Source of the DNA: Aurantimicrobium sp. MWH-Uga1
Lineage (GTDB): Bacteria > Actinomycetota > Actinomycetes > Actinomycetales > Microbacteriaceae
Length of the DNA: 64,000 nt
Direction of reading: 5' to 3'
Assembly (NCBI RefSeq): GCF_003325955.1
Contig: NZ_CP030929.1
Span: 1,364,001-1,428,000 of the forward strand
In this document: piece by piece, positions 1 through 64,000 of the stretch
Layout: each line of letters starts with the position of its first letter
Numbering within the stretch: the first letter of the stretch is position 1
The notes under the pieces: model-generated
What the model was told of the DNA's origin: nothing
The model's input: the letters and a program-made list of their open reading frames with translations, nothing else
Databases searched by the model: none
Made by a program: the position numbers and the translations under genes

Positions 1-83
1 TCGTAAACGCGTCCTGATTCACTGCGGGGGAACTTTCCGCCAATGAAGAGCTTGTAGGTTTTGGGGACAGCGAGACGGTTCAT
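1..83 (-). CDS. Aldehyde dehydrogenase, N-terminal fragment (runs off window)
   Basis: Only the first 27 codons are inside the window. They read MNRLAVPKTYKLFIGGKFPR and onward, the usual beginning of an aldehyde dehydrogenase (the KLFIGGKF strand). The ATG at 83-81 overlaps the TGA of the upstream aldehyde dehydrogenase in an ATGA junction, so the two are probably translationally coupled. Position after deoC and another aldehyde dehydrogenase suggests a role in oxidising acetaldehyde from deoxyribose-5-phosphate, possibly as a paired or heteromeric enzyme. That role is inference; the catalytic part is not visible. Confidence 0.75.
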   Translation of the reverse strand, partial: MNRLAVPKTYKLFIGGKFPRSESGRVY

Positions 84-1522
84 GCTGCACCACCTTCCAG
101 ATAAGCAGCCAATCCGGAAAGGCCGCCTTCGCGTCCGTAGCCGGACTCTTTGTAGCCTCCGAAGGGACTTGCTGGATCGAACTTGTTGAAAGTATTGGCC
201 CAGATCACGCCAGCTCGGAGCTTGTCCGCAACGGCCAAGACGCGGCTGCCTTTCTCGCTCCAGATTCCGGCAGAAAGTCCATAAGGAGTGTTGTTTGCCT
301 TTGTAATTGCTTCAGCAGGTGTACGGAAAGTAAGCACCGACAAGACGGGTCCAAAGATTTCTTCACGAGCAATGGTGTTACTGGGAGAGACACCCGTAAA
401 CACGGTTGGTGCAAACCAGAAACCCTGAGAGGGAATCTCACACGCCGCACTCCAACGCTCTCCACCCTCGCTTTCACCCTGGGCAGCCAGAGCAGTTATT
501 CGGTCCAACTGTTCGCGAGAGTTAATTGCACCGATGTCGGTGTTTTTATCTAGGGGGTCGCCCAGGCGCAGAGTGGACAGACGAGCCTTAAGGCGGTCCA
601 TCACTTCGTCATGGATGTTCTCTTGCACAAGCAATCGACTTCCTGCACAGCACACGTGGCCTTGGTTGAAGAAGATGCCACTGACAATTCCTTCAACGGC
701 TTGATCGAGGGCGGCATCGTCGAAGACAATGTTGGCGCCCTTGCCACCCAGCTCGAGCGTGAGCTTTGTGCTGCTGCCGGCGACTGCGCGAGCAATCTCA
801 CGTCCCACAGCGGTTGAACCGGTAAAGGCGATCTTGTTGATATCTGCGTGGTTGACCAGTGACTTACCTGTGTCACCTGCACCGGTGATGATGTTGACGA
901 CACCAGCTGGAAGATCTGCCTGCTGGCAGATCTCAGCGAAGAGCATTGCCGTTAGTGGAGTGGTTTCTGCAGGCTTGAGTACGACAGTGTTTCCTGCGGC
1001 GAGTGCGGGAGCGATCTTCCAGGCGAGCATGAGGAGTGGGAAGTTCCAGGGGATGACCTGTGCGGCTACACCAAGAGACTTGGGGTTTGCTCCCAGGCCG
1101 GCGAAATCGAGCTTGTCAGCCCAACCTGCGTAGTAAAAGAACCAAGCAGCTACGAGAGGGATGTCCACATCGCGGGTTTCCTTGATGGGCTTGCCGTTGT
1201 CGAGAGTCTCAGCAACCGCGAGTTCACGTGAGCGCTCTTGAATCAGGCGTGCAATGCGGAACAGGTACTTTCCACGATCAGCGCCAGACATCTGTGACCA
1301 CACCGTGTCATAGGCGGCGCGTGCTGCTCGAACAGCTACGTCAACGTCTGCCTCATTGGCACTGCTGAAGGTTGCAATGGGGGCCTCAGTTGCTGGGGAG
1401 ATACTGATGAAGTTCTCACCTCTGCCGGCGACAAATTCTCCATTGATAAAGAGGCCGTAATGCTCGTTGAGGTTCAGAATCCCGGTGGATTCTGGTGCTG
1501 GTGCGTAGTCCATGAATGACAT
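80..1522 (-). CDS. NAD(P)-dependent aldehyde dehydrogenase
   Basis: A 480-residue member of the aldehyde dehydrogenase superfamily, full length for the family. Visible motifs are the IPWNFPL segment (residues 157-163), the nucleotide-binding FTGSTAVG (233-240), the general-base glutamate in LELGG (E257) and the nucleophile in GHVCCAGSR (C291, with an unusual His in place of the common Gln two residues before it). The ATG at 1522 lies 8 bases after the deoC stop, with a GGGA Shine-Dalgarno at that stop. Co-transcription with deoC suggests it oxidises the acetaldehyde released from deoxyribose-5-phosphate to acetate, or to acetyl-CoA if a CoA-dependent form; the substrate cannot be read from the sequence. 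Confidence 0.9.
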   Translation of the reverse strand: MSFMDYAPAPESTGILNLNEHYGLFINGEFVAGRGENFISISPATEAPIATFSSANEADVDVAVRAARAAYDTVWSQMSGADRGKYLFRIARLIQERSRELAVAETLDNGKPIKETRDVDIPLVAAWFFYYAGWADKLDFAGLGANPKSLGVAAQVIPWNFPLLMLAWKIAPALAAGNTVVLKPAETTPLTAMLFAEICQQADLPAGVVNIITGAGDTGKSLVNHADINKIAFTGSTAVGREIARAVAGSSTKLTLELGGKGANIVFDDAALDQAVEGIVSGIFFNQGHVCCAGSRLLVQENIHDEVMDRLKARLSTLRLGDPLDKNTDIGAINSREQLDRITALAAQGESEGGERWSAACEIPSQGFWFAPTVFTGVSPSNTIAREEIFGPVLSVLTFRTPAEAITKANNTPYGLSAGIWSEKGSRVLAVADKLRAGVIWANTFNKFDPASPFGGYKESGYGREGGLSGLAAYLEGGAA

Positions 1523-1530
1523 GTGATTCC

Positions 1531-2505
1531 CTAATCGAGAGTGACGTAATCGGCACTCGAGTAGTGACCCGAGGCAAGTTTTTGGCGTTGCAGGAGAACA
1601 TCGTTAAGCAGGCTTGAAGCGCCAAAACGGAAGAGGTGTGGCACTAGCCACTCCTCCCCAACAGTCTCTGCCACGACGACAAGATACTTAATGGCATCCT
1701 TGGTGGTTTTGATACCACCGGCAGGCTTCACGCCGATGCGTTGGCCCGTTGCGACATACCAGTCACGCACTGCTTCCAGCATGAGCAAAGTGACCGGCAA
1801 GGTTGCTGCGGGAGTTACTTTGCCCGTTGAGGTTTTGATGAAGTCTCCTCCAGCGAGCATGGCGAGCCAAGAAGCTTTGCGTACGTTGTCATAGGTGACA
1901 AGTTCGCCGGTTTCGAGAATCACCTTGAGGTGAGCGTGTGATCCATCGGCACGACGGCATGCTTCTTTCACCGCAACAATCTGTTGGAAGACAGTCCACC
2001 AGTCTCCAGCCAAGAAAGCTCCACGGTCAATAACCATGTCAATCTCGTCAGCGCCAGCGGCAACTGCCTCCTGGGTATCGGCGATCTTGATAGCAAGTGA
2101 GGATCTGCCACTAGGGAAGGCGGTAGCTACAGCCGCAACGGAAACTTTGCCCTGGTCGGGGTCACCATGCATATCCCCCAATGCCGCAACAGCAGTGCCA
2201 ACCATATCTCCGTATACGCACACTGCGGCAACTCTCGGCGTGGTGAGGTCCCCAGCATCAGGCACGAGTGCCTTGGCAACGAGAGTGCGAACTTTGCCTG
2301 GAGTGTCAGCACCCTCCAGAGTAGTGAGGTCAATCAACTTGATAATGGTGTCGATTGCCCACGCTTTAGATGACGTCTTGATACTGCGAGTGCCCAAATC
2401 GGCTGCTCTGGCTTCGAGGCCAACAGCGTCAACACCGGGCAGAGCTCGAAGAAAGTCCGCGAGTGATTCTGCGGTGAGATCTGATACTGCTGGGATAGAA
2501 CGCAT
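1531..2505 (-). CDS. deoC: Deoxyribose-phosphate aldolase
   Basis: A class I aldolase of 324 residues that cleaves 2-deoxyribose-5-phosphate to glyceraldehyde-3-phosphate and acetaldehyde. The Schiff-base lysine is in DFIKTSTGK (K224). The helper residues are D156 in DEIDMV and K260 in GVKPAGG, matching D102, K167 and K201 of the E. coli enzyme. It is longer than the E. coli protein (about 259), with an N-terminal extension of roughly 60 residues, as in the long actinobacterial/eukaryotic group. It starts a minus-strand operon with two aldehyde dehydrogenases and is divergent from purine nucleoside phosphorylase across a 72-base gap, so both directions probably share control. Confidence 0.96.
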   Translation of the reverse strand: MRSIPAVSDLTAESLADFLRALPGVDAVGLEARAADLGTRSIKTSSKAWAIDTIIKLIDLTTLEGADTPGKVRTLVAKALVPDAGDLTTPRVAAVCVYGDMVGTAVAALGDMHGDPDQGKVSVAAVATAFPSGRSSLAIKIADTQEAVAAGADEIDMVIDRGAFLAGDWWTVFQQIVAVKEACRRADGSHAHLKVILETGELVTYDNVRKASWLAMLAGGDFIKTSTGKVTPAATLPVTLLMLEAVRDWYVATGQRIGVKPAGGIKTTKDAIKYLVVVAETVGEEWLVPHLFRFGASSLLNDVLLQRQKLASGHYSSADYVTLD

Positions 2506-2577
2506 CTCTCCACACTACTGGGAGAAACCCCAGTTCGAGCCTGATGTTTACTCATATCTGGTGGCTAGGATGAGTCA

Positions 2578-3429
2578 ATGGATTCAACGCTGAAAAACCC
2601 AGAAGAACTTCTCAACCCTCTCTCCAACCCTGACGTGGACCCGTTTGAGGTGGCCCGCGAAGCGGCTGCTCAAATTGCGGAGAAAACAGGCGTATCTCAG
2701 CACGACATTGGCCTGACCTTGGGTTCTGGCTGGGGCAAAGCGGCAGAGCTGATGGGCGAGACCACTGCCACAATTGATGCCGCCGAAATCACTGGTTTCA
2801 GCGCTTCTGCCGTCGTGGGTCACTCTGGAACCTTACGCAGCATCTTGCTTCCTAGCGGAAAGCGTGCATTGGTTATCGGTGCCCGCACCCACTACTACGA
2901 GGGCCACGGCGTGCGCCGCGTGGCCCACAGCGTGCGAACCGCGGCTGCGTGTGGCGCCACCACCATGGTGCTGACAAATGGCGCAGGCGGAATCAAACCA
3001 ACCTGGAATCCAGGAACCCCGGTACTCATTAGCGACCACATAAATTTGACCGCAGACTCACCTCTCGAGGGTGCGACCTTTGTTGACCTTACTGATCTGT
3101 ATTCATCTAGACTGCGCGAGCTTGCTCGCACTATAGACAGCAGTCTCGATGACGGTGTCTATGTCCAATTCCGTGGACCACACTACGAAACTCCTGCCGA
3201 AGTGCAGATGGCTAAAATTCTCGGGGGCCACATCGTGGGTATGTCCACCGCGTTAGAGGCGATTGCCGCACGTCAAGCAGGAATGGAAGTTCTGGGACTT
3301 TCCTTGATTACAAACTTGGCTGCTGGCATTTCTGAGAACCCTCTTTCACACAAAGAGGTCCTGGAAGCTGGCGCCGCTGCAGAAGCTCGCATTAGCGAAC
3401 TTCTTGCTCGCATCGTAGACAAGCTCTAG
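2578..3429 (+). CDS. punA: Purine-nucleoside phosphorylase (trimeric type)
   Basis: Phosphorolyses purine (deoxy)nucleosides to base and (deoxy)ribose-1-phosphate in the cytoplasm. The 283 residues show the low-molecular-mass trimeric PNP signature: phosphate loop GSGWG (49-53), RTHYYEGH (103-110), TNGAGG (133-138), the ribose-binding MST (222-224) and the base-site TNLAAG (245-250). The ATG at 2578 is taken as start. The mutase gene follows 11 bases later on the same strand, so the sugar-1-phosphate product can be handed directly to it. Residue N246 in the base site fits preference for 6-oxopurines, by analogy with the human enzyme. Confidence 0.95.
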   Translation: MDSTLKNPEELLNPLSNPDVDPFEVAREAAAQIAEKTGVSQHDIGLTLGSGWGKAAELMGETTATIDAAEITGFSASAVVGHSGTLRSILLPSGKRALVIGARTHYYEGHGVRRVAHSVRTAAACGATTMVLTNGAGGIKPTWNPGTPVLISDHINLTADSPLEGATFVDLTDLYSSRLRELARTIDSSLDDGVYVQFRGPHYETPAEVQMAKILGGHIVGMSTALEAIAARQAGMEVLGLSLITNLAAGISENPLSHKEVLEAGAAAEARISELLARIVDKL

Positions 3430-3440
3430 AAAATCCAACC

Positions 3441-5138
3441 ATGACAACATTGCATGAGTATCACTCCGAGGTTCTGGCTTGGATCGATCAAGATCCGGAT
3501 CTCGAAACTGTGGCAGAACTTCGCGCGCTTCTCGAAGCGTCTCAAGCCGGTGACGAACATGCACAGGCAGAGATTACTGACCGCTTCTCCACTCGATTAA
3601 GCTTTGGCACCGCAGGTCTCCGTGGTGCCATCGCTGCAGGTCCCAATCGGATGAACCGGGTAGTTGTGATTCAAGCAGCTGCCGGATTGGCACGCTATCT
3701 GCTTGCTCATGCCCAGGCAGGAAAGACTCCTAGCGTAGTCATTGGGTTTGACGGCCGAAAGAACTCTGAAGTGTTTGCTCGCGACACTGCTGAAATAATG
3801 TCGGGCTTAGGTGTTGAGGCATTGTTGATGCCCAGAATGCTACCGACTCCAATTCTCGCTTTTAGTGTCCGTGAGCTCAATGCCAGTGCTGGCGTCATGG
3901 TTACTGCGAGCCACAACCCTGCAGCAGACAATGGCTACAAGGTTTATCTCGGCGGAAATGATCAGGGCTCACAGATTGTCTCCCCCGCTGACGCTCTCAT
4001 TGCTGAACAGATTGACTTCGTTGCCACACAAATGAACGTGGGCGAGCTTGCACGTGGAACATACAGCATCATTGCTGAATCGGTTATTGAGAACTACATC
4101 AGCCAGACCGCTTTGGTCGCGGGTAACACAGCACTTGCGCCTTCAATTCAACCCCACTTTATTTACACTGCCATGCACGGAGTGGGGTATGAAACCTTCG
4201 CAGCTGTGATGTCACGAGCTGGTTTTGTAGTACCAGAAGTCGTTGCTGAACAAAACATTCCAGATGCCACGTTCCCCACCGTGGAGTTCCCCAATCCTGA
4301 GGAACCTGGCGCACTCGACTTGGCCTATGGCCTTGCGAGAAGGACGAAGGCGGAATTAATTGTGGCCAACGATCCAGATGCGGACCGTTTAGCAGTGGCC
4401 ATCCCAGATGAGACTGCGGCTGCAGGCTATCGTCGCCTCACCGGCAATGAGCTGGGTGCTGTGCTGGGTTGGCGAACAGCACGAGAGCTCACCCGCACGA
4501 ACAAGTCTGGAACCTTGGCGTGCTCTATCGTGTCCAGTCCCGCACTCTCCGCTGTCGCTAAACACTATGACCTGGACTTCCGATGGACCCTCACCGGTTT
4601 CAAGTGGGTCTCGCGAGTTGAGAACTTGGCTTACGGATATGAAGAAGCCCTGGGCTATCTCGTTAACCCAGGCACTATTCGAGACAAGGATGGAATCTCT
4701 GCTGCTGTTGCGCTGCTCAGCCTCGTGAACGAACTGAAATCCAACGGGTCAACCTTGAGAGACCACCTCGAAGAGTTCAGTATGACCTTTGGCCATTTTG
4801 CGAGCGAACAGATTTCATTGCGCGTATCTGACCTCTCAGAGATTCCTCGCTTGATGACGAATCTGCGCTCCTCACAGCCCGACTTTGTTGGCGGGAGTGC
4901 AGTGTTGACCTTCGATGATCTTCTCGAAGGGAACTCTGACTTCCCACCCAGTGATGTGCTCAGGTTCTGGTTAGAAGATGGTTCTCGAATTATGGTTCGT
5001 CCCAGTGGAACAGAACCTAAGCTCAAGATCTATATCGACGTGGTATCTCGGGAGGGCGACTTAGCTCACCGAACAAGCGACGCAGCGAAGAGGCTCTCTA
5101 CCCTTGCTGAAGGGATGAAAGAACTTCTCGGGCTTTAA
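3441..5138 (+). CDS. Phosphohexomutase/phosphopentomutase (PGM2-like)
   Basis: An alpha-D-phosphohexomutase superfamily protein of 565 residues. The four expected motifs are present: phosphoserine loop TASHNP (155-160, catalytic S157), metal-binding DPDADR (311-316), the sugar-binding GYEEALGY, and the C-terminal phosphate loop RPSGTEPK. Its length and the RLSFGTAGLRG start place it with the PGM2/PgcA group, which includes phosphopentomutases. No deoB is seen here, and the gene follows punA directly. I therefore infer that it interconverts (deoxy)ribose-1- and -5-phosphate, linking PNP and DeoA to DeoC. Phosphoglucomutase or phosphomannomutase activity is the alternative. It converges on deoA with only 4 bases between the stops. 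Confidence 0.88.
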   Translation: MTTLHEYHSEVLAWIDQDPDLETVAELRALLEASQAGDEHAQAEITDRFSTRLSFGTAGLRGAIAAGPNRMNRVVVIQAAAGLARYLLAHAQAGKTPSVVIGFDGRKNSEVFARDTAEIMSGLGVEALLMPRMLPTPILAFSVRELNASAGVMVTASHNPAADNGYKVYLGGNDQGSQIVSPADALIAEQIDFVATQMNVGELARGTYSIIAESVIENYISQTALVAGNTALAPSIQPHFIYTAMHGVGYETFAAVMSRAGFVVPEVVAEQNIPDATFPTVEFPNPEEPGALDLAYGLARRTKAELIVANDPDADRLAVAIPDETAAAGYRRLTGNELGAVLGWRTARELTRTNKSGTLACSIVSSPALSAVAKHYDLDFRWTLTGFKWVSRVENLAYGYEEALGYLVNPGTIRDKDGISAAVALLSLVNELKSNGSTLRDHLEEFSMTFGHFASEQISLRVSDLSEIPRLMTNLRSSQPDFVGGSAVLTFDDLLEGNSDFPPSDVLRFWLEDGSRIMVRPSGTEPKLKIYIDVVSREGDLAHRTSDAAKRLSTLAEGMKELLGL

Positions 5139-5142
5139 AGTT

Positions 5143-6453
5143 CTATTCGGCAGTGATGCGCTCAGCGATGAGTGAGGTGCGCGGCACAAAAGTGTTTGCA
5201 TCGCCGATGGAATATGCGCCTTCAACTGCTTCTAAAGCACGTTCAAAACGAGCGGCATCGTTGGCATACAAAGTGAATAGCGGTTCACCCTTGCGAACCA
5301 TATCACCGGGCTTGGCGTGAAGATCAATGCCTGCAGCATGGATAACCGCGTCCTCAGCACGAGCTCGGCCAGCGCCAAGGCGCCAGGCAGCAATGCCGAA
5401 GGGAAGAGCTTCTTGGCGAACCAACATGCCATCACTTTCAGCATGTACCACATGTGATTCAGATGCGGAAGGCAGTTCTGCGTCTGGATCCCCGCCCTGA
5501 GCAGCTATCGTGGCACGCCACGAATCCATTGCTTTGCCATTGCGGAGATTCTCCGCGACGTCTACATCGTGTAAACCTGCCATGTTGAGCATTTCGGTGG
5601 CGAGTGCAACAGTCAGCTCAATGACATCGGCGGGGCCGCCACCTGCCAGCACCTCAACCGATTCACGCACTTCGTTGGCGTTACCGATAGTCAGACCCAG
5701 CGGGATGTTCATATCGGTGAGCAACGCTGTGGTGTTCACTCCAGCATCCGCGCCGAGGGCAACCATGGTGCGGGCCAGCTCACGTGAACGCTCAATGTCT
5801 TTGAGGAATGCGCCTGAACCAAACTTCACATCCAGCACGAGGCTGTCAGTTCCTTCAGCAATTTTCTTGCTCATGATGCTGGAGGCAATGAGAGGAATAG
5901 CTTCCACCGTTGCGGTGATATCACGCAAGGCATAGAGCTTGCCGTCAGCAGGAGCCAGACCAGAACCCGCAGCACAGATCACCCCGTTAAGCTCAGCTAG
6001 TTGGTTAAACATCTCCTGGTTAGAGAGATGTGCTCTCCAACCAGGAATGGATTCCAATTTGTCTAGGGTGCCACCGGTGTGACCCAGCCCGCGGCCGGAA
6101 AGCTGAGGCACTGCCACTCCAAAAGAGGCAACAAGAGGCATCAGTGGCAGGGTGATCTTGTCTCCGACACCACCAGTGGAGTGCTTATCCGCCGTGGGAC
6201 GCTTCAGCGCAGAAAAGTCCATCCGTTCGCCCGAGGCAATCATGGCCATCGTCATGTCTTTGATTTCTCGACGGTTCATCCCATTGAGGAAAATGGCCAT
6301 GGTCATGGCAGACATTTGCTCTTGAGCGATGAAACCTCTGGTGTAGGCATCGATCATCCACTGAATCTGTTCAGTACTGAGCTCACCCTTGTCTCGTTTG
6401 ATGGAGATTAATTGAACAGCATCAAAGGGTTCGATAGTGGGCGTGCTCATCAT
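5143..6453 (-). CDS. deoA: Thymidine phosphorylase
   Basis: Phosphorolyses thymidine (and deoxyuridine) to base plus deoxyribose-1-phosphate. The 436 residues carry the phosphate-binding DKHSTGGVGDK (89-99) and the family signature SGRGLGHTGGTLDKLE (about 119-134). The C-terminal half ends with the pyrimidine-phosphorylase alpha/beta domain (DMVRKGEPLFTLY). The start overlaps the cdd stop by one base (TAATG), implying coupled translation; a second ATG follows at once, so the start could be 3 bases further in. It is the last gene of the nucleoside ABC transporter operon. Confidence 0.96.
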   Translation of the reverse strand: MMSTPTIEPFDAVQLISIKRDKGELSTEQIQWMIDAYTRGFIAQEQMSAMTMAIFLNGMNRREIKDMTMAMIASGERMDFSALKRPTADKHSTGGVGDKITLPLMPLVASFGVAVPQLSGRGLGHTGGTLDKLESIPGWRAHLSNQEMFNQLAELNGVICAAGSGLAPADGKLYALRDITATVEAIPLIASSIMSKKIAEGTDSLVLDVKFGSGAFLKDIERSRELARTMVALGADAGVNTTALLTDMNIPLGLTIGNANEVRESVEVLAGGGPADVIELTVALATEMLNMAGLHDVDVAENLRNGKAMDSWRATIAAQGGDPDAELPSASESHVVHAESDGMLVRQEALPFGIAAWRLGAGRARAEDAVIHAAGIDLHAKPGDMVRKGEPLFTLYANDAARFERALEAVEGAYSIGDANTFVPRTSLIAERITAE

Positions 6454-6878
6454 TAATCCTTGGTTTGAGACGTAAATGCATCAAGTTGCCGCGGACCAAA
6501 AGCGTCGGGCAATACTTCTTCGATGGTTTTCAACCCAGATACTGTCTCCAGAACCATTCCTTCTTGGGAGTGTTCAAACAGAAGTTGTCGGCATCGGCCA
6601 CACGGCATAAGAATTTCCCCATTGCCATCGACACAGGTGAACGCAACAAGCTTCCCTCCACCGGATGCGTGTAACTGAGAGACCAGACCACATTCTGCGC
6701 ACAGAGTGAGGCCGTATGACGCATTTTCTACATTGCATCCAGAAATAACTCGACCATCGTCTACTAGAGCTGCTGCCCCCACTGGGAACCTGGAGTAGGG
6801 AACATAGGCATTCTTCATGGCTGCTTGTGCAGCATGACGTAAGACATCCCAATTGATGTCTTCATGTGACGAACCCAT
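6453..6878 (-). CDS. cdd: Cytidine deaminase
   Basis: A 141-residue zinc-dependent (deoxy)cytidine deaminase giving (deoxy)uridine. The zinc ligands and catalytic glutamate are visible: C60-A-E62 in CAEC and the PCGRC pair C93/C96. The substrate-binding FPVGAA and NVENASYG segments are also intact. This is the short tetrameric type, about 130-140 residues. It starts 7 bases after the second permease gene and overlaps deoA, so imported cytidine can be deaminated and then phosphorolysed. Confidence 0.96.
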   Translation of the reverse strand: MGSSHEDINWDVLRHAAQAAMKNAYVPYSRFPVGAAALVDDGRVISGCNVENASYGLTLCAECGLVSQLHASGGGKLVAFTCVDGNGEILMPCGRCRQLLFEHSQEGMVLETVSGLKTIEEVLPDAFGPRQLDAFTSQTKD

Positions 6879-6885
6879 ATTGTTC

Positions 6886-8160
6886 CTAGCTCTTTACGTA
6901 GGGTTTTCCCGCTGCTGCAGGTCCTCGGACGCGGCCGACAAAGCCGGCAACAGCGAAGATGGTAACGACATAAGGCAACATGAGCATGAACTCACTTGGC
7001 ACCGGTGAGCCAATAATCGACAGTACGTTTTGGAGGTTGCTGGCAAAACCAAACAACAGGGCAGCCAACGTTGCGCGAATGGGGTCCCATCGGCCAAAAA
7101 TGACTGCTGCTAAAGCAATGAATCCCGCTCCGGCTGTCATTTCTTTTTGGAATGCTCCCACTGAACCGAGTGTGAAGTATGCTCCACCGATACCAGCAAT
7201 GGCGCCAGCAAGGGCAACATTCCAGAACCGTGTGGCTGCCACATTAATTCCTACGGTGTCAGCAGCCATGGGGTGCTCGCCCACCGAACGCAGGCGCAGA
7301 CCCCACTTGGTTTTAAACAGGGCATAGGCAACCACAGCAACAATCACATACATCAAATAGACAATGACGGTTTGCCTAAACAGCACCGGTCCAATTATGG
7401 GAATTTGGCTCAGTACAGGAATATCTATGCGGTCAAATCGCGGAGGAGAGTTCAATGCAGGAGTATTCGCGCTCAACACTTGCGAATAGAGAAAGCTTGT
7501 TAAGCCCAAGACCAAGACGTTTAAGACAACTCCTACGATGACCTGATCTACCAAATACTTCACAGAGAATGTCGCCAACACAAAGGAGACGAGCATTCCA
7601 GCAACCATGGCCGAAGCTAGACCGAGGTAAGGGGATCCTGTCAGGGTAGCGACCATCGCAGAGACAAATGCTCCGGCAAGTAGCTGCCCCTCAATTGCGA
7701 TGTTGATGACGCCAACACGTTCAGAAATAATTCCGCCGAGAGCACCAAAGATCAGAGGAATACTCAGACCAAGCGTTCCTAAGAGCAAACCAGGAATGAG
7801 AATTGAGCCATCTGCACCCGCCCAGGTGAGGAACCCAACCATAAAGAAAAAGCCGAATGCGCTGATCATCCACACAGGGGATGATTTCCCCGTTCGAGAA
7901 AGTAGGAAACTCACCACTGTGAAAGCAAATAGCACAGCAGTAACGACAATTCCTGTCCCTAAGGCAGGCAAATCTATGGCAGGAAGTTGAATGAAATCTG
8001 ACTCTGTAGACAGTCTGAAATTGGTGCTTGCACCTGTATTGAGAACAATGAAAATGAGGAAAGAAACTGCAGTGAACGCTGCAAAAGCTATGGGTGCTTT
8101 CCAGCTTCGCAACACTACGGTGTTTGCAGATTCATTCTTGAGGGTAAGGGCCTGGCTCAT
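6886..8160 (-). CDS. Nucleoside ABC transporter permease, NupC-like
   Basis: A 424-residue integral membrane protein of the BPD-transp_2 (RbsC/BmpD-type) permease family, with about ten hydrophobic stretches. GALGGIISERVGVINIAIEG (from residue 139) and GEHPMAADTVGIN are characteristic of one half of BMP-type nucleoside permease pairs. Four bases overlap the upstream permease (ATGA). Partners are the permease at 8157-9422, the ATPase and the BMP lipoprotein. The N-terminus carries an extra hydrophobic region before the core domain, as seen in actinobacterial members. Confidence 0.9.
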   Translation of the reverse strand: MSQALTLKNESANTVVLRSWKAPIAFAAFTAVSFLIFIVLNTGASTNFRLSTESDFIQLPAIDLPALGTGIVVTAVLFAFTVVSFLLSRTGKSSPVWMISAFGFFFMVGFLTWAGADGSILIPGLLLGTLGLSIPLIFGALGGIISERVGVINIAIEGQLLAGAFVSAMVATLTGSPYLGLASAMVAGMLVSFVLATFSVKYLVDQVIVGVVLNVLVLGLTSFLYSQVLSANTPALNSPPRFDRIDIPVLSQIPIIGPVLFRQTVIVYLMYVIVAVVAYALFKTKWGLRLRSVGEHPMAADTVGINVAATRFWNVALAGAIAGIGGAYFTLGSVGAFQKEMTAGAGFIALAAVIFGRWDPIRATLAALLFGFASNLQNVLSIIGSPVPSEFMLMLPYVVTIFAVAGFVGRVRGPAAAGKPYVKS

Positions 8161-9422
8161 TGCGCCACCACCTTCACTCGTGGCCGACGCAACGATACGG
8201 GCTGAGGTTCGCCCGGAGGAACAGGCAACCTAAACAACGCACGAATGAGAGGCGGTGCAGCAATAAATAGGACAATCAGAGACTGAACAACCAGAACGAT
8301 ATCGATTGGAATACCTTCAGCGGCTTGCATGGCAAATCCACCAGCTTTGAATGCCCCGAAAAGGATTCCTGCAAAGAACACGCCCCATGGCTTAGCTCTG
8401 CCCAACAGAGCTACAGTGATGGCGTCAAAACCGATACCGGCATCGATACCAGAACTGAAGCCAGAGGGAACAACACCCAATACTTGTATTACTCCCGCAA
8501 CGGCAATAAGTCCGCCGGAGAAGAGCATTGCGTAGATGTACATCCGATCGACGCGAATACCTGCAACTCGAGCTGCATTAGGGTTCTCACCAACTGCGCG
8601 GAATTGAAATCCCAGACTTGATCGCGACAGAAGCCACCAGACAAAAACTGTGAGCAAGACAACGAGGATAAATCCTGAGTTGAGGTTATAGCTTGGTCCA
8701 AGCAACTTTGGGAGCACCGCTGTTTCAAGAATGGGTGCTGTTTTGGGGTTGTTTGAACCGGGAGCTTGCAAAAAACCTTGAGTTCTCAACATCCATGAAA
8801 CTAAATAAAAGGCAATGTAGTTGAGCATGATGGTCACAATGACTTCATGTGCGCCCGTACGAGCTTTGAGTACACCAACAATTCCAGCCCACAATGCACC
8901 ACCAACAATTCCGGCAACAATCGCAACGATGAGGTGGATAACCGGAGGTAACTGCCACGTAAATCCCACGTAGCCTGCACAGGCAGCGGCAATCAACATC
9001 TGACCTCGTCCACCAATGTTGAACAAACCAACCCGAAACGCGAGGGCAACACCTAGTCCAGCAACGATGAGAGGTGTTGCGAAGGTGAGCGTCTCGGTGA
9101 GCGGTTTGATACCAGTGGCAAAAGCTGGCCGTCGGAAGTTATACACCGAACCTTGGAATAGGGAGGAGTAAGCGCCAAAAACAGAGTCCCAAATTGCTTG
9201 GAATGTGGAGAGTGGTCGAGCAAAGAAATAGGTGGTCGCTTTGTGAACCTGGGGGTCAGTAACAGCAATAAGTATTGCTCCCACAAGCAACGCACTAATG
9301 ACAGAGAGGATTGATATCACTACACTGCCACCGAGCATTTCTTTCAACGCGATATTCCAGCGGGATGGGGGTGCAATCTCACCCTGCGGTGTGAGACCGG
9401 CTTCGGTCGTTTTCTTGCTCAT
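8157..9422 (-). CDS. Nucleoside ABC transporter permease, NupB-like
   Basis: A 421-residue membrane protein, the other half of the heterodimeric permease. It begins with a short cytoplasmic tail and a first membrane segment (SVVISILSVISALLVGAILI). It carries the core motif FRVGLFNIGGRGQ, the coupling segment GENPNAARVAGI, and a C-terminal hydrophobic helix. It overlaps both neighbours by 4 bases (ATGA), typical of a tightly coupled transporter operon. The NIGGRGQ motif separates it from sugar permeases of the RbsC type and fits the B. subtilis NupP/YufP group. Confidence 0.9.
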   Translation of the reverse strand: MSKKTTEAGLTPQGEIAPPSRWNIALKEMLGGSVVISILSVISALLVGAILIAVTDPQVHKATTYFFARPLSTFQAIWDSVFGAYSSLFQGSVYNFRRPAFATGIKPLTETLTFATPLIVAGLGVALAFRVGLFNIGGRGQMLIAAACAGYVGFTWQLPPVIHLIVAIVAGIVGGALWAGIVGVLKARTGAHEVIVTIMLNYIAFYLVSWMLRTQGFLQAPGSNNPKTAPILETAVLPKLLGPSYNLNSGFILVVLLTVFVWWLLSRSSLGFQFRAVGENPNAARVAGIRVDRMYIYAMLFSGGLIAVAGVIQVLGVVPSGFSSGIDAGIGFDAITVALLGRAKPWGVFFAGILFGAFKAGGFAMQAAEGIPIDIVLVVQSLIVLFIAAPPLIRALFRLPVPPGEPQPVSLRRPRVKVVAQ

Positions 9423-10942
9423 GCAGCAACTCCTGAAGGTACTTCGCCGGCCATCATCAAACCAAGGACTGCACGCGGAGTATCGGATGGAACGATTCCG
9501 ACAACACGCCCTTTGTACATCACCGCAATCCTGTCTGCGAGCGCAACAACTTCATCCAATTCACTGGACACGACCAGCACAGGAATGCCGTTATCGCGAG
9601 TCTCAACAATGCGTTTGTGAACAAATTCGATGGAGCCCACATCAATTCCGCGTGTTGGTTGCGCTGCAACGAAAAGGTTCAAATCACGACTGAGCTCTCG
9701 AGCAAGAACTATCTTCTGTTGGTTTCCTCCAGACAATTGAGATGCCTTCGAGGTGATGCCTTGAGAGCGAACATCAAATTCAGCAGAGGTCCTGGTGGCA
9801 AATTCGGCGAGTGTTTTGAGTTGCAAAGCACCTGCTCGAACAAATGGTGCGCCGTGAGCTCGGTCCAGCATGAGATTCTCAGCAATCGTAAAACTTCCGA
9901 CAAGACCATCTTCTGTTCTGTCTTCGGGAACAAATCCAACACCGGCATCGAGTATGTGGCGCACTGACTTACCCAGAAGTTGCTCCCCATTGAGGGTGAT
10001 GGAACCTGTGGTGTGGTGAGCAAGACCGAGGATTGCTTCGGTCAATTCTGTCTGACCGTTTCCTTGGACTCCTGCGATACAGACAATTTCACCTGCCCTG
10101 ATCGTGAAACTCACATTGTCAACGACGGCAATGCCACTGGGGTCTAATACGGTCAATGATTCAACGACAAGGGCGTCTGAACCAAGTTGGGCTTTTTTCT
10201 TCTCCACTGTGAGTTGAACAGCACGGCCAACCATCATTTCTGCCAGTTCAGTATTTGTGGCCGTTGGTGAAGCTTCACCAACGACCTTACCTAAGCGAAT
10301 CACGGTGATTTCGTCGGCAACTTCTCGAACTTCACGTAACTTGTGGGTAATGAAGATGATTGCTGTTCCCGCATCACGAAGTTGTTTCATGATGGCCATC
10401 AACTCGTCTGTTTCCTGCGGGGTAAGTACCGCGGTGGGCTCATCAAAAATCAAGACCTGTGCATCACGCGATAGGGCCTTGATGATTTCTACACGCTGTT
10501 GAACGCCAACAGGTAAATCTCCTACCAGGGCGTCGGGGTCAATATCGAAACCGAATCGGGCACTTACATCAAGCACTAGCTTCCGCGCAGCCTCAATATC
10601 CAGTCGTCCACCACGCTTGGTTTCCTCGTGACCGAGCATCACATTCTCGGCAACAGTGAAGACCGGGATAAGCATGAAATGCTGGTGGACCATTCCAATA
10701 CCCGCTGCCATTGCATCACCGGGACCAGAAAAGTGCTGTACGACATCGTCCAGCAAGATCTCTCCCTCGTCTGCTTGATAGAGCCCAAACAGAACGTTCA
10801 TCAGGGTGGATTTACCAGCGCCATTTTCTCCAACTAATGCATGAATTTTGCCAGGCAATGCCACAAGGTTGATGTGGTCGTTGGCAGTCAGCTGGCCAAA
10901 ACGCTTAGTGATATTGCGCAGTTCGAGCTTCATTGATCTCAC
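9419..10942 (-). CDS. Nucleoside ABC transporter ATP-binding protein, NupA-like
   Basis: A 507-residue protein with two fused ABC domains, as in RbsA/NupO. Domain 1 has Walker A GENGAGKST (38-46), a degenerate signature (LPVGVQQR) and Walker B VLIFDEPTAVL. Domain 2 has the degenerate Walker A GVQGNGQTE and a canonical signature LSGGNQQK, and its Walker B aspartate is replaced (NLFVAAQPTRG). This asymmetry is standard for the family, leaving one full catalytic site. Residues around the second DEP position look inactive, so energy coupling probably relies on the composite site. The start ATG is 10942; another ATG follows at 10933. Confidence 0.93.
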   Translation of the reverse strand: MRSMKLELRNITKRFGQLTANDHINLVALPGKIHALVGENGAGKSTLMNVLFGLYQADEGEILLDDVVQHFSGPGDAMAAGIGMVHQHFMLIPVFTVAENVMLGHEETKRGGRLDIEAARKLVLDVSARFGFDIDPDALVGDLPVGVQQRVEIIKALSRDAQVLIFDEPTAVLTPQETDELMAIMKQLRDAGTAIIFITHKLREVREVADEITVIRLGKVVGEASPTATNTELAEMMVGRAVQLTVEKKKAQLGSDALVVESLTVLDPSGIAVVDNVSFTIRAGEIVCIAGVQGNGQTELTEAILGLAHHTTGSITLNGEQLLGKSVRHILDAGVGFVPEDRTEDGLVGSFTIAENLMLDRAHGAPFVRAGALQLKTLAEFATRTSAEFDVRSQGITSKASQLSGGNQQKIVLARELSRDLNLFVAAQPTRGIDVGSIEFVHKRIVETRDNGIPVLVVSSELDEVVALADRIAVMYKGRVVGIVPSDTPRAVLGLMMAGEVPSGVAA

Positions 10943-10982
10943 AACTTCGTGGGCGGAAAGTGAACAATTTGAGTCTAATCAC

Positions 10983-11002
10983 TGCTAGGTAATGACCTAG
11001 CA
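10983..11002. repeat. Small perfect stem-loop between bmp and ATPase
   Basis: TGCTAGGT and ACCTAGCA form perfect 8-base arms around AATG. It sits between the bmp stop-proximal terminator hairpin and the ATPase gene. It could be an RNA processing or stability element, or a protein-binding palindrome; its role is unknown. Confidence 0.5.
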
Positions 11003-11004
11003 AG

Positions 11005-11049
11005 GAAAAGTTTGGGGAGGCAACCGCCGAAGCGGGGCCTCCCCAAACT
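11005..11049 (-). terminator. Intra-operon terminator-like hairpin after bmp
   Basis: On the minus strand AGTTTGGGGAGGC and GCCTCCCCAAACT form a perfect 13-bp stem with a 15-base loop, followed by TTTTCCTT. It lies between the binding-protein gene and the ATPase. It probably makes most transcripts stop after bmp, giving the usual excess of binding protein over membrane subunits. Confidence 0.8.
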
Positions 11050-11058
11050 AGTGCTGTA

Positions 11059-12132
11059 TTACTTTGGCGAAGAAGGAGAAACTACCTTGATCGAACCATC
11101 GTTAATGCCCTTGGTGATGGCATCCAGCTGGCTCTGCAGGTCAGGATTTACCTTCGATGCGTAGTCGTGGAATGGTGCAAGACCAACACCGCCGTTAGCA
11201 AGTGTTCCCACGAATGGGGTGTTGTCGAACTTGCCGTCTGCTGCTGCGAGAGTAACGTCAGCAACACCAACACCAACCTGCTTGAGAACAGAGGTCAAGA
11301 ACATGCTCTTGATTTCTGGGGCAGTGAGGTAAGCGTCGGAGTCAACACCGATCAGTGGGATGTCCTTGCCGGAGTCCTTGATTGCTTCAGCTGCGCTGAG
11401 GAAGATAGGACCACCAACGGGGAAGATGACGTCAGCGTTCTGGTCAATCAGACCCTGTGCTGCGGTCTTTGCCTCAACGCCAGCTGCAAATCCACCGGTA
11501 AAGGAACCGGTCTGAGATGCAACGTCCCAACCAACAACCTTGACGTTAGCGCCGTTTTCCTGGTTGTAGTAAGCAACACCATCAGCAAAACCATCCATGA
11601 AGATAGTTACTGGTGGGATCTGCATTCCACCGAAGGTACCTACGACACCAGTGGTGCTGTAGCTAGCTGCGGTGTATCCAGCGAGGAATGCTGCCTGTGC
11701 AGTGTCGAAAACGATGGGCTTTACGTTGTCAGCAACAATGCTGCTGTCGTCAACAATGGCGAAGTTCACATCAGGATTTGCTGCTGCTGCTTCCTTGGTT
11801 GCGTCAGCAAGCAAGAATCCAACAGTGGTGATCAGGGTACAACCCTGGTCAACCAAGCTCTGAATGTTAGGTGCGAAATCGGTTTCTGCAGCGGATTCAA
11901 CGGTGATGGGGGTTACACCCAATTCATCTGACGCAGCAGTGAGGCCTTCGTAACCAGACTGGTTGAACGACTTGTCGTCAAAACCACCTGAGTCAGAAAC
12001 CATGCAAGGTACTGCGAGGCTGCCGCCGTCGGCAGCGTCGTCTGCTGGTGCGCTTGCACATCCAGCCAAAAGGGCAACTACACCCAGCGCTGCTGCGCTG
12101 CTGATGGCTACCTTACGAGAAAAAATTCCCAA
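11059..12132 (-). CDS. BMP-family nucleoside-binding lipoprotein
   Basis: A periplasmic-binding-like lipoprotein of the Bmp/PnrA/Med family that delivers nucleosides to the adjacent ABC permease. The first in-frame ATG (12210) would add 26 residues in front of the signal peptide. I prefer the TTG at 12132, because GGAGG (complement of 12138-12142) lies 5 bases upstream and gives MGIFSRKVAISSAAALGVVA, a normal lipoprotein signal. The lipobox LLAGC puts the lipidated Cys at residue 25. The mature domain shows SDSGGFDDKSFNQ, typical of the family. This start gives 357 residues. It is the first gene of the transporter-cdd-deoA operon. Confidence 0.9.
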   Translation of the reverse strand: MGIFSRKVAISSAAALGVVALLAGCASAPADDAADGGSLAVPCMVSDSGGFDDKSFNQSGYEGLTAASDELGVTPITVESAAETDFAPNIQSLVDQGCTLITTVGFLLADATKEAAAANPDVNFAIVDDSSIVADNVKPIVFDTAQAAFLAGYTAASYSTTGVVGTFGGMQIPPVTIFMDGFADGVAYYNQENGANVKVVGWDVASQTGSFTGGFAAGVEAKTAAQGLIDQNADVIFPVGGPIFLSAAEAIKDSGKDIPLIGVDSDAYLTAPEIKSMFLTSVLKQVGVGVADVTLAAADGKFDNTPFVGTLANGGVGLAPFHDYASKVNPDLQSQLDAITKGINDGSIKVVSPSSPK

Positions 12133-12305
12133 TGTGTCCTCCAAATACGAGTCCACATACAGGCCGTATGAGGTAGAGACCACGTTACTCGAAACAGCGA
12201 ATTTCGCCACTCATCGGGTTCTTCTTAGCGGATAAGTTACACAATAGAAATAAAGATCTACGGAATCAGTCGTTTTGAGCCTAACGAACGACGATTTCCT
12301 TCGGT

Positions 12306-13661
<1,356 letters not shown>

Positions 13662-13739
13662 TCAATTCTAGCTGGGGGTGAACTCTCCCAAGGTTCTCCC
13701 CTAACATGAGCTACACCCCCTCTCTTTCAAGGATCACTG

Positions 13740-14780
13740 ATGCTCCCCACTTCGTTACCTGCCCCTCGTTTGATTGAGCCCAACTCGGTACCTTCCCTCC
13801 GGTGGGGAATCATTGGGCCTGGTGGAATTGCGGCAACCTTTGCTGACTCGGTTCACAAACACACTGCACAACGCGTTGTCGCGGTGGCATCTCAAACTCC
13901 CGGCAAAGCAGAAGCCTTCGCCACACCACGAGGCATTCCCTACGCACTGACCTCGTATCAGGAACTTGTCTCTCACCCAGAGGTGGATGTGGTTTACGTT
14001 GCCACCACACACGAATTCCATAAGGAGCATGCACTCCTTGCTATTGCGGCAGGTAAGCATGTCTTAGTTGAAAAGCCACTGGCCACCAACCCCACCGATG
14101 CACAAGAGATCCAGGATGCTGCCTTCAGTGCCGGGGTCCTCGCTATGGAAGCGATGTGGACCAGATACATTCCTCAATCCGACGTGATGCGTCAACTTCT
14201 CAGCGACGGAGTCCTCGGAGAAATTCAATTCGTGCTCTCCGACTTTGGTCAAGATCTCCGCCATGTTCCACGTTTGATGGATCCTCTTTCTGGTGGTGGA
14301 TTGTTGGATTTGGGTATCTACAACTTCGCGTTCTCTTCTTTTGTATTGGGAGAGGCATCTGAGGTTGCAACAGTTGGTTCTCTCACTTCAACTGGCGTGG
14401 ACCAAACGACAACAACTTTGTTGACCTATGCCTCTGGTGCTCAGGCCGTGGCAACGGTGACCATGGCCGCATTCACACCTACCGCAGCATCCATTTCAGG
14501 AACAAAAGGACGGCTCAATATCCACGAGCCTTTCTTCACTCCAAGCGGCTTGACCCTTTTTGCTTCAGAGTTCAACCCAAACCCAGTTGCCTCCTGGCGA
14601 GATGAGACTGGAGTTCCTGCACATGAAGGGTTGAGTTATCAGGCAACCGCGCTGGCGTCCTTCGTTGATCAAGGGTTGAATGACTCTCCCCTGCGTCCGC
14701 TACATGAAGCAGTCAGCGATATCGGTCTGATTCTCCAGGCCCGCCATCAGATTGGCGCATTCCTGACAGGAGAGAAGTAA
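13740..14780 (+). CDS. Gfo/Idh/MocA-family NAD(P)-dependent oxidoreductase
   Basis: A 346-residue oxidoreductase with an N-terminal Rossmann fold (WGIIGPGGIAATFAD, residues about 23-37) and the family lysine in VEKPLATN. The C-terminal half is the mixed alpha/beta domain with GGGLLDLGIYN. Family members oxidise or reduce sugars, inositols or trans-dihydrodiols; substrate cannot be assigned. It is divergent from argG and converges on the xylose repressor gene, with 7 bases between stops. The position next to the xylose regulon makes a sugar substrate plausible but not demonstrated. Confidence 0.85.
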   Translation: MLPTSLPAPRLIEPNSVPSLRWGIIGPGGIAATFADSVHKHTAQRVVAVASQTPGKAEAFATPRGIPYALTSYQELVSHPEVDVVYVATTHEFHKEHALLAIAAGKHVLVEKPLATNPTDAQEIQDAAFSAGVLAMEAMWTRYIPQSDVMRQLLSDGVLGEIQFVLSDFGQDLRHVPRLMDPLSGGGLLDLGIYNFAFSSFVLGEASEVATVGSLTSTGVDQTTTTLLTYASGAQAVATVTMAAFTPTAASISGTKGRLNIHEPFFTPSGLTLFASEFNPNPVASWRDETGVPAHEGLSYQATALASFVDQGLNDSPLRPLHEAVSDIGLILQARHQIGAFLTGEK

Positions 14781-14787
14781 CCTCCGG

Positions 14788-16011
14788 TTACTTGCCTCGA
14801 GCAGGGAAGAGTTGCGTTACAGCAGGCTCAGCCAATAGTGGTGCAATAGGTAATCCAGCTGCTCCAATCATCAGCAGGTTGGGTCCAAGTTCTGCTGTTT
14901 TCACTAGCAGCCTGTCTTGAGGCGCGGTAAGTGTGCTCCAACGGAAACGACTGAGCAACCGGTCACGATCGTATGAATGCAAAACTGCAAGATAACCAGC
15001 GATGAGTACTATCTCAGGGTTGAAGATGTTGACATAGTTACCAACTGCTACAGCCAGAGCGTCAATTTGTGATTCAAGAAGTTTTTGAACTTTTGAACTG
15101 ACCGGTTTTGAAAGCACTACTTCAAGTTCTGCATCATCAGCGCTTTCTATTTTGAGCGCTGCTAACAAATCTTCACGGCGAACCAATGACTCTAGCGTTC
15201 CTTGCAAACCTGAATAATCTTCGCGTGGGGAATCTGAAATACGGACGTGCCCGAGCTCACCGGCATAACCTGCAGCCCCACGAAGAAGTATTCCTCCGTG
15301 AATAACTCCACCGCCGATGCCACCGGAACCACCAAAGAGATACACAATTTCACTGAAGCCGCGGCCTGCTCCAAGATCGCGTTCAGCAATAGATCCCAAA
15401 CTCGCGTCATTGTCAATAAACACTGGGAGGCCTGTTTGTTGATGCAACATGCGTGCAAAAGGAACTTCTACCCAGTTGAGGTGGGGAGCGAGCCGAACCA
15501 CTCCATCCTCAACTCGAATCTGCCCGGGGATCGCAACCCCTATTCCAGCGATACGGAATGTAGCGGGCATCTTGGCTCGAAGTTCCGAGATGAGCTTGGT
15601 GGCAATCTCTACTGATTCATTCGGGCTGGGAACTGAAGGATGGGTGTGGCGTACCTTGTCGATTACTTTTCCGGATAACGTCACCACACCCACAGTGGTG
15701 GCGTCAGTATCAGGATTAACAGCAAATACAACTACTTCATCTGAGAATGACACCATCAAAGAGGGTCGTCCAACCCCTTGAGTGACATTTGCTTCAGACT
15801 CAATAATGAGTCCGAGTTCTTGTAATTCAGTAACCAGGTCAGAAATAGTCGAGCGATTCAGCCCGGTCCGTTGGGTAAGGGCAGAACGAGACATTGTTCC
15901 AAATTGACGAAGCAATCTCAGAATTGCCGACAAATTATGTTGGCGAACTTGTTCACGGTTACTGCCGACGGTTGACGCACCACTACTGGCTTTTGCCCCG
16001 GAAGGTGTCAT
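14788..16011 (-). CDS. xylR: ROK-family transcriptional repressor, XylR-like
   Basis: A 407-residue repressor with an N-terminal winged helix (QHNLSAILRLLRQFGTMSRS to about residue 80) and a C-terminal ROK sugar-kinase-like domain (GIGVAIPGQIRVEDG, FIDNDA, and the GGSGGIGGGVIHGG loop). The usual zinc-binding CxCGxxGC cluster of ROK kinases is not seen, as in many ROK regulators. It is divergent from xylA, and operator-like repeats occur in the shared region and again upstream of the sugar-binding protein. It most likely represses these genes and is released by xylose. Confidence 0.87.
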   Translation of the reverse strand: MTPSGAKASSGASTVGSNREQVRQHNLSAILRLLRQFGTMSRSALTQRTGLNRSTISDLVTELQELGLIIESEANVTQGVGRPSLMVSFSDEVVVFAVNPDTDATTVGVVTLSGKVIDKVRHTHPSVPSPNESVEIATKLISELRAKMPATFRIAGIGVAIPGQIRVEDGVVRLAPHLNWVEVPFARMLHQQTGLPVFIDNDASLGSIAERDLGAGRGFSEIVYLFGGSGGIGGGVIHGGILLRGAAGYAGELGHVRISDSPREDYSGLQGTLESLVRREDLLAALKIESADDAELEVVLSKPVSSKVQKLLESQIDALAVAVGNYVNIFNPEIVLIAGYLAVLHSYDRDRLLSRFRWSTLTAPQDRLLVKTAELGPNLLMIGAAGLPIAPLLAEPAVTQLFPARGK

Positions 16012-16050
16012 AGAAATTTTCTCTCTGTGTGAATGCTGTCAAACATATTC

Positions 16051-16073
16051 TTACCTCTAAACAACAAATTAAT
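16051..16073. promoter_or_regulatory. Candidate XylR operator half-site between xylR and xylA
   Basis: The segment contains CTAAACAACAAATTAA. Its AAACAACAAA core is the half-site seen again at 18800-18809 and resembles published Bacillus XylR operators. It lies 40-60 bases upstream of xylR and probably controls the regulator. Confidence 0.5.
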
Positions 16074-16092
16074 ACAGTTATGTGTTTTTGAG

Positions 16093-16123
16093 TTGACAAG
16101 TATTACACGTACGGGTCTATATT
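16093..16123 (+). promoter_or_regulatory. xylA promoter
   Basis: TTGACA at 16093-16098, a 17-base spacer and TCTATA at 16116-16121 (or TATATT at 16118-16123 with 19 bases) form a good sigma-70-type promoter. The -10 region touches the palindromic operator at 16122-16140, so repressor binding would block RNA polymerase. Confidence 0.7.
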
Positions 16124-16140
16124 GTTCCCTAAGGCAACAA
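16122..16140. promoter_or_regulatory. Candidate XylR operator at xylA
   Basis: TTGTTCCCTAAGGCAACAA: arms TTGTT and AACAA around 9 bases, immediately after the -10 box. The same arms and spacing recur at 18866-18884 upstream of the binding-protein gene. Confidence 0.65.
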
Positions 16141-16170
16141 ATACACAAGACCACTAAGGACAAATCGACA

Positions 16171-17364
16171 ATGTCGTCACTAACCCCTACCCGCGAAGAC
16201 AAATTCTCTTTCGGCCTCTGGACGATTGGCTGGGCAGCCCAAGATCAGTTTGGTGGGCCAACTCGTGAGCATCTGGATGTTGTTGAAGCTGTTGAGAAGC
16301 TCGCCGAACTGGGCGCGTACGGTTTGACCTTCCATGATGACGATCTCTTCCCATTTGGAAGTAACGATGCCGAACGCCAAAAGCAGATAGACCGCCTCAA
16401 GCAAGCTCTTGCCGACACTGGTTTGATCATTCCGATGATCACCACCAACCTCTTTAGCCACCCCGTTTTCAAAGATGGTGGTTTCACAAGTAATGATCGA
16501 GGTGTTCGTCGCTTTGCTTTGCGTAAGGCACTTCGCAACCTCGACCTTGCTGCCGAGATGGGTGCAAAGACCTTCGTTATGTGGGGTGGCCGCGAAGGTG
16601 GAGAGTACGACAGTGCCAAGGACATTCAGGGTGCTCTTCAGCGCTACCGCGAAGGTGTCAACCTGATGACCTCCTACGTCAAGGACAAGGGCTACGACAT
16701 TCGCTTTGCCATTGAGCCCAAGCCCAACGAGCCACGTGGAGACATTCTTCTGCCCACGGTTGGTCACGCTATGGCGTTCATTAACACTCTGGAACATCCA
16801 GAGCTCGTGGGTCTCAACCCCGAGGTCGGCCACGAGCAAATGGCAGGACTGAACTTTACTGCGGGCATAGCTCAGGCCATTGAACACGGAAAGCTCTATC
16901 ACATCGACCTCAATGGTCAGAAGGGTGTGAAGTTTGACCAGGACCTCGTCTTTGGACATGGAGATATTCTCAATGCCTTCTCCTTGGTGGATCTTCTTGA
17001 ATTTGGTGGCCCCAACGGCGGCCGCGCATATGACGGTCCCCGTCACTTTGACTACAAGCCCAGCCGCACCGAAGACTTCACTGGGGTGTGGGACTCAGCG
17101 GCTGCAAACATGCGCATGTACCTTCTGCTGAAAGAACGTGCCGCAGCATTCCGCGCAGACCCCGAAGTCAAAGCTGCTCTTGAAGCTTCACGCGTAGCGG
17201 AGATTCACACCACCACACTTGCTCCAGGTGAGACCTACCAGGATCTTCTGGCAGATACCGCTTCCTATGAAAACTTCGATGCGGACTCCTACTTCAACGG
17301 ACGTGGTTTTGGATTCGTCAAGCTCAACCAGTTAGCTATTGAACACCTCATGGGCGCTCGATAA
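16171..17364 (+). CDS. xylA: Xylose isomerase
   Basis: Isomerises D-xylose to D-xylulose (also glucose to fructose). The ATG at 16171 is chosen over an upstream in-frame ATG at 16033, because the latter lies in the promoter and AAGGA sits 10 bases before 16171. The resulting 397 residues align with the Streptomyces class I enzyme: H55 in FHDDD, E181 and K183 in [11 protein letters not shown]217 and H220 in NPEVGHEQ, D245 in HIDLN, and D255/D257 binding metal 2. Xylulokinase follows 3 bases after the stop. Confidence 0.97.
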
Positions 17365-17367
17365 CTC

Positions 17368-18780
17368 ATGGCTTTAGTAGCTGGGGTTGATTCATCAACT
17401 CAGAGTTGCAAAGTTGTCATTGTCGATGCCCTCACCGGTGAGCTAGTCCGACAGGGTCGAGCGAGCCACCCGAATGGTACCGAGGTCGACCCCGCCCTGT
17501 GGTGGGAAGCATTGCAAAATGCAATCCGGGAAGCCGGCGGGCTTGACGATGTTGACGCAATATCTATCGGTGGCCAGCAACACGGAATGGTTGTTCTCGA
17601 TTCCGAAGGTCGAGTTATCCGTGATGCACTGTTGTGGAATGATACGCGGAGTGCTGCGCAAGCAGACGAGCTCATCGCCCACTTCGGAGCCGAGAACCTA
17701 GCAGCACAAACAGGTTCTGTTCCTGTTGCTTCATTCACCTCAACCAAATTGTTGTGGCTTCGACAGAACGAACCAGACAATGCAGCCCGAGTTGCTGCTG
17801 TTGCTCTCCCGCACGACTGGTTGACCTGGAGACTTGCAGGTTTTGGGCCTACCGGGGAAAGTGAAAAGGGTCCTGTTCTTGACGCTTTAACCACCGACCG
17901 CTCTGACGCCAGTGGAACTGGGTATTTCAATCCCACCACCAATGAATATCTCGAGGATGTAGTTACCTTTGCCCTCGGGCATGTTCCGATTCTCCCCCGA
18001 ATTGTGTTGCCGGGTGAACCTGCGGGAGAAACACCAAAAGGAACACAGATTGCGTGTGGCGCTGGAGATAATGCTGCAGCTGCGTTTGGAATCGGAGCAA
18101 CGGAGGGGGATGTAGTTGTTTCGCTTGGTACTAGTGGAACTGTCTTCTCTGTTTCGCGATCATCAACTCAGGACAAGGGCGCAACAATTGCGGGCTTCGC
18201 GAGTGCTTCCAATTCTTTCTTACCTTTGGTCTGCAGCCTCAATGCTGCCCGCGTGATTGATTCTTTCGCTGACCTTCTCTCTGTCTCTCATGATGAGCTG
18301 GGATCACTTGCACGTGATGCTGAGCCAGGTGCAGGGGGAATTGTTCTGGTTCCTTATTTTGAAGGTGAACGCACTCCTAACTTGCCCAAGGCCACAGCTG
18401 AACTTGTTGGCCTGACCTTGGCAAATCATTCTCGCCACAACATAGCTCGCGCTGCCATTGAGGGAATGTTGTGTGGTTTGAACGCAGGTCTTGATGCTCT
18501 TGTTGAAGCAGGTGTCGAGTGCAAACGTATTTTTCTCGTGGGTGGCGCGGCCGCCAATCCTGCTGTGCAAGAGATAGCTGCAGAGATTTTTGGTGTTCCA
18601 ATTGTTGTCCCTCAGCCAGGAGAATATGTCGCTACGGGTGCCGCACGACAGGCTGCCGAATTGCTCATGGGAACCGAGCCGACATGGGAGACAAGCACCA
18701 TAGCCACCCTCTCACGTGGACGTAGGGTTGACGTCATCGATAACTACCGAAAAGCAGCTGATTTTGCTGCGAAACGTTAA
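17368..18780 (+). CDS. xylB: Xylulokinase
   Basis: A FGGY-family kinase of 470 residues that phosphorylates D-xylulose to xylulose-5-phosphate for the pentose phosphate pathway. Motifs are the N-terminal phosphate loop [10 protein letters not shown] (5-14), GGQQHGMV (catalytic-domain signature), [18 protein letters not shown], the SLGTSGTVF phosphate loop and the C-terminal [10 protein letters not shown] adenosine motif. It starts 3 bases after xylA and is certainly in the same operon. Confidence 0.96.
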
Positions 18781-18788
18781 ACCTCCTA

Positions 18789-18813
18789 TTTAGTGTTTTA
18801 AACAACAAAATAA
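18789..18813. promoter_or_regulatory. Candidate XylR operator upstream of sugar ABC operon
   Basis: The right half TTTAAACAACAAAATAA is very close to Bacillus-type XylR operators and shares the AAACAACAAA core with 16059-16068. The left half TTTAGTG is weaker. It lies immediately after the xylB stop. Confidence 0.55.
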
Positions 18814-18829
18814 GCAGTTTCCCTGTTTT

Positions 18830-18845
18830 GTTACCAGTTTGTAAC
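18830..18845. repeat. GTTAC-N6-GTAAC inverted repeat
   Basis: GTTAC (18830-18834) and GTAAC (18841-18845) are inverted around CAGTTT, between the two operator-like sites in front of the sugar-binding protein. It may bind a second regulator, for example for catabolite control; no family can be named from the sequence. Confidence 0.35.
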
Positions 18846-18865
18846 CAAATCAGGTTGTTATTTAT

Positions 18866-18884
18866 TTGTTGGATAGGGCAACAT
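18866..18884. promoter_or_regulatory. Candidate XylR operator at sugar-binding protein gene
   Basis: TTGTT-GGATAGGGC-AACAT has the same arms and 9-base spacing as the xylA operator at 16122-16140. It is 74 bases upstream of the binding-protein ATG and links the transporter to the xylose repressor. Confidence 0.6.
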
Positions 18885-18957
18885 ATAGGCAGGGCTCACC
18901 GTCGAGCCCGACTCGAAGTTAACTTCGAGAAACCAAGAGAAAATTGAAGGGAGAGAA

Positions 18958-20004
18958 ATGAAGAAGTCTTCATTGATCTCAATCGCAGCTCTAGCAGCTG
19001 TGTCCGCACTTGCCCTCTCGGGTTGTGCTGGTGCATCTAACGATGCAGCTGCAAGCACTCGTGCTTGTGTAATCCTCCCCGACACCGAGTCTTCACCTCG
19101 TTGGGAATCTGGCGACAAGCCAGCTCTCGAGGCTGCTTTGACCGACGCTGGTTACGAAGTAGACATCCAGAACGCTCAGGGTGACACTGCAAAGTACGCA
19201 ACCATCGCAGACCAGATGCTCAGCAAGGGCTGTGGCGTTATGATCCTCACCGACCACCAGGGTGCAGCTATCCAGGTAGCTGAGAAGGCAAAGGAACTTG
19301 GAGTTCCAGTTATTGCTTACGACCGCCCCGTTGAAGGTGCTGACTACTACGTTTCATTCGACAACGAAGCAGTTGGTGGTATTGAAGGTCAGTGCATCGT
19401 TGACGGTCTGACCGCCGCTGGCAAGGACCCTGCAACCGCATCTGTTGTTTACGTTGGTGGAGACCCTGCTGACGGTAACGCAAAGATGTTCTACGACGGT
19501 GCTGTAGCTGTCATGTCAGCTGCTGGTATCAAGCCTGCCGCTGAGACCCCAGGTACCTGGGATGGAACCAAGGCTGGAACCGCATTCGAGCAGGCTTACA
19601 CCTCTCTCGGCGGTAACGTTGACGCTGTTTGGGTAGCAAACGACACCAACGCAGCTGCAGTTATCACCATCCTTGACAAGAACGGCAAGACCGTTCCTGT
19701 TTCTGGTCAGGACGCATCTGTTGCTGGTCTTCAGAACGTTCTTCTCGGCAAGCAGACCTGCACGGTCTACAAGCCATTCTCTGTAGAAGCTGCTGCTGCC
19801 TCCGACCTGGCAATCCAGATCCTCGGTGGCAAGGCTCCTTCTGTTGAGAAGAAGCTCGCTGACGGAACTCCTTTCGTCGCAGTTACCCCCATCAAGGTCG
19901 GTCCTGAACAGGTCATCGACGTTGTATCCGCTGGTGACGCATCTGCCAAAGACATCTGCACCGCAGAGCTCAAGGCTGCATGTGAGAAGTACGGCGTAAA
20001 GTAA
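18958..20004 (+). CDS. Sugar (probably xylose) ABC transporter binding lipoprotein
   Basis: A 348-residue lipoprotein of the periplasmic-binding protein type 1 family (RbsB/XylF/FrcB-like). The signal peptide MKKSSLISIAALAAVSALAL is followed by the lipobox LSGC (Cys at residue 23). A GGGAGAG Shine-Dalgarno precedes the ATG. Ligand-site features include PDTESSPRWESGD near the mature start, VIAYDRPVEG, and VWVANDTNAAA. Position downstream of xylAB and of repressor sites suggests D-xylose, although glucose, arabinose or a broader pentose range is possible. Codon choice is strongly biased, suggesting high expression. Confidence 0.9.
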   Translation: MKKSSLISIAALAAVSALALSGCAGASNDAAASTRACVILPDTESSPRWESGDKPALEAALTDAGYEVDIQNAQGDTAKYATIADQMLSKGCGVMILTDHQGAAIQVAEKAKELGVPVIAYDRPVEGADYYVSFDNEAVGGIEGQCIVDGLTAAGKDPATASVVYVGGDPADGNAKMFYDGAVAVMSAAGIKPAAETPGTWDGTKAGTAFEQAYTSLGGNVDAVWVANDTNAAAVITILDKNGKTVPVSGQDASVAGLQNVLLGKQTCTVYKPFSVEAAAASDLAIQILGGKAPSVEKKLADGTPFVAVTPIKVGPEQVIDVVSAGDASAKDICTAELKAACEKYGVK

Positions 20005-20013
20005 TACCCCAAT

Positions 20014-20061
20014 AGATAAGACTTTGCGCCGGTCTATCCGGCCGGCGCAAAGTCTTTATCT
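20014..20061 (+). terminator. Intra-operon hairpin after sugar-binding protein gene
   Basis: A long stem: AGATAAGACTTTGCGCCGG pairs with CCGGCGCAAAGTCTTTATCT with one bulged base, loop about 9 bases, then TTGTT. It separates the binding-protein gene from the ATPase, so it probably attenuates or protects the 3' end of the highly expressed binding-protein mRNA. Confidence 0.75.
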
Positions 20062-20144
20062 TGTTAGACCCCCACACTTCCTGTCATTCTTATGACACAC
20101 CCGCCCCGGCACTGACGCTGGATGACACATCAAAGGAGATGGGC

Positions 20145-20894
20145 ATGGATGTGCCACTGATCGAACTCTCAGGAGTTAAGAAAAGCTTCGGACCTGTCGA
20201 TGTACTTAAAGGAATCGACTTCAAGGCATACGCCGGTCAGGTCACCGCACTAGTTGGAGACAACGGTGCAGGTAAGTCGACACTGATTAAGGGACTTTCA
20301 GGAGTCCAGCCCTATGACGAAGGAATCGTCAAATTTGCCGGTGAAGACGTTCACCTCACTTCACCCCGCCAGAGCGGTGCTCTCGGTATCGAGGTTGTGT
20401 ATCAAGACCTCGCTCTCTGCGACAACTTGGACATCGTGCAAAACATGTTCCTCGGTCGTGAAGAAATTAGCCAAGGGACCCTCGATGAGGGCTCAATGGA
20501 ATTCCAAGCAACCAAGGCCCTGCAAAGCCTCTCAGTTCGAACCGTGAAATCAGTTCGCCAAAAAGTTTCCTCGCTCTCTGGTGGACAACGTCAGACCGTT
20601 GCTATCGCTCGATCTGTCCTTCGTAACGCCAAACTCGTCATCCTTGATGAGCCAACAGCCGCATTGGGTGTAGCCCAGACCGAACAGGTTCTCAACCTTG
20701 TTCGCCGTCTTGCCGACAACGGCATAGGCGTCATCATCATCAGCCACAACCTGGCTGACGTCTTCCAGGTCTGCGACTCAATCAACGTCCTCTACCTGGG
20801 CCGTATGGTTGCATCCCTCAAGACTTCAGAAACAACCCAAGCCGATGTTGTGGGATACATCACCGGCACTAAGAGCATGGAAGAGGTTGCGTAA
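20145..20894 (+). CDS. Sugar ABC transporter ATP-binding protein, single-domain
   Basis: A one-domain ABC ATPase with Walker A GDNGAGKST, signature LSGGQRQ and Walker B LVILDEPTAAL, followed by the switch His in ISHNL. The longest open frame begins at 20061 inside the preceding hairpin. GGAG at 20135-20138 is directly against the ATG at 20139 and 6 bases before the ATG at 20145, so I choose 20145 (249 residues). Carbohydrate-uptake family 2 transporters usually have a fused two-domain ATPase of about 500 residues. This short form resembles FrcA and would act as a homodimer. Confidence 0.9.
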   Translation: MDVPLIELSGVKKSFGPVDVLKGIDFKAYAGQVTALVGDNGAGKSTLIKGLSGVQPYDEGIVKFAGEDVHLTSPRQSGALGIEVVYQDLALCDNLDIVQNMFLGREEISQGTLDEGSMEFQATKALQSLSVRTVKSVRQKVSSLSGGQRQTVAIARSVLRNAKLVILDEPTAALGVAQTEQVLNLVRRLADNGIGVIIISHNLADVFQVCDSINVLYLGRMVASLKTSETTQADVVGYITGTKSMEEVA

Positions 20895-22135
20895 TGGCTT
20901 CGCTTGAACCCACAGCAATTGGAAGTGGCCACGAAGGTAGCGTCCGCGATCAAATCACCGCCTACGTTCAGCGGCTGAAGAACGGTGAAATGGGAGCGCT
21001 TCCTGCTGTCATCGCACTGTTTGCTCTCGTCGTGCTCTTTGCTTCACTGAGCCCCTACTTCCTGACAACCTTGAACTTTGCCAACCTGTTTGTTCAGGCA
21101 GCACAGCTCACTGTTCTTGCAGCAGCATTGGTTTTTGTTCTGCTACTGGCAGAAATTGACCTTTCGGCCGGTGTGACCGCTGGTGTTGGTATGGCCGTAT
21201 TTGCGGTGTTGAACCTCATGATGGGAATCAACTGGATCATTGCCGTTATCGCGGCACTCCTAGTTGGAACTGTTGTTGGGTGGACCATCGGTATCTTTGT
21301 CGCAAAGATTGGTGTTCCCTCCTTCGTGGTCACCCTGGGTCTCTTCCTTGGTTTCCAAGGCCTCATGCTTGTAATGCTGGGTGACGGTGGCCTTTACCGC
21401 CTTGACGTCCCCGAGCTCAAAGCCATCATGAACGGAAACATGCCTGTGTGGGCAGGATGGCTCATGCTGGCCATCATGGTTGCAGTCTCATTGGGACTGG
21501 GATTCTATGACCGCGCCCGTCGCGCTAAGGCTGGTGTGGCTAACCGCCCCATCTCATTAATGTTGCTTCGTGTTGGAACCATCGCTGTCCTCGGTGGTAT
21601 CGCAGTAGGTGCCATGAGCGTCAACCGTAGTGTTTCGGTTGTCCCTATCGAGGGTGTACCCATCGTTATTCCCATCGTGATCGGAATTCTCTTTGTGGGA
21701 ACTTTCGTGTTGGACCGCACCACTTTTGGCCGTCACCTTTATGCCGTTGGTGGAAACCCTGAAGCCGCACGCCGTGCAGGTATCAAGGTTGCCAAGATTC
21801 GCATCACCGCATTCATCATCTGTTCAACACTTGCTGTTGTCTCCGGCATCTTGGCTGCCAGCCGTATTGGTGCAATTGAATCAACAGCTGGTCGTTCGAT
21901 CGTGCTCAGCGGTGTAGCAGCTGCTGTCGTCGGTGGAGTCAGCCTCTTCGGTGGACGTGGCCGCTTGATTCACGCTGCTATCGGTGCTCTGGTCATCGCC
22001 ATCATCGATAACGGCCTGGGCCTCATCGGTCTGCCTGCAGGTGTGAACTTCCTGGTTACCGGTGCAGTGCTGATTGCTGCTGCAACTATTGACGCCCTCT
22101 CTCGCAAGCGCTCCGGCGGCGGGGTTCGCGTCTAA
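20894..22135 (+). CDS. Sugar ABC transporter permease
   Basis: A 413-residue permease of the RbsC/XylH type (BPD-transp_2) with about ten membrane helices. The LLLAEIDLSAGVTAGVGMA segment and the coupling motif GGNPEAARRAGI (late third of the protein) are diagnostic. Long central loops around residues 200-250 resemble XylH. Its ATG overlaps the ATPase stop by one base (TAATG). It completes a three-gene importer with 18958 and 20145. Confidence 0.93.
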   Translation: MASLEPTAIGSGHEGSVRDQITAYVQRLKNGEMGALPAVIALFALVVLFASLSPYFLTTLNFANLFVQAAQLTVLAAALVFVLLLAEIDLSAGVTAGVGMAVFAVLNLMMGINWIIAVIAALLVGTVVGWTIGIFVAKIGVPSFVVTLGLFLGFQGLMLVMLGDGGLYRLDVPELKAIMNGNMPVWAGWLMLAIMVAVSLGLGFYDRARRAKAGVANRPISLMLLRVGTIAVLGGIAVGAMSVNRSVSVVPIEGVPIVIPIVIGILFVGTFVLDRTTFGRHLYAVGGNPEAARRAGIKVAKIRITAFIICSTLAVVSGILAASRIGAIESTAGRSIVLSGVAAAVVGGVSLFGGRGRLIHAAIGALVIAIIDNGLGLIGLPAGVNFLVTGAVLIAAATIDALSRKRSGGGVRV

Positions 22136-22149
22136 CACTCAGTGGAGTA

Positions 22150-22188
22150 GTTGTGCCCCCACGATGTGCAAACATGTGGGGGCACTAC
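22150..22188 (+). terminator. Stem-loop between permease and epimerase
   Basis: GTGCCCCCAC (22153-22162) pairs with GTGGGGGCAC (22176-22185), extended by ATGT/ACAT. There is no T-run, so partial termination or 3'-end protection with some read-through into the epimerase gene is likely. Confidence 0.6.
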
Positions 22189-22208
22189 TGTCTTCAAAGA
22201 AGAAACTC

Positions 22209-23186
22209 ATGAGCATCACTCTCGATCACTCTGGATTCACACGACTGAGTACCTCCTCAGGAGTGTCAATGGTGGTTTCCACCTTTGGTGCACGACTGGT
22301 TGAGCTGTGGGTTCCAGATAGAAATGGTCGCCTGGCCAACGTTGTCCTGGGTTTACCCACTACCCGGGATTATGCCCATCGAGCTGGGCTGTATCTGGGC
22401 TGCACGGTCGGTCGTGTTGCCGGGCGCATTCCGCAAAGCCATTTTGTTGGGGGCGGGCTATCTTTCGACGTTGAGCCTAATGAACGCGGTAATCACCTTC
22501 ATGGCGGACCAGCACAAAGCTTTGATCGCGTGGAATGGGAGCTCGTTACTTTCGACACCGATGATGTTGTCTCTGCTGAGTTTCGCTACTGCAGTCCGGC
22601 AGGAGAAGAGGGCTATCCCGGTGAGCTCACTGTGACCTCACGGTATGACCTGAGTTCTGATGGAGAACTAACCTCGACCCTCACAGCACACACCACCGCG
22701 CCAACCCCTGTTAACCTCACCACGCATGCCTATTGGAACCTGTCCGGAATTCCTGGACACACTGTTGAAGATCATGAATTGTTCGTGGATCATGCTGGGC
22801 AGTTGGAAACAGATAGTGCGCAACTGCCCACGGGACACTTTCTTTCCTCACCTCAGCAACTTTCATTATCTGAACACAGCTGGGATGACACTTTCATCTT
22901 GACCAACGCCAACCACCTCACAACTGCTGCAGCGCGGCTTCACCACAGCGGAACTGGCAGGACTTTAACCCTCTACACCTCAGAGCCCGCCATGCAGGTC
23001 TATTCAGGGGCCTACCTTCCACAAGAAGAACTCGATGCTGAGCACATCCTCACGCCATTTGGTGGGCTGTGTTTAGAGCCACAACGCATCATTGACAACC
23101 CATTGCTGCCCCAGTTCCCCTCCATTGTTCTGCTGCCTGACGAAACCTACCGGCACATCACACGACACAAGTTCAGCGCAACATAA
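22209..23186 (+). CDS. Aldose 1-epimerase family protein (mutarotase)
   Basis: Interconverts alpha and beta anomers of aldoses, helping supply the anomer used by xylose isomerase. The start ATG at 22209 follows AAAGAAGAAACTC and removes a 45-residue frame extension that overlaps the permease gene; this gives 325 residues. Family features are GCTVGRVAGRI, the NERGNHLHGG substrate histidine, LTTHAYWNLSG (the second catalytic His) and GGLCLEPQ with the general-base Glu. It is probably the last gene of the xylose transport operon. Confidence 0.9.
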   Translation: MSITLDHSGFTRLSTSSGVSMVVSTFGARLVELWVPDRNGRLANVVLGLPTTRDYAHRAGLYLGCTVGRVAGRIPQSHFVGGGLSFDVEPNERGNHLHGGPAQSFDRVEWELVTFDTDDVVSAEFRYCSPAGEEGYPGELTVTSRYDLSSDGELTSTLTAHTTAPTPVNLTTHAYWNLSGIPGHTVEDHELFVDHAGQLETDSAQLPTGHFLSSPQQLSLSEHSWDDTFILTNANHLTTAAARLHHSGTGRTLTLYTSEPAMQVYSGAYLPQEELDAEHILTPFGGLCLEPQRIIDNPLLPQFPSIVLLPDETYRHITRHKFSAT

Positions 23187-23295
23187 CTCGATCGAAGAAC
23201 ATTTCTGGTCTAGGTGACCAAACACGAGGCGGAGATAGTGCTTGTAGTCTGAATGGGAAGACGAAATACGTCCATCCCAGCGAAATTGAGTAGCG

Positions 23296-24546
23296 ATGTC
23301 GACCCCACCCGCCACACCTCCGACGACTCGTCGAGCGCGTGCACTGAGGGTTGTTCCGCTCCTTGGTCCGGCACTAGTAGCAGGTGTGGCCTATCTAGAC
23401 CCTGGCAACGTGGCCAGCAATATGACCGCCGGGGCCCAGTTTGGTTATCTGTTGGTCTGGGTTGTCGTAGTTGGCAATCTCATTGCCTGGCTGGTGCAAT
23501 ATCTTTCCGCCAAGCTGGGGATAGCAACAGGTAAATCTCTCACCCAGATTTTGGGTGAACGCATACGCAATAAATGGCTGCGTCGAGGGTTTTGGGTTCA
23601 AGCAGAAATAGTGGCTATGGCCACCGATCTGGCCGAAGTTATTGGTGGGGCAATTGCTCTGAATCTTCTTTTTGGAATGCCCTTGCTGGCAGGAGCCCTC
23701 ATCATGGGGTTGCTGTCCTTGTTCATGCTTTCCATGAGGGACAGATCTGGCTCCCAGGTCTTCGAGCGCATGATTATTGGCCTGCTCTTGCTTATTGCCG
23801 TTGGGTTTGGCATGGGATTAGTTGTGGCTCCGCCTGATCCTTCTTCAGTTCTGGGAGGTCTGTTCCCCCGCTTTGACGGCCCCGACTCTGTGCTGTTGGC
23901 AGCATCTATCTTGGGCGCTACCATCATGCCTCACGCCATTTATGCTCACTCCGCATTGACTCGTGACCGTTTTGGTTTAGTGCAAGCTGGTGTTCAGCGA
24001 GGAACAATTCTCAAAGCAACGCGGGTGGATGTGACCATAGCTCTTGTCATCGCTGGAAGTGTCAATCTAGCTATCCTGCTTACTGCAGCAGTAAGCCTGC
24101 AGGGTGTGGCAGGAACGGACAGCCTCGAGGGTGTCTACAATGCTTTGGGCACTGAGCTTGGACCTGCCATCGCCGTCTTGTTTGCTATTGGCTTATTGGC
24201 CTCAGGATTGGCCTCAACTTCTGTGGGCGCCTATGCCGGCGCAGACATCATGAGTGGTCTTACCAAACTGAACGTGTCCCTGCTGTGGCGCAGGCTTATT
24301 ACGCTTATCCCTGCCTTTATTATCTTGGGGCTAGGAATAGACCCCACTTGGGCATTGATAATGAGCCAAGTTGTTCTCTCCTTCGGTATTCCCTTTGCGC
24401 TGATACCGCTCTTGATTTTCACGAAAGATAAAAAGATTGTGGGAGAGGACTCCAACCGCACAGCAACCACGGTGCTAGCAATTACAGCAGCAGGATTTGT
24501 GATTGCTTTGAATCTCGTTCTTCTCTGGATCACCTTCGCGAGTTAG
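23296..24546 (+). CDS. mntH: NRAMP-family divalent metal (Mn2+/Fe2+) transporter
   Basis: A 416-residue proton-coupled metal importer with about eleven membrane helices. The helix 1 metal-binding motif DPGN is in VAYLDPGNVASN (residues 32-43), and the helix 6 motif is IMPHAIYAHSALTRD (the MPH motif). The ATG at 23296 is close to a preceding GTAGCG with no strong Shine-Dalgarno. It stands alone, converging on the rplL terminator. No Mn-responsive site was recognised upstream. Confidence 0.93.
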   Translation: MSTPPATPPTTRRARALRVVPLLGPALVAGVAYLDPGNVASNMTAGAQFGYLLVWVVVVGNLIAWLVQYLSAKLGIATGKSLTQILGERIRNKWLRRGFWVQAEIVAMATDLAEVIGGAIALNLLFGMPLLAGALIMGLLSLFMLSMRDRSGSQVFERMIIGLLLLIAVGFGMGLVVAPPDPSSVLGGLFPRFDGPDSVLLAASILGATIMPHAIYAHSALTRDRFGLVQAGVQRGTILKATRVDVTIALVIAGSVNLAILLTAAVSLQGVAGTDSLEGVYNALGTELGPAIAVLFAIGLLASGLASTSVGAYAGADIMSGLTKLNVSLLWRRLITLIPAFIILGLGIDPTWALIMSQVVLSFGIPFALIPLLIFTKDKKIVGEDSNRTATTVLAITAAGFVIALNLVLLWITFAS

Positions 24547-24558
24547 AGGTTAAAGCAC

Positions 24559-24590
24559 AAGGGCGCCGAACCCTGAGGATCGACGCCCCT
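24559..24590 (-). terminator. Terminator of rplJL (also faces mntH)
   Basis: AAGGGCGCCGA and TCGACGCCCCT pair with two G-U wobbles, lying 20 bases after rplL and 12 after the convergent mntH stop. On the minus strand it is followed by TTGTGCTTTAA. A weak but correctly placed bidirectional terminator. Confidence 0.5.
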
Positions 24591-24610
24591 GAAGCGTGTA
24601 GTTCGAAAGA

Positions 24611-25006
24611 CTACTTGAGAACAACGGTTGCGCCAGCCTCGGTGAGGGCAGCGTTAGCCTTGTCAGCGGTCTCCTTGTTTGCACCTTCGAGGATGGTTGC
24701 AGGTGCACCATCAACGAGAGCCTTTGCTTCACCAAGACCGAGGTTAGTAAGGGTACGAACCTCCTTGATAACAGCAATCTTGTTAGCACCAGCAGCTTCG
24801 AGAACGACGTCGAAAGAGTCCTTCTCTTCAGCAGCGTCGCCACCAGCAGCGCCAGCAGCAGCAGGTGCGCCAGCAGCAGCAACAGCTACGGGAGCTGCAG
24901 CGGTGACCTCAAAGGTCTCCTCGAATGCCTTAACGAACTCGCTGAGCTCGATGAGTGAGAGCTCCTTGAAAGCCTCGATGAGCTGCTCAGTTGAGAGCTT
25001 TGCCAT
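24611..25006 (-). CDS. rplL: 50S ribosomal protein L7/L12
   Basis: A 131-residue stalk protein that recruits translation GTPases. It has the N-terminal dimerisation region ([20 protein letters not shown]), the alanine/glycine-rich hinge (about residues 35-60) and the C-terminal domain with the factor-binding helix [25 protein letters not shown] Shine-Dalgarno lies just upstream. It follows rplJ by 46 bases in the same orientation. Confidence 0.98.
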
Positions 25007-25052
25007 GATTTTCTCCTTGTTATTTTTCGTTTAAACCGAGAACTAGTAAGGA

Positions 25053-25568
25053 CTAGTTGCCGGACTCTTGCTTTGCACGCAGTGCGTCGACTGTACGAAC
25101 AGCCTTGGACAGTGGTGCGGTGAACAGGTATGCGGCACCGAAGAGAGAGGCCTTCGCAGCACCGGCAAACTTTGCCAGAAGTACTTCGCGGGACTCGAGA
25201 TCGGCGAGCTTTCCAACCTCAACTGCGTCGAGAGGCTTACCGTCGAAGTAGCCGCCCTTCAAAATGAGCTGAGGGTTTGCCTTGGCAAAGGCACGCAGAG
25301 CCTTCGCAACAGCGACAGCGTCACCGTGTACGAATGCAATAGCCGATGGGCCAGCAAGCTGGTCATCGAGACCAGTGATGCCAGCCTTAGCGGCAGCAAG
25401 CTTGGTCAGCGTGTTCTTTACCACGGCGTAAGTCGCGTGCTCACTGATTGATCTGCGCAGCTCCTTGAGCTGTGCAACAGTGAGGCCGCGGTACTCGGTG
25501 AGCAGAACTGCATTCGAACCAGAGAAATTCTTCTCGAGTTCGGCGAGCATTGCTTCCTTGTTCGCCAT
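25053..25568 (-). CDS. rplJ: 50S ribosomal protein L10
   Basis: The stalk base protein that anchors L7/L12. The ATG at 25568 ([20 protein letters not shown]) is chosen because AAGGAG is just upstream. The open frame extends 40 codons further, but that extension runs through the leader hairpins. The 171 residues include [16 protein letters not shown] and the C-terminal L12-binding helix. L10 is known in other bacteria to repress its own mRNA through the leader. Confidence 0.97.
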
Positions 25569-25700
25569 GGCGCTCCTTGTGGTTTCACACACCCCACTTG
25601 TGTGGGGTGATTTTCCGCAGGCCGCTGAAAATAAAAAAGCTCCAGCGCAGGGCTGGAGCGAAAGAAAACACGTGAACGTGCATATCACTAACAGTTAGCC
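25569..25700 (-). ncRNA. Ribosomal protein L10 leader region
   Basis: The minus-strand 5' leader of rplJ contains two strong hairpins: one with T-run at 25633-25659, and ACCCCAC/GTGGGGT arms at 25591-25597 and 25602-25608, just upstream of the rplJ Shine-Dalgarno. This fits an L10-binding autoregulatory leader. The rest of the 358-base gap (25701-25926) holds no gene; it should contain the rplJ promoter and the short leader of the sugar kinase gene. Confidence 0.65.
25633..25659 (-). terminator. Attenuator hairpin in rplJ leader
   Basis: GCTCCAGC and GCTGGAGC form a perfect stem (25639-25659) followed on the minus strand by TTTTTTATTTT. It is a textbook intrinsic terminator placed about 65 bases before rplJ, so transcription attenuation is likely. 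Confidence 0.75.
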
Positions 25701-25926
25701 TGCGCGGGTTTTCGTCGAAACGAACTTTAGATGGATGTTCATTTTCATGAACACACCAATAACCAGCGGTCTTTGGTTATCTCTAGGTTATGTGAGAGTT
25801 GCCCTCTCCCGCAAATCGGTAGACTAGAGACTTCCCTCCCTTATTAGCGCTGACGCTGACACAGTTACCTCGTGAGAGACGGTAACAAGATGTGAGCTGA
25901 AGCATGTCACGAAGATTAGAGGCCTC

Positions 25927-26943
25927 GTGAACGCAGTTGTAACCCTGACCCCCGCTCCCGTGCTGGACCGCACGTACCTTGCTGAAGATCTCACTGTCGG
26001 CAAAGTGAACCGTGCCTATGAAGTCCACGAGTACATGAGCGGTAAAGGCCTGAACGTTGCCCGCACCCTGCACTTGGCAAAGCACCCCGTCTCTGCTGTG
26101 CTGCCCATTGGTATGCAGGACCAATACCTTTTGTTCTCAACACCCTTCCCCCAGATTCTGCGCATCATGCCTGTCCAGGGGCGAGTGCGTGTGAATACGA
26201 CAGTGGTTGAGCGGGGTGGCCGAACAACCAACATCAACCAACAAGCCATCCCTTTCACCACCGAGGACTGGCGCAACGTCGTCGAGACCACTCTCGAACA
26301 GGTTTCAGACATGAACGCGGACTGGCTTGTGGTCTCCGGTATGCACCCGAAGATGATTGATACAGGTCTGCCAATTGACCTGAGTGAGCTTTTTGCCCGT
26401 GCACGTGATCTGGGTGCTCGTGTTGGCTTGGACACCTCTGGTCCTGAGCTCAAGCACTGGGGACGCAGTGGCGAAGTCAACCTCATCAAACCCAACGCAG
26501 ATGAACTTGCTTCACTCGTCGGGCACGAACTTCACACCCTGGGTGAAGTCATTGATGCCGGTCGCGAACTTATTGAGACTGGACTCGAAATTGCACTCGT
26601 GAGCCTTGGTCCCGACGGGGCTATTGCCATTACAGCCGATGAGGCAGTTTGGGCAAGCGCTATTGCACCAGAGGTAATAAACACCACTGGTGCTGGCGAC
26701 GCATTCTTGGCCGGGTTCCTGAGCCAGGTAGTGAGTCCCGAAGCTTCTGCAGCAGGTCGCGAAAATGGCACACTACCCAAGCTCAGTCCGGAGGCAGCAC
26801 TGACAACTGGCTGCTCCTGGGGAGCTCTTGCTGTGTCACTTCCGACCACATTGATTAGTTCTTTCGGTGATGCACCGAAAGCTCAATTACGTGAAGTTGA
26901 CCCAAACTACACCCTGCTCGAGAAAGCTACCGTTCGCTACTAA
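25927..26943 (+). CDS. 1-phosphofructokinase-family (PfkB) hexose kinase
   Basis: A 338-residue PfkB-family kinase. The N-terminal TLTPAPVLDRTY and GGKGLNVA-like GKGLNVARTL (residues 40-49) are typical of FruK/LacC. The catalytic base Asp sits in NTTGAGDAFLAG near residue 260, with the anion hole GAGD. The start is a GTG with AGAGG upstream. Likely substrates are fructose-1-phosphate or tagatose-6-phosphate, but no PTS or fru genes are adjacent, so the true substrate is open. Its stop overlaps the convergent histidine kinase gene by 4 bases. Confidence 0.83.
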   Translation: MNAVVTLTPAPVLDRTYLAEDLTVGKVNRAYEVHEYMSGKGLNVARTLHLAKHPVSAVLPIGMQDQYLLFSTPFPQILRIMPVQGRVRVNTTVVERGGRTTNINQQAIPFTTEDWRNVVETTLEQVSDMNADWLVVSGMHPKMIDTGLPIDLSELFARARDLGARVGLDTSGPELKHWGRSGEVNLIKPNADELASLVGHELHTLGEVIDAGRELIETGLEIALVSLGPDGAIAITADEAVWASAIAPEVINTTGAGDAFLAGFLSQVVSPEASAAGRENGTLPKLSPEAALTTGCSWGALAVSLPTTLISSFGDAPKAQLREVDPNYTLLEKATVRY

Positions 26944-28421
26944 GACTTCGGTAGGGTCACTATGAACTCGGTATTGCCTGGTTCACTTCTGACAGTCACT
27001 GTTCCGTTGTGGGCATGAACCACCGCGTGGACAATAGCAAGACCGAGGCCAGTGCTTCCTGTGGCACGGGTACGTGACGCATCTCCTCGAGTAAAGCGCT
27101 CAAAGAGATCTGGCATCTGGTCTGCAGGAATCCCCGGACCGTTATCAATGACACGGATGTGGACGCTGTCCTCGGTTTCTTCAAGAGCGACTCGGACCGT
27201 TGAACCTGCTGGAGTGTGCACCCGTGCATTAGCCAGGAGATTCACAACAACTTGGTGAAGTCGCGCCTGATCACCCAACACCTCAACGGGAACTTCGGGA
27301 ATATCGATATCCCACGTGTGGTCTGGACCGGCAGCGTGTGCATCACTAACCGCATCAACCACAATGCGAGAAAGATCAACCTGGTGGTGTTCGAGTTCTC
27401 GACCTTCATCAAGTCGTGCCAACAAGAGAAGGTCTTCGACCAAACCGGTCATCCGTGTTGCTTCTGACTCAATGCGATTGAGGGAGTGACTGACGTCCTC
27501 TGGCAATGTGGCACTACTGCGTCTGGTGAGTTCGGCATAACCACGAATAGAAGCCAGTGGTGTTCTCAGTTCGTGACTTGCATCAGCAACAAAGCGACGC
27601 ACTTTTTCTTCACTAGCCTGACGTGCTGTCAGAGCACGCCCAATGTGCACCAGCATGTTGTTAAAGGCTGAACCCACGCGACCTACCTCTGTTCGTGGAT
27701 CCGTATCTTCTTCGCTGAGGCGCTCGCCCAGGTCGACATCACCTTTATCAAGGGGCAATTCGGACACTCGAGTTGCCGTGTCTGTCACACGATCCAGTGG
27801 ACGAAGTTCATACCGTATGAGTGCACGACCTACCACGATGGCAGCAGCCACACCCAGCCCCGTGACAATCAAAATCACGATGAGCAATTGAGTGATGGCA
27901 GCGTTTACTTCCACCATGGGAAGCGCGATGACGAGTGAAGAGCCATCTTGGGCAGCAACGGAAACTGCACGATATTCTCCTGCGCCCTTAACGTGAATTG
28001 TTTCAGGTTCGCTGTTGGATTCCACTGATGCTAAAGCATTTGTATCTTGGAGGTTCACAGCAACCACGGCACCGCGATTGTTGAGAACTCCGGCGGTGAC
28101 CTGCCCAGAAGGATCAACGATGGCAACCAGTGTTCCGGCCGCTTGGCCAGGGGCGAGAAGTGCATCGTTAGGACGATCGTCATGATCATCATCGCCGTCG
28201 CCCCGATGCCCAGGTCGGCTATCTTCCATGCCGTTTGAAACCGCCGCGGTTGAGCGCACAACGGCGTTAGTAATTTGCTGGTCCAGCCGGTCGACAAGAA
28301 AAGCGCGCAGTGAGACAACACTGACAACACCGATCAGTGCCGCAGCAACAACCAATAAGCCAGCCATCGTCACCGTGAGGCGACGACGCAAAGTCCAGGG
28401 AGCGCGACCTGCAGAAGACAT
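26940..28421 (-). CDS. Two-component sensor histidine kinase
   Basis: A 493-residue membrane kinase. There are two transmembrane helices (about residues 18-42 and 176-199), an extracytoplasmic domain between them, then HAMP (about 200-265), the HisKA dimerisation domain with H283 in ASHELRTPLA, and a HATPase domain (NLLANARVHTP, DNGPGIP, GSTGLGLAI). The sensor domain has an Asp/His-rich stretch at residues 67-86 (GHRGDGDDDHDD), unusual and possibly metal-binding. The response regulator overlaps upstream by one base (TAATG). It resembles TcrY/TrcS-type actinobacterial kinases; the signal is unknown. Confidence 0.92.
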   Translation of the reverse strand: MSSAGRAPWTLRRRLTVTMAGLLVVAAALIGVVSVVSLRAFLVDRLDQQITNAVVRSTAAVSNGMEDSRPGHRGDGDDDHDDRPNDALLAPGQAAGTLVAIVDPSGQVTAGVLNNRGAVVAVNLQDTNALASVESNSEPETIHVKGAGEYRAVSVAAQDGSSLVIALPMVEVNAAITQLLIVILIVTGLGVAAAIVVGRALIRYELRPLDRVTDTATRVSELPLDKGDVDLGERLSEEDTDPRTEVGRVGSAFNNMLVHIGRALTARQASEEKVRRFVADASHELRTPLASIRGYAELTRRSSATLPEDVSHSLNRIESEATRMTGLVEDLLLLARLDEGRELEHHQVDLSRIVVDAVSDAHAAGPDHTWDIDIPEVPVEVLGDQARLHQVVVNLLANARVHTPAGSTVRVALEETEDSVHIRVIDNGPGIPADQMPDLFERFTRGDASRTRATGSTGLGLAIVHAVVHAHNGTVTVRSEPGNTEFIVTLPKS

Positions 28422-29161
28422 TAGTCGGCTGGCTTAATCATGTAGCCAGCACCGCGCACAGTGTGCAACATGGGTGAACCTTCTGCATCAATCTTTTTGC
28501 GCAGATAAGAGATGTAAATCTCTACGACGGAACTCTTTCCCCCGAAGTCGTAGTCCCACACACGGTCAAGAATTTGTGTCTTGCTCACGACGCGGCGGGG
28601 GTTGCGCATGAGATAGCGCAATAATTCAAACTCAGTGGCCGTGAGTTCGATAGGTCGCCCTGCACGACGAACCTCGTGGCTATCTTCATCCAGTTCCAAA
28701 TCACCTACGACCAAGACAGGGCTTTCATTGGCATCAATAGTCAAGGTTGATCGACGAATCAATCCTCGAAGCCTGGCCACAACTTCTTCTAAGCTGAAGG
28801 GCTTCGTGACATAGTCATCACCACCAGCGGTCAAGCCTGCAATACGGTCATCAAGGGAATCTTTCGCGGTGAGGAACAGCACAGGTACATCGTTACCGTC
28901 TGCCCGCATACGCTGGAGAACCTGAAGACCATCAATATCAGGAAGCATGATGTCAAGAACGACGGCATCGGGTCGGAAATCACGCGCCGTGGCGATGGCA
29001 GAGGAGCCATCGGCGGCAGTCTTGATTTCCCAACCCTCATATCGAAGGGCCATCTGTAGTAGATCAGTGAGGGAAGCTTCATCGTCGACGACGAGAACGC
29101 GAATGGGGGAACCATCAGCGCGGGTGAGGCGCATAGGGGCTGCAGCTGTGGAATCGTTCAC
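28421..29161 (-). CDS. OmpR/PhoB-family response regulator
   Basis: A 246-residue regulator: receiver domain with acidic pocket VVDDE (25-28), phosphorylated D70 in VVLDIMLPD, the Thr in FLTAKDS and Lys in YVTKPF. A C-terminal winged helix follows (LTATEFELLRYLMRNPRRVV, then VEIYISYLRKKID). There is about 20 residues of extra N-terminus before the receiver. It is translated just ahead of its cognate kinase. Targets are unknown. Confidence 0.95.
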   Translation of the reverse strand: MNDSTAAAPMRLTRADGSPIRVLVVDDEASLTDLLQMALRYEGWEIKTAADGSSAIATARDFRPDAVVLDIMLPDIDGLQVLQRMRADGNDVPVLFLTAKDSLDDRIAGLTAGGDDYVTKPFSLEEVVARLRGLIRRSTLTIDANESPVLVVGDLELDEDSHEVRRAGRPIELTATEFELLRYLMRNPRRVVSKTQILDRVWDYDFGGKSSVVEIYISYLRKKIDAEGSPMLHTVRGAGYMIKPAD

Positions 29162-29263
29162 ATTTCGAGTATGACTAAGTTTTCTATGAGAATCCTATGA
29201 ATCACCTAAGAAGCCAATGAATATCTCGAGAGATCGTCGGCACCCCGGCGAGCGCCTGCCCGA

Positions 29264-29929
29264 ATGTCAGTGACCACCGCCAGAATAGAAAACGTGAATT
29301 CACCAGTGAACGTGGCAGGTATGCCCGAGACAAAGCCACAGGCAGAATTCCCACATATTGCCTATCTCGATCGTCTTGTCACGGACGGAACAGACGAAGC
29401 TGCGTGGCTTCGTGCCCGTGCTCGTGGAATTACTGCCACCGATGTGGCCAAGCTCAATAGCGTTAACGCCATCCCGACTGCAGCTTTAGAGAAACTTCGC
29501 GGATCCACCTTTACCGGCAATGTTTTCACTGACCATGGCAAAGCACGCGAACCGGTCATCGCTGCCTGGGTGAAAGAAAACTTTTCCATCAACCCCAGCT
29601 CTGCGTTATTCCACGCAGAGCCCGAACCTCGGCATCTTGCCACCCCAGATGGCATTGGAGTCATTGATGAGACTCTCGTGCTTGCCGAGATAAAAACTAG
29701 TCAAAAGCCCTTCGAGGGTGTCCCTGCCGGATATCTTCGTCAGGTCTATTGGCAGCAATATGTTCTTGGCGCAGAAAGAACGTTGTTCGTCTGGGAACAG
29801 CATGAGAACTTTGTTCCCATTTCAGATACTCCCAAACACATCTGGATCGAGCGCGACGAGCGTGCAATCCGTGAACTTGTGTATCTTGCCAACGGACTTA
29901 TTGGTGAACTCCACCGTCTCACAAACTAA
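29264..29929 (+). CDS. YqaJ-like PD-(D/E)XK nuclease
   Basis: A 221-residue protein resembling the YqaJ/lambda-exonuclease fold. Visible nuclease residues are RARGITATDVAKL (51-63), the E96 helix FTDHGKAREPVIAAW, D129 in TPDG and the E142-x-K144 pair in LAEIKTS, in the order expected for this fold. Phage YqaJ proteins act with a RecT-type annealing protein, but none is present and no other phage gene is nearby, so this is a chromosomal version of unknown role. The start is uncertain: 29264 has no clear Shine-Dalgarno, and an internal ATG at 29321 is possible. Confidence 0.75.
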   Translation: MSVTTARIENVNSPVNVAGMPETKPQAEFPHIAYLDRLVTDGTDEAAWLRARARGITATDVAKLNSVNAIPTAALEKLRGSTFTGNVFTDHGKAREPVIAAWVKENFSINPSSALFHAEPEPRHLATPDGIGVIDETLVLAEIKTSQKPFEGVPAGYLRQVYWQQYVLGAERTLFVWEQHENFVPISDTPKHIWIERDERAIRELVYLANGLIGELHRLTN

Positions 29930-29951
29930 ATCCACTTCCTAAGGAACATAA

Positions 29952-30560
29952 ATGTCACTTCCCGAGATTCCAATCCTGGAGGGCGACTACGTTCGGCTAG
30001 AACCTCTCAGTAACGAGCGTGCTGAAGAACTCTCTGCTGCGTGCGAAGATGGCAAACTCCACGAGCTCTGGTACACCGCAATCCCCAGCCCTGAAAGCAT
30101 GAAGGCGGAAATTGATCGTCGTATAGGTCTCTACACGGCAGGTTCGATGATGCCTTTTGCCACGATTGACGTTGCAACGAATAAAGCCATTGGCATGACC
30201 ACCTTCATGAATATGAAGCTGGAGAACTTCAAGGTAGAGATTGGATCCACTTGGATGGCCAGCAGCTACCAAGGCACCGCCATCAACCCTGAAGCAAAGC
30301 TCTTGATGCTCAGCTATGCCTTTGATGTTTTGAGCTGCAACGCGGTCGAACTGCGCACGCATGAAAAAAATGCTCAGTCCCGTGCCGCAATTGAGAAGCT
30401 TGGTGCCAAACTCGACGGCATACTGCGCAATGACATGGTGATGGCGAATGGCACATTGCGCAACACTGCGGTTTACTCCATCACCAAGGACGAGTGGCCT
30501 GCCGTGCATGATGGTCTTATTGCTCGTCTTGATGACTTTGAGCAGGCAGAAGAGTCCTAG
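29952..30560 (+). CDS. GNAT-family N-acetyltransferase (RimJ/RimL-like)
   Basis: A 202-residue acetyltransferase of the Acetyltransf_3 type: the LEGDYVRLEPLSNERAEEL start, the IGSTWMASSYQGTAIN strand preceding the acetyl-CoA loop, and NAVELRTHEKNAQSRAAIEKLG in the C-terminal part are typical of RimJ/RimL/PaiA-like enzymes. It probably acetylates an amine on a protein N-terminus or small molecule. It follows the nuclease gene by 22 bases and probably shares its transcript. An AAGGAAC precedes the ATG. Confidence 0.87.
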   Translation: MSLPEIPILEGDYVRLEPLSNERAEELSAACEDGKLHELWYTAIPSPESMKAEIDRRIGLYTAGSMMPFATIDVATNKAIGMTTFMNMKLENFKVEIGSTWMASSYQGTAINPEAKLLMLSYAFDVLSCNAVELRTHEKNAQSRAAIEKLGAKLDGILRNDMVMANGTLRNTAVYSITKDEWPAVHDGLIARLDDFEQAEES

Positions 30561-30563
30561 AGA

Positions 30564-31631
30564 CTAGCTCCGGCTATAGCTATCCAGCGCATCAATGAGA
30601 GCAAGGTTGGCCTCAGGAGATCCGATAGAAATACGAATACCTGTGCCGCTGAATGCCCGGCAAATAATTCCTCGGCTCATCAGATGGGATTGAAGAGAAT
30701 CAGTTTCTTCACCCGCTGCGAGCCAGACAAAGTTCGCTTGCGAGGAGGGAACATCCCACTCGGTCGTTGCGAGGTAGGCTTCGAGCTTGTCTCGTTCATC
30801 CAACAAGACATCGATGCGTTCTTGAAGTTCGGGTTCTGCAGCTAGCGAAGCGACCCCTGCGGCTTGAGCAATATCGGTCACTCCGAAAGGCAGTGCGACC
30901 TTGGCCAGGCCTTCCATCACCTCAGGGCGTGCAACGGTATATCCCAAACGTAATGCTGCGAGGCCGTATGCCTTTGAGAAAGTGTGCAGGACAGCTACAT
31001 TCTCAAACTCTCGGTAAAGCTCCAGGCCACGTGCCGCTTGTGGGTCATTCTGAAAGTGAACATAAGCTTCGTCAATAACCACAAGGATATGAGCAGGAAC
31101 CTGGGACAGAAAATCCCTCAGCTCGTCATGGCTAACAGCTGTACCAGTGGGGTTGTTAGGCGTGCAAATGAAGATGACTTTGGTTGCGGGAGTAATCGCC
31201 GCAAGCATGGCAGAAAGGTCATGACGATGATCGGCCGTGAGGGGAACCTCGACAGGTGTTGCCCCAGCACCACGAACCAAGATGGGATAAGCCTCGAAAG
31301 AGCGCCATGCATAGATCACCTCATCTCCGTGACCAGCAAAAGCACGAATGAGCTGTCCAGCAACCTCAACCGATCCAGTGCCAAAAGCGATTTCTGATTC
31401 CTTGACTCCTAAGCGTGCAGCTAATGCGGTGGTGAGTTCGGGCGCAGCCATGTTTGGGTAGCGGTGCATAGTTGATGCGGCATCTGTGATGGCCTGAATC
31501 ACAGAGGGAAGCGGTGGATAGGGGTTCTCATTCGACGAGAGCTTGTACACCGGGCCATCCCAGCCATCCACAGTTGACTTTCCTGGTTTGTAGGCAGGGA
31601 TTTTCTCAATGTGCGCAGGCTGCTTAATCAC
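30564..31631 (-). CDS. Histidinol-phosphate/aromatic aminotransferase (HisC2/Pat type)
   Basis: A class I/II PLP aminotransferase of 355 residues. SSNENPYPPLPS near the N-terminus, CTPNNPTGT, VVIDEAYVHF and the Schiff-base lysine in FSKAYGLAALRLGY are hallmarks of the HisC group. Family members transfer amino groups to histidinol phosphate or, as the actinobacterial Pat, to aromatic 2-oxo acids. No his genes are adjacent, so the aromatic role is at least as likely. It converges on the GNAT gene with 3 bases between the stops. Confidence 0.85.
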   Translation of the reverse strand: MIKQPAHIEKIPAYKPGKSTVDGWDGPVYKLSSNENPYPPLPSVIQAITDAASTMHRYPNMAAPELTTALAARLGVKESEIAFGTGSVEVAGQLIRAFAGHGDEVIYAWRSFEAYPILVRGAGATPVEVPLTADHRHDLSAMLAAITPATKVIFICTPNNPTGTAVSHDELRDFLSQVPAHILVVIDEAYVHFQNDPQAARGLELYREFENVAVLHTFSKAYGLAALRLGYTVARPEVMEGLAKVALPFGVTDIAQAAGVASLAAEPELQERIDVLLDERDKLEAYLATTEWDVPSSQANFVWLAAGEETDSLQSHLMSRGIICRAFSGTGIRISIGSPEANLALIDALDSYSRS

Positions 31632-31667
31632 TCTTCAACGATACCGGGCATAACTTGCCAGAAAAAC

Positions 31668-31701
31668 AAGAAGCCCCGTCGCTTACGCGACGGGGCTTCT
31701 T
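31668..31701 (-). terminator. Terminator after rplA
   Basis: AAGAAGCCCCGTCGC and GCGACGGGGCTTCTT form a perfect 15-bp stem with a TTAC loop, 15 bases after the rplA stop, with TTGTTTTTC following on the minus strand. A strong intrinsic terminator ending the secE-nusG-rplKA transcript. Confidence 0.92.
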
Positions 31702-31716
31702 TGAGTTCAGTTGAAC

Positions 31717-32406
31717 TTAGATGCTTGCAACATCGAGTGGGATGCCCGGACCAAAGGTGGTCGAGACAGCGCCCTTCTGGATGTAGCGACCCTTAGCCGA
31801 TGAAGGCTTGAGGCGAACAACTTCTTCGAGAGCTGCGTTGATGTTATCGCTGAGCTGCTCTGCGGTGAACGATGCCTTACCAACGATGAAGTGAACGTTG
31901 GAGTGCTTGTCTACCTTGAATTCGATCTTTCCGCCCTTGATGTCACTCACTGCCTTTGCAACATCTGGGGTTACAGTTCCCGTCTTGGGGTTTGGCATCA
32001 GGTTACGAGGGCCGAGTACCTTACCGAGACGACCAACCTTACCCATGAGTTCAGGGGTGGAAACAGCTGCATCGAAATCGGTGTAGCCAGCGGCTACCTT
32101 CTCGATGAGCTCGTCGCCACCAACCTCGTCTGCACCAGCTGCAACAGCAGCTTCAGCAGCAGGACCGGTTGCAAACACAATAACGCGTGCGGTCTTACCG
32201 GTACCGTGAGGAAGCATGACGGTTCCACGAACCATCTGGTCTGCCTTACGAGGGTCAACACCGAGCTTGAGGGCTACCTCAACGGTGCTGTTGAACTTTG
32301 CTGAACCGGTTTCCTTAGCAAGTGCGACTGCTTCGGTTGCGGTGTACAGCTTGCCTTCTTCTACCTTTGCGGCAGCAGCAAGATATGCCTTTGACTTTTT
32401 AGCCAT
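31717..32406 (-). CDS. rplA: 50S ribosomal protein L1
   Basis: A 229-residue L1-stalk protein. It contains the conserved [15 protein letters not shown] segment and the two-domain L1 arrangement. In other bacteria L1 also represses the rplKA mRNA. It is 11 bases downstream of rplK and ends in a strong terminator. Confidence 0.98.
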
Positions 32407-32417
32407 GATCTATCCCC

Positions 32418-32849
32418 TTAGCCCTCTACCGTGATGCCCATGGAACGAGCGGTTCCGGCGATGATGAGCTTTGCAGCTTCAATGTCGTTTGCGTTGAGGT
32501 CAGCCATCTTTGCTTCTGCAATGGTCTGAACCTGTGCTTGGGTGAGCTTGGCAACCTTCACTGTGTGAGGAGTACCAGAACCCTTAGCAACGCCAGCAGC
32601 CTTCTTGATCATTTCAGCTGCAGGTGGAGTCTTGAGGATGAAGTCGAATGAACGGTCTTCGTAAACGGTGATCTCAACGGGAATGATGTTTCCGCGCTGT
32701 GATTCGGTTGCTGCGTTGTATGCCTTGCAGAAATCCATGATGTTCACACCGTGCTGACCCAGAGCGGGACCAACAGGAGGAGCTGGATTCGCGGCGCCGG
32801 CCTGGATCTGAAGCTTAATCAGACCTGTGACCTTCTTTTTCGGTGCCAT
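32418..32849 (-). CDS. rplK: 50S ribosomal protein L11
   Basis: A 143-residue protein of the GTPase-associated centre and target site of thiopeptides. [30 protein letters not shown] and [20 protein letters not shown] are invariant family segments. An AAAGGAAAAAGAA Shine-Dalgarno precedes the ATG at 32849. The hairpin-rich leader at 32878-32954 lies between it and nusG. Confidence 0.98.
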
Positions 32850-32877
32850 TTCTTTTTCCTTTTTTTGAATTCGAACT

Positions 32878-32954
32878 CATCGGGGTTCCGATGAACTCTC
32901 CCGTGAAATCAGGTGAACCTGATTCGCGGTAATCCCTGAGACTGAGCTCAGGGA
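32878..32954 (-). promoter_or_regulatory. Three-hairpin leader of rplKA
   Basis: Three perfect hairpins lie in tandem: TCCCTGAG/CTCAGGGA (32933-32954), AATCAGG/CCTGATT (32907-32924) and CATCGG/CCGATG with GGTT loop (32878-32893). No T-run follows, so they are not classical terminators. Since L1 represses rplKA in other bacteria through a leader structure, one of these is a candidate L1-binding site; that assignment is inference. Confidence 0.55.
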
Positions 32955-32962
32955 AATCTGTA

Positions 32963-33769
32963 TTACTGCTTAGTGACCTGGTCGAAGCTCAGTTCAACTG
33001 GAGTCTCACGTTCGAACAAAGAAACCAGAACAGTGAGCTTGCCGCTCTCAGGTTTGATTTCGCTGATCGAACCAGGAAGACCTGCGAAGGAACCTTCCTT
33101 GATAACCACGGTCTCGCCGATTTCGAAGTCGATCTCTGCGATAGGAGTACGAGCAACAGCCTGACCACCCTTGGCCTGAACAGCCTTGGCAGTAGGAACA
33201 TCCTTGACCTCAACCAGGGGCTTGAGCATGTTGAATGCTTCCTGGAAACGCAGAGGGGTGGGGTTGTGTGCGTTGCCCACGAAGCCGGTCACACCTGGGG
33301 TGTGACGGACACACGACCAGCTGTCTTCGTTGAGGTCCATGCGCACGAGCACGTATCCGGGGATACGAACACGAGTGACCATCTTGCGCTGACCGTTCTT
33401 GATTTCAACAACGTCTTCCATGGGCACTTCGATCTGGAAGATGAAATCAGTGAGCTGCATTGAGGCGCGACGGTTTTCAATGTTGTGCTTAACTTTGCGC
33501 TCAAAACCTGCGTAGGAGTGAATCACGTACCACTTACCTGGCAGGGTACGAAGCTCTGCTTCGAAGGCCGCGTAGGGGTCTTCGGCAACTTCTTCTTCAT
33601 CTTCAGAGGCAACAATGGCTGCTTCTGCTTCTTCGATGGTGTCGATGTCGAGAGCATCGGCAATTACTTCGTCAGCCTCCACGTCAACCACTGCGGCAGC
33701 ATCGGTTTCGGTTAGTGCATCCAGAGCAGCCTCGAGCAGCTGCTCGTCTTCGCGCGTCGAATCAGTCAC
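32963..33769 (-). CDS. nusG: Transcription termination/antitermination factor NusG
   Basis: A 268-residue NusG. The first 75 or so residues are a strongly acidic extension (runs such as EDEEEVAEDPYA), as usual in Actinobacteria. The NGN domain follows (GKWYVIHSYAGFERKVKHN) and then the KOW motif (GETVVIKEGSFAGLPGSI) at the C-terminus. It binds RNA polymerase and links it to Rho or ribosomes. It sits between secE and rplK in the conserved order. Confidence 0.97.
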   Translation of the reverse strand: MTDSTREDEQLLEAALDALTETDAAAVVDVEADEVIADALDIDTIEEAEAAIVASEDEEEVAEDPYAAFEAELRTLPGKWYVIHSYAGFERKVKHNIENRRASMQLTDFIFQIEVPMEDVVEIKNGQRKMVTRVRIPGYVLVRMDLNEDSWSCVRHTPGVTGFVGNAHNPTPLRFQEAFNMLKPLVEVKDVPTAKAVQAKGGQAVARTPIAEIDFEIGETVVIKEGSFAGLPGSISEIKPESGKLTVLVSLFERETPVELSFDQVTKQ

Positions 33770-33806
33770 GTTGTTCCTGTCTTATTTGTCTAAATCGTGG
33801 TGCTGG

Positions 33807-34097
33807 CTAGCCAGCAGGTGTTGTTGCGCCGAGGTCACCGAATACGGCAATTACGGTCCAGCCAAATACTGCATCCATCGCCGACACAATCAACAACATG
33901 ATGGTGACGAAGGCGAGAACTACCAACACGTAGTTGATGAGTTCTTTACGGGTAGGGGTGACGACTTTCTTGAGTTCACCCATTACCTGACGAAGGAAAA
34001 GCGCAATGCGCGAGAAAGGATTGCGCTTGGCAGCACGATCCTTTTTTGCGCGTGCGACGATGTCCTCACCGGGCTCGTCGGCTACGTCTTGCGCCAT
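33807..34097 (-). CDS. secE: Preprotein translocase subunit SecE
   Basis: A 96-residue single-span subunit of SecYEG. The conserved amphipathic helix FLRQVMGELKKVVTPTRKEL precedes the one membrane helix (YVLVVLAFVTIMLLIVSAMD). An AAAGGAAAACAA Shine-Dalgarno is present. Gene order tRNA-Trp, secE, nusG, rplK is the widespread bacterial arrangement. Confidence 0.96.
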   Translation of the reverse strand: MAQDVADEPGEDIVARAKKDRAAKRNPFSRIALFLRQVMGELKKVVTPTRKELINYVLVVLAFVTIMLLIVSAMDAVFGWTVIAVFGDLGATTPAG

Positions 34098-34116
34098 TTG
34101 TTTTCCTTTCGATTTG

Positions 34117-34189
34117 CAGGGCGGACAGGACTCGAACCTGCAACCTGCGGTTTTGGAGACCGCTGCTCTACCAATTGAGCCACCGCCCT
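34117..34189 (-). tRNA. tRNA-Trp (CCA anticodon)
   Basis: A 73-base cloverleaf on the minus strand. AGGGCGG at the 5' end pairs with CCGCCCT at the 3' end; the D-loop has GGCTCAATTGGTAGAGC, the anticodon loop is CTCCAAA with anticodon CCA, and the T-loop is GGTTCGAGTCC. The discriminator base is G and the 3' CCA is not encoded. It lies 20 bases upstream of secE. Confidence 0.97.
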
Positions 34190-34335
34190 CTGCTTCGTGC
34201 TGCCACTGAAAAGTTCAGTAGTTTCTTCCCAAAAGAAGGCGCGCGAAAGCATGGCATTTTTCAACCACTTCGCAACAGCTTAGGTCAGAAAGTGCCTCTG
34301 TGTAAAGCTGAGCCCAGAGCCCTATAGTTGTAGTC

Positions 34336-35541
34336 GTGCCTGAATTGAAGCGTATTTCTTCTCGTATTTCCGCCATCGCAGAGTCTGCGACCCTCAAGGT
34401 AGATGCCAAGGCAAAAGCCTTGCAGGCTGCTGGTCGCCCCGTTATCAGCTATGCAGCTGGTGAACCAGACTTCTCCACACCTGCTCACATCGTGGATGCG
34501 GCGCTGGCTGCGGTGAAAGATCCCAAGAACTACCGTTACACCCCTGCTGCTGGTTTACCCGAACTCAAGCAGGCCATTGCGGAGAAAACTCAGCGCGACA
34601 GCGGATGGGCTGTAGATCCCAGCCAGGTCATCGTCACTAACGGTGGGAAGCAGGCTGTCTACCAAGCTTTTGCCACCTTGCTAGATCCAGGTGACGAGGT
34701 TCTTGTTCCAACTCCCTACTGGACTACCTATCCCGAGGCCATCAAGCTTGCTGGTGGTAAGCAGGTTGACGTTTTTGCTGGCGCTGACCAGAACTACCTT
34801 GTCACCGTGGACCAGCTCGAAGCAGCACGCACAGACAAAACCAAAGTATTGCTTTTCGTCTCCCCCTCGAACCCCACTGGTGCGGTTTACTCCCCTGAGC
34901 AGACCAAAGCAATTGGCGAGTGGGCAGACAAGCACGGCCTGTGGGTTATCGCAGATGAGATTTACCAAAACCTGACCTATGACGGCCTCAAGGCTGTCTC
35001 CATTGTTGACGCAGTTCCAGCACTTCAGGACCGCACCATCTTGGTCAACGGTGTTGCCAAGACTTATGCCATGACCGGGTGGCGTCTGGGCTGGATGGTC
35101 GGCCCCGCCGATGCCATCAAGGCCGCTGCCAATCTTCAATCACACCTGAGCTCTAACGTTTCCAACATCTCCCAACGTGCAGCAATCGCTGCACTCACAG
35201 GCCCTCAAGAACCTGTAGAGGAGATGCGCGAAGCGTTCGATCGCCGTCGCAAGCTCATCGTTGAAGAGCTCCGCAAGATTCCTGGCTTTGAAGTTCCCAT
35301 GCCCGAGGGAGCGTTCTATGTTTACTGCGACGTCACTGGCCTGTTGAACAAAGAGTGGGGTGGGGTTACCCCAACCAACTCTCTTGAGCTCGCTGACCTG
35401 ATTCTTGATCAAGCAGAAGTAGCCGCGGTACCTGGTGAGGCCTTTGGTCCCAGCGGATACCTGCGCTTTAGCTATGCCCTTGGAGATGCACAACTGCTTG
35501 AAGGTGTTCAGCGTCTGCAGAAACTCTTTGGAACAAAGTAG
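34336..35541 (+). CDS. Aspartate aminotransferase (class I PLP, subgroup I-gamma type)
   Basis: Transfers the amino group between aspartate and 2-oxoglutarate. The 401 residues begin at a GTG ([20 protein letters not shown]), which is typical of AspB-like enzymes. Diagnostic segments are [51 protein letters not shown] and the PLP lysine in [17 protein letters not shown]. Prephenate aminotransferase activity is known in some members of this subgroup. It is divergent from tRNA-Trp/secE. Confidence 0.92.
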
Positions 35542-35544
35542 AAG

Positions 35545-35898
35545 CTAGAGGCCGAGCTCGGCCTTTCTAGCCTGAATGAGATCAGTGATGAGCTCAGCAT
35601 CGACATCCCAGTCCACGGGTACCTTAAACAAGCCTTTCGTGGTTTCGTAGGGAGCCAACCGTTCTGCAAAGCTCGTCATTGCTGCTTCGCTCCACGGAGC
35701 AAGTGACAGGTGATTCTTTGCTGCAGACATGCCGAATACATATTGCCCAGCAATCTGTATCTGCGGGGTATTCCAGGCCAGTTTGACCGTGGAGTCTGGA
35801 AAATTTGTCGCGATTGCATCCAAGATGCGCCGCAGTGTTGCAGCTTTGTTGTCATCCAAGCTCGCGAAGTACTCATCAAGATTCTCAAACTTAGCCAT
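35545..35898 (-). CDS. DUF1801 (YdhG/iron-chaperone-like) protein
   Basis: A 117-residue protein of the DUF1801/YdhG fold: central VKLAWNTPQIQIAGQYVFGMSAAKNHLSLAPW is the family core. Members include Fra/YdhG, reported as a frataxin-like iron protein in Bacillus, but function here is not established. It begins 2 bases after murB stops and probably is the last gene of that operon; it converges on the aminotransferase gene with 3 bases between the stops. Confidence 0.85.
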   Translation of the reverse strand: MAKFENLDEYFASLDDNKAATLRRILDAIATNFPDSTVKLAWNTPQIQIAGQYVFGMSAAKNHLSLAPWSEAAMTSFAERLAPYETTKGLFKVPVDWDVDAELITDLIQARKAELGL

Positions 35899-35900
35899 GG

Positions 35901-37016
35901 CTAAATCTCCACTCCAATGAGATTGGGTTCTGGGCGCAAGATAATTCCGAAGTGTGATTGCACCATGGCCTGGACATAGGTAGCAAGGCCAACTACCTCC
36001 GCCGCGGTGGCACCACCTTGATTGGTGATGGCCAGAGTGTGTTTAGTAGAAATGGCGGCATTTGATCCGGGGATGCGATATCCCTTGTGAACTCCCGCGT
36101 TCTCAATCAGCCAGGCTGCAGAAAGCTTCACTAACCGTGGTTGAGAAAACTTTGAAGGGAGGTCGGGAACTTCTGCTCCCAGAGGAAGGACTCTGTCTTG
36201 TGGATCTGGAGTGACAGGAAAACGTGGTGCGTCCTCGGGCAGGTTACGCGCAAAGTTTTCGGTGACGATGGGGTTCATAAAAAAGGAACCTGCACTAGCT
36301 GTGTCGGGGTCTGCAGGGTTGAGAACCATCCCTTTGCTCGAGCGCAGTGCGAGAACTGATCGTCGAACCTGTTCGAGGGATACCTGGGCACCCAGCTCAA
36401 CACCCAGCGCAGAGGCGAGCTGAGGGAAAGCTATAGGTGCAGACTGGTTGTTTCCATAGGAAGACAGGCCCAACTCCACGGTGAGAATGACACCTTCTTT
36501 ACCTTGTTTGAAAACAGAGTCACGGTAGCCCAGCGCCAGTTCAGAGGCAGGAATCCACGTAATCTCCTGGGTATATCGATCGAGGAACTCTACTGCGCGA
36601 AGAACTGTTGAAAGCTCTTGACCATAGGCACCAATGTTTTGGATAGGTGCAGCACCAGTTGAACCGGGGATCCCTGAGAGTGCTTCAATACCGACTAAGC
36701 CTTCGGAGATACTCCATGCAACAAGTTCATCCCAGTTCATTCCCGCAGCGACTCGAACGATACTGTGGTTGGGCGAGCGCGATATGTCTTGCTGCCGTTC
36801 AATACCCTGTGTGCACACGTGGATAACAGTGCCGTCGAACCCATTGTCAGCAACGATGGTGTTGGATCCACCGCCAAGAATGAGCCAGGGCTCATTCGAA
36901 TCCCACGTATTCAGAGCAGCCTCTATGAGTTGCTCACGAGTTGTGGCGGTAATGAGTTCGCGCGCCGGACCCCCCACCTGCATGGTGGTCAGTGTGGACA
37001 GCGGAACGGTGCTCAT
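35901..37016 (-). CDS. murB: UDP-N-acetylenolpyruvoylglucosamine reductase
   Basis: The flavoenzyme that makes UDP-N-acetylmuramate for peptidoglycan. The 371 residues have the FAD-binding domain (TTMQVGGPARELI; WLILGGGSNTIVAD; GIEALSGIPGSTGAAPIQNIGAYG) and the C-terminal MurB domain with SAGSFFMNPIV (catalytic Ser) and the LSAAWLIENAGVHKGYR segment. It is longer than E. coli MurB (342) by a central insertion. It starts 3 bases after the MaoC gene. Confidence 0.95.
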   Translation of the reverse strand: MSTVPLSTLTTMQVGGPARELITATTREQLIEAALNTWDSNEPWLILGGGSNTIVADNGFDGTVIHVCTQGIERQQDISRSPNHSIVRVAAGMNWDELVAWSISEGLVGIEALSGIPGSTGAAPIQNIGAYGQELSTVLRAVEFLDRYTQEITWIPASELALGYRDSVFKQGKEGVILTVELGLSSYGNNQSAPIAFPQLASALGVELGAQVSLEQVRRSVLALRSSKGMVLNPADPDTASAGSFFMNPIVTENFARNLPEDAPRFPVTPDPQDRVLPLGAEVPDLPSKFSQPRLVKLSAAWLIENAGVHKGYRIPGSNAAISTKHTLAITNQGGATAAEVVGLATYVQAMVQSHFGIILRPEPNLIGVEI

Positions 37017-37019
37017 TGG

Positions 37020-37439
37020 TTAGGCGAGGTTGACGCGAATCTGAGCTTTACCCAGGACTGTCTCGTCATTGAACTTGACGGTCAGATCGATACGAGCAAT
37101 CTGTGAGTCTTCTTCCAGAGCACCCACTGCCGCGGAGACGGTGACATCAGCGCCAATTTGGCCATCGACAAGAACAGGGCGTGTGAAACGAACCTGATAG
37201 TCCACGATGCGAGCAGGATCACCTACCCAATTAGATACTGGCTGAACAGCAAGACCCATCGTGAGCATGCCGTGCGCAAGTACTCCTGGAAGCCCAACTG
37301 AGACGGCAACATCATCACGGTAGTGAATGGGATTGAAATCACCGGAGGCCCCGGCGTAACGCACCAAGTTGTCTCTGGTGAGGTGGAATGATTCTTCGGC
37401 GATGACATCGCCTTTGGAGAGCGTTGAGAAGTCAACCAT
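37020..37439 (-). CDS. MaoC-family dehydratase (HadB-like)
   Basis: A 139-residue single hot-dog-fold protein with the hydratase-2 motif DFNPIH (catalytic Asp and His) and LAHGML. It resembles the mycobacterial HadB subunit, which pairs with HadA to dehydrate 3-hydroxyacyl thioesters in fatty-acid elongation. The HadA-like partner is encoded 2 bases upstream. The had-had-murB order is widely conserved in Actinobacteria; the actual acyl substrate in this organism is unknown. Confidence 0.87.
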   Translation of the reverse strand: MVDFSTLSKGDVIAEESFHLTRDNLVRYAGASGDFNPIHYRDDVAVSVGLPGVLAHGMLTMGLAVQPVSNWVGDPARIVDYQVRFTRPVLVDGQIGADVTVSAAVGALEEDSQIARIDLTVKFNDETVLGKAQIRVNLA

Positions 37440-37441
37440 GA

Positions 37442-37891
37442 TTAGTCCTCATCTCCTCGAACGACCAGAGTGGAAATGGCGGTGACAACATGCTTTCCGT
37501 CCGCGTCCACAATCTCAGAGTCAGCGGTGACCATGTTGTGTCCACCCAGGCTTTTCACACTGGAGACGGTCAACGTTGCGGTGAGTTCATCTCCAGCAAC
37601 AATTGCGCGAGTGTAGGTGAAGCGCTGCTCCCCGTGCACGACGCGAGAGAAGTCAATGCCTGCATCCGGCTCAGCTAAGAGCTGTGCGAGGGTGGCCTCT
37701 TGCACGACGACAGGAAAAGTCGTGGGCGCAACAAGGTCTTCGTGGCCAGCAGCCCGGGCTGCGTCCACATCAAAGTTGATGGGATTGGTCGAAAGTACCG
37801 CGCGAGAAAACTCGCGAATCTTTTCACGTCCAACGAGATACGGAGCGGTCGGAGGGAAGACACGACCTTGAAGTTCAGGATTTACAGCCAC
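37442..37891 (-). CDS. MaoC-like N-terminal dehydratase subunit (HadA-like)
   Basis: A 149-residue hot-dog protein of the FAS1-dehydratase-region type: VFPPTAPYLVGREKIREFSRAV, then NPINFDVDAA and LVAPTTFPVV, then VVHGEQRFTYTRAIVAGDELTATLTV. It lacks the D-x-x-P-x-H catalytic motif found in the downstream partner, as is normal for HadA, which supplies the substrate-binding half. First gene of a hadA-hadB-murB-DUF1801 operon. Confidence 0.87.
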   Translation of the reverse strand: MAVNPELQGRVFPPTAPYLVGREKIREFSRAVLSTNPINFDVDAARAAGHEDLVAPTTFPVVVQEATLAQLLAEPDAGIDFSRVVHGEQRFTYTRAIVAGDELTATLTVSSVKSLGGHNMVTADSEIVDADGKHVVTAISTLVVRGDED

Positions 37892-37937
37892 GCCACAATT
37901 CTAGGCGTGGCCTGGGAGAAGTGATGGGGTTTAACGA

Positions 37938-37971
37938 AAGAACCCCAGACCGTCATTGACCTGGGGTTCTT
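37938..37971 (-). terminator. Terminator of the 28-codon gene
   Basis: AAGAACCCCAG and CTGGGGTTCTT form a perfect 11-bp stem with a 12-base loop, 25 bases after the small ORF stop; TTCTTTCGTT follows on the minus strand. It separates the small gene from hadA. Confidence 0.8.
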
Positions 37972-37995
37972 GGGGCAGCTACCGCTGCAAGGTGT

Positions 37996-38082
37996 TTACT
38001 GGCAGCTGTCGCACTGCAGCAGATCCATTGGATCTACTGGTACTGCGTAGCCACCTACTGTGTCGTTTGATTCGAATTCCAT
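37996..38082 (-). CDS. Unannotated 28-residue protein with C-terminal CxxC
   Basis: A short gene on the minus strand. ATG at 38082 is 5 bases after a perfect GGAGG (complement of 38088-38092). The product starts MEFESNDTVGGYAVPVDPMD, acidic, with a GGYAVPVDPMD centre and ends LLQCDSC followed by Q, giving C24-x-x-C27. It has no signal peptide or membrane segment. It has its own promoter (38150-38177) and terminator, so it is a free-standing transcript. The CxxC could bind metal, be modified, or form a disulfide; it could also be a precursor peptide with a cleaved leader. I do not recognise the family. Confidence 0.65.
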   Translation of the reverse strand: MEFESNDTVGGYAVPVDPMDLLQCDSCQ

Positions 38083-38149
38083 TTGTGCCTCCATAAAACT
38101 TGTCGAAACATTTACATGTTTCTGCCGCACCCCTGCGGTGAGTTATCAC

Positions 38150-38193
38150 TATATAACGCGAATCACACCATTGTCATTCCACTACATGTAGTG
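38150..38193 (-). promoter_or_regulatory. Promoter and palindrome for the 28-codon gene
   Basis: On the minus strand ATGACA (38177-38172), 16 bases, then TATATA (38155-38150) form a promoter. Directly upstream, 38180-38193 is the perfect 14-base palindrome CACTACATGTAGTG, a likely activator or repressor site. The remainder of the gap between 38194 and the decarboxylase start (38406) contains an alternative upstream part of that reading frame and no other gene. Confidence 0.55.
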
Positions 38194-38405
38194 TTTGAGA
38201 GTTTTTTTATGAGCTGCTGTGAGTTTGCCTAGAGAACCGCATATTTACGCGTTTTCTCGCCCAAAAAAACTTTTTTGGCTGCTGGGTTTCGGCGTGTCGA
38301 ACTTCCCCGGTAATGTGGTCTGAGCCCACCGAAGGGCCCCAGTCGCACGACACTCGTCGTGGCGGGCATTCGGTGGATGAAACACTGAAGTGGATGTCTC
38401 ACGAC

Positions 38406-39788
38406 ATGACAACTCCCAACGGCAATCACATGCACACTGTCGACCTCGAAACAATGAAGCTTCGCGAGCAAGTTTTTGAATACGCTCGCCGGCGCATGAA
38501 TTACGACCCACCACCGCTGGATGGGCCCAAAACCATCAGCCAGCTTCGTCAGGAAGTCCCTGAGACGGTCACTGAAGAAGGCTTAGGCGGATTGGAAGCA
38601 CTGAATCTTTTTGAGAATGTGCTTGCTGAGGCAACGATTTCCAACGACCACCCCAACTACCTTTCATTTATTCCCTGCGCTCCCACCGAGGCAGCAACAC
38701 TGTTCGACCTCATTGTCTCGGCTTCAACTATTTATGGTGGCTCCTGGATGGAGGGTGCCGGTGCGGTGTATGCCGAGAACCAGGTTCTCGAATGGTTAGC
38801 CCGCGAAGCTGGCTTGCCAGAAGGCGCTGGAGGCGTTTTTGTGCAGGGTGGAACCCTGGGAAACCTCTCTGCTCTTGTTGCTGCACGTCACACTGCCACA
38901 GAGGCTCTCAAGGCCGCTGGGAAGCCAGTTCCAGCGCGCTGGCGCTTTGCCTGCAGCTCTGAAGCTCACTCCTCTCTCAAAGCAGCAGCCCGTGTGATGG
39001 ATGTGGATATTGTTCCTGTTCCCGTCAACACAGAAGGCCGCCTCACCGGCCAGGCACTTGCCGAGACGCTCGAAGGCAACTGGGACGGCATCTTTGCCGT
39101 GGTGGCTACCGGCGGAACTACCAACTTTGGCATCGTAGATGAACTCGAAGAAGTAGGTAAGGTCACCAAGGCACACGATGTATGGTTCCACGTGGACGGC
39201 GCCTACGGCATCGCCGCGATGCTGGCGCCGAGCACGAAGCACCTCTTCGCAGGCGTTGCACTCGCAGATTCGTTCATTGTTGACCCACACAAGTGGTTGT
39301 TTGCACCCTTTGACGCCTGTGCTTTGGTGTACCGTGATCCCGAGCTTGGACGTATCACTCACACCCAGCACGCTGAGTACCTTGACGCACTCGAGAACCC
39401 TGAAGAGTGGAACCCCAGCGACTACGCCTACAACCTCACCCGTCGCCCCCGTGGTCTTCCTCTCTGGTTCTCATTAGCAACCTATGGTGTCTCTGCTTAC
39501 CGCGAAGCTATTGAACAGAACATTCAATTGGCCTACAAGATCGCAGACGAGATTCGTCGCCGCCCTGATCTGGAACTAGTTCGTGACCCTCAACTCTCAG
39601 TTGTGGTGTTCGTCAAGAAAGGCTGGGCTCTCGAGGATTACACCCGTTGGTCAAACAAACTCCTCGCCGATGGAATCGGTTTCGTTGTTCCAAGTTCCCA
39701 CAAGGGTGAACCCAACACGCGCTTTGCCATTGTGAACCCCCGAACAACTTATGAATCTTTGGTTCAAATACTCGACACGATGGTCTAA
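38406..39788 (+). CDS. PLP-dependent group II amino-acid decarboxylase
   Basis: A decarboxylase of the aromatic-L-amino-acid/2,4-diaminobutyrate type. Visible: STIYGGSWMEGAGAVYAENQVLEWL, VFVQGGTLGNLSALVAARH, and the Schiff-base lysine in VDPHKWLFAPFDACAL. Several in-frame starts exist (38313, 38394, 38406); conserved sequence begins near HTVDLETMKL, so I use 38406 (460 residues) with low confidence. The agmatine deiminase gene follows by 19 bases, which suggests an amine or arginine link. True arginine decarboxylases normally belong to other fold types, so the substrate could also be an aromatic or diamino acid. Confidence 0.82.
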   Translation: MTTPNGNHMHTVDLETMKLREQVFEYARRRMNYDPPPLDGPKTISQLRQEVPETVTEEGLGGLEALNLFENVLAEATISNDHPNYLSFIPCAPTEAATLFDLIVSASTIYGGSWMEGAGAVYAENQVLEWLAREAGLPEGAGGVFVQGGTLGNLSALVAARHTATEALKAAGKPVPARWRFACSSEAHSSLKAAARVMDVDIVPVPVNTEGRLTGQALAETLEGNWDGIFAVVATGGTTNFGIVDELEEVGKVTKAHDVWFHVDGAYGIAAMLAPSTKHLFAGVALADSFIVDPHKWLFAPFDACALVYRDPELGRITHTQHAEYLDALENPEEWNPSDYAYNLTRRPRGLPLWFSLATYGVSAYREAIEQNIQLAYKIADEIRRRPDLELVRDPQLSVVVFVKKGWALEDYTRWSNKLLADGIGFVVPSSHKGEPNTRFAIVNPRTTYESLVQILDTMV

Positions 39789-39807
39789 CTAGGAATACGG
39801 TCTAATC

Positions 39808-40836
39808 GTGACAACTCCAAAATTCCACATGCCAGCTGAGTGGGCTGAGCATGAGCGCACGTGGATGGCCTGGCCCTCTTCTGGTTACACCCTCGGAGAA
39901 ACTGAAGAGCTCGCTGATGAAGCACGTAAGTGTTGGTCTGATGTGGCCAACACCATCGTGAGATTTGAGCCGGTCACCATCCTGGTTGATCCCAGTGCCG
40001 TTGACGAAGCTAAGAAGTGGTTAGACCCCCAGGTTGACATTCTCATCGCTGAGCTTGATGACGCATGGATGCGTGATATCGGTCCCACGTTCGTTCGCGA
40101 CAGCTCAGGAAAACTTGCAGGCGTGAACTGGATTTTCAACGGCTGGGGTGGTCAAAGCTGGGCAAGCTGGGAACACGATTCCCAAGCAGCCACCGCGATT
40201 TTGGACTCTCTCGGTGTTCCCCGGATTGACTCCCCGCTGACCAATGAGGGTGGCGGTATCCACGTCAATGGTTCACGCACCGTCATGATTACCGAAACAG
40301 TTCAGCTTGATCCAGGTCGTAATCCTGACTGGACCAAAGAACAAGTAGAAGCAGAACTTCATCGCACGCTCGGTGTGGATCACGTGATTTGGATGCCCCG
40401 AGGACTAACTCGCGACTACGACGAGTTTGGAACACGTGGGCACATCGACATTGTGGCCTGTTTCGCTAATGAGGACACTGTCCTCTTTCACGATCAGAAA
40501 AACCAAGAACACCCTGACTATTGGATTAGCCAAGAAGTGCGCAGAGTTCTCAAAGCAGCTCGCGATTCAGAGGGAAACAAACTCAACGTGATTTCAGTCC
40601 CTGCCCCTGAAGTGTTACAGGATGACGAAGGGTGGGTGGACTACAGCTATATCAATCACTACGTGTGCAATGGTGCCGTGATTTTGTGCGCCTTCGATGA
40701 CGCAAATGATGAGAAGGCGAAGAAGGTGCTCGCCAAGGCATACCCCGGTCGTGAAATCGTACTCGTGGATGCACGCCCGCTATTTGCACGTGGTGGCGGT
40801 ATTCACTGCATTACGCAGCAGCAACCAAAGGCATAG
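39808..40836 (+). CDS. aguA: Agmatine deiminase
   Basis: Converts agmatine to N-carbamoylputrescine and ammonia. The 342 residues show the guanidino-group-modifying fold: HERTWMAWP (12-20), DDAWMRDIGPTFV (the Asp-Arg-Asp substrate grip), NEGGGIHVNG and the catalytic cysteine in GGGIHCITQQQP (C334). The start is GTG at 39808. N-carbamoylputrescine amidohydrolase (AguB) is not seen in the window, so completion of putrescine synthesis would need a gene elsewhere. Likely in an operon with the upstream decarboxylase. Confidence 0.93.
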   Translation: MTTPKFHMPAEWAEHERTWMAWPSSGYTLGETEELADEARKCWSDVANTIVRFEPVTILVDPSAVDEAKKWLDPQVDILIAELDDAWMRDIGPTFVRDSSGKLAGVNWIFNGWGGQSWASWEHDSQAATAILDSLGVPRIDSPLTNEGGGIHVNGSRTVMITETVQLDPGRNPDWTKEQVEAELHRTLGVDHVIWMPRGLTRDYDEFGTRGHIDIVACFANEDTVLFHDQKNQEHPDYWISQEVRRVLKAARDSEGNKLNVISVPAPEVLQDDEGWVDYSYINHYVCNGAVILCAFDDANDEKAKKVLAKAYPGREIVLVDARPLFARGGGIHCITQQQPKA

Positions 40837-40838
40837 CC

Positions 40839-40994
40839 TTACTTCTGCTCTTCAGCTGTTCCCCGAAGGACATCTACTTGATGTTCCATCATTTTCGCGA
40901 GCTTATCCATCTTCTGATACTCCTCAGAGGATGAATCAGGACGGCCTGTGGTGGGGTACGAAGCGGCGGGACGTTCACTATTGTGTTCAGACAT
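40839..40994 (-). CDS. Small hypothetical protein (51 residues)
   Basis: Not previously apparent as a large ORF. ATG at 40994 is 9 bases after the alcohol dehydrogenase stop; the Shine-Dalgarno AGGAG overlaps that stop (TAGGAG). The product starts MSEHNSERPAASYPTTGRPD, continues with a charged helix rich in Met, Glu and Lys (EYQKMDKLAKMMEHQVD) and ends RGTAEEQK. No membrane segment or cysteine. It is the last gene of the catabolic hpaE operon; function is unknown. Confidence 0.65.
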   Translation of the reverse strand: MSEHNSERPAASYPTTGRPDSSSEEYQKMDKLAKMMEHQVDVLRGTAEEQK

Positions 40995-41003
40995 CGTCAG
41001 CTC

Positions 41004-42062
41004 CTAAATTGTCTGCGCATCGATGACGAAACGGAATTGGACATCACCTGCGACAACGCGATCATAAGCCTCGTTGATGTAGTCGGCATTGATGAGTTCA
41101 ATATCAGCGACGATGTTGTGTTCACCGCAGAAGTCCAACATTTCTTGGGTCTCACGAGTTGACCCAATCTGAGATCCAGCAATAGAGCGGTGACGTTTCA
41201 TCAACTTAGGCAGCGAGAATGAGTGGGTCATGTTCCCTACTGCACCCACGACGACATAGCTGCCGTCTTGACCAAGGAGGTCAAGGTATGGGTTCATGTC
41301 GTGGTCCCCAGGGAGTGTCGAGATGATGAGATCAAACTTTTCAGCGGCGGCCTTCATTGCATCTTTATCACTTGTGATCAGAACTTCATCTGCACCAAGA
41401 GACTTACACAACTCAACCTTTTCAGGGCTTGTGGTCAATGCGACGGTGTGGGCACCAAGTGCATGTGCAAACTTCACAGCCATGTGTCCAAGACCACCAA
41501 CACCTGCTACTCCGACGGTCTTTCCTGGGCCTGCACCCCAGTGCTTCAAGGGGGAATAGACAGTGATTCCAGCACACAGTAACGGCGCGGCAGCAGCTTT
41601 GTCGAGATTTTCAGGAATGCGGTAGACGAACTTTTCCGTGGTCACGATTTCGCGTGAGTATCCACCATAGGTGAAAGAACCAGGCATGTAGGGATCGGCT
41701 TCGGCATAAGTGAGCAAAGGACCAGCCGGGCCTTGGCAAAAGTGCTCATCTCCTGCAATGCAGTTGTCACATTCTCCACAGCTTTTGACGATAACGCCAA
41801 CACCCACAAGGTCACCAAGGGAATATTTGGTTACCTTGTCGCCGACTTCAACGACGCGACCAATGATTTCGTGACCTGGAACGGCGGGGTAGGGCATATC
41901 TCCCCAATCACCCCGAACGGTGTGAATGTCCGAGTGACAAATTCCTGAGTATTCAATTGCAATGCGCACGTCCTCTGGCAGGACATCACGACGTGTGATT
42001 TCAAATGTTTCCAGAGGTGCTTTTTCTGACTTTGCTCCTACAGCGCGAACCTGAGTGGTCAT
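41004..42062 (-). CDS. Zinc-dependent alcohol dehydrogenase (cinnamyl/YahK type)
   Basis: A medium-chain alcohol dehydrogenase of 352 residues (start ATG 42062 with AAAGG upstream; the frame extends 19 codons further into the reductase gene). Zinc sites: catalytic Cys in SGICHSDIH, GHE, and the structural four-cysteine lobe CGECDNCIAGDEHFC. NAD(P) is bound at VGVAGVGGLGHMAV. YahK-like enzymes reduce or oxidise a broad set of primary alcohols and aldehydes, including aromatic ones, which would fit the ring-cleavage genes upstream. It lies 43 bases downstream of the ferredoxin reductase. Confidence 0.9.
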   Translation of the reverse strand: MTTQVRAVGAKSEKAPLETFEITRRDVLPEDVRIAIEYSGICHSDIHTVRGDWGDMPYPAVPGHEIIGRVVEVGDKVTKYSLGDLVGVGVIVKSCGECDNCIAGDEHFCQGPAGPLLTYAEADPYMPGSFTYGGYSREIVTTEKFVYRIPENLDKAAAAPLLCAGITVYSPLKHWGAGPGKTVGVAGVGGLGHMAVKFAHALGAHTVALTTSPEKVELCKSLGADEVLITSDKDAMKAAAEKFDLIISTLPGDHDMNPYLDLLGQDGSYVVVGAVGNMTHSFSLPKLMKRHRSIAGSQIGSTRETQEMLDFCGEHNIVADIELINADYINEAYDRVVAGDVQFRFVIDAQTI

Positions 42063-42105
42063 GATATGCCTTTCACATCGTTGAGAAGTAAATCTGAATT
42101 TGTAA

Positions 42106-43320
42106 TTATGAAGCTGCAATGCCCACTTTATTGCGGTAACCCATGACTTTCGAACGCATGCCTATTCCGCATACTCCCACCATGTCATCACCCTTGAAAT
42201 ATCCGTAGATGCACTCTCCGCCGACTTCCCCTTCAAGCAGTCGAACGTCTTCACCTTGATCTAACAATCCGTAAGCAAGCAGGCTCACCTCAAATTGATC
42301 ACTCCAGAACGAAGGGATGGGTGCAAAGTTCTTCGCAAGCTCTGTTGCGTGTGCCTCGAGATCTTCTCCCAATTGCAGAGCAACCTGCTTACCAACCTTT
42401 CGTGCCATTTCTGTCGGAATATTCCAGTGCTCAACTCGACGAGTTGTGGGGTCAAACTGTGGGATGGGGAAACGGGCAACATCACCAATTGCATAGACGT
42501 TGCTCCATGGAGTTCCATCTTTGCGAAGTGCGTGCAGTGTGGAATTGACATGAACTCCCGATTCGATGTCAATGTCATTTCCCTCTAAAAACTCGGTGTT
42601 CGGAAGAGAGCCGATGGACTCAATCAGAACATCACATTCCAGAGTTTCCCCGTTATCCAACACAACACCGGTGACCTTCTCCTCCCCCAGGATCTCAGTC
42701 AAAAAAGTATTCATCACAAAGCGAACACCGTGTGCTTCGTGACGACGCTGAATATCTTCAGCAAGCTGCTGCCCAAGCGGACGCAACATAGGAACCGGTC
42801 CCCTGCCTACTACAGTGACAGAGGCACCGAGCTTTGTTGCCGTGGCAGCTGCTTCACATCCGATGAAACCTGCACCGTAGACGACAACCTTCGCCCCTTG
42901 TTTTAGTTCTGCTCTCAGCGCCATTGCGTCATCAAGAGTGCGGATTGCGTGAGCACCAGAATTTGGCTTGCCAGGCAAATCTAGTCTGCGTGGACGAAGG
43001 CCGGTTGCAATAATGAGGCAGCTGTAATCCAGAACCTGACCGTCTGCAAGAGTGACTGATTGTGTGTCAAGATCCGCACTGACGACTGCGTTGCCTAACA
43101 CCCACTCGACATCGTCAAGTACCTCTGAAAGAGGAAAAGCCACGGCGGCGTGGTCTACCTGTTCAGCGAGAACCTCTTTGGACAGCGGTGGTCGGTTATA
43201 GGGAGCGTGTGGTTCGTCGCCAATGACGACCAAACGACCCTCATAACCACTCTTCCGAAGTGTTTCCGCGGCGCGAAGTCCACCCATTGAGGCCCCGACA
43301 ACAATTACGGGACGGGTCAT
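42106..43320 (-). CDS. FAD-dependent ferredoxin reductase for the P450 system
   Basis: A 404-residue reductase of the putidaredoxin/rubredoxin reductase type. N-terminal FAD motif IVVGASMGGLRAAETL; PPLSKEVL; the NAD-binding motif VVYGAGFIGCEAA; and a late FAD-binding VYAIGDVARFP. It would take electrons from NAD(P)H to the [3Fe-4S] ferredoxin encoded 9 bases upstream and so to the cytochrome P450 at 48.2 kb. Similar proteins also serve ring-hydroxylating dioxygenases, but no oxygenase large subunit is present here. Confidence 0.88.
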   Translation of the reverse strand: MTRPVIVVGASMGGLRAAETLRKSGYEGRLVVIGDEPHAPYNRPPLSKEVLAEQVDHAAVAFPLSEVLDDVEWVLGNAVVSADLDTQSVTLADGQVLDYSCLIIATGLRPRRLDLPGKPNSGAHAIRTLDDAMALRAELKQGAKVVVYGAGFIGCEAAATATKLGASVTVVGRGPVPMLRPLGQQLAEDIQRRHEAHGVRFVMNTFLTEILGEEKVTGVVLDNGETLECDVLIESIGSLPNTEFLEGNDIDIESGVHVNSTLHALRKDGTPWSNVYAIGDVARFPIPQFDPTTRRVEHWNIPTEMARKVGKQVALQLGEDLEAHATELAKNFAPIPSFWSDQFEVSLLAYGLLDQGEDVRLLEGEVGGECIYGYFKGDDMVGVCGIGMRSKVMGYRNKVGIAAS

Positions 43321-43329
43321 CAGCTGAAC

Positions 43330-43527
43330 TTAGTCTGCTTTTGTGAAAGAAATTGCCTGCATAGGGCAGATGTCTACTGCGAGCTGGACATTGTCCTGTT
43401 CGCTGTCATCCGCCGTTGCTTCGTATTCCAGCTTGTCGTCATCGTTAAGACGGAATACGTTCGGTGCATCAAATACGCACTGTCCGTAGTGCTGGCACTT
43501 TTCCATGTCGACATGAATCTTGAGCAT
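43330..43527 (-). CDS. [3Fe-4S] ferredoxin (P450 partner type)
   Basis: A 65-residue ferredoxin with three cluster cysteines, C11, C17 and C54 (CQHYGQC and DICPMQAI). The fourth position of a [4Fe-4S] motif is Tyr14 here, so a [3Fe-4S] cluster is expected. Such ferredoxins are classic partners of actinobacterial P450s. It overlaps the FAH gene by one base (TAATG). The nearest P450 is on the opposite strand 4.7 kb away but carries the same operator motif. Confidence 0.93.
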   Translation of the reverse strand: MLKIHVDMEKCQHYGQCVFDAPNVFRLNDDDKLEYEATADDSEQDNVQLAVDICPMQAISFTKAD

Positions 43528-44405
43528 TATTCTTTTTCCTCCACGGTTGATGGATATAGGTCTTTAGAGGGTGTGCGAATTCCGCGGAACTCCCAATCCC
43601 CTCCTAAAGCGGTTGAAATTACTTCTTCACTCTCAGTGGGTTGCGCTCCCACGTCTGTGCGGATCGGAGTGGGGCCGACGACGATGTGGTTAGTCAACCT
43701 ACCGAGGCCTTCAACTTCAACCTCGACAACGTCACCAGGTTGAACCGGACGTGAGAACGCAGGGGTTCCTGAGAAGAGCATGTCACCAGGAACCAAGGTG
43801 ATGGTGCGCGCAATATCTGCAACCAGATAGTGCATGTCCCATTCCATGTTGTCTGTGTTGTCTTCTTGCTTGACCTCGCCGTTGACATAGGTGCGAATCA
43901 TCTTGTTGCGGAAGTCCCAGTCGGTGACCAAACCTGGGCCAACAGGTGCCAGGGTGTCTGATCCCTTCACGCGCAACATGGAGCCTGCGTCGGTGTCGCG
44001 GAAGTCGTGCAGACCGTAGTCGTTACCCACGGTGTATCCGGCGATGTAGTCGCCGGCTTCTTCAGGGCTGATGTTGCGGCAAGTCTTGCCGATCACAATT
44101 ACGATTTCACCCTCATAGTTCAACCACTTGCAGCCTTCGGGGCGCACAACAGCACCTTTGTGGCTGTTGATCGCCGTGATGGGCTTGTGAAAATAGGTGG
44201 GTGCATCAGGGAGCTTGGTCATGAACTCCTTGGTGCGGCTGTCATAGTTCAAGTGAACGGCGATGATCTTGGTGGGCTCCGAAGGCGGCAGGTGTTGCGC
44301 ATCTTCGATAGCCACGCGACGACCGTCGGCGGCAACGAGGAACTCTCCGTCGCGCACGGTTTGCACCGCAGCGCCGTCAAGCAGGATTCGACGATATTCA
44401 GTCAC
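43527..44405 (-). CDS. Fumarylacetoacetate hydrolase-family protein (HpaG-like)
   Basis: A 292-residue FAH-fold enzyme (C-terminal domain from about residue 45). The metal-binding region includes LNYEGEIVIVIGKTCRNISPEEA and NDYGLHDFRD, then KGSDTLAPVGP and LVPGDMLFSGTPAFSRPVQPGD. In homoprotocatechuate degradation the FAH protein HpaG isomerises and decarboxylates the ring-cleavage product, which fits the neighbours hpaD and hpaE. The GTG start overlaps the hpaD stop by 8 bases. Other FAH activities (fumarylpyruvate, acylpyruvate hydrolysis) remain possible. Confidence 0.88.
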   Translation of the reverse strand: MTEYRRILLDGAAVQTVRDGEFLVAADGRRVAIEDAQHLPPSEPTKIIAVHLNYDSRTKEFMTKLPDAPTYFHKPITAINSHKGAVVRPEGCKWLNYEGEIVIVIGKTCRNISPEEAGDYIAGYTVGNDYGLHDFRDTDAGSMLRVKGSDTLAPVGPGLVTDWDFRNKMIRTYVNGEVKQEDNTDNMEWDMHYLVADIARTITLVPGDMLFSGTPAFSRPVQPGDVVEVEVEGLGRLTNHIVVGPTPIRTDVGAQPTESEEVISTALGGDWEFRGIRTPSKDLYPSTVEEKE

Positions 44406-45306
44406 GTGAGAGAACCATATCCTTTGGAAGTGGGAAGCCGCCTTCGGGCTTCGGGAAGTAGATGTGAACCTGACCGGTGCCGACCGAGTTCTCGTAGTCT
44501 GAGTACATCACACCTTTGGAGGTGTTGGCCTCTTCACCAATGGCTCCAGCCATGGTGAGGTAGTGGCTGAAGTTAGCCTCAGGCTTGAACTTGAGGAACT
44601 CAGGCATGGTCTCAAGAACTCGCTTGTGATCTCCAGCTTTGAACCATTCAATGCGCTCTTCATCTGCAGCCCGTGCTTCTGGAGAGAAGATGTGGCTAGG
44701 GTCACTTGCTTCGTGCTTCCGCAAATCACGCAGCTTGTAGAAAGTGTGTGAGAGTGCACCAGAAGCCAAGAGAAGTACCTTGCGGTCTGAGTCACGGATG
44801 GCTTCACCGAGTGCACGACCTGCACGCAGGAAGTCTTCGGTGGTTGCGGTCTGGCACACCGAGACGGAAACCCACCGCTTGTCGAGGCCCTTACCGAGGT
44901 AGTCCCACAGGTTGACGGTGGCATACATAATGGGAAGGTAGGGGTCGGAAATGGGAGTAATCCATGTTCCGTTCTTTTCGTCATACTTGACGACAGACTC
45001 GGCTAGCTCACGGTCACCCCTAAAGGAGTAGGGAATCTGGGACATTCCACGAGGAAGTTCTTCCGCGGTGTACTTCCCCTCTCGGTGATCGTGCGACGTA
45101 ATCACGAACTCGACGGTGGTGGCCCAGTGAGAGTCGAGCACAATCACGGTGTCGTAATCCAGCTTCTCCATCACGTCCTTGCGGAACTTTTCGAAACCAG
45201 GGACAAGAGAGATTTCTTTGCCCTCATTGAGCTCAAGGCGAGTCTCTTTAGGGAGCATGACTGTGGGTACGTGCGCAAGAATTGCTGCGCCTACTACTTC
45301 GCCCAT
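44398..45306 (-). CDS. hpaD: 3,4-dihydroxyphenylacetate 2,3-dioxygenase, class III extradiol
   Basis: A ring-cleaving dioxygenase of the LigB/HpaD superfamily that opens homoprotocatechuate at the meta position. The ATG at 45306 gives MGEVVGAAILAHVP with the metal-binding H12. Further family features are VLDSHW, ITSHDHREG, and SGALSHTF; metal ligands are expected to be two His and one Glu. The product is 302 residues. It starts 2 bases after the hpaE stop. Substrate is assigned from family resemblance and the hpaE neighbour; other catecholic acids are possible. Confidence 0.85.
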   Translation of the reverse strand: MGEVVGAAILAHVPTVMLPKETRLELNEGKEISLVPGFEKFRKDVMEKLDYDTVIVLDSHWATTVEFVITSHDHREGKYTAEELPRGMSQIPYSFRGDRELAESVVKYDEKNGTWITPISDPYLPIMYATVNLWDYLGKGLDKRWVSVSVCQTATTEDFLRAGRALGEAIRDSDRKVLLLASGALSHTFYKLRDLRKHEASDPSHIFSPEARAADEERIEWFKAGDHKRVLETMPEFLKFKPEANFSHYLTMAGAIGEEANTSKGVMYSDYENSVGTGQVHIYFPKPEGGFPLPKDMVLSRD

Positions 45307-45308
45307 GA

Positions 45309-46772
45309 TTATTCCTTCCATCCATTTGGTGAAACTACGGTGTTCTTTACATCTGCATAGAAGTCGAAGGACCATGTGCCGCCATCGCGACCAATACCCG
45401 ACTTCTTGGATCCCCCGAATGGTGCACGCAGGTCACGAACAAAGAAGCAGTTGACCCAGATAGTTCCGGCCACAATCTCGTCAGTGATCTTCTTGGCGTG
45501 GTCCTTGTTTCCGGAGACGACTACAGCAGCCAGACCAAACTCTGTGCCGTTTGCTTTCTCAATGACTTCCTCATCGGTACTGAAGGTCATCATGCACAGT
45601 ACAGGACCAAAGATTTCGCTAGAGACGATCTCAGAACCGGGGGTTGGGTTCTTCACCAAGGTTGGTTTGAAGAACAGTCCGCCCAACTCTTCATTGGGTT
45701 CACCGCCCCAAACAATCTCTTGACCTTCAGCCTTGGCGCGATCAACAAATCCCTTGACCCGATCAAAGTGGACTTGGTGTATTTGTGGGCCAATGTCGGT
45801 GCCCTCATCACGTGGGTCACCCTGCTTGATTGCGGCCGCCTTTTCTCCAAACTTTTTCGCAAACTCATCAGCCACGTTTTCATGAACGAAAATACGCGTT
45901 CCTGACAGACATACCTGCCCAGCGTTGTCGTATTGTTCAACCGCAATTTCTGCAGCGAGGTCAAGATCTGCATCCTCGAGAACAATCATGGGGCTCTTGC
46001 CGCCGAGCTCGAAGGAGCAGGGTGTCAGGTTGTCAGCTGCTGCACGTGCGATGGCCTTGGCGGTGGGAACTGAGCCAGTGAAGGAGATGCGGTTGATATC
46101 AGGGTGAGCAACCAGCGCTGCTCCAGCTTCTTTTCCGTAACCTTGCACAACGTTGAAGACACCATCGGGAATACCCGCCTGCTTGGTTAAGTCCGCAAAG
46201 AAGGAGGCGCTCAAAGGAGTCCACTCCGCCGGCTTGAGCACGACAGTGTCTCCAGCGGCGAGCGCGGGACCAATCTTCCACGTTGCCAACATCAAGGGTG
46301 CGTTCCACGGAGTGATCAGTGCTGCCACACCGGAAGGGTCCCAGCTGATGTTGTTGGTGTGACCACGAGTTTCGAAGGGCTCATGGTGTAGGTCGTTGAG
46401 TGCCCAGTCTGCGAAGAAACGAATGTTCATTGCCACGCGAGGCATGACTCCCCTGCGGTGGGAGCGCAGTAATGAACCATTGTCCATAGTTTCGAGTTGT
46501 GACAGAGTCTCGTTGTTTTCCTCTACCAGGTCAGCAAGTTTGTGAAGCAGTACGCCGCGACCTTGGGGGCCGAGCTTGGCCCAGGCGGGAAAAGCAGCAC
46601 GTGCTGCTGCAACAGCAGCATCCACCTCTTCTTGCCCACCACGAGAAATTTCTCCGAGGAAAGTTCCGTCAATCGGCGATGTGTTGGTGTAGGTCTGAGC
46701 TGAGGAGACGCGCTGACCGCCAATGTAGTGGCGGGTGTCGATCTCGGCACCGGCGACGCTGATTGTGCTCAT
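45309..46772 (-). CDS. hpaE: 5-carboxymethyl-2-hydroxymuconate-semialdehyde dehydrogenase
   Basis: A 487-residue aldehyde dehydrogenase with ITPWNAPLMLATWKIGPAL, ISFTGSVPTAKAIA, the general base in FELGGKSP and the nucleophilic Cys in AGQVCLSGTR. The MDNGSLLRSHRRGVMPRVAMN segment resembles HpaE-type enzymes. It would oxidise the semialdehyde made by HpaD. It heads a seven-gene minus-strand operon (hpaE, hpaD, FAH, ferredoxin, reductase, alcohol dehydrogenase, small protein). The divergent PuuD-like gene shares an operator-bearing promoter region. Confidence 0.87.
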   Translation of the reverse strand: MSTISVAGAEIDTRHYIGGQRVSSAQTYTNTSPIDGTFLGEISRGGQEEVDAAVAAARAAFPAWAKLGPQGRGVLLHKLADLVEENNETLSQLETMDNGSLLRSHRRGVMPRVAMNIRFFADWALNDLHHEPFETRGHTNNISWDPSGVAALITPWNAPLMLATWKIGPALAAGDTVVLKPAEWTPLSASFFADLTKQAGIPDGVFNVVQGYGKEAGAALVAHPDINRISFTGSVPTAKAIARAAADNLTPCSFELGGKSPMIVLEDADLDLAAEIAVEQYDNAGQVCLSGTRIFVHENVADEFAKKFGEKAAAIKQGDPRDEGTDIGPQIHQVHFDRVKGFVDRAKAEGQEIVWGGEPNEELGGLFFKPTLVKNPTPGSEIVSSEIFGPVLCMMTFSTDEEVIEKANGTEFGLAAVVVSGNKDHAKKITDEIVAGTIWVNCFFVRDLRAPFGGSKKSGIGRDGGTWSFDFYADVKNTVVSPNGWKE

Positions 46773-46802
46773 GGGTCAGGTCCTCACATCGTCGTGTTGA
46801 AG

Positions 46803-46826
46803 TAATCATTCGTATACTAATGATTA
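46803..46826. promoter_or_regulatory. MarR-box 1 (hpaE / puuD-like divergent promoter)
   Basis: TAATCATT and AATGATTA are perfect 8-base arms around CGTATACT. The spacer has the same length and nearly the same sequence as the four other copies of this motif (N-GTATCC-N). It overlaps the -10 box (TAATAA at 46829-46824, with TTGTGT at 46851-46846) of the hpaE promoter. Confidence 0.75.
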
Positions 46827-46884
46827 TTACTAGGATATAAAAGTCACACAAGATAAATCAGACATTTATTTGAAAGGTGTGCTG

Positions 46885-47583
46885 ATGGCTCGCCCTCGGA
46901 TTGCCATTCTTGCCAGGTTTGCTGAAAGCACATCAGCAACGAGATACGCCGCCATTGTGACCGCTCGTCGGTTGGCAGAAATGGTTTGGGCTGCAGGCGG
47001 CGAACCTCTGTCAATGTTGCCAGTGTCAGAAAGCGACTGGGCAGATCGCCTGCGCGGAATAGATGGCGTGCTGATGCCTGGTGGGGCTGACATCAACCCT
47101 CGAACATACGGCCAAGAGATTTCTTCGGAACACGTTTACGACGTGGACGATCTGGCTGATGAAGCAGACATCTCTCTAGTGAAATATGCCCTGCAAACCT
47201 CAATGCCATTCTTTGCTATTTGTCGAGGACTTCAAATCACGAATGTGGCTCTGGGCGGAACTCTTGTGCAACACATGGAGCAGCCGCACCAGCACCATGT
47301 TGCTCCCGTCACCATCGATAAATACCTTGACGAATTGGGCTTAAGCACTACTTCGTTGCAAGCTTCCTGTTATCACCATCAAATGATTGATCAGGTTGCC
47401 CCTGGCTTGGAAGTCATTGGACGCTCAACAGAAGGCTACGTCGAAGCAGTCAAAATTGATGCTCCTGGATGGGCCTTCGGTGTGCAGTGGCACCCCGAAG
47501 ATAACTACGACACAGATAGTGCACAGCTAGAAATCCTGGCGCGATTTATCGCTGAGGCTTCTGCTTACGCTGCCCGCAATTAG
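46885..47583 (+). CDS. puuD: Gamma-glutamyl-GABA hydrolase-like (PuuD family, peptidase C26)
   Basis: A class I glutamine amidotransferase-fold hydrolase that in the Puu pathway splits gamma-glutamyl-GABA. The ATG at 46885 (MARPRIAILARFAES) has AAAGG 7 bases upstream; an in-frame TTG at 46870 is disfavoured. The 232 residues have the nucleophile elbow FAICRGLQ with its Cys, LPGGADINP-like LMPGGADINPRTYG, and the His-x-Glu of GVQWHPEDN. It overlaps the convergent MarR gene by 4 bases. Context shows two gamma-glutamylamine ligases nearby, so the substrate is probably a gamma-glutamylated acid. Confidence 0.88.
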   Translation: MARPRIAILARFAESTSATRYAAIVTARRLAEMVWAAGGEPLSMLPVSESDWADRLRGIDGVLMPGGADINPRTYGQEISSEHVYDVDDLADEADISLVKYALQTSMPFFAICRGLQITNVALGGTLVQHMEQPHQHHVAPVTIDKYLDELGLSTTSLQASCYHHQMIDQVAPGLEVIGRSTEGYVEAVKIDAPGWAFGVQWHPEDNYDTDSAQLEILARFIAEASAYAARN

Positions 47584-48101
47584 CCTTCGATTTTTGCTGT
47601 GATCGCACGCAGCATGTCTGCTAGGTCACCACGCTTGTTATCAGCAACAGGTGAAACAACTTCAACTTCTTGACGGTTGAAGGCTGGAAACAAAGTCTCC
47701 ATCAAGGTCTGTCCCTTGGTGGTCAACGTGACCAAGACAAGTCGACCGTCTTCTGTGCTGCGAGAACGCAACACAAGGTCCATCTTTTCTAGCGTGCTTA
47801 ACACTCCAGTCAAGGTTGCTTTAGAGATACCGGCTTCTGCTGCGATGTCGCGAGTTTCTGCTGGTTCCCAAATCCAGGTCACCCAGAGAACAACAAAAGC
47901 AGTCCAGCTCAATCCGCTCTCGGCGAGCACATTTCGTTCAAAGTGATTGCGCACAGCACTCGCTGCGCGAAACAAGTTGGAAGTGACAGCCATTGCCTCA
48001 AAGTCGAGCTGCATGTGACTCAAGCGGTTAGCAACGCGTGCTTCGGTTTCGCCGAGTGTGTGGCTTCCAGTCATTTCACCATTCCCAAAAAACTTTCTCA
48101 C
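47580..48101 (-). CDS. MarR-family transcriptional regulator
   Basis: A 173-residue winged-helix regulator: FERNVLAESGLSWTAFVVLWVTW, recognition region RDIAAEAGISKATLTGVLSTLEKMDLVLRSRSTEDGRLVLVTLT and a C-terminal dimerisation helix. MarR proteins usually repress catabolic operons and respond to aromatic acids. The start may be GTG 48101 or ATG 48074. The gene is divergent from the P450 across the operator at 48159-48178, and four more copies of that operator lie in this region, so it is the likely controller of the whole block. Confidence 0.9.
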   Translation of the reverse strand: MRKFFGNGEMTGSHTLGETEARVANRLSHMQLDFEAMAVTSNLFRAASAVRNHFERNVLAESGLSWTAFVVLWVTWIWEPAETRDIAAEAGISKATLTGVLSTLEKMDLVLRSRSTEDGRLVLVTLTTKGQTLMETLFPAFNRQEVEVVSPVADNKRGDLADMLRAITAKIEG

Positions 48102-48158
48102 ACCATTGTGGCGGTAAGACTTGACTCTTCGTCAGCACTTCTGGTTATTATTGTTTAT

Positions 48159-48178
48159 ATTGTTCGTATCCAAACAAT
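48159..48178. promoter_or_regulatory. MarR-box 2 (marR / P450 divergent promoter)
   Basis: ATTGTTCGTATCCAAACAAT: perfect 6-base arms ATTGTT and AACAAT around CGTATCCA. It is immediately before the CTCAATGAGGAGATC leader of the P450 gene and just downstream of likely -10 sequences (TATTAT at 48146-48151). Confidence 0.85.
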
Positions 48179-48196
48179 CTCAATGAGGAGATCTTC

Positions 48197-49435
48197 ATGG
48201 CCACTCGCTCCCTCGCCGACCTCGACGTTTTTGATAATGGTGCCCCGTGGGATCTGTTTGCCGAACTACGTGCAAACGACCCCGTGAACTGGAGCGATGA
48301 AACAGACGGTGGTTCTGGGTTCTGGTCTGTTATGCGCTACCACGACATTGTGAAAGTGCTTCGTGACCCTGAAACATTCACCAGTAGCCACTTCACCAAC
48401 CTGGAAGAGCTCGAGCCTGATCAAGAAGAGGCACGTCGTTCTTTGCTCGATTCTGACGGTACTCGTCACCGCGCGCTTCGCCGCCTGCTTCAAAACGACT
48501 TCACTCCCAACAACGTAGCGAAGTACGAAACCTTCCTTCGTGGTCTTACCGCGACAACGCTGGACAATGCATTTGCAAAGGGTGAGTTCGACTTCTTGCA
48601 CGATGTTGCAGCTGATTACCCCATCCGTGTTCTGGCACGACTTCTGGAAATCCCTGACACCGATATTGAGAACATCATTCGCTGGGGTAACGCCATGATT
48701 GGTTCCAGCGACCCTAGTTTGACTGATCTTCTCCCCACTGACCCCGAAAGTGAAAAGTATCGCTTGGTACCTTTCCGCTCCCCTGCAGCTCTGGAAGTTT
48801 TTGCTTACGGTGATGAACTCAAGCGCCAGCGTGTTGGCCGCAATGGAACAGACATCATCTCCACCATGATCAATAGTGTTCCCATGGACGGCAAGCCACT
48901 GACTGATCAGGAATACCACACCAACTTCCTGCTTCTGATTGTGGCGGGTCACGAGACCACTCGTCAGACCATCGCACACACGATGAACAATCTCATGAAT
49001 AACCCTGAGGTCATTTCTTACCTGCAGGAAAACCCTCAGGACATCCCTTGGGCAGTCGAAGAATTCCTGCGCTACGCCAGCCCCATCTACCACTTCCGTC
49101 GCACCGCGACCAAGGACGTGGAATTTGGTGGCAAGGAAATTAAAGCCGGCCAAAAAGTCGTCACTTGGTTTGCCTCTGGTAACCGTGACCCAGAGGTATT
49201 CGCAGACCCAGAAAAGATGGTCCCCACTCGTATGCCAAACGAGCACATGACTTTCGGTCGTGGTGGCCCCCACATGTGCTTGGGTAACGCTCTTGCACGT
49301 ATTGAGCTGATCATCATGTTTGAAGATGTCATTCGCCGAATCGACAAGATGGAGCGCACAGGTCCCATGGACTTCGTTCACTCGAACTTCATCCACGGCA
49401 TCAAGTCCATGCCTGTCAAGGTCACCCTTCGCTAA
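48197..49435 (+). CDS. Cytochrome P450 monooxygenase
   Basis: A 412-residue soluble class I P450. I-helix oxygen motif AGHETT (250-255), the E-x-x-R pair in EEFLRYASP (E289/R292), and the heme loop FGRGGPHMCLG with ligand C361. The RRTATKDVEFGGKEIKAGQ and FASGNRDPEVFADP segments resemble CYP125/CYP142-like actinobacterial enzymes. It would receive electrons from the [3Fe-4S] ferredoxin at 43.3 kb. The GAGGAG Shine-Dalgarno is strong. The substrate is unknown; the setting suggests a gamma-glutamylated amine or phenylacetate-like compound. Confidence 0.94.
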   Translation: MATRSLADLDVFDNGAPWDLFAELRANDPVNWSDETDGGSGFWSVMRYHDIVKVLRDPETFTSSHFTNLEELEPDQEEARRSLLDSDGTRHRALRRLLQNDFTPNNVAKYETFLRGLTATTLDNAFAKGEFDFLHDVAADYPIRVLARLLEIPDTDIENIIRWGNAMIGSSDPSLTDLLPTDPESEKYRLVPFRSPAALEVFAYGDELKRQRVGRNGTDIISTMINSVPMDGKPLTDQEYHTNFLLLIVAGHETTRQTIAHTMNNLMNNPEVISYLQENPQDIPWAVEEFLRYASPIYHFRRTATKDVEFGGKEIKAGQKVVTWFASGNRDPEVFADPEKMVPTRMPNEHMTFGRGGPHMCLGNALARIELIIMFEDVIRRIDKMERTGPMDFVHSNFIHGIKSMPVKVTLR

Positions 49436-49481
49436 CGATGTTGCCTCTTGCGGGCGTCTCACCGCAGTAAAGGCCTCCATA

Positions 49482-49514
49482 GAAATAGCCCCCGATGATC
49501 TCGGGGGCTATTTC
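49482..49514. terminator. Bidirectional terminator between P450 and amidotransferase genes
   Basis: GAAATAGCCCCCGA and TCGGGGGCTATTTC form a perfect 14-bp stem with a 5-base loop; convergent genes end 47 and 18 bases away. Confidence 0.9.
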
Positions 49515-49531
49515 ATTTACTGCAGAGAGAT

Positions 49532-50239
49532 TCAGACCAGTTGCGCAACCCTTGTGAGAAATGCATCAACAAGCGCATAGGTGCGTGCCTCACCAGCGGC
49601 ATCTTCTGCCTTGGTTTGTGCAAGCATAATTTCTCCGTCTTGATGGTCTTCTGCCACACTCGGCCAACCACCCTCATCGAGCCAGCCTTTGAGAGCTGCA
49701 GAATCTAGCTCGGGATGGAATTGCACTCCGAGGGATCGATTGATTGTGAAAGCCTGAGGAGCCACGGGATTCCGAGCAATCTCATTAGCTCCAGGAGGAA
49801 CAGTAAAGCGGTCGTAGTGGAATTGGAACCACGGCCCGTTGCTCACGAGTGTTTGATCATCGCTCCAGATGTAGGTCCAGCCAATTTCAGGATGCTGTCC
49901 GGGTGCCACGGTCCCACCCAGTGCACGTGCCATGAGTTGTCCACCAAAACAAATGCCAAGGACAGGCTTGTTCGATGTGACGAGATTACGGCACAGTTCA
50001 ATTTCTGGAGTCAGCCAGTTTCCAATGCACTTGTCGTCCCAAGCTCCCCAGGGGGCACCGAGAAAAACTACTAAATCAAAGTCGTCTGTGTCGGGAAATT
50101 CCACAGTGACGTTGGGCTCCTTAAAGGATTCTTTGGGTACTACAAGGAATTCTGTGATGTCGAATCCATGGTGTTCTAGCCGGCGGCCTAGTGGACCCGT
50201 GGGGCTCACGTGATCGTGCTGAATTACTAAAGCTTTCAC
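49532..50239 (-). CDS. Class I glutamine amidotransferase-like hydrolase (1)
   Basis: An amidotransferase-fold protein of 235 residues starting at GTG 50239, where AGGAG stands 6 bases upstream (the frame extends 11 codons further without a signal). It has the nucleophile in GICFGGQLMARALGG and the His-Glu pair in GVQFHPELD. There is no synthetase domain, so it acts as a free-standing hydrolase. Its neighbour across a shared operator is a glutamine-synthetase-like ligase. In aniline-degradation clusters a similar protein hydrolyses gamma-glutamylated intermediates, so a similar role is likely. Confidence 0.85.
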   Translation of the reverse strand: MKALVIQHDHVSPTGPLGRRLEHHGFDITEFLVVPKESFKEPNVTVEFPDTDDFDLVVFLGAPWGAWDDKCIGNWLTPEIELCRNLVTSNKPVLGICFGGQLMARALGGTVAPGQHPEIGWTYIWSDDQTLVSNGPWFQFHYDRFTVPPGANEIARNPVAPQAFTINRSLGVQFHPELDSAALKGWLDEGGWPSVAEDHQDGEIMLAQTKAEDAAGEARTYALVDAFLTRVAQLV

Positions 50240-50289
50240 AAAGCACTCCTGGGATAGAGAATGAGTATTCACAGAATAACGATGAAATT

Positions 50290-50318
50290 TTGGCTGTGCG
50301 CTAGCACATAGGTATTAT
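50290..50318 (+). promoter_or_regulatory. Promoter of the first glutamine-synthetase-like gene
   Basis: TTGGCT (50290-50295), 17 bases, then TATTAT (50313-50318), with MarR-box 3 starting at the next base. Repressor binding would block the start site. Confidence 0.65.
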
Positions 50319-50336
50319 TCGTTAGTATCCTAACGA
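50319..50336. promoter_or_regulatory. MarR-box 3 (amidotransferase / GS-like 1 divergent promoter)
   Basis: TCGTTAGTATCCTAACGA: arms TCGTTA and TAACGA around GTATCC, adjacent to the -10 box of the GS-like gene. Same spacing as the other MarR boxes. Confidence 0.85.
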
Positions 50337-50374
50337 TAGCGTTTTGACACCATATTTGCCACAAAGGAGTTGCA

Positions 50375-51727
50375 ATGGTTAACGATCTGACAAAACTTCG
50401 AGATGACCTTGGCGAACGCGGGATTGATGTTCTGCGCGTGATGTACTCAGACGTCTTGGGTATCCCTCGCTCGAAGGACATCCTTGTCAGTCAGCTCGAC
50501 AAAGCTTGCCACAACGGTCCCGCCTTTAGCCAAGGCGTGTGGACCACCACAACTGGTGGTGAGTTCCACGAGGCAAACGGCATCGCCAACGACGGCCTCC
50601 AAGACTTCTTTACCCAAATTGTTCCCAGCACTATTTCACCCCTTGCGTGGGAACCAGGTGTGGCATACGTCATTGGTGACGCTTTCAATCCTGACGGCAA
50701 ACCCAACATGATGTCCCCCCGTTCTGTGCTTCAAAAAGTTATTGAAAAATACCAATCACTTGGCCTTCACCCCGTCGTGGGACCAGAACTTGAGTTCTAC
50801 ATCTCCACTAAAGACGAAATCGGAAACTTCCAACGCTCATTGAGTCAAACAGGGCGCGTTTACATGACGGGAACACTGGTTGATCCTGACGGTGACTTCC
50901 TGCATCTCATGCGCATGTTGGACAGCCTCAATATTGGTGCTTTTGCTGGAAACCATGAATTCAGCCCTAGCCAATACGAAGTAAACCTCTGGCACAGCGA
51001 AGCACTCGATGCAGCCGACCGCACGTTCTTTTTTAAGTCCGCGGTCAAGGACATCATTGCTAAGCGTGGCAAGCACGCAACCTTCTTGGGTAAGCCCTGG
51101 AGCGATGAGGGTGGATCAGGTTTCCACCTGCACTTCTCGGTGACCGACGCAGACGGCATCAACAAAATGCATGATGGACGTGGCAACCTTTCCCCAGCTG
51201 CAAAGATGCTTATCGCAGGTATTGTGAAACACGCCAACGCCCTGACCGCTTTCACCAACCCCACCATCAACTCGTTCAAGCGACTGGGCCCCGACACTCT
51301 TGCCCCCTATCGCTCCAACTGGGGATATGACAACCGTTCGTGCATGGTTCGCGTTCCACCTGAGCGTGGTCAAGGAACTCGTTTGGAGATTCGCGTGGGC
51401 GATGGTGCGGCGAACCCTTACCTTGTCATTGCAGCAATCCTTGCAGCTGGTCTTGACGGAATCGTCAATGAGATGGAATGCCCACCAGATGCTGTCGGCA
51501 TGGCCTACGACAACGAAGATGCAGATATTCTTCCTGAATCCTTCACTCAGTCACTTGACGCACTCGAGGTCGACGACGCACTGCGCAACCAGCTTTCACA
51601 AGAATTGGTCAATGTATTCATGGTGCTCAAGCGTGATGAGATTGCTCGTTACGAAGCAGCTGTTGAGGACCCCACAACCCGTGAGGTAACAGACTGGGAA
51701 ATCACAGAATACGCAGAGGCGTACTAA
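50375..51727 (+). CDS. Glutamine synthetase-like gamma-glutamylamine ligase (1)
   Basis: A 450-residue GS-family protein with an N-terminal beta-grasp domain (about 1-95) and a catalytic domain (VVGPELEFYI, GNHEFSPSQYEVNL, GGSGFHLHFS, FKRLGPDTLAPYRSNWGYDNRS, and RLEIRVGDGAANPYL). Lack of a full ammonium-site set cannot be judged by eye, but similarity to GlnA3/GlnA4 and PuuA type enzymes suggests an amine rather than ammonia as acceptor. An AAAGGAG Shine-Dalgarno precedes the ATG. It is controlled by MarR-box 3. Confidence 0.87.
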   Translation: MVNDLTKLRDDLGERGIDVLRVMYSDVLGIPRSKDILVSQLDKACHNGPAFSQGVWTTTTGGEFHEANGIANDGLQDFFTQIVPSTISPLAWEPGVAYVIGDAFNPDGKPNMMSPRSVLQKVIEKYQSLGLHPVVGPELEFYISTKDEIGNFQRSLSQTGRVYMTGTLVDPDGDFLHLMRMLDSLNIGAFAGNHEFSPSQYEVNLWHSEALDAADRTFFFKSAVKDIIAKRGKHATFLGKPWSDEGGSGFHLHFSVTDADGINKMHDGRGNLSPAAKMLIAGIVKHANALTAFTNPTINSFKRLGPDTLAPYRSNWGYDNRSCMVRVPPERGQGTRLEIRVGDGAANPYLVIAAILAAGLDGIVNEMECPPDAVGMAYDNEDADILPESFTQSLDALEVDDALRNQLSQELVNVFMVLKRDEIARYEAAVEDPTTREVTDWEITEYAEAY

Positions 51728-51747
51728 CCCGCCCAGCACTGCAAGCA

Positions 51748-51785
51748 ATAAAGGACCCCGGTGGATACCCACCGGGGTCCTTTAT
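51748..51785. terminator. Bidirectional terminator after GS-like 1
   Basis: A perfect 17-bp stem: ATAAAGGACCCCGGTGG pairs with CCACCGGGGTCCTTTAT around ATAC, between convergent genes. Confidence 0.92.
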
Positions 51786-51811
51786 GTGCATCGATTGGGA
51801 GATGCACAAAT

Positions 51812-52627
51812 TTAGATACTCGGGTTGGATCCTAAATCAGCAACCAAGGTTCCCCCATTAAAGGTGGTGCCAACTTCTCGGTAGTAACCGCCAAGAATCT
51901 TATCTACGGGGAGGAGTGAACCAAGTTCATCCCACTGCGAATCACTGAGGGTGAGTTCAGCTGTGCCACCCCAGGCCTGTCCCAGATCAAGGTCGACACC
52001 ACCCATGGTGATGAGCTGGTCGAGTGAGTTCCCTGCGCCGGGAGTAATCGAAGGAACCCAGCGGCTGTGTAGCATCTTGTGGCCGTTGACAAAACCGTTG
52101 CTCTCAACGGGACCGGTGAGGGTCACCTTTGCCGACGCCAGTCGGTGATCATAGGCAGCAAGGCTAGCGCCGAACTTTGCTCCTGCTTCAAGACGTGGAG
52201 TTGCCTTGCCGCGGTTGTAAACACGGGTGGCGTGCATCGATCCAAGCTTCTTGGGGTAGCCCTGGAACCAACCACGAGCCATTGCGAAGTCTTTGGTTAC
52301 CCAGATAGCGACGCAGCGGCTATAGGTGACACCCTCGTACTTGCAACGCACGACCACGAAGGTCTCCATGTACTGCGAGCGGTCTGGATCTAGCAACTCT
52401 TCAAAGTCATCAGAACACGACTGCCAGTCAGCCCAAATTAACGCAACAGCGCCAGGTTGCTCATCCGCCAGCTCCAACTCAGCAGGAAGGATGGCTCGGA
52501 CGTTGGCAGGGTCGGTGAGGTACTCAACAGTCAGGAGCGTTCCGGAGTAATGCCAGGGCATCTCTGGAATGATGGCGCTTTTGCCCGACGGAGTTTTGGG
52601 GGCTAGAAAACCTTTAAGTGTGCTCAT
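51812..52627 (-). CDS. Acetoacetate decarboxylase-family protein
   Basis: A 271-residue protein of the ADC fold. The Lys pair of GYPKKLGS is the Schiff-base region of true decarboxylases, so the enzyme may be active on a beta-keto or related acid. N-terminal PWHYSGTLLTVEYLT and LIWADWQSCSDDFEELLDP are also present. ADC-family proteins are diverse, and substrate assignment is not possible. MarR-box 4 lies just upstream, so it belongs to the same regulon as the P450 and hpa genes and may process a ring-cleavage or side-chain product. Confidence 0.82.
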   Translation of the reverse strand: MSTLKGFLAPKTPSGKSAIIPEMPWHYSGTLLTVEYLTDPANVRAILPAELELADEQPGAVALIWADWQSCSDDFEELLDPDRSQYMETFVVVRCKYEGVTYSRCVAIWVTKDFAMARGWFQGYPKKLGSMHATRVYNRGKATPRLEAGAKFGASLAAYDHRLASAKVTLTGPVESNGFVNGHKMLHSRWVPSITPGAGNSLDQLITMGGVDLDLGQAWGGTAELTLSDSQWDELGSLLPVDKILGGYYREVGTTFNGGTLVADLGSNPSI

Positions 52628-52645
52628 GACATTAGAGTTTATAGG

Positions 52646-52663
52646 TCATTCGTATCCAAACAA
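52646..52663. promoter_or_regulatory. MarR-box 4 (acetoacetate decarboxylase-family promoter)
   Basis: TCATT-CGTATCCA-AACAA: core identical to box 2, weaker arms, 19 bases upstream of the decarboxylase-family ATG. Confidence 0.7.
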
Positions 52664-52767
52664 ACATATTTTTGTCATGATTTGTTTACAGAAAATATTC
52701 CATATTCTTTTCACAAAAGTTATATTCTGAACTTGACCTTGCTAACACTTGTTGGCAAAGTTGGAAC

Positions 52768-52787
52768 ATCGTTTCTATCCAAACGAT
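52768..52787. promoter_or_regulatory. MarR-box 5 (permease promoter)
   Basis: ATCGTTTCTATCCAAACGAT: perfect 6-base arms ATCGTT and AACGAT around TCTATCCA, 30 bases upstream of the permease ATG. Confidence 0.8.
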
Positions 52788-52816
52788 TTTTATGAACTCA
52801 ATGAGGAGATCAAATA

Positions 52817-54313
52817 ATGTCATCCACTCTCGAAGCGAAGGGCGCGGGGCTGAGTAAAGGCCGCCTCGGTGTAGCCGGAATCGTCTTCTTCGTCGTAGCT
52901 GCTTCTGCGCCGATGGCGGGTATGACTGGTGTTGTACCAGTTGCCGCAGTTCTCGGTAATGGCGCTGCTGTTCCAGGAGCCTACGTATTCGTAGGAATCA
53001 TCCTGCTGCTCTTCAGCGTTGGTTTCACCGCGATGAGCCACAAGGTAACTAACGCAGGTGCGTTCTTCGCTTATGTTGGTAAAGGTCTTGGCCTCAACAT
53101 GGGCGTGGCTGCATCGTTCGTTTCCGTCCTTGCTTACATGGCAGTCCAGTTCTGCATCTACGGATTCTTTGCCGCAATGATGAGCTTCACCTTTGCTGGT
53201 ATGGGCGTTGATTTGCCCTGGTTCGTCTGGTTCGTTGTGGGTTGGGTTTTCGTAACTCTGCTCTCGCTGTTCAGCGTTGACGTGGGTGCTAAGTTCCTCG
53301 GTGTTCTCACCAGTCTTGAAGTGCTCTCCATGCTGATTACCGGTATTGCCATCCTGGCAAACGGTGGTCCAGAAGGCTGGAACTTCGAAGCAAGCTTCGC
53401 TCCAACAAACGTATTTGCTGGTGGCTTTGCTGGAACCGCGGGTATCGCACTCGCATTCGCATTCGCTTCTTTCATCGGATTCGAATCAACCGCCATCTAC
53501 GGTGAAGAAGCAAAAGACCCCAAGAAGACCGTCCGTCGCGCAACCTATTGGGCTGTGGGAATCATCGCAGGTCTGTTCGCCATTGTGAGCTTCGCGATGA
53601 TGACCGGCATGGGATCTTCCTCTGTTATCGATCAGATTCTCGAGCGTTCTGACGGACTTGCAGACCCTGCTGCCGTTCTGTTCTCCCTCGCTGGTGAATA
53701 CGTCGGTCCTTGGATGGCAACCCTCATGCAGGTGCTGATCATCACAAGCTTGTTCGCAGGACTGCTCGCATTCCAGAACGCGGGTGCTCGCTACTTCTTC
53801 GCGATGAGTCGTGGTGGAACTCTTCCTGCAAAGTTAGCTACTACCAACCGTCGTGGGGCTCCTTCCGGTGGCGTCTGGACCATGTCTATCGCCGGCTTCA
53901 TTGTTGTTGGACTTTTCGCAGTCTTTGCACTTGACCCCATCCTCAACCTGTTCTACTGGCTCAGCGCTGTTGCAGTGCTTGCCATCACTCTGGTTGAGAT
54001 TTTGGTCAGCATTGCTGTGATTGCTTACTTCTCGAAGAACGAAGGCGCCAATGTCTGGCAGGGCAAGATTGCTCCAGCACTGGCAGCAATCGGTATGTCT
54101 TTGGCGATGTATCTCATCGTTGCTCGCTTCAACCTGCTTGCAGGTACCGCAGCAGACGGCGTTGACCCATCACTGCCCGAAAGCGCATTTGGGCTGAGCC
54201 CGTTGGGTTGGTTCCTGGTGACCCTCCCTGCAATCTTCTTTGTGATCGGCCTCATTGTTGGAATCGTTAACAAGAAGGAAAACGCAACCTTGACTCAGGA
54301 CATGATGTCCTAA
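52817..54313 (+). CDS. APC-family amino acid/amine permease
   Basis: A 498-residue transporter with about twelve hydrophobic helices of the amino acid-polyamine-organocation superfamily. ASAPMAGMTGVVPVAAVLGNGAA is the helix 1 region, and FIGFESTAIYGEEAKDPKKTVRRA is the conserved helix 6/loop signature. Its leader shares 15 bases (CTCAATGAGGAGATC) with that of the P450 gene, and MarR-box 5 precedes it. It probably imports the amine or amino acid that the cluster degrades. Confidence 0.92.
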   Translation: MSSTLEAKGAGLSKGRLGVAGIVFFVVAASAPMAGMTGVVPVAAVLGNGAAVPGAYVFVGIILLLFSVGFTAMSHKVTNAGAFFAYVGKGLGLNMGVAASFVSVLAYMAVQFCIYGFFAAMMSFTFAGMGVDLPWFVWFVVGWVFVTLLSLFSVDVGAKFLGVLTSLEVLSMLITGIAILANGGPEGWNFEASFAPTNVFAGGFAGTAGIALAFAFASFIGFESTAIYGEEAKDPKKTVRRATYWAVGIIAGLFAIVSFAMMTGMGSSSVIDQILERSDGLADPAAVLFSLAGEYVGPWMATLMQVLIITSLFAGLLAFQNAGARYFFAMSRGGTLPAKLATTNRRGAPSGGVWTMSIAGFIVVGLFAVFALDPILNLFYWLSAVAVLAITLVEILVSIAVIAYFSKNEGANVWQGKIAPALAAIGMSLAMYLIVARFNLLAGTAADGVDPSLPESAFGLSPLGWFLVTLPAIFFVIGLIVGIVNKKENATLTQDMMS

Positions 54314-54328
54314 GTCACACTCAAAACT

Positions 54329-54367
54329 GGGGCGCTCACCTGCACAAGGTGGGCGCCCCTTTTTTTG
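54329..54367 (+). terminator. Terminator of permease gene
   Basis: GGGGCGCTCACC and GGTGGGCGCCCC pair (one G-U), followed by a run of eight T. A strong intrinsic terminator. Confidence 0.93.
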
Positions 54368-54398
54368 CAGCTCCGACTGGGTTAGTTGAGAGTTAACA

Positions 54399-54432
54399 AC
54401 CGAAGCCCCCTGAGAATTCAGGGGGCTTCGGT
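54399..54432 (-). terminator. Terminator of the aldehyde dehydrogenase gene
   Basis: ACCGAAGCCCCCTGA and TCAGGGGGCTTCGGT form a perfect 15-bp stem with a GAAT loop, followed on the minus strand by TGTTAAC. Confidence 0.85.
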
Positions 54433-54441
54433 GAAGGTGGA

Positions 54442-55950
54442 TTAAAGCTTGATATAGGTGGTCTTCAACTCGGTGTACTTATCTAAAGCATGACGTGATT
54501 TGTCGCGCCCATTGCCACTGAGTTTGAAACCGCCGAATGGAACTGTGAGATCTCCTTCTTCGTAGCAATTCACCCAGACAGTTCCAGCCCGAATCTGACG
54601 AGCCAAACGGTGCACCTTAGAGACGTTAGCTGTCCAGAGACCAGCAGCAAGCCCGTAGTCAGAGTTGTTGGCCACACGAATTGCTTCCTCGTCGTCCTTA
54701 ACCGTGGTCACAGAAAGTACTGGTCCAAAAATCTCTTCTTGCGCTAGAGCAGAGTCAGGGTTCACATTGATAAAGACGGTGGGTTCGTAATAGGCGCCGC
54801 CAGCAAGTGGGGCGCTGAGCTCTACTGAGTGACCTCCGAGTGCCAGAGTTGAACCATCTGCAAGACCGCGGTCAACGTGTGCCTGCACTTCAGCACGGCG
54901 TGATGAAGAGGCAAGCGGTCCCATCTTGGTCGCAGGATTGAATGGATCTCCAGGCTTGTAGTTTTCGGCGGCTTTGATAACACCAGCAATAACTTCGTCA
55001 GCGACGTCCTGGTGCACAATCAACCGAGAAGGTGCCGTACACATCTGGCCTGTGTTGAAGAAGATACCCCAGGCAGCTGTGTCGATAGCAGTCTGCAAGT
55101 CTGGAGCATCCGGAAGGATGATGTTCGGTGACTTGCCTCCAAGTTCAAGCCACACACGCTTGAGGTTCGACTGCGCTGCATATTCCATATATGCGCGGCC
55201 GACTTCGGTGGAACCAGTGAAGGCTAGTGAGTCAATGGCGCGGTGAAGACCGAGTCCCTTACCAATGACTGAACCGCGTCCAGGCAATACGTTCAGCACT
55301 CCGGCAGGGATACCGGCCTCGAGTGCCAGTTCTGCAATGCGGACAGCAGTCAGCGGTGTGAGATCAGCAGGCTTGTGAACTACGGTGCAGCCGACAGCCA
55401 GCGCAGGGGCAATCTTCCATGCAGAGAGAGTTAGCGGGAAGTTCCAGGGTGTTACCACGGCAACGACACCCACAGGCTCACGTGTGATGAGTGCGAGGTC
55501 GTCTTCACCTACGGGAGAAATTTCATCCAGATCTTTATCTGCCATCTCGGCATACCAACGATAGGTGTTGATCAATGCTCGAAGTTCAATACCCCATGCG
55601 TCTGCGATGGGCTTTCCCATCTCCACGCTGAGCATGGTAGCAAGCTCCGTGCGGTGCTGCTCCATCAATGCGACCCATGCCAACATGAGCTCTTTACGCT
55701 GCTTTGGTGCCATGCGTGGCCAGGGGCCTTCGTCGAAGGCCCTGCGGGCAGCTACAACTGCTTGCTCGAGTTCATCACTGGTTGCGTATGGAACTTGAGT
55801 AACTGTAGATCCGTCTCGTGGGGTAACCAGTGGAACATACGAGTCGTCTTTGGCCGCTTGTGCTTTGCCATCGATAACCATTGCCTGTGGCCAGGTCAAA
55901 GTATTTGCGTAGTCAGTCCATTCCTGAACACTCTTGGTGGGGAAGTTCAT
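54442..55950 (-). CDS. Aldehyde dehydrogenase (PuuC/betaine-aldehyde type)
   Basis: A 502-residue aldehyde dehydrogenase: VVTPWNFPLTLSAWKIAPALAVG, LAFTGSTEVGRAYM, general base in WLELGGKSPN, nucleophile in TGQMCTAPSR, and FGPVLSVTTV near the end. The family includes gamma-glutamyl-aminobutyraldehyde, betaine-aldehyde and phenylacetaldehyde dehydrogenases. It lies downstream of an alcohol dehydrogenase and across from a gamma-glutamylamine ligase, so an amino-aldehyde or arylacetaldehyde substrate is likely. Confidence 0.9.
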   Translation of the reverse strand: MNFPTKSVQEWTDYANTLTWPQAMVIDGKAQAAKDDSYVPLVTPRDGSTVTQVPYATSDELEQAVVAARRAFDEGPWPRMAPKQRKELMLAWVALMEQHRTELATMLSVEMGKPIADAWGIELRALINTYRWYAEMADKDLDEISPVGEDDLALITREPVGVVAVVTPWNFPLTLSAWKIAPALAVGCTVVHKPADLTPLTAVRIAELALEAGIPAGVLNVLPGRGSVIGKGLGLHRAIDSLAFTGSTEVGRAYMEYAAQSNLKRVWLELGGKSPNIILPDAPDLQTAIDTAAWGIFFNTGQMCTAPSRLIVHQDVADEVIAGVIKAAENYKPGDPFNPATKMGPLASSSRRAEVQAHVDRGLADGSTLALGGHSVELSAPLAGGAYYEPTVFINVNPDSALAQEEIFGPVLSVTTVKDDEEAIRVANNSDYGLAAGLWTANVSKVHRLARQIRAGTVWVNCYEEGDLTVPFGGFKLSGNGRDKSRHALDKYTELKTTYIKL

Positions 55951-55969
55951 ATCTGTTCCTTACGGCTTC

Positions 55970-56935
55970 TTATTCGGCAACGGTGAGGACAACTCGGCCA
56001 CGGATTTCTCCTCGGCGCAAACGGTCGAGTGCTTCTTGTGCGTCGCCGAGTGGCATGGTTTCAACCAGGTGGGCAACCCCCTGCGTCCTAACGAACTCGA
56101 GGAGTTCTTTCATTTCTGCCAGGCTTCCCCAAATGCTTGTGGTGATAACTGCCTCGCTAGGAATGACGCCCACTCCGAACTCGAGACGACCACCTGCAAG
56201 CCCGACCACAACAAGAATGCCCTGGCGATTGACCGCGCCAGCAGCTGCCTGCATTGTGGGGTTTGCTCCCACAAAGTCGATGATGGCGTCATACTTTACC
56301 CCAGCAGGAAGTTCCTTCACTGCGTGATCGGCACCGAGTTCTTTGGCTGCAGCCAGTTTGTCATCTGCCATATCGAGAACGGTGAGTTCAACGTTGGCTA
56401 GCTTCTTAATGAATTGAACCGCAAACTGGCCCAAGCCCCCAGCGCCAATGATGAGTGCTTTCGCCCCTGGAACATTGAGGTGTGGAAGTGTGCGCTTGAC
56501 TGCGCGGAAAGCGGTGAGGCCACCGCACGCAAGTGGCGCCGTTGTTACAGGGTCCAAATCCCCAATGGGAACGAGGTAGTCACGGCTGGGCACACGCATG
56601 TATTCGCTGTAACCACCGTCATCAACAACCCCAGCTTCGTGGCTGTTGGCGCAAATCATTTCTAGGCCTGCGTTGCACTGGCGGCAGTCATCCTTTCGAC
56701 ATCCCCACGGTGCATAAACAAGCACACGACCAAGCTCAGGGTGTTCTCCTACAATTTCGTGACCGAGCACCAGTGGAAGGGGTCCACCAAAGTGGCCATC
56801 AGCAACATGGATGTCTGAGTGGCATACCCCGCAAGCGATGACCTTGATGATTTCTTCACCTGGCTCAGCAGTGGGAATCTCTCGTTCTTCGAAAACTAGT
56901 GGCTTATTTGCTTCCACCAAGACGACAGATTTCAC
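55970..56935 (-). CDS. Zinc-dependent alcohol dehydrogenase, compact form
   Basis: A medium-chain alcohol dehydrogenase. GTG at 56935 follows GGAGG by 4 bases and gives the usual N-terminus MKSVVLVEANKPLVFEEREI; a 33-codon upstream extension has no support. The 321 residues are shorter than usual (about 340-350) because the segment after GHEIVGEHPELGRVLVYAPWG lacks a loop. Zinc ligands are visible in CGVCHSDIH, GHE and CRKDDCRQCNAGLEMIC; the NAD site is ALIIGAGGLGQFAVQF. It is co-transcribed with the aldehyde dehydrogenase 19 bases downstream. Confidence 0.88.
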   Translation of the reverse strand: MKSVVLVEANKPLVFEEREIPTAEPGEEIIKVIACGVCHSDIHVADGHFGGPLPLVLGHEIVGEHPELGRVLVYAPWGCRKDDCRQCNAGLEMICANSHEAGVVDDGGYSEYMRVPSRDYLVPIGDLDPVTTAPLACGGLTAFRAVKRTLPHLNVPGAKALIIGAGGLGQFAVQFIKKLANVELTVLDMADDKLAAAKELGADHAVKELPAGVKYDAIIDFVGANPTMQAAAGAVNRQGILVVVGLAGGRLEFGVGVIPSEAVITTSIWGSLAEMKELLEFVRTQGVAHLVETMPLGDAQEALDRLRRGEIRGRVVLTVAE

Positions 56936-56958
56936 GAGACCTCCACAGTGAGAAATGC

Positions 56959-56995
56959 CCGGCAATAGTTGCCGGAGAAGTAACCCTCGGTTACT
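56959..56995. repeat. Two tandem perfect palindromes between ADH and GS-like 2
   Basis: CCGGCAA-TAG-TTGCCGG (56959-56975) and AGTAACC-CTC-GGTTACT (56979-56995), each with 7-base arms and a 3-base centre, separated by 3 bases. They lie in the 5' leader of the alcohol dehydrogenase and in the shared promoter region. They may be binding sites or RNA hairpins. Confidence 0.6.
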
Positions 56996-57007
56996 GTATA
57001 TATTGTA

Positions 57008-57024
57008 TATCCGATTGAGGGATA
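57008..57024. promoter_or_regulatory. Candidate GntR box (ADH / GS-like 2 divergent promoter)
   Basis: TATCC-GATTGA-GGGATA, inside the longer ATATCC-N7-GGATAT palindrome (57007-57025). It shares TATCC-N6-GGNATA with a site at the acyl-CoA dehydrogenase/gntR divergent promoter (61861-61877). Confidence 0.55.
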
Positions 57025-57046
57025 TGTAACTCAAAGATGAGGAACC

Positions 57047-58390
57047 ATGGCATCACACACCGCTACAGCACCCACAACGATGGCTGATTGCGCGAAAATC
57101 ATCGAGCAAAACCAGATTCACACGGTCGAATGTATCTTCACAGATACATGGGGAATGCCCCGAGGTAAGCGGTTACCGGTTGAACAGTTTCTCTCCGGAG
57201 CAGGATTCGCTATCGCTGCAGTGGCCTTCTCGTGGAACTTCCGCTCGGATGTAGAAGCAACACCGTGGTTTGAGCGCGACATGGGCGCACCAGATATGAA
57301 AGCCATCCCAGATCTGCAGTCTTTCCGCATCGCAGGATGGGAAGAAGGAATGGCGACTGTCATGTGCGACATGGTGGATGGCCACACCGGAGAAGCCATC
57401 ACAATGGATGGTCGCGGCATGCTCAAAAAGACCATCGCAGAATTCGACAAGCTTGGCTACGGCATCAACCTGGCAACGGAGCTCGAGTTCCACCTCTTCA
57501 ACGATGACTGGACTCCCATTTCTGACCAGGCCTATTGCTACTCCATGGACCGTGCTGATGAGCTGGAGAATGTCATTGGCGGGATTCGTCACGCTCTGGA
57601 ACGCTCAGGCATCGAAGTCGAAGCATCCAATGTCGAATATGGGCCATCCCAGATTGAAATCAATCTCAAATACGATGACGCCTTGACCATGGTCGACAAA
57701 ACGATACTGTTCCGCCACATCGTTCGCCGCGTTGCCCGCAAAAACAATCTGCATGCGACCTTCATGGCAAAGCCCATCAACGGAGGCGCTGGTTCCGGAA
57801 TGCACGTTCACCTCAGCCTGACCGATAAGGCAGGTAAGAACTTGTTTGCAGCCAAAGACTCAGACCACGTAGTGCACTCTGACCTGATGAGAAAGTTCCT
57901 GACCGGCGTACTCACACACAACCTGGAACTTCAGATCATTGCGCAACCAACACAAAATGATTACAAGCGCATCGTGGATTACTCGTTCTCCCCCACACAA
58001 GTTTGCTGGGGACTCGACAACCGCTTGGTTGGAGTTCGGTGCATCACTGATGCGGGGCCGGGAACCCGCATGGAAGTTCGATGGGCTGCTGCAGACTCTA
58101 ACCCCTACCTCGTAGCGCAGGGTTATCTCCAAGCAGGACTTGATGGAATTCGGAATAACTACGAACTCATTCCACAAACTATCGGCGACGCCCACCTCGA
58201 TGAGTCGCTCGTGAGGTTTGCCACTTCGATGCGTGACTCTCTAGAAAACTTCTCCAAGAGCACCTGGAACGTTGAGTGCTTCGGTCAAGACTTTGTTGAA
58301 AATTTCACCATCATGCAACAGAACGAAATGGCAGCATTTGCTGCGTGGGTGACTGACTGGGAAACCCAACGATACCGAGACGTCATCTAA
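57047..58390 (+). CDS. Glutamine synthetase-like gamma-glutamylamine ligase (2)
   Basis: A 447-residue GS-family protein, distant from copy 1. N-terminal IIEQNQIHTVECIFTDTWGMPRGKRLP is the beta-grasp start; the catalytic domain has LATELEFHLFN, VEYGPSQIEINLKYDDAL, GAGSGMHVHLSL, NDYKRIVDYSFSPTQVCWGLDNR, and RMEVRWAAADSNPYL. It is closer to PuuA-like and aniline-pathway ligases than to housekeeping GlnA. A GAGGAA Shine-Dalgarno is present. The amidotransferase-like gene follows 13 bases later, the same gene pair seen in aniline-degradation clusters (ligase plus hydrolase). Confidence 0.87.
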   Translation: MASHTATAPTTMADCAKIIEQNQIHTVECIFTDTWGMPRGKRLPVEQFLSGAGFAIAAVAFSWNFRSDVEATPWFERDMGAPDMKAIPDLQSFRIAGWEEGMATVMCDMVDGHTGEAITMDGRGMLKKTIAEFDKLGYGINLATELEFHLFNDDWTPISDQAYCYSMDRADELENVIGGIRHALERSGIEVEASNVEYGPSQIEINLKYDDALTMVDKTILFRHIVRRVARKNNLHATFMAKPINGGAGSGMHVHLSLTDKAGKNLFAAKDSDHVVHSDLMRKFLTGVLTHNLELQIIAQPTQNDYKRIVDYSFSPTQVCWGLDNRLVGVRCITDAGPGTRMEVRWAAADSNPYLVAQGYLQAGLDGIRNNYELIPQTIGDAHLDESLVRFATSMRDSLENFSKSTWNVECFGQDFVENFTIMQQNEMAAFAAWVTDWETQRYRDVI

Positions 58391-58403
58391 CTCAAGGAAC
58401 TCT

Positions 58404-59120
58404 GTGTCAAAAACAATTCTTCTTATCACGCACGAGGAAACCGTTGCATCGGACTATGGTTATGTGGCGGACTATCTGACCGAGCTTGGCCACACAGTTA
58501 TTCATCACGAAGTGCTCAATGCGACCAAAAACTATGACGGGTTCCTCCCCGCCAACACCAACTTCCCCTCCCTGGTCGGTGTTGACTCTGTCATTATTTT
58601 TGGCTCATTCACTCACGCCTACAATCCTGCAACTCGTGCATGGGTCGAAGAAGAAATCGAATTTATACGGACCATACGCGAACGTGGCATTCCCTATCTC
58701 GGCATCTGTTTCGGAGCCCAGCTCCTTGCAGAAGTTCTTGGCGGTCGAACCATCAAGGCAGATCGGATGGAGGTGGGCATGATCGAATTCGATACTTCTG
58801 CCGGATGCCCTACCGCGCCAGGACCCTGGTTCTCATGGCATAACGACATCGTCGAACTCCCTGAGGACGTTGAGATTCTTGCACGCTCCGAAATTGCTCC
58901 CCAGGTTTTCAAAGCCGGAAACTCTTTGGGAGTCCAGTTCCATCCAGAGGTGACAACAGAGCTCATGAACGAGTGGCTTCGTGTTGGCGGAGATGAATTG
59001 ACCGGGACCTACACCGCGGATGAATTCAGGCAAGAATGGAATGCGAAGGGTAAATATGCCCAAGCTCATGGCAGGGAACTCATTGATTGGTTCCTTACCG
59101 TTGAACCTGTCAGCGCATAA
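58404..59120 (+). CDS. Class I glutamine amidotransferase-like hydrolase (2)
   Basis: A 238-residue free-standing amidotransferase-fold protein starting at GTG 58404 behind AAGGA. The nucleophile is the Cys in GICFGAQLLAEVLGG and the base is in GVQFHPEVT. VIIFGSFTHAYNPATRAWVEEE marks the central region. It probably hydrolyses the gamma-glutamyl bond of a product of the upstream ligase after oxidation. It is related to, but clearly distinct from, the copy at 49532-50239. Confidence 0.86.
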   Translation: MSKTILLITHEETVASDYGYVADYLTELGHTVIHHEVLNATKNYDGFLPANTNFPSLVGVDSVIIFGSFTHAYNPATRAWVEEEIEFIRTIRERGIPYLGICFGAQLLAEVLGGRTIKADRMEVGMIEFDTSAGCPTAPGPWFSWHNDIVELPEDVEILARSEIAPQVFKAGNSLGVQFHPEVTTELMNEWLRVGGDELTGTYTADEFRQEWNAKGKYAQAHGRELIDWFLTVEPVSA

Positions 59121-59131
59121 CTTCTGAAATT

Positions 59132-59163
59132 AAGAATCCCCTTTCAGATGAAAGGGGATTCTT
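59132..59163. terminator. Bidirectional terminator
   Basis: AAGAATCCCCTTTC and GAAAGGGGATTCTT form a perfect 14-bp stem with an AGAT loop, between the amidotransferase gene and the convergent gabD. Confidence 0.93.
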
Positions 59164-59185
59164 TGTGCCTTGTGGCGTTGGAGGT

Positions 59186-60664
59186 TTAGAACGTCTCGCG
59201 ACGCTTCATCGTGAAGTAACGAATCTCCTGGTATTCCTCGAGGCCTTCTGCGCCACCTTCACGCCCAGTTCCCGAGGCTTTAACTCCGCCGAACGGTGCG
59301 GCAATATTGGAGAGCAGGCCATTGTTGATTCCCACCATGCCTGTTTCGAGTGCTTCGGCAACGTTGACGGCGCGATCAAGATTTTCGGTGAAAACAAAAG
59401 CTGCAAGACCAAACTCTGTGTCATTTGCCTTTGCAATAACTTCTTCTTGAGTCTTAAAGCGAGATATAGCTGCAACCGGTCCGAAGATTTCTGTCGACGC
59501 AATATCAGCGTTCGCTGGGACGTTATCGAGAACAGTGGGCTCAAAATAGTGGCCTTCACGCTCAGGCGCTTTTCCACCCGTGCGAAGAGTTGCCCCCTTC
59601 GCAATTGCATCATTGACTAGGTGAGTCAAGCGTTGGACTGCACGATCATCGATAACCGGACCCAGATCGACTTCTTTATTCATCGCGTTACCGAGCTTAA
59701 ATGCTGCCATCTTGGCAGTGAAGCCTTCGACAAACGCATCAGCGATGCCTTCTTGAATAAACATACGGTTGGCAGCCACACATGTTTGTCCACCGTTACG
59801 CATCTTGGCCAAAATGGCTCCGTCAATGGCGCGCTCTAGGTCAGCATCATCAAAAACAATGAGTGGCGCATTACCGCCGAGCTCCATGGAGCTCTTGACA
59901 ATGTTCTTTGCCGCCAGCTCCATCAGTGTGGAACCAACGGGAGTTGAGCCAGTAAATGAAATCTTGCGAACTCGCTGGTCAGCCAACAGGGTTGAGCTGA
60001 AACCAGGGGCATCAGTTGTGGTGATGACCTGAACGAGGTCTTCAGGGACACCTGCCTGAACCATCAAATCCTGCACAACAACAGTGGTCAGTGGTGTGAG
60101 GTTGGCAGGCTTAACCACACAGGCACAGCCCGCCGCGAGCGCTGGTGCAATCTTTCGCGTGGCCATTGCCATGGGGAAATTCCAGGGGGCAATCAACACT
60201 GCATTACCGACAGGAGCGCGACGAACCAATATGGTGGCATCCCCCGCAGGCGAGTCTCGGTAGAGCCCCTGTGCACGCAACGCTTCCTCAGCAAACCACC
60301 GTACATAATCTGCGGAGTATTGAACCTCTGCATACCCTTCTGCAAGAGGCTTACCCATCTCACGAGAGATGATGTAGGCGAGGGTGTCTTTGTTTTCAAT
60401 CAGCTTGGCGTAAACGGCATGGAGTGTGTCCGAGCGCAGGCGGGGGCTGGTGCGAGCCCACTTCTTTCCAGCTGCGTCAGCCTTCGCAAGAGCCGTGAGT
60501 GCATCAGCTGGGGTGTGGTCAGGAAGAGTGCCAATGACCTTTTCAGTTGCTGGATCAATGACATCAAATGTCTTCGCTGCTGGAAGTAGCCGTGCTGTGC
60601 TGATGCTTGCAAGCGCTTTGTCCGATGCCGCTAAAAGATCGGCATCTGGTTCGAAGTACGACAT
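59186..60664 (-). CDS. gabD: Succinate-semialdehyde dehydrogenase
   Basis: Oxidises succinate semialdehyde to succinate, the last step of GABA and putrescine degradation. The 492 residues show LIAPWNFPMAMATRKIAPAL, ISFTGSTPVGSTLM, the general base in MELGGNAPLIVFDDADLE and the nucleophile in NGGQTCVAANRM, all characteristic of GabD-type enzymes. It is 15 bases downstream of the acyl-CoA dehydrogenase in the same operon, tying it to the GntR box region. Confidence 0.9.
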   Translation of the reverse strand: MSYFEPDADLLAASDKALASISTARLLPAAKTFDVIDPATEKVIGTLPDHTPADALTALAKADAAGKKWARTSPRLRSDTLHAVYAKLIENKDTLAYIISREMGKPLAEGYAEVQYSADYVRWFAEEALRAQGLYRDSPAGDATILVRRAPVGNAVLIAPWNFPMAMATRKIAPALAAGCACVVKPANLTPLTTVVVQDLMVQAGVPEDLVQVITTTDAPGFSSTLLADQRVRKISFTGSTPVGSTLMELAAKNIVKSSMELGGNAPLIVFDDADLERAIDGAILAKMRNGGQTCVAANRMFIQEGIADAFVEGFTAKMAAFKLGNAMNKEVDLGPVIDDRAVQRLTHLVNDAIAKGATLRTGGKAPEREGHYFEPTVLDNVPANADIASTEIFGPVAAISRFKTQEEVIAKANDTEFGLAAFVFTENLDRAVNVAEALETGMVGINNGLLSNIAAPFGGVKASGTGREGGAEGLEEYQEIRYFTMKRRETF

Positions 60665-60679
60665 TGTCCTTCTCTTTCT

Positions 60680-61834
60680 TTAGAGCCCACCGCGGGCAAT
60701 TAGTTGCTGGGCGATGACGTTTTTCTGAATTTCATTGGTGCCCTCACCAACAATCATCAACGGAGCATCACGGAAGTAGCGCTCAACATCGTATTCGGTT
60801 GAGTAGCCATAACCTCCATGAATGCGAATTGCGTTCAGAGCTATCTCCATTGCAACTTCAGAGGCATACAGCTTGGCCATGCCAGCTTCCATGTCACAAC
60901 GCTCACCGCTTTCATATTTCTCTGCAGCAAAGAGTGTGAGCTGTCGCGCTGCGGTGAGCTTCGTTGCCATCTCTGCCAGGTAGTTACCTATAGATTGGTG
61001 CTTCCAAATGGGCTTGCCAAAGGTTTCTCTCTCCTGCGCATATTTGATGGAATCTTCCAACGCCGCTGCTGCTACACCGAGAGATCGAGCAGCAACCTGA
61101 ATACGGCCAACCTCCAGACCTTTCATGAATTGAGTGAACCCCTTACCTGGTTCACCACCAAGAATTTGGGTTACTGGTGTGCGATAGTCATCGAAGGAAA
61201 TCTCACACGACTCAACACCCTTGTATCCCAATTTGGGGAGATCCCGGGAGACGTTGAAGCCAGGTCCCGGCTCAACAAGAATGATGGACATCCCAGTATG
61301 ACGGGGCTCTGCAGCTGGATCGGTCTTTGCTAACAGTGCAATCAATCCCGAACGGCGCGCATTTGAAATCCAAGTTTTTGATCCGTTGATAACAAGATCA
61401 TCACCATCTGTTTTTGCAACTGTGGCGATTGCTTGGAGGTCTGAACCACCACTGGGTTCTGTCAATGCCATTGTGGCGCGAAGCTCTCCGGTTGCCATCA
61501 ATGGCAAGTACTTGCTCTTTTGTTCTTCGGTTCCATAGAGGGTCAGCAACTTGGCAACAACGGTGTGACCACCCATTGCTCCCGAGAGGCTCATCCATCC
61601 ACGCGCAAGTTCCTCGGTGACCTGGACATAGGCAGGCATAGAAATGGGGAGACCGTCATATTCCTCGGGAACTGCAAGCCCATAGATACCCATTTCTTTC
61701 ATCTGTTCAATCCACGCTTCGGGGTATTCATTCGCGTGTTCAACTTCGTTGACTGTGGGCTTTACATCGCGGTCAATAAATGCTCGAACGGTGTCGACGA
61801 GCATCTGTTCTTCGTCGTTGAGATGTGAGGTCAT
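60680..61834 (-). CDS. Acyl-CoA dehydrogenase
   Basis: A 384-residue flavoprotein starting at ATG 61834 (MTSHLNDEEQMLVDTVRAFI). The frame runs 51 codons further but through the promoter. Three domains are evident: the N-terminal helical part; the beta domain with MALTEPSGGSDLQAI and KTWISNARRSG; and the C-terminal part with RIQVAARSLGVAAAALEDSI and IHGGYGYSTEYDVERYFRDA, which contains the catalytic Glu/Gly region. It would reduce ETF encoded on the opposite strand. The substrate might be a short acyl-CoA; an amine-derived substrate is a speculative alternative. Confidence 0.9.
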   Translation of the reverse strand: MTSHLNDEEQMLVDTVRAFIDRDVKPTVNEVEHANEYPEAWIEQMKEMGIYGLAVPEEYDGLPISMPAYVQVTEELARGWMSLSGAMGGHTVVAKLLTLYGTEEQKSKYLPLMATGELRATMALTEPSGGSDLQAIATVAKTDGDDLVINGSKTWISNARRSGLIALLAKTDPAAEPRHTGMSIILVEPGPGFNVSRDLPKLGYKGVESCEISFDDYRTPVTQILGGEPGKGFTQFMKGLEVGRIQVAARSLGVAAAALEDSIKYAQERETFGKPIWKHQSIGNYLAEMATKLTAARQLTLFAAEKYESGERCDMEAGMAKLYASEVAMEIALNAIRIHGGYGYSTEYDVERYFRDAPLMIVGEGTNEIQKNVIAQQLIARGGL

Positions 61835-61857
61835 AAAAACAAAATATATCATATTGA

Positions 61858-61880
61858 CCGTATCCAACAGAGGTATACGG
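61858..61880. promoter_or_regulatory. Candidate GntR box (acyl-CoA dehydrogenase / gntR divergent promoter)
   Basis: CCGTATCC and GGTATACGG flank AACAGA, an inverted repeat with one extra base in the right arm. Its TATCC-N6-GGTATA core matches the site at 57008-57024. Confidence 0.55.
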
Positions 61881-61953
61881 AATATTATGTAAGGAGCACT
61901 TTTGCCCGATTTTTCGGGAATTCCAGATGCATCAATCTCTAGGAGCACTGCTG

Positions 61954-62628
61954 ATGATCCCTCCCCGCCAGCACCAGGTTCGCCCACAACTCGGCGATGA
62001 GGCAGCCTCTTTCCTGCGTGACCAAATCACTTCGGGAACCCTGCCAGCTGGCGCACCAGTTCGCCCTGAAACTGTCGCGGACGAACTGGGAATTTCTACT
62101 ACTCCTGCACGTGAAGCACTCCAAGCACTTCGTGCTGAAGGATTCCTTGACCTAGCACCCCGTCGTGGATTTACGGTTGCCAAGGTTGATGGTAACGATG
62201 TTCGGGACATGTTCTTGGTGCAATCCATGGTTGCAGGCGAACTCGCAGCTCGTGCTGCAGTCAATGCCACTCCTGAGACAATTGCCAGTCTGGAGCACAT
62301 CCACAACGAACTCGTTGCTGCCGCTAACCGCGAGGATTTGGGAGCACTTGAAGAACTCAATCATGCGTTCCACCGTGAAATAAATCTCACCGCTGATGCC
62401 CCTCGCCTGGCGTGGGTTATCAAGCTGGTTTCCCGCTATGCACCCCGTCGTTTTTACGCTTCTATCAAGGGATGGCCAGAAACAACCGTGCATGATCACA
62501 CTGGATTGCTTGAGGCCATCCGTGAGGGAAATGCCGAGCGCGCCCGCCACGAAATGGTTGAGCACGTTCGTCATGCCGGTGAGCAGCTAGCTAGCCACAT
62601 CGACGCACGTATCGCTGCCCAGAACTAG
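61954..62628 (+). CDS. GntR-family regulator, FadR/FCD subfamily
   Basis: A 224-residue regulator with ATG at 61954 (MIPPRQHQVRPQL) behind AGGAG at 61941-61945; an upstream ATG at 61927 is less likely. The N-terminal winged helix shows RPETVADELGISTTPAREALQALRAEGFLDLAPRRGF. The C-terminal FCD ligand domain has the expected metal-binding Asp/His residues (LEELNHAFHREI and VHDHTGLLEAI). It is divergent from the acyl-CoA dehydrogenase and likely controls it, gabD and the 57-kb divergent operons. Confidence 0.92.
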   Translation: MIPPRQHQVRPQLGDEAASFLRDQITSGTLPAGAPVRPETVADELGISTTPAREALQALRAEGFLDLAPRRGFTVAKVDGNDVRDMFLVQSMVAGELAARAAVNATPETIASLEHIHNELVAAANREDLGALEELNHAFHREINLTADAPRLAWVIKLVSRYAPRRFYASIKGWPETTVHDHTGLLEAIREGNAERARHEMVEHVRHAGEQLASHIDARIAAQN

Positions 62629-62679
62629 CTTTCAAGACACTGGATATCCTGTCATTGCTTTGCCCTGAGTGCTTTGGTA

Positions 62680-62685
62680 TATAAT
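62680..62685 (+). promoter_or_regulatory. Candidate -10 element of etfBA
   Basis: A perfect TATAAT at 62680-62685, 32 bases before the etfB GTG. The -35 is unclear: TTGCTT at 62655-62660 would give a 19-base spacer. Confidence 0.4.
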
Positions 62686-62717
62686 ATTTTCTGTGACTCG
62701 ATGAGAGGAAAACAGCT

Positions 62718-63482
62718 GTGAAAATCGTTGTCCTAATGAAGCAAGTGCCTGATACATGGGGTGAGCGCACACTCGATCTAGCGACCGGGTGGGTTGACCG
62801 TGGCGGCGACAACGTTATTGATGAAATCAACGAACGCGCTCTCGAGGTCGCACTGTCTTACAAAGACTCTGATAAATCAGCTGAAGTCATCGTCATGACA
62901 ATGGCGCCTGGGGATGTCAGTGAGTCTCTTAAGAAAGCCCTGGCAATGGGCTGTGATTCAGCCGTACACATCACCGATGTTGCTCTCGCTGGAGCCGATG
63001 CGGCCTACACCGCAGCTGCGCTCTCCGCAGCACTGAAGGACTTGGGGCCAGATCTCGTGATCGCAGGAAACGAGTCCACCGACGGACGCGGGGGAATAGT
63101 TCCTTCAATGATTGCCGAACATCTCGAAATTGCACATCTGGGAATGTTGGGAAACATCACTATTAACGAAACAACTGTTGCCGGTGTTCGCTTACTGGAG
63201 GATTGCACCCAGGAAGTTCACGCAGCACTTCCTGCCATCATTTCGGTTAACGAAAGTAACCCTGACGCTCGCTTCCCCAGCTTCAAAGGAATCATGGGCG
63301 CAAAGAAAAAGCCAGTCACCTCAAAGTCATTGGCTGAACTTTCTCTCACCAAACCTGCAGGTTCAACAACAATTCTGAGCACTGCTGCGCGCCCTGCCCG
63401 CACTGCGGGAACCAAAATCACCGATGATGGCACAGCTGGTGAACAGCTTGCTGAATTCCTCGCCTCAAACCGTTTGATCTAA
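62718..63482 (+). CDS. etfB: Electron transfer flavoprotein, beta subunit
   Basis: The smaller ETF subunit, which with EtfA passes electrons from acyl-CoA dehydrogenases to the respiratory chain. The 254 residues begin at a GTG (MKIVVLMKQVPDTWGERTLD) behind GAGGAAAAC. AMGCDSAVHITD, VIAGNESTDGRGGIVPSMIAEHL and the C-terminal helix are typical. etfA begins 14 bases after its stop. Confidence 0.95.
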   Translation: MKIVVLMKQVPDTWGERTLDLATGWVDRGGDNVIDEINERALEVALSYKDSDKSAEVIVMTMAPGDVSESLKKALAMGCDSAVHITDVALAGADAAYTAAALSAALKDLGPDLVIAGNESTDGRGGIVPSMIAEHLEIAHLGMLGNITINETTVAGVRLLEDCTQEVHAALPAIISVNESNPDARFPSFKGIMGAKKKPVTSKSLAELSLTKPAGSTTILSTAARPARTAGTKITDDGTAGEQLAEFLASNRLI

Positions 63483-63496
63483 GGGAAGAACAAGTC

Positions 63497-64000
63497 ATGT
63501 CGAACATTCTCACCCTCGTTGAACTCAACAGCTCAGGCAAGCTCAGTTCTACAACACCATCGCTCCTTGCCAGCGCAACAAAATTGGGCACTCCTGTTGC
63601 CGTTGTAGTGACAAGTCCTGGTTCTGGGCCCGAACTGGCAACAGAGCTGGGAGCGCTAGGGGCAGCCCAGGTTATTCTGGCTGAAAGTAGCGATGCTGCA
63701 AACTCACTGGTCACCCCGGCCGTTGCTGCGTTACAGGAATCAATTAGTTCTTGCTCTCCCGCCGCTGTCTTGATCCCTAACACCGTTAATGGACGTGAAA
63801 TTGCAGGCCGTCTGGCCGTGCGCACAGACTCCTCTGTATTGGTGGATGCGGTTGATTTCACCCTGTCAGGTGGACATGTTGTTGCTACCCACTCCGTTTT
63901 CGGTGGCGGTTACACCGTAGAATCTCAGAACACCGGAGGTCTCGTCATCGCAACAGTTCGTCAAGGTTCTTCAGACGGACGCACACCAGTTGCCACCCCC
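63497..64000 (+). CDS. etfA: Electron transfer flavoprotein, alpha subunit (partial)
   Basis: Starts at ATG 63497 (MSNILTLVELNSSGKLSS) and runs off the window after 168 codons. The N-terminal domain with VLIPNTVNGREIAGRLAVRT and the following conserved GGGYTVE segment are typical of EtfA. The C-terminal FAD-binding domain is outside the window. GGGAAGAA serves as Shine-Dalgarno. Confidence 0.92.
   Translation, partial: MSNILTLVELNSSGKLSSTTPSLLASATKLGTPVAVVVTSPGSGPELATELGALGAAQVILAESSDAANSLVTPAVAALQESISSCSPAAVLIPNTVNGREIAGRLAVRTDSSVLVDAVDFTLSGGHVVATHSVFGGGYTVESQNTGGLVIATVRQGSSDGRTPVATP

Follow-up and report, generated by a model that had tools for sequence, protein, structure and literature searches.

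What kind of substrate would call for glutamine synthetase (GS)-like amine ligases, γ-glutamyl hydrolases, a cytochrome P450 and homoprotocatechuate (Hpa)-like ring-cleavage enzymes at a single locus? The locus lies in a 64,000-nucleotide stretch, the window, of a 1.61 Mb genome of the Aurantimicrobium type, and probably encodes an undescribed route for tyramine- or dopamine-like amines, from which a capped fragment would then enter the known putrescine (Puu) route. The balance tips slightly towards a MarR-controlled catabolic unit for arylethylamines (the tyramine/dopamine class) in which the amine stays glutamate-capped throughout ring opening. The fuller reading has about an even chance of being correct, and comprises (i) a catecholamine ring broken under γ-glutamyl protection, (ii) an acetoacetate-decarboxylase-superfamily (ADC) hydratase/retro-aldolase in place of HpaH and HpaI, (iii) convergence on γ-glutamyl-aminobutyraldehyde, a polyamine-route intermediate, with no passage through 3,4-dihydroxyphenylacetate, and (iv) one MarR regulon, from freshwater ultramicrobacteria to Streptomyces. 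If true, polyamine γ-glutamylation and homoprotocatechuate meta-cleavage would be joined via one shared intermediate, a branch of the ADC superfamily would gain a physiological role, and streamlined freshwater actinobacteria would gain a nitrogen and carbon source. Genome editing is reported, in the part of PMC11577799 cited here, for Rhodoluna lacicola and Aurantimicrobium photophilum.

Gene content of the locus

All genes named by the first-pass annotation in 40839..61834 are present, including two GS-like ligases each beside a class-I glutamine amidotransferase (GATase), a PuuD-like hydrolase, P450 with ferredoxin and reductase, HpaE/LigB/FAH, ADC, an APC permease, two alcohol dehydrogenases (ADHs), and PuuC-like and GabD-like aldehyde dehydrogenases (ALDHs) (Table 1). 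That span was taken as one region, of which the conserved, operator-bearing core of about 41004-54313 holds; it comprises the APC permease, ADC, a GS-like ligase, a GATase, P450, MarR, the PuuD-like hydrolase, the HpaE-like ALDH, LigB, the FAH decarboxylase, ferredoxin and reductase, followed 3' of the permease by a terminator-like stem (54329-54359). The PuuC-like gene lies beside the core in some lineages only. Key genes score below the NCBIfam cut-offs, as does the GabD-like ALDH for the succinic semialdehyde dehydrogenase subfamily (522 vs 646 bits), and are thus relatives of the textbook enzymes, not members. The conserved MGEVVG start indicates that LigB probably begins at 45306, not 45375.

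Table 1. Features of the locus in window coordinates, with model scores in bits against the cut-off.
Feature	Position	Strand	Basis
Zinc alcohol dehydrogenase, Ahr-like, accessory	41004..42119	-	Pfam ADH_N/ADH_zinc_N
Ferredoxin reductase, presumed P450 partner	42106..43320	-	Pyr_redox_2, HcaD-like
Small ferredoxin (CxxYxxC...CP), presumed P450 partner	43330..43527	-	Fer4_13/Fer4_15
FAH-family decarboxylase, HpaG C-terminal-like	43527..44405	-	FAA_hydrolase; HpaG-C-term 208 vs 276
LigB-type extradiol dioxygenase	44398..45306 (ORF from 45375)	-	PF02900; HpaD_Fe 130 vs 316
HpaE-like semialdehyde dehydrogenase	45309..46772	-	TIGR02299 523.5 vs 638
Operator palindrome, HpaE/C26 gap	46805..46824	no strand	
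C26 γ-glutamyl hydrolase, PuuD-like	46870..47583	+	PF07722 148; γ-glutamyl-GABA hydrolase 76 vs 266
MarR-family regulator, HpaR-like	47580..48101	-	TIGR02337 59 vs 121
Operator palindrome, MarR/P450 gap	48159..48178	no strand	
Cytochrome P450	48197..49435	+	PF00067
Class-I GATase-like hydrolase GAT1	49532..50272	-	PF00117; PRK07053-like
Operator palindrome, GAT1/GS1 gap	50318..50337	no strand	
Predicted GS-like amine ligase GS1	50375..51727	+	PF00120
ADC-superfamily enzyme, proposed hydratase/retro-aldolase	51812..52627	-	PF06314
Operator palindrome 1, ADC/APC gap	52645..52664	no strand	
Operator palindrome 2, ADC/APC gap	52768..52787	no strand	
APC-family amine/amino acid permease	52817..54313	+	PF00324/PF13520
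PuuC-like aldehyde dehydrogenase, adjoins core in some lineages	54442..55950	-	best NCBIfam PuuC 531 vs 850
Lineage-specific add-on: ADH2 (-), GS2 (+), GAT2 (+), GabD-like (-)	55970..60664	mixed	without operator
GS2, GS-like ligase	57047-58390	+	
GAT2, class-I GATase adjoining GS2	58404-59120	+	

Conservation and predicted regulation

The cluster is common to many freshwater and marine actinobacteria. Among 80 loci fetched through LigB, the 45 with full context all contain ligase, P450, ADC, HpaE, FAH and ferredoxin reductase, and 44 the small ferredoxin; together with the shared operator, this makes ligase, P450 and hpa-like genes one conserved unit, and the first-pass proposal of their co-occurrence withstands the comparison. 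LigB is present in 11 of 99 relatives, seven of the 11 belonging to one genus; ADC (at least 57% identity) occurs in 10 of these 11 and in no other of the 99, and P450 (at least 50%) in all 11 and in one more, a tracking with LigB that places the gene grouping beyond chance. The ADC gene of G005 lies about 51 kb from GS1, and P450 was not seen in the S. lunaelactis stretch, both of which count against the capped route. In 22 of the 45 loci C26 does not occupy its customary position, a further point against that route, although 20 of these 22 have GAT1. The Ahr-like ADH is found in 4 of 80 loci, being met in Aurantimicrobium loci and L092.

A 20-bp palindrome occurs in all four divergent core promoters of the window and in the corresponding gaps of relatives (ADC-APC 47/48, GAT1-GS1 56/58, MarR-P450 64/65, C26-HpaE 42/43, HpaE-MarR 28/29), and in 0 of 101 gaps of five other kinds within the core. 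In S. lunaelactis and Embleya it also occupies the PuuC-HpaE gap; S. canus has a single weak match, and in Novosphingobium no operator was found outside a gene, both of which count against the capped route. The palindrome shared by divergent core promoters of window and relatives predicts one MarR regulon. No operator was found in the add-on or with the PuuC-like gene in the window, the latter again weighing against the capped route. Among the relatives' stretches fetched, the add-on is complete only in G003, and GS2, GAT2, ADH2 and the GabD-like gene were not found beside the core in G002 and G006, the two congeners fetched far enough; the second GS/GATase pair, earlier counted as part of the unit, thus falls outside it.

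Ring-cleavage enzymes compared with canonical Hpa

LigB scores 130.1 bits against an HpaD_Fe equivalog cut-off of 315.95 (NCBIfam). H35, H83, H210 and E266 (ORF numbering), which we take to be the LigB-family Fe ligands and catalytic His, are kept in 65 of 65 rows; for the Glu, the MAFFT alignment runs one column off (E. coli E238 opposite Ala), and the HMMER alignment sets Glu opposite Glu. The basic residues H65 and H116 of the canonical enzyme are lost in 71/71. In the HpaE-like protein the canonical R277 is gone (80/80), Val standing where canonical HpaE has Arg before the catalytic Cys (80 of 80 rows), and FAH, the only FAA_hydrolase match in G000, has lost one Arg of the canonical Hpa enzyme (80/80). 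The same Val precedes the catalytic Cys in a Sphingobium locus (L122) that carries HpaH/HpaI but lacks the ligase, and several of the LigB positions differ there too, a pattern counted against the capped route.

E. coli HpaF, HpaH, HpaB and HpaC have no match, and HpaI one (32%), in 91 clade stretches and the window. Of the 10 comparison loci, which include the query's own, 8 contain HpaF, 8 HpaH and 8 HpaI, with HpaB within reach in just 2; HpaB (PF03241) is found in 0/11 genomes and 4/14 controls. ADC matched none of the 10 comparison loci, so that at sequence level the distributions of ADC and of HpaH/HpaI are complementary.

P450 and the ADC-superfamily enzyme

The P450 keeps E and T of AGHET in 62 of 62 rows; its heme region, TFGRGGPHMCLG, was picked out by eye, the strict heme motif being unmatched. 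Its closest solved relatives include lipid/steroid hydroxylases, not phenol hydroxylases, which counts against the capped route. No Rieske protein matched among the core proteins scanned, the P450 being there instead. ADC reaches 192 bits for PF06314 (cut-off 29.8) and 185.9 for the MppR equivalog (cut-off 380), aligns with MppR (4jm3) at E 1.3e-49, and keeps the catalytic-Lys position, K126, in 53/53 rows. In the cited part of PMC7820114, the ADC-superfamily proteins Sso1221/1222 are put forward as the aldolase of archaeal phenol (meta) degradation.

Ligases, hydrolases and the GABA side

GS1 (244 bits) and GS2 (217) stay below the GGputSyn/PuuA cut-off of 650. The FDGSS loop and YEAP Glu seen in the genome's GlnA, presumably ammonium-site residues of GS, are absent from aligned GS1 and GS2, with Leu at the place of the Glu in 58 of 58 GS1 rows; this suggests the pattern of glutamyl-organic-amide synthetases (GoaS), a GS fold with ammonium-site residues lost. 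PuuC and γ-glutamyl-GABA hydrolase are the top model matches of the PuuC-like and C26 proteins, both below cut-off. PuuC-like genes occur in 11 of 39 entries, 9 of 12 matches being assigned with certainty to the contig of LigB, no more than 20 kb away; the lack of a match at E 1e-120 in the other 28 counts against the capped route. In S. lunaelactis and Embleya the PuuC-like gene and C26 are neighbours and lie next to HpaE-LigB-FAH. An aminobutyraldehyde dehydrogenase (610.6 vs cut-off 615) lies 0.3 kb past the ferredoxin reductase in L084, and a GABA transaminase above cut-off 1.7 kb past it in L041; GabT also occurs in G004, which has no cluster, and this again weighs against the route.

Proposed route and alternatives

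In the pathway that we infer, with substrate, step order and every activity proposed, the APC permease would bring the amine in, or in some lineages a decarboxylase would make it. GS1 would form γ-Glu-tyramine, and P450 with ferredoxin and reductase would add the second ring hydroxyl (or O-demethylate a methoxylated analogue), giving γ-Glu-dopamine. LigB would open its ring, the HpaE-like ALDH would oxidise the semialdehyde, and FAH would decarboxylate the product. ADC, replacing HpaH and HpaI, would then catalyse hydration and retro-aldol cleavage to pyruvate and γ-Glu-4-aminobutyraldehyde, on which PuuC acts in the Puu route. From this a PuuC-type ALDH would yield γ-Glu-GABA, C26/GAT1 would release GABA and glutamate, and GabT/GabD would complete GABA breakdown. 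Arylethylamines are a plausible class and the best-fitting one, as some clusters have C4-aminoaldehyde/GABA genes and amino-acid decarboxylases as recurrent neighbours, including a tyrosine-decarboxylase-like gene after FAH in S. lunaelactis. The first-pass suggestion of this class thus stands; its ring-cleavage substrate, 3,4-dihydroxyphenylacetate, is less likely, since deamination would have to come first and the cluster has no amine oxidase, HpaF/HpaH and, one 32% match apart, HpaI are missing from the loci, and the canonical HpaD/E/G basic residues are gone.

Deamination could nevertheless precede cleavage if P450 oxidised the N-adjacent carbon of the γ-glutamyl arylethylamide, or if some unlinked amine oxidase acted, to give the arylacetaldehyde; an ALDH would then form 3,4-dihydroxyphenylacetate for LigB, and succinic semialdehyde would reach GabD. 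We regard this as unlikely. LigB, HpaE and MarR do score best against Hpa models, a GabD-like gene lies in the window, and G000 has an amine-oxidase-family gene (G000:C1:1557198-1558448); Arthrobacter is known to deaminate tyramine and phenylethylamine with amine oxidases (as far as the cited part of PMC2991359 goes), which also counts against the capped route. That amine-oxidase-family gene, however, lacks a strong counterpart in cluster-bearing G005 and G006 (best PF01593 92-94 bits), the residue losses in HpaD/E/G speak against this order of events, and the PuuC-C26 pairs, aminobutyraldehyde dehydrogenase and GabT beside clusters would be left unexplained.

Somewhat less probable still is the same logic with another substrate, either tyrosine/DOPA as an aromatic amino acid or an arylalkylamine carrying methoxy or N-methyl groups, with P450 as demethylase: VanA/VanB-type genes between P450 and ADC in G091, and a second P450 with GcvT-like/purU/folD genes beside the S. 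canus cluster, fit it, but lie outside the conserved core, and PLP decarboxylases beside the cluster in 18 of 80 loci indicate an amine. Finally, the ligase, GATases and P450 might serve to detoxify amines or to store them, and LigB-HpaE-FAH-ADC to break down an unrelated catechol, as the G019 locus, with the ligase/P450 part alone, would allow; the palindrome common to divergent core promoters, near-perfect co-conservation, and Novosphingobium, which unites relatives of ligase, P450, LigB, HpaE, FAH and ADC, make such a division very improbable. In G019, HpaE-LigB-FAH and ADC are missing together, counted for the capped route, and ligase and P450 persist without ring-fission genes, counted against it.

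Relation to known systems

The glutamate-capped route would resemble the Puu pathway at both ends, with GS-like ligase, PuuC-like ALDH, C26 hydrolase and GABA exit, but differs in the ring hydroxylation and cleavage between them and in a ligase far under the PuuA cut-off, and the cluster shows no PuuB-type oxidase. Oxidation of a capped γ-glutamyl amide reportedly also occurs in the isopropylamine (Ipu) pathway of strain KIE171 (de Azevedo Wasch 2002), which is aliphatic and without ring cleavage. Aniline and 1-naphthylamine degradation (AtdA, NpaA; GoaS) likewise place a GS-like amide synthetase beside a GATase-like enzyme, then an oxygenase (cited part of PMC11335346), whereas the present cluster differs in its GABA-side genes, in HpaD-type ring cleavage and in having P450 where those systems use a Rieske dioxygenase. 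Compared to hpa meta-cleavage, the HpaE-, HpaG-decarboxylase- and HpaR-like proteins and LigB are alike and the chemistry would agree up to the decarboxylated dienoate; the differences are ADC in place of the missing Hpa proteins and a LigB set apart by long branches. MppR and Swit_4259 are the closest solved homologues of ADC and share its catalytic Lys position, ADC being proposed here in the catabolic hydratase/retro-aldol direction.

Gene Content and Conservation of the Cluster

The genes named by the first-pass annotation are all present in the window (G000:C1:1364001-1428000 of the single-contig, 1.61-Mb source genome) according to ORF calling and family profiles; the gene set is confirmed, and the interpretation placed on it is partly supported. 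The best family scores fall to the Hpa, Puu, and GS-like families, all under the model cut-offs.

Locations of the features discussed, with family-model scores of window proteins
Feature	Location	Family model	Score (bits)	Cut-off (bits)
Core cluster	window 41004-54313
LigB extradiol dioxygenase (LigB)		HpaD_Fe	130	316
HpaE-like ALDH (HpaE)		HpaE	523.5	638
FAH-family decarboxylase (FAH)		HpaG-C	208	276
MarR regulator		HpaR	59	121
GS-like ligase GS1		PuuA	244	650
PuuC-like ALDH	window 54442..55950	PuuC	531	850
ADH2-GS2-GAT2-GabD module	window 55970-60664
GabD-like ALDH		SSADH	522	646
PLP group-II decarboxylase, then agmatine-deiminase-like gene	window 38313-40836
Aminotransferase	window 34336-35541	guanitoxin GntC	310	415
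GS1 to ADC, congener G005	G005:C1:1478577-1529891
HpcH/HpaI-family genes, source genome (G000)	C1:375279; C1:1430713
VanA/VanB-like genes, G091 locus	L023 17580-19665
Locus with ring-cleavage genes absent, G019	L028 1260-5598
Genes beside the S. canus plasmid cluster	L121 16684-27053
LigB cluster, Sphingobium plasmid	L122 7567-16410

Among 99 relatives, LigB is present in 11, which are not independent genomes because seven belong to one genus. The ADC-superfamily enzyme (ADC, at least 57% identity) occurs in 10 of these and in no other relative, the eleventh ADC match, in G018, reaching only 32%; in G045, the one LigB genome without an ADC match, the contig stops inside the P450 gene. The P450 (at least 50% identity) is found in all 11 (as a piece only in G045) and in G019. 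The congener G004 has neither LigB nor ADC, with a best P450 match of 30%, and in the congener G005 GS1 lies ~51 kb from ADC in an otherwise compact cluster, owing to an insertion or rearrangement.

A search of a genome collection, using the LigB alignment, gave 532 relatives, of which the best 80, i.e., the closest only, were kept, the nearest named loci being Aurantimicrobium minutum strains. Cultured carriers of the cluster include Salinibacterium amurskyense, Alpinimonas psychrophila, and Aurantimicrobium minutum. Full context, defined as at least 8.8 kb upstream and at least 2.5 kb downstream of LigB, is available for 45 of the 80. GS1, ADC, P450, MarR, HpaE, FAH, and the ferredoxin reductase (FdR) each occur in 45/45, the ferredoxin (Fdx) in 44, the class-I GATase (GAT1) in 43, and the APC permease in 40, four of the five loci missing APC being cut beside or within ADC. 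The PuuD-like C26 hydrolase is found in 25, at its usual place in 23 and as 36% matches elsewhere in the locus in two (L055, L060). The co-occurrence of ligase, P450, and hpa-type genes in relatives, named earlier as a check, is thus observed in every full-context locus, and chance clustering of the core genes is rejected; gene-to-gene distance correlations (0.40-0.90) were set aside, phylogeny being uncontrolled.

Among 72,556 plasmids, LigB at 58% identity or more is restricted to five records (two Streptomyces, two Embleya, and one Novosphingobium), the same five that carry ADC at 55% or more and FAH at 74% or more, with next-best matches of 36%, 41%, and 50%, respectively. The plasmid locus of the alphaproteobacterium Novosphingobium EMRT-2 carries relatives of ligase (33%), P450 (40%), LigB (58%), HpaE (48%), FAH (74%), and ADC (55%), together with a MarR gene and one further ALDH.

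A Predicted MarR Regulon

A palindrome near ATCGTTNGGATACNAACGAT occurs in all four divergent core promoters of the window (five sites). The pattern RTTNGTATMCNAAYRAT, with at most two mismatches, has 11 window matches versus 0.58 expected, 10 of them being these five sites read on both strands. The operator matrix derives from the five sites, so that window matches arise by construction and same-genus loci are not independent. Across the 80 loci, with the count restricted to gaps of 30-600 bases and to gap types represented at least 10 times, the matrix matches ADC-APC (47/48), GAT1-GS1 (56/58), MarR-P450 (64/65), C26-HpaE (42/43), and, where C26 is absent, HpaE-MarR gaps (28/29), and no ADC-GS1 (0/31), GAT1-P450 (0/18), C26-MarR (0/16), FAH-LigB (0/12), or FdR-Fdx gap (0/24). 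The 17 other matches in 1.23 Mb do not exceed what shuffled sequence gives at the same threshold (1-2 per 64 kb, the shuffles shifting two-base blocks, an approximate dinucleotide shuffling only); 13 are intergenic, beside MarR, ADC, HpaE, or PuuC or past the APC end, three are intragenic, and one is isolated.

The PuuC-HpaE intervals of S. lunaelactis and Embleya contain sites as well, and so do the G063 and G091 loci; the Novosphingobium locus has none outside genes, and S. canus has one weak match. Two weaker matches in the E. coli hpaR-hpaG gap agree with an HpaR-like regulator. The core is described as one predicted MarR regulon. In L067 and L101, an operator site beyond APC, within the first 1.1 kb of the locus, precedes an aspartate ammonia-lyase gene (above the PRK12273 cut-off), so the regulon may take in amino-nitrogen disposal. 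The earlier view of the whole region as a single unit stands for the core, kept together in all full-context loci; the GS2/GAT2/ADH2/GabD block is separate, and the matrix scan finds no operator site at GS2, GAT2, ADH2, or PuuC in the window. This block, with a GS-like ligase of its own, does not accompany the core in two congeners and may serve another amine.

Ligases and GATases

Aligned with the genome's own GlnA, both GS1 and GS2 are missing its FDGSS loop and YEAP glutamate, as expected for amine ligases, GS1 having Leu at the glutamate position in 58/58 rows. PMC11335346 names this ligase class GoaS and describes how, in aniline systems, the partner GATase hydrolyzes the amide, which limits amide toxicity. 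GAT1 could play this role or replace C26; C26 is absent from its usual place in 22 of the 45 full-context loci, and GAT1 is present in 20 of those 22.

Proposed Route and Alternatives

In the canonical route, HPC is processed by HpaD, HpaE, HpaF/G, HpaH, and HpaI to pyruvate and succinic semialdehyde. We infer the substrate and every enzyme activity of the cluster: a tyramine/dopamine-class amine would be gamma-glutamylated, kept capped during ring cleavage, and passed to the Puu route. With CH2-CH2-NH-gamma-Glu replacing the CH2-COOH side chain, the same chemistry would yield pyruvate and gamma-Glu-4-aminobutyraldehyde, the PuuC substrate, a carbon count that would explain why Puu-type and Hpa-type genes stand side by side. 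The neighbors of the core fit such a capped-amine route, including (i) in S. lunaelactis and Embleya, PuuC-like and C26 genes adjoining each other and HpaE-LigB-FAH, and in S. canus the same two genes overlapping ~5 kb beyond FAH; (ii) PuuC-like genes under 11 of the 39 genome handles (G029 and G126 being one genome), with nine of the 12 matches placed with certainty within 20 kb of LigB on its contig, two presumably so from contig numbers, and one elsewhere; (iii) an aminobutyraldehyde dehydrogenase in four loci (L076, L082, L084, and L111, at least 67% identical to the L084 gene); (iv) in Alpinimonas L041, a GABA transaminase (over the cut-off) 1.7 kb past FdR, with one opposite-strand ORF between and a counterpart in L040; and (v) three kinds of PLP group-II decarboxylase, together present in 18/80 loci and, in Salinibacterium L072, directly behind P450 on the same strand. 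The tyrosine-decarboxylase-like gene behind FAH in S. lunaelactis (129 versus 905 bits) is a lead only.

The main rival, deamination first to 3,4-dihydroxyphenylacetate, has a precedent in the amine-oxidase routes for tyramine that passages of PMC2991359 report in Arthrobacter. Flavin amine-oxidase-family matches occur in 11/11 cluster genomes, the strong one of the source genome having no strong counterpart in G005 and G006; copper amine oxidase is found in one of the 11 (G029), and HpaB in none, by a search with a working control. The clade of core carriers keeps the catalytic residues of HpaE, LigB, and FAH and loses basic residues relative to the comparison rows. R277 of HpaE, adjoining the catalytic Cys, is Arg in 8/8 comparison rows and Val in 80/80 clade rows, with R261 and K239 also lost; LigB loses H65, H116, H36, K9, R29, and R42 (E. 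coli numbering), and FAH has Asn (80/80), Gly (80/80), and Ser (74) or Ala (6) at H74, R119, and R127, respectively, in a numbering that starts at E. coli HpaG residue 201. Pocket comparisons used 71 LigB, 80 HpaE, and 80 FAH rows of at most 87 candidates each, and conserved-residue comparisons 65 LigB, 53 ADC, 58 GS1, and 62 P450 rows of at most 81, both excluding rows that contained an internal stop or fell short of the length cut. These losses fit a side chain without carboxylate as supporting evidence only, since the Sphingobium locus L122 also has Val before Cys and differs at most of these LigB positions. In a 25-row tree, long branches part clade LigB from HpaD (support 94/93), with L122 beside the clade on a long branch. 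L122 represents another, third type of LigB cluster, which has HpaH and HpaI and no ligase and whose LigB is 36% identical to that of the window. An aniline-type aromatic amine is rejected as substrate, given that the core has no Rieske oxygenase and a ring nitrogen gives no C4 aminoaldehyde.

Missing Hpa Steps and a Candidate Replacement

By tblastn, E. coli HpaF, HpaH, HpaB, and HpaC have no match in the window and 91 clade stretches (some being fragments of a single locus, and some genomes entering twice), and HpaI has one (32%, G063). Ten comparison plasmid loci, hand-picked from 48 matches and including L122, contain HpaF in eight, HpaH in eight, and HpaI in eight, one of these loci being the source of the query; ADC, GS1, and P450 occur in none of the ten. 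The absence of HpaF is claimed for the loci only, because the genome-wide CHMI (HpaF) family search matched no control. The source genome has two HpcH/HpaI-family genes over the cut-off, neither matching E. coli HpaI by tblastn at 1e-4, and a single FAA_hydrolase gene, hence no HpaH relative of that family.

ADC is, from its sequence, the natural candidate to stand in for HpaH and HpaI. Among solved structures it is closest to MppR and Swit_4259, and its catalytic-Lys position is K126 in 53/53 rows, where we take the MppR lysine to align. Passages of PMC10367076 give MppR an active-site lysine, and passages of PMC7820114 describe MppR as condensing pyruvate with an aldehyde and propose that two ADC-superfamily proteins, phenol-induced 77- and 82-fold, carry out the aldolase step. 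The G063 ADC gene immediately precedes HpaE, and both are read from the same strand. The G019 locus has ligase, GATase, P450, MarR, Fdx, and FdR, and ~150-bp gaps at the places of ADC (APC/GS1) and C26-HpaE-LigB-FAH (MarR/Fdx); LigB and ADC are found nowhere else in this genome (assembly 82% complete, 180 contigs), the absence of HpaE and FAH applying to the locus.

P450 and Neighboring Genes

Bacterial catabolism of gamma-glutamyl-tyramine or -dopamine is not reported among the open-licence literature matches listed, which is no proof of novelty. The nearest solved relatives of the P450 include lipid and steroid hydroxylases; the 32.9-kb S. lunaelactis stretch has no P450, and its plasmid pSLUN1 is not among the 15 matches listed of 1346. 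In the G091 locus, P450 and ADC are separated by a VanB-like reductase and a VanA-like Rieske oxygenase, and a second P450 with ferredoxin, an F420-type LLM oxidoreductase, and GcvT-like, purU, and folD genes lie beside the S. canus cluster. Because VanA/VanB-type and C1/demethylation genes adjoin these clusters, the arrangement suggests that some lineages use methoxylated amines.

The decarboxylase and agmatine-deiminase pair, possibly amine-producing, stays close to the cluster in both Aurantimicrobium and Alpinimonas; it was rejected as part of the core, the window-type decarboxylase occurring in 4/80 loci and the pair having no operator. The aminotransferase at 34336-35541 scores higher with aspartate transaminase models than with that of GntC.
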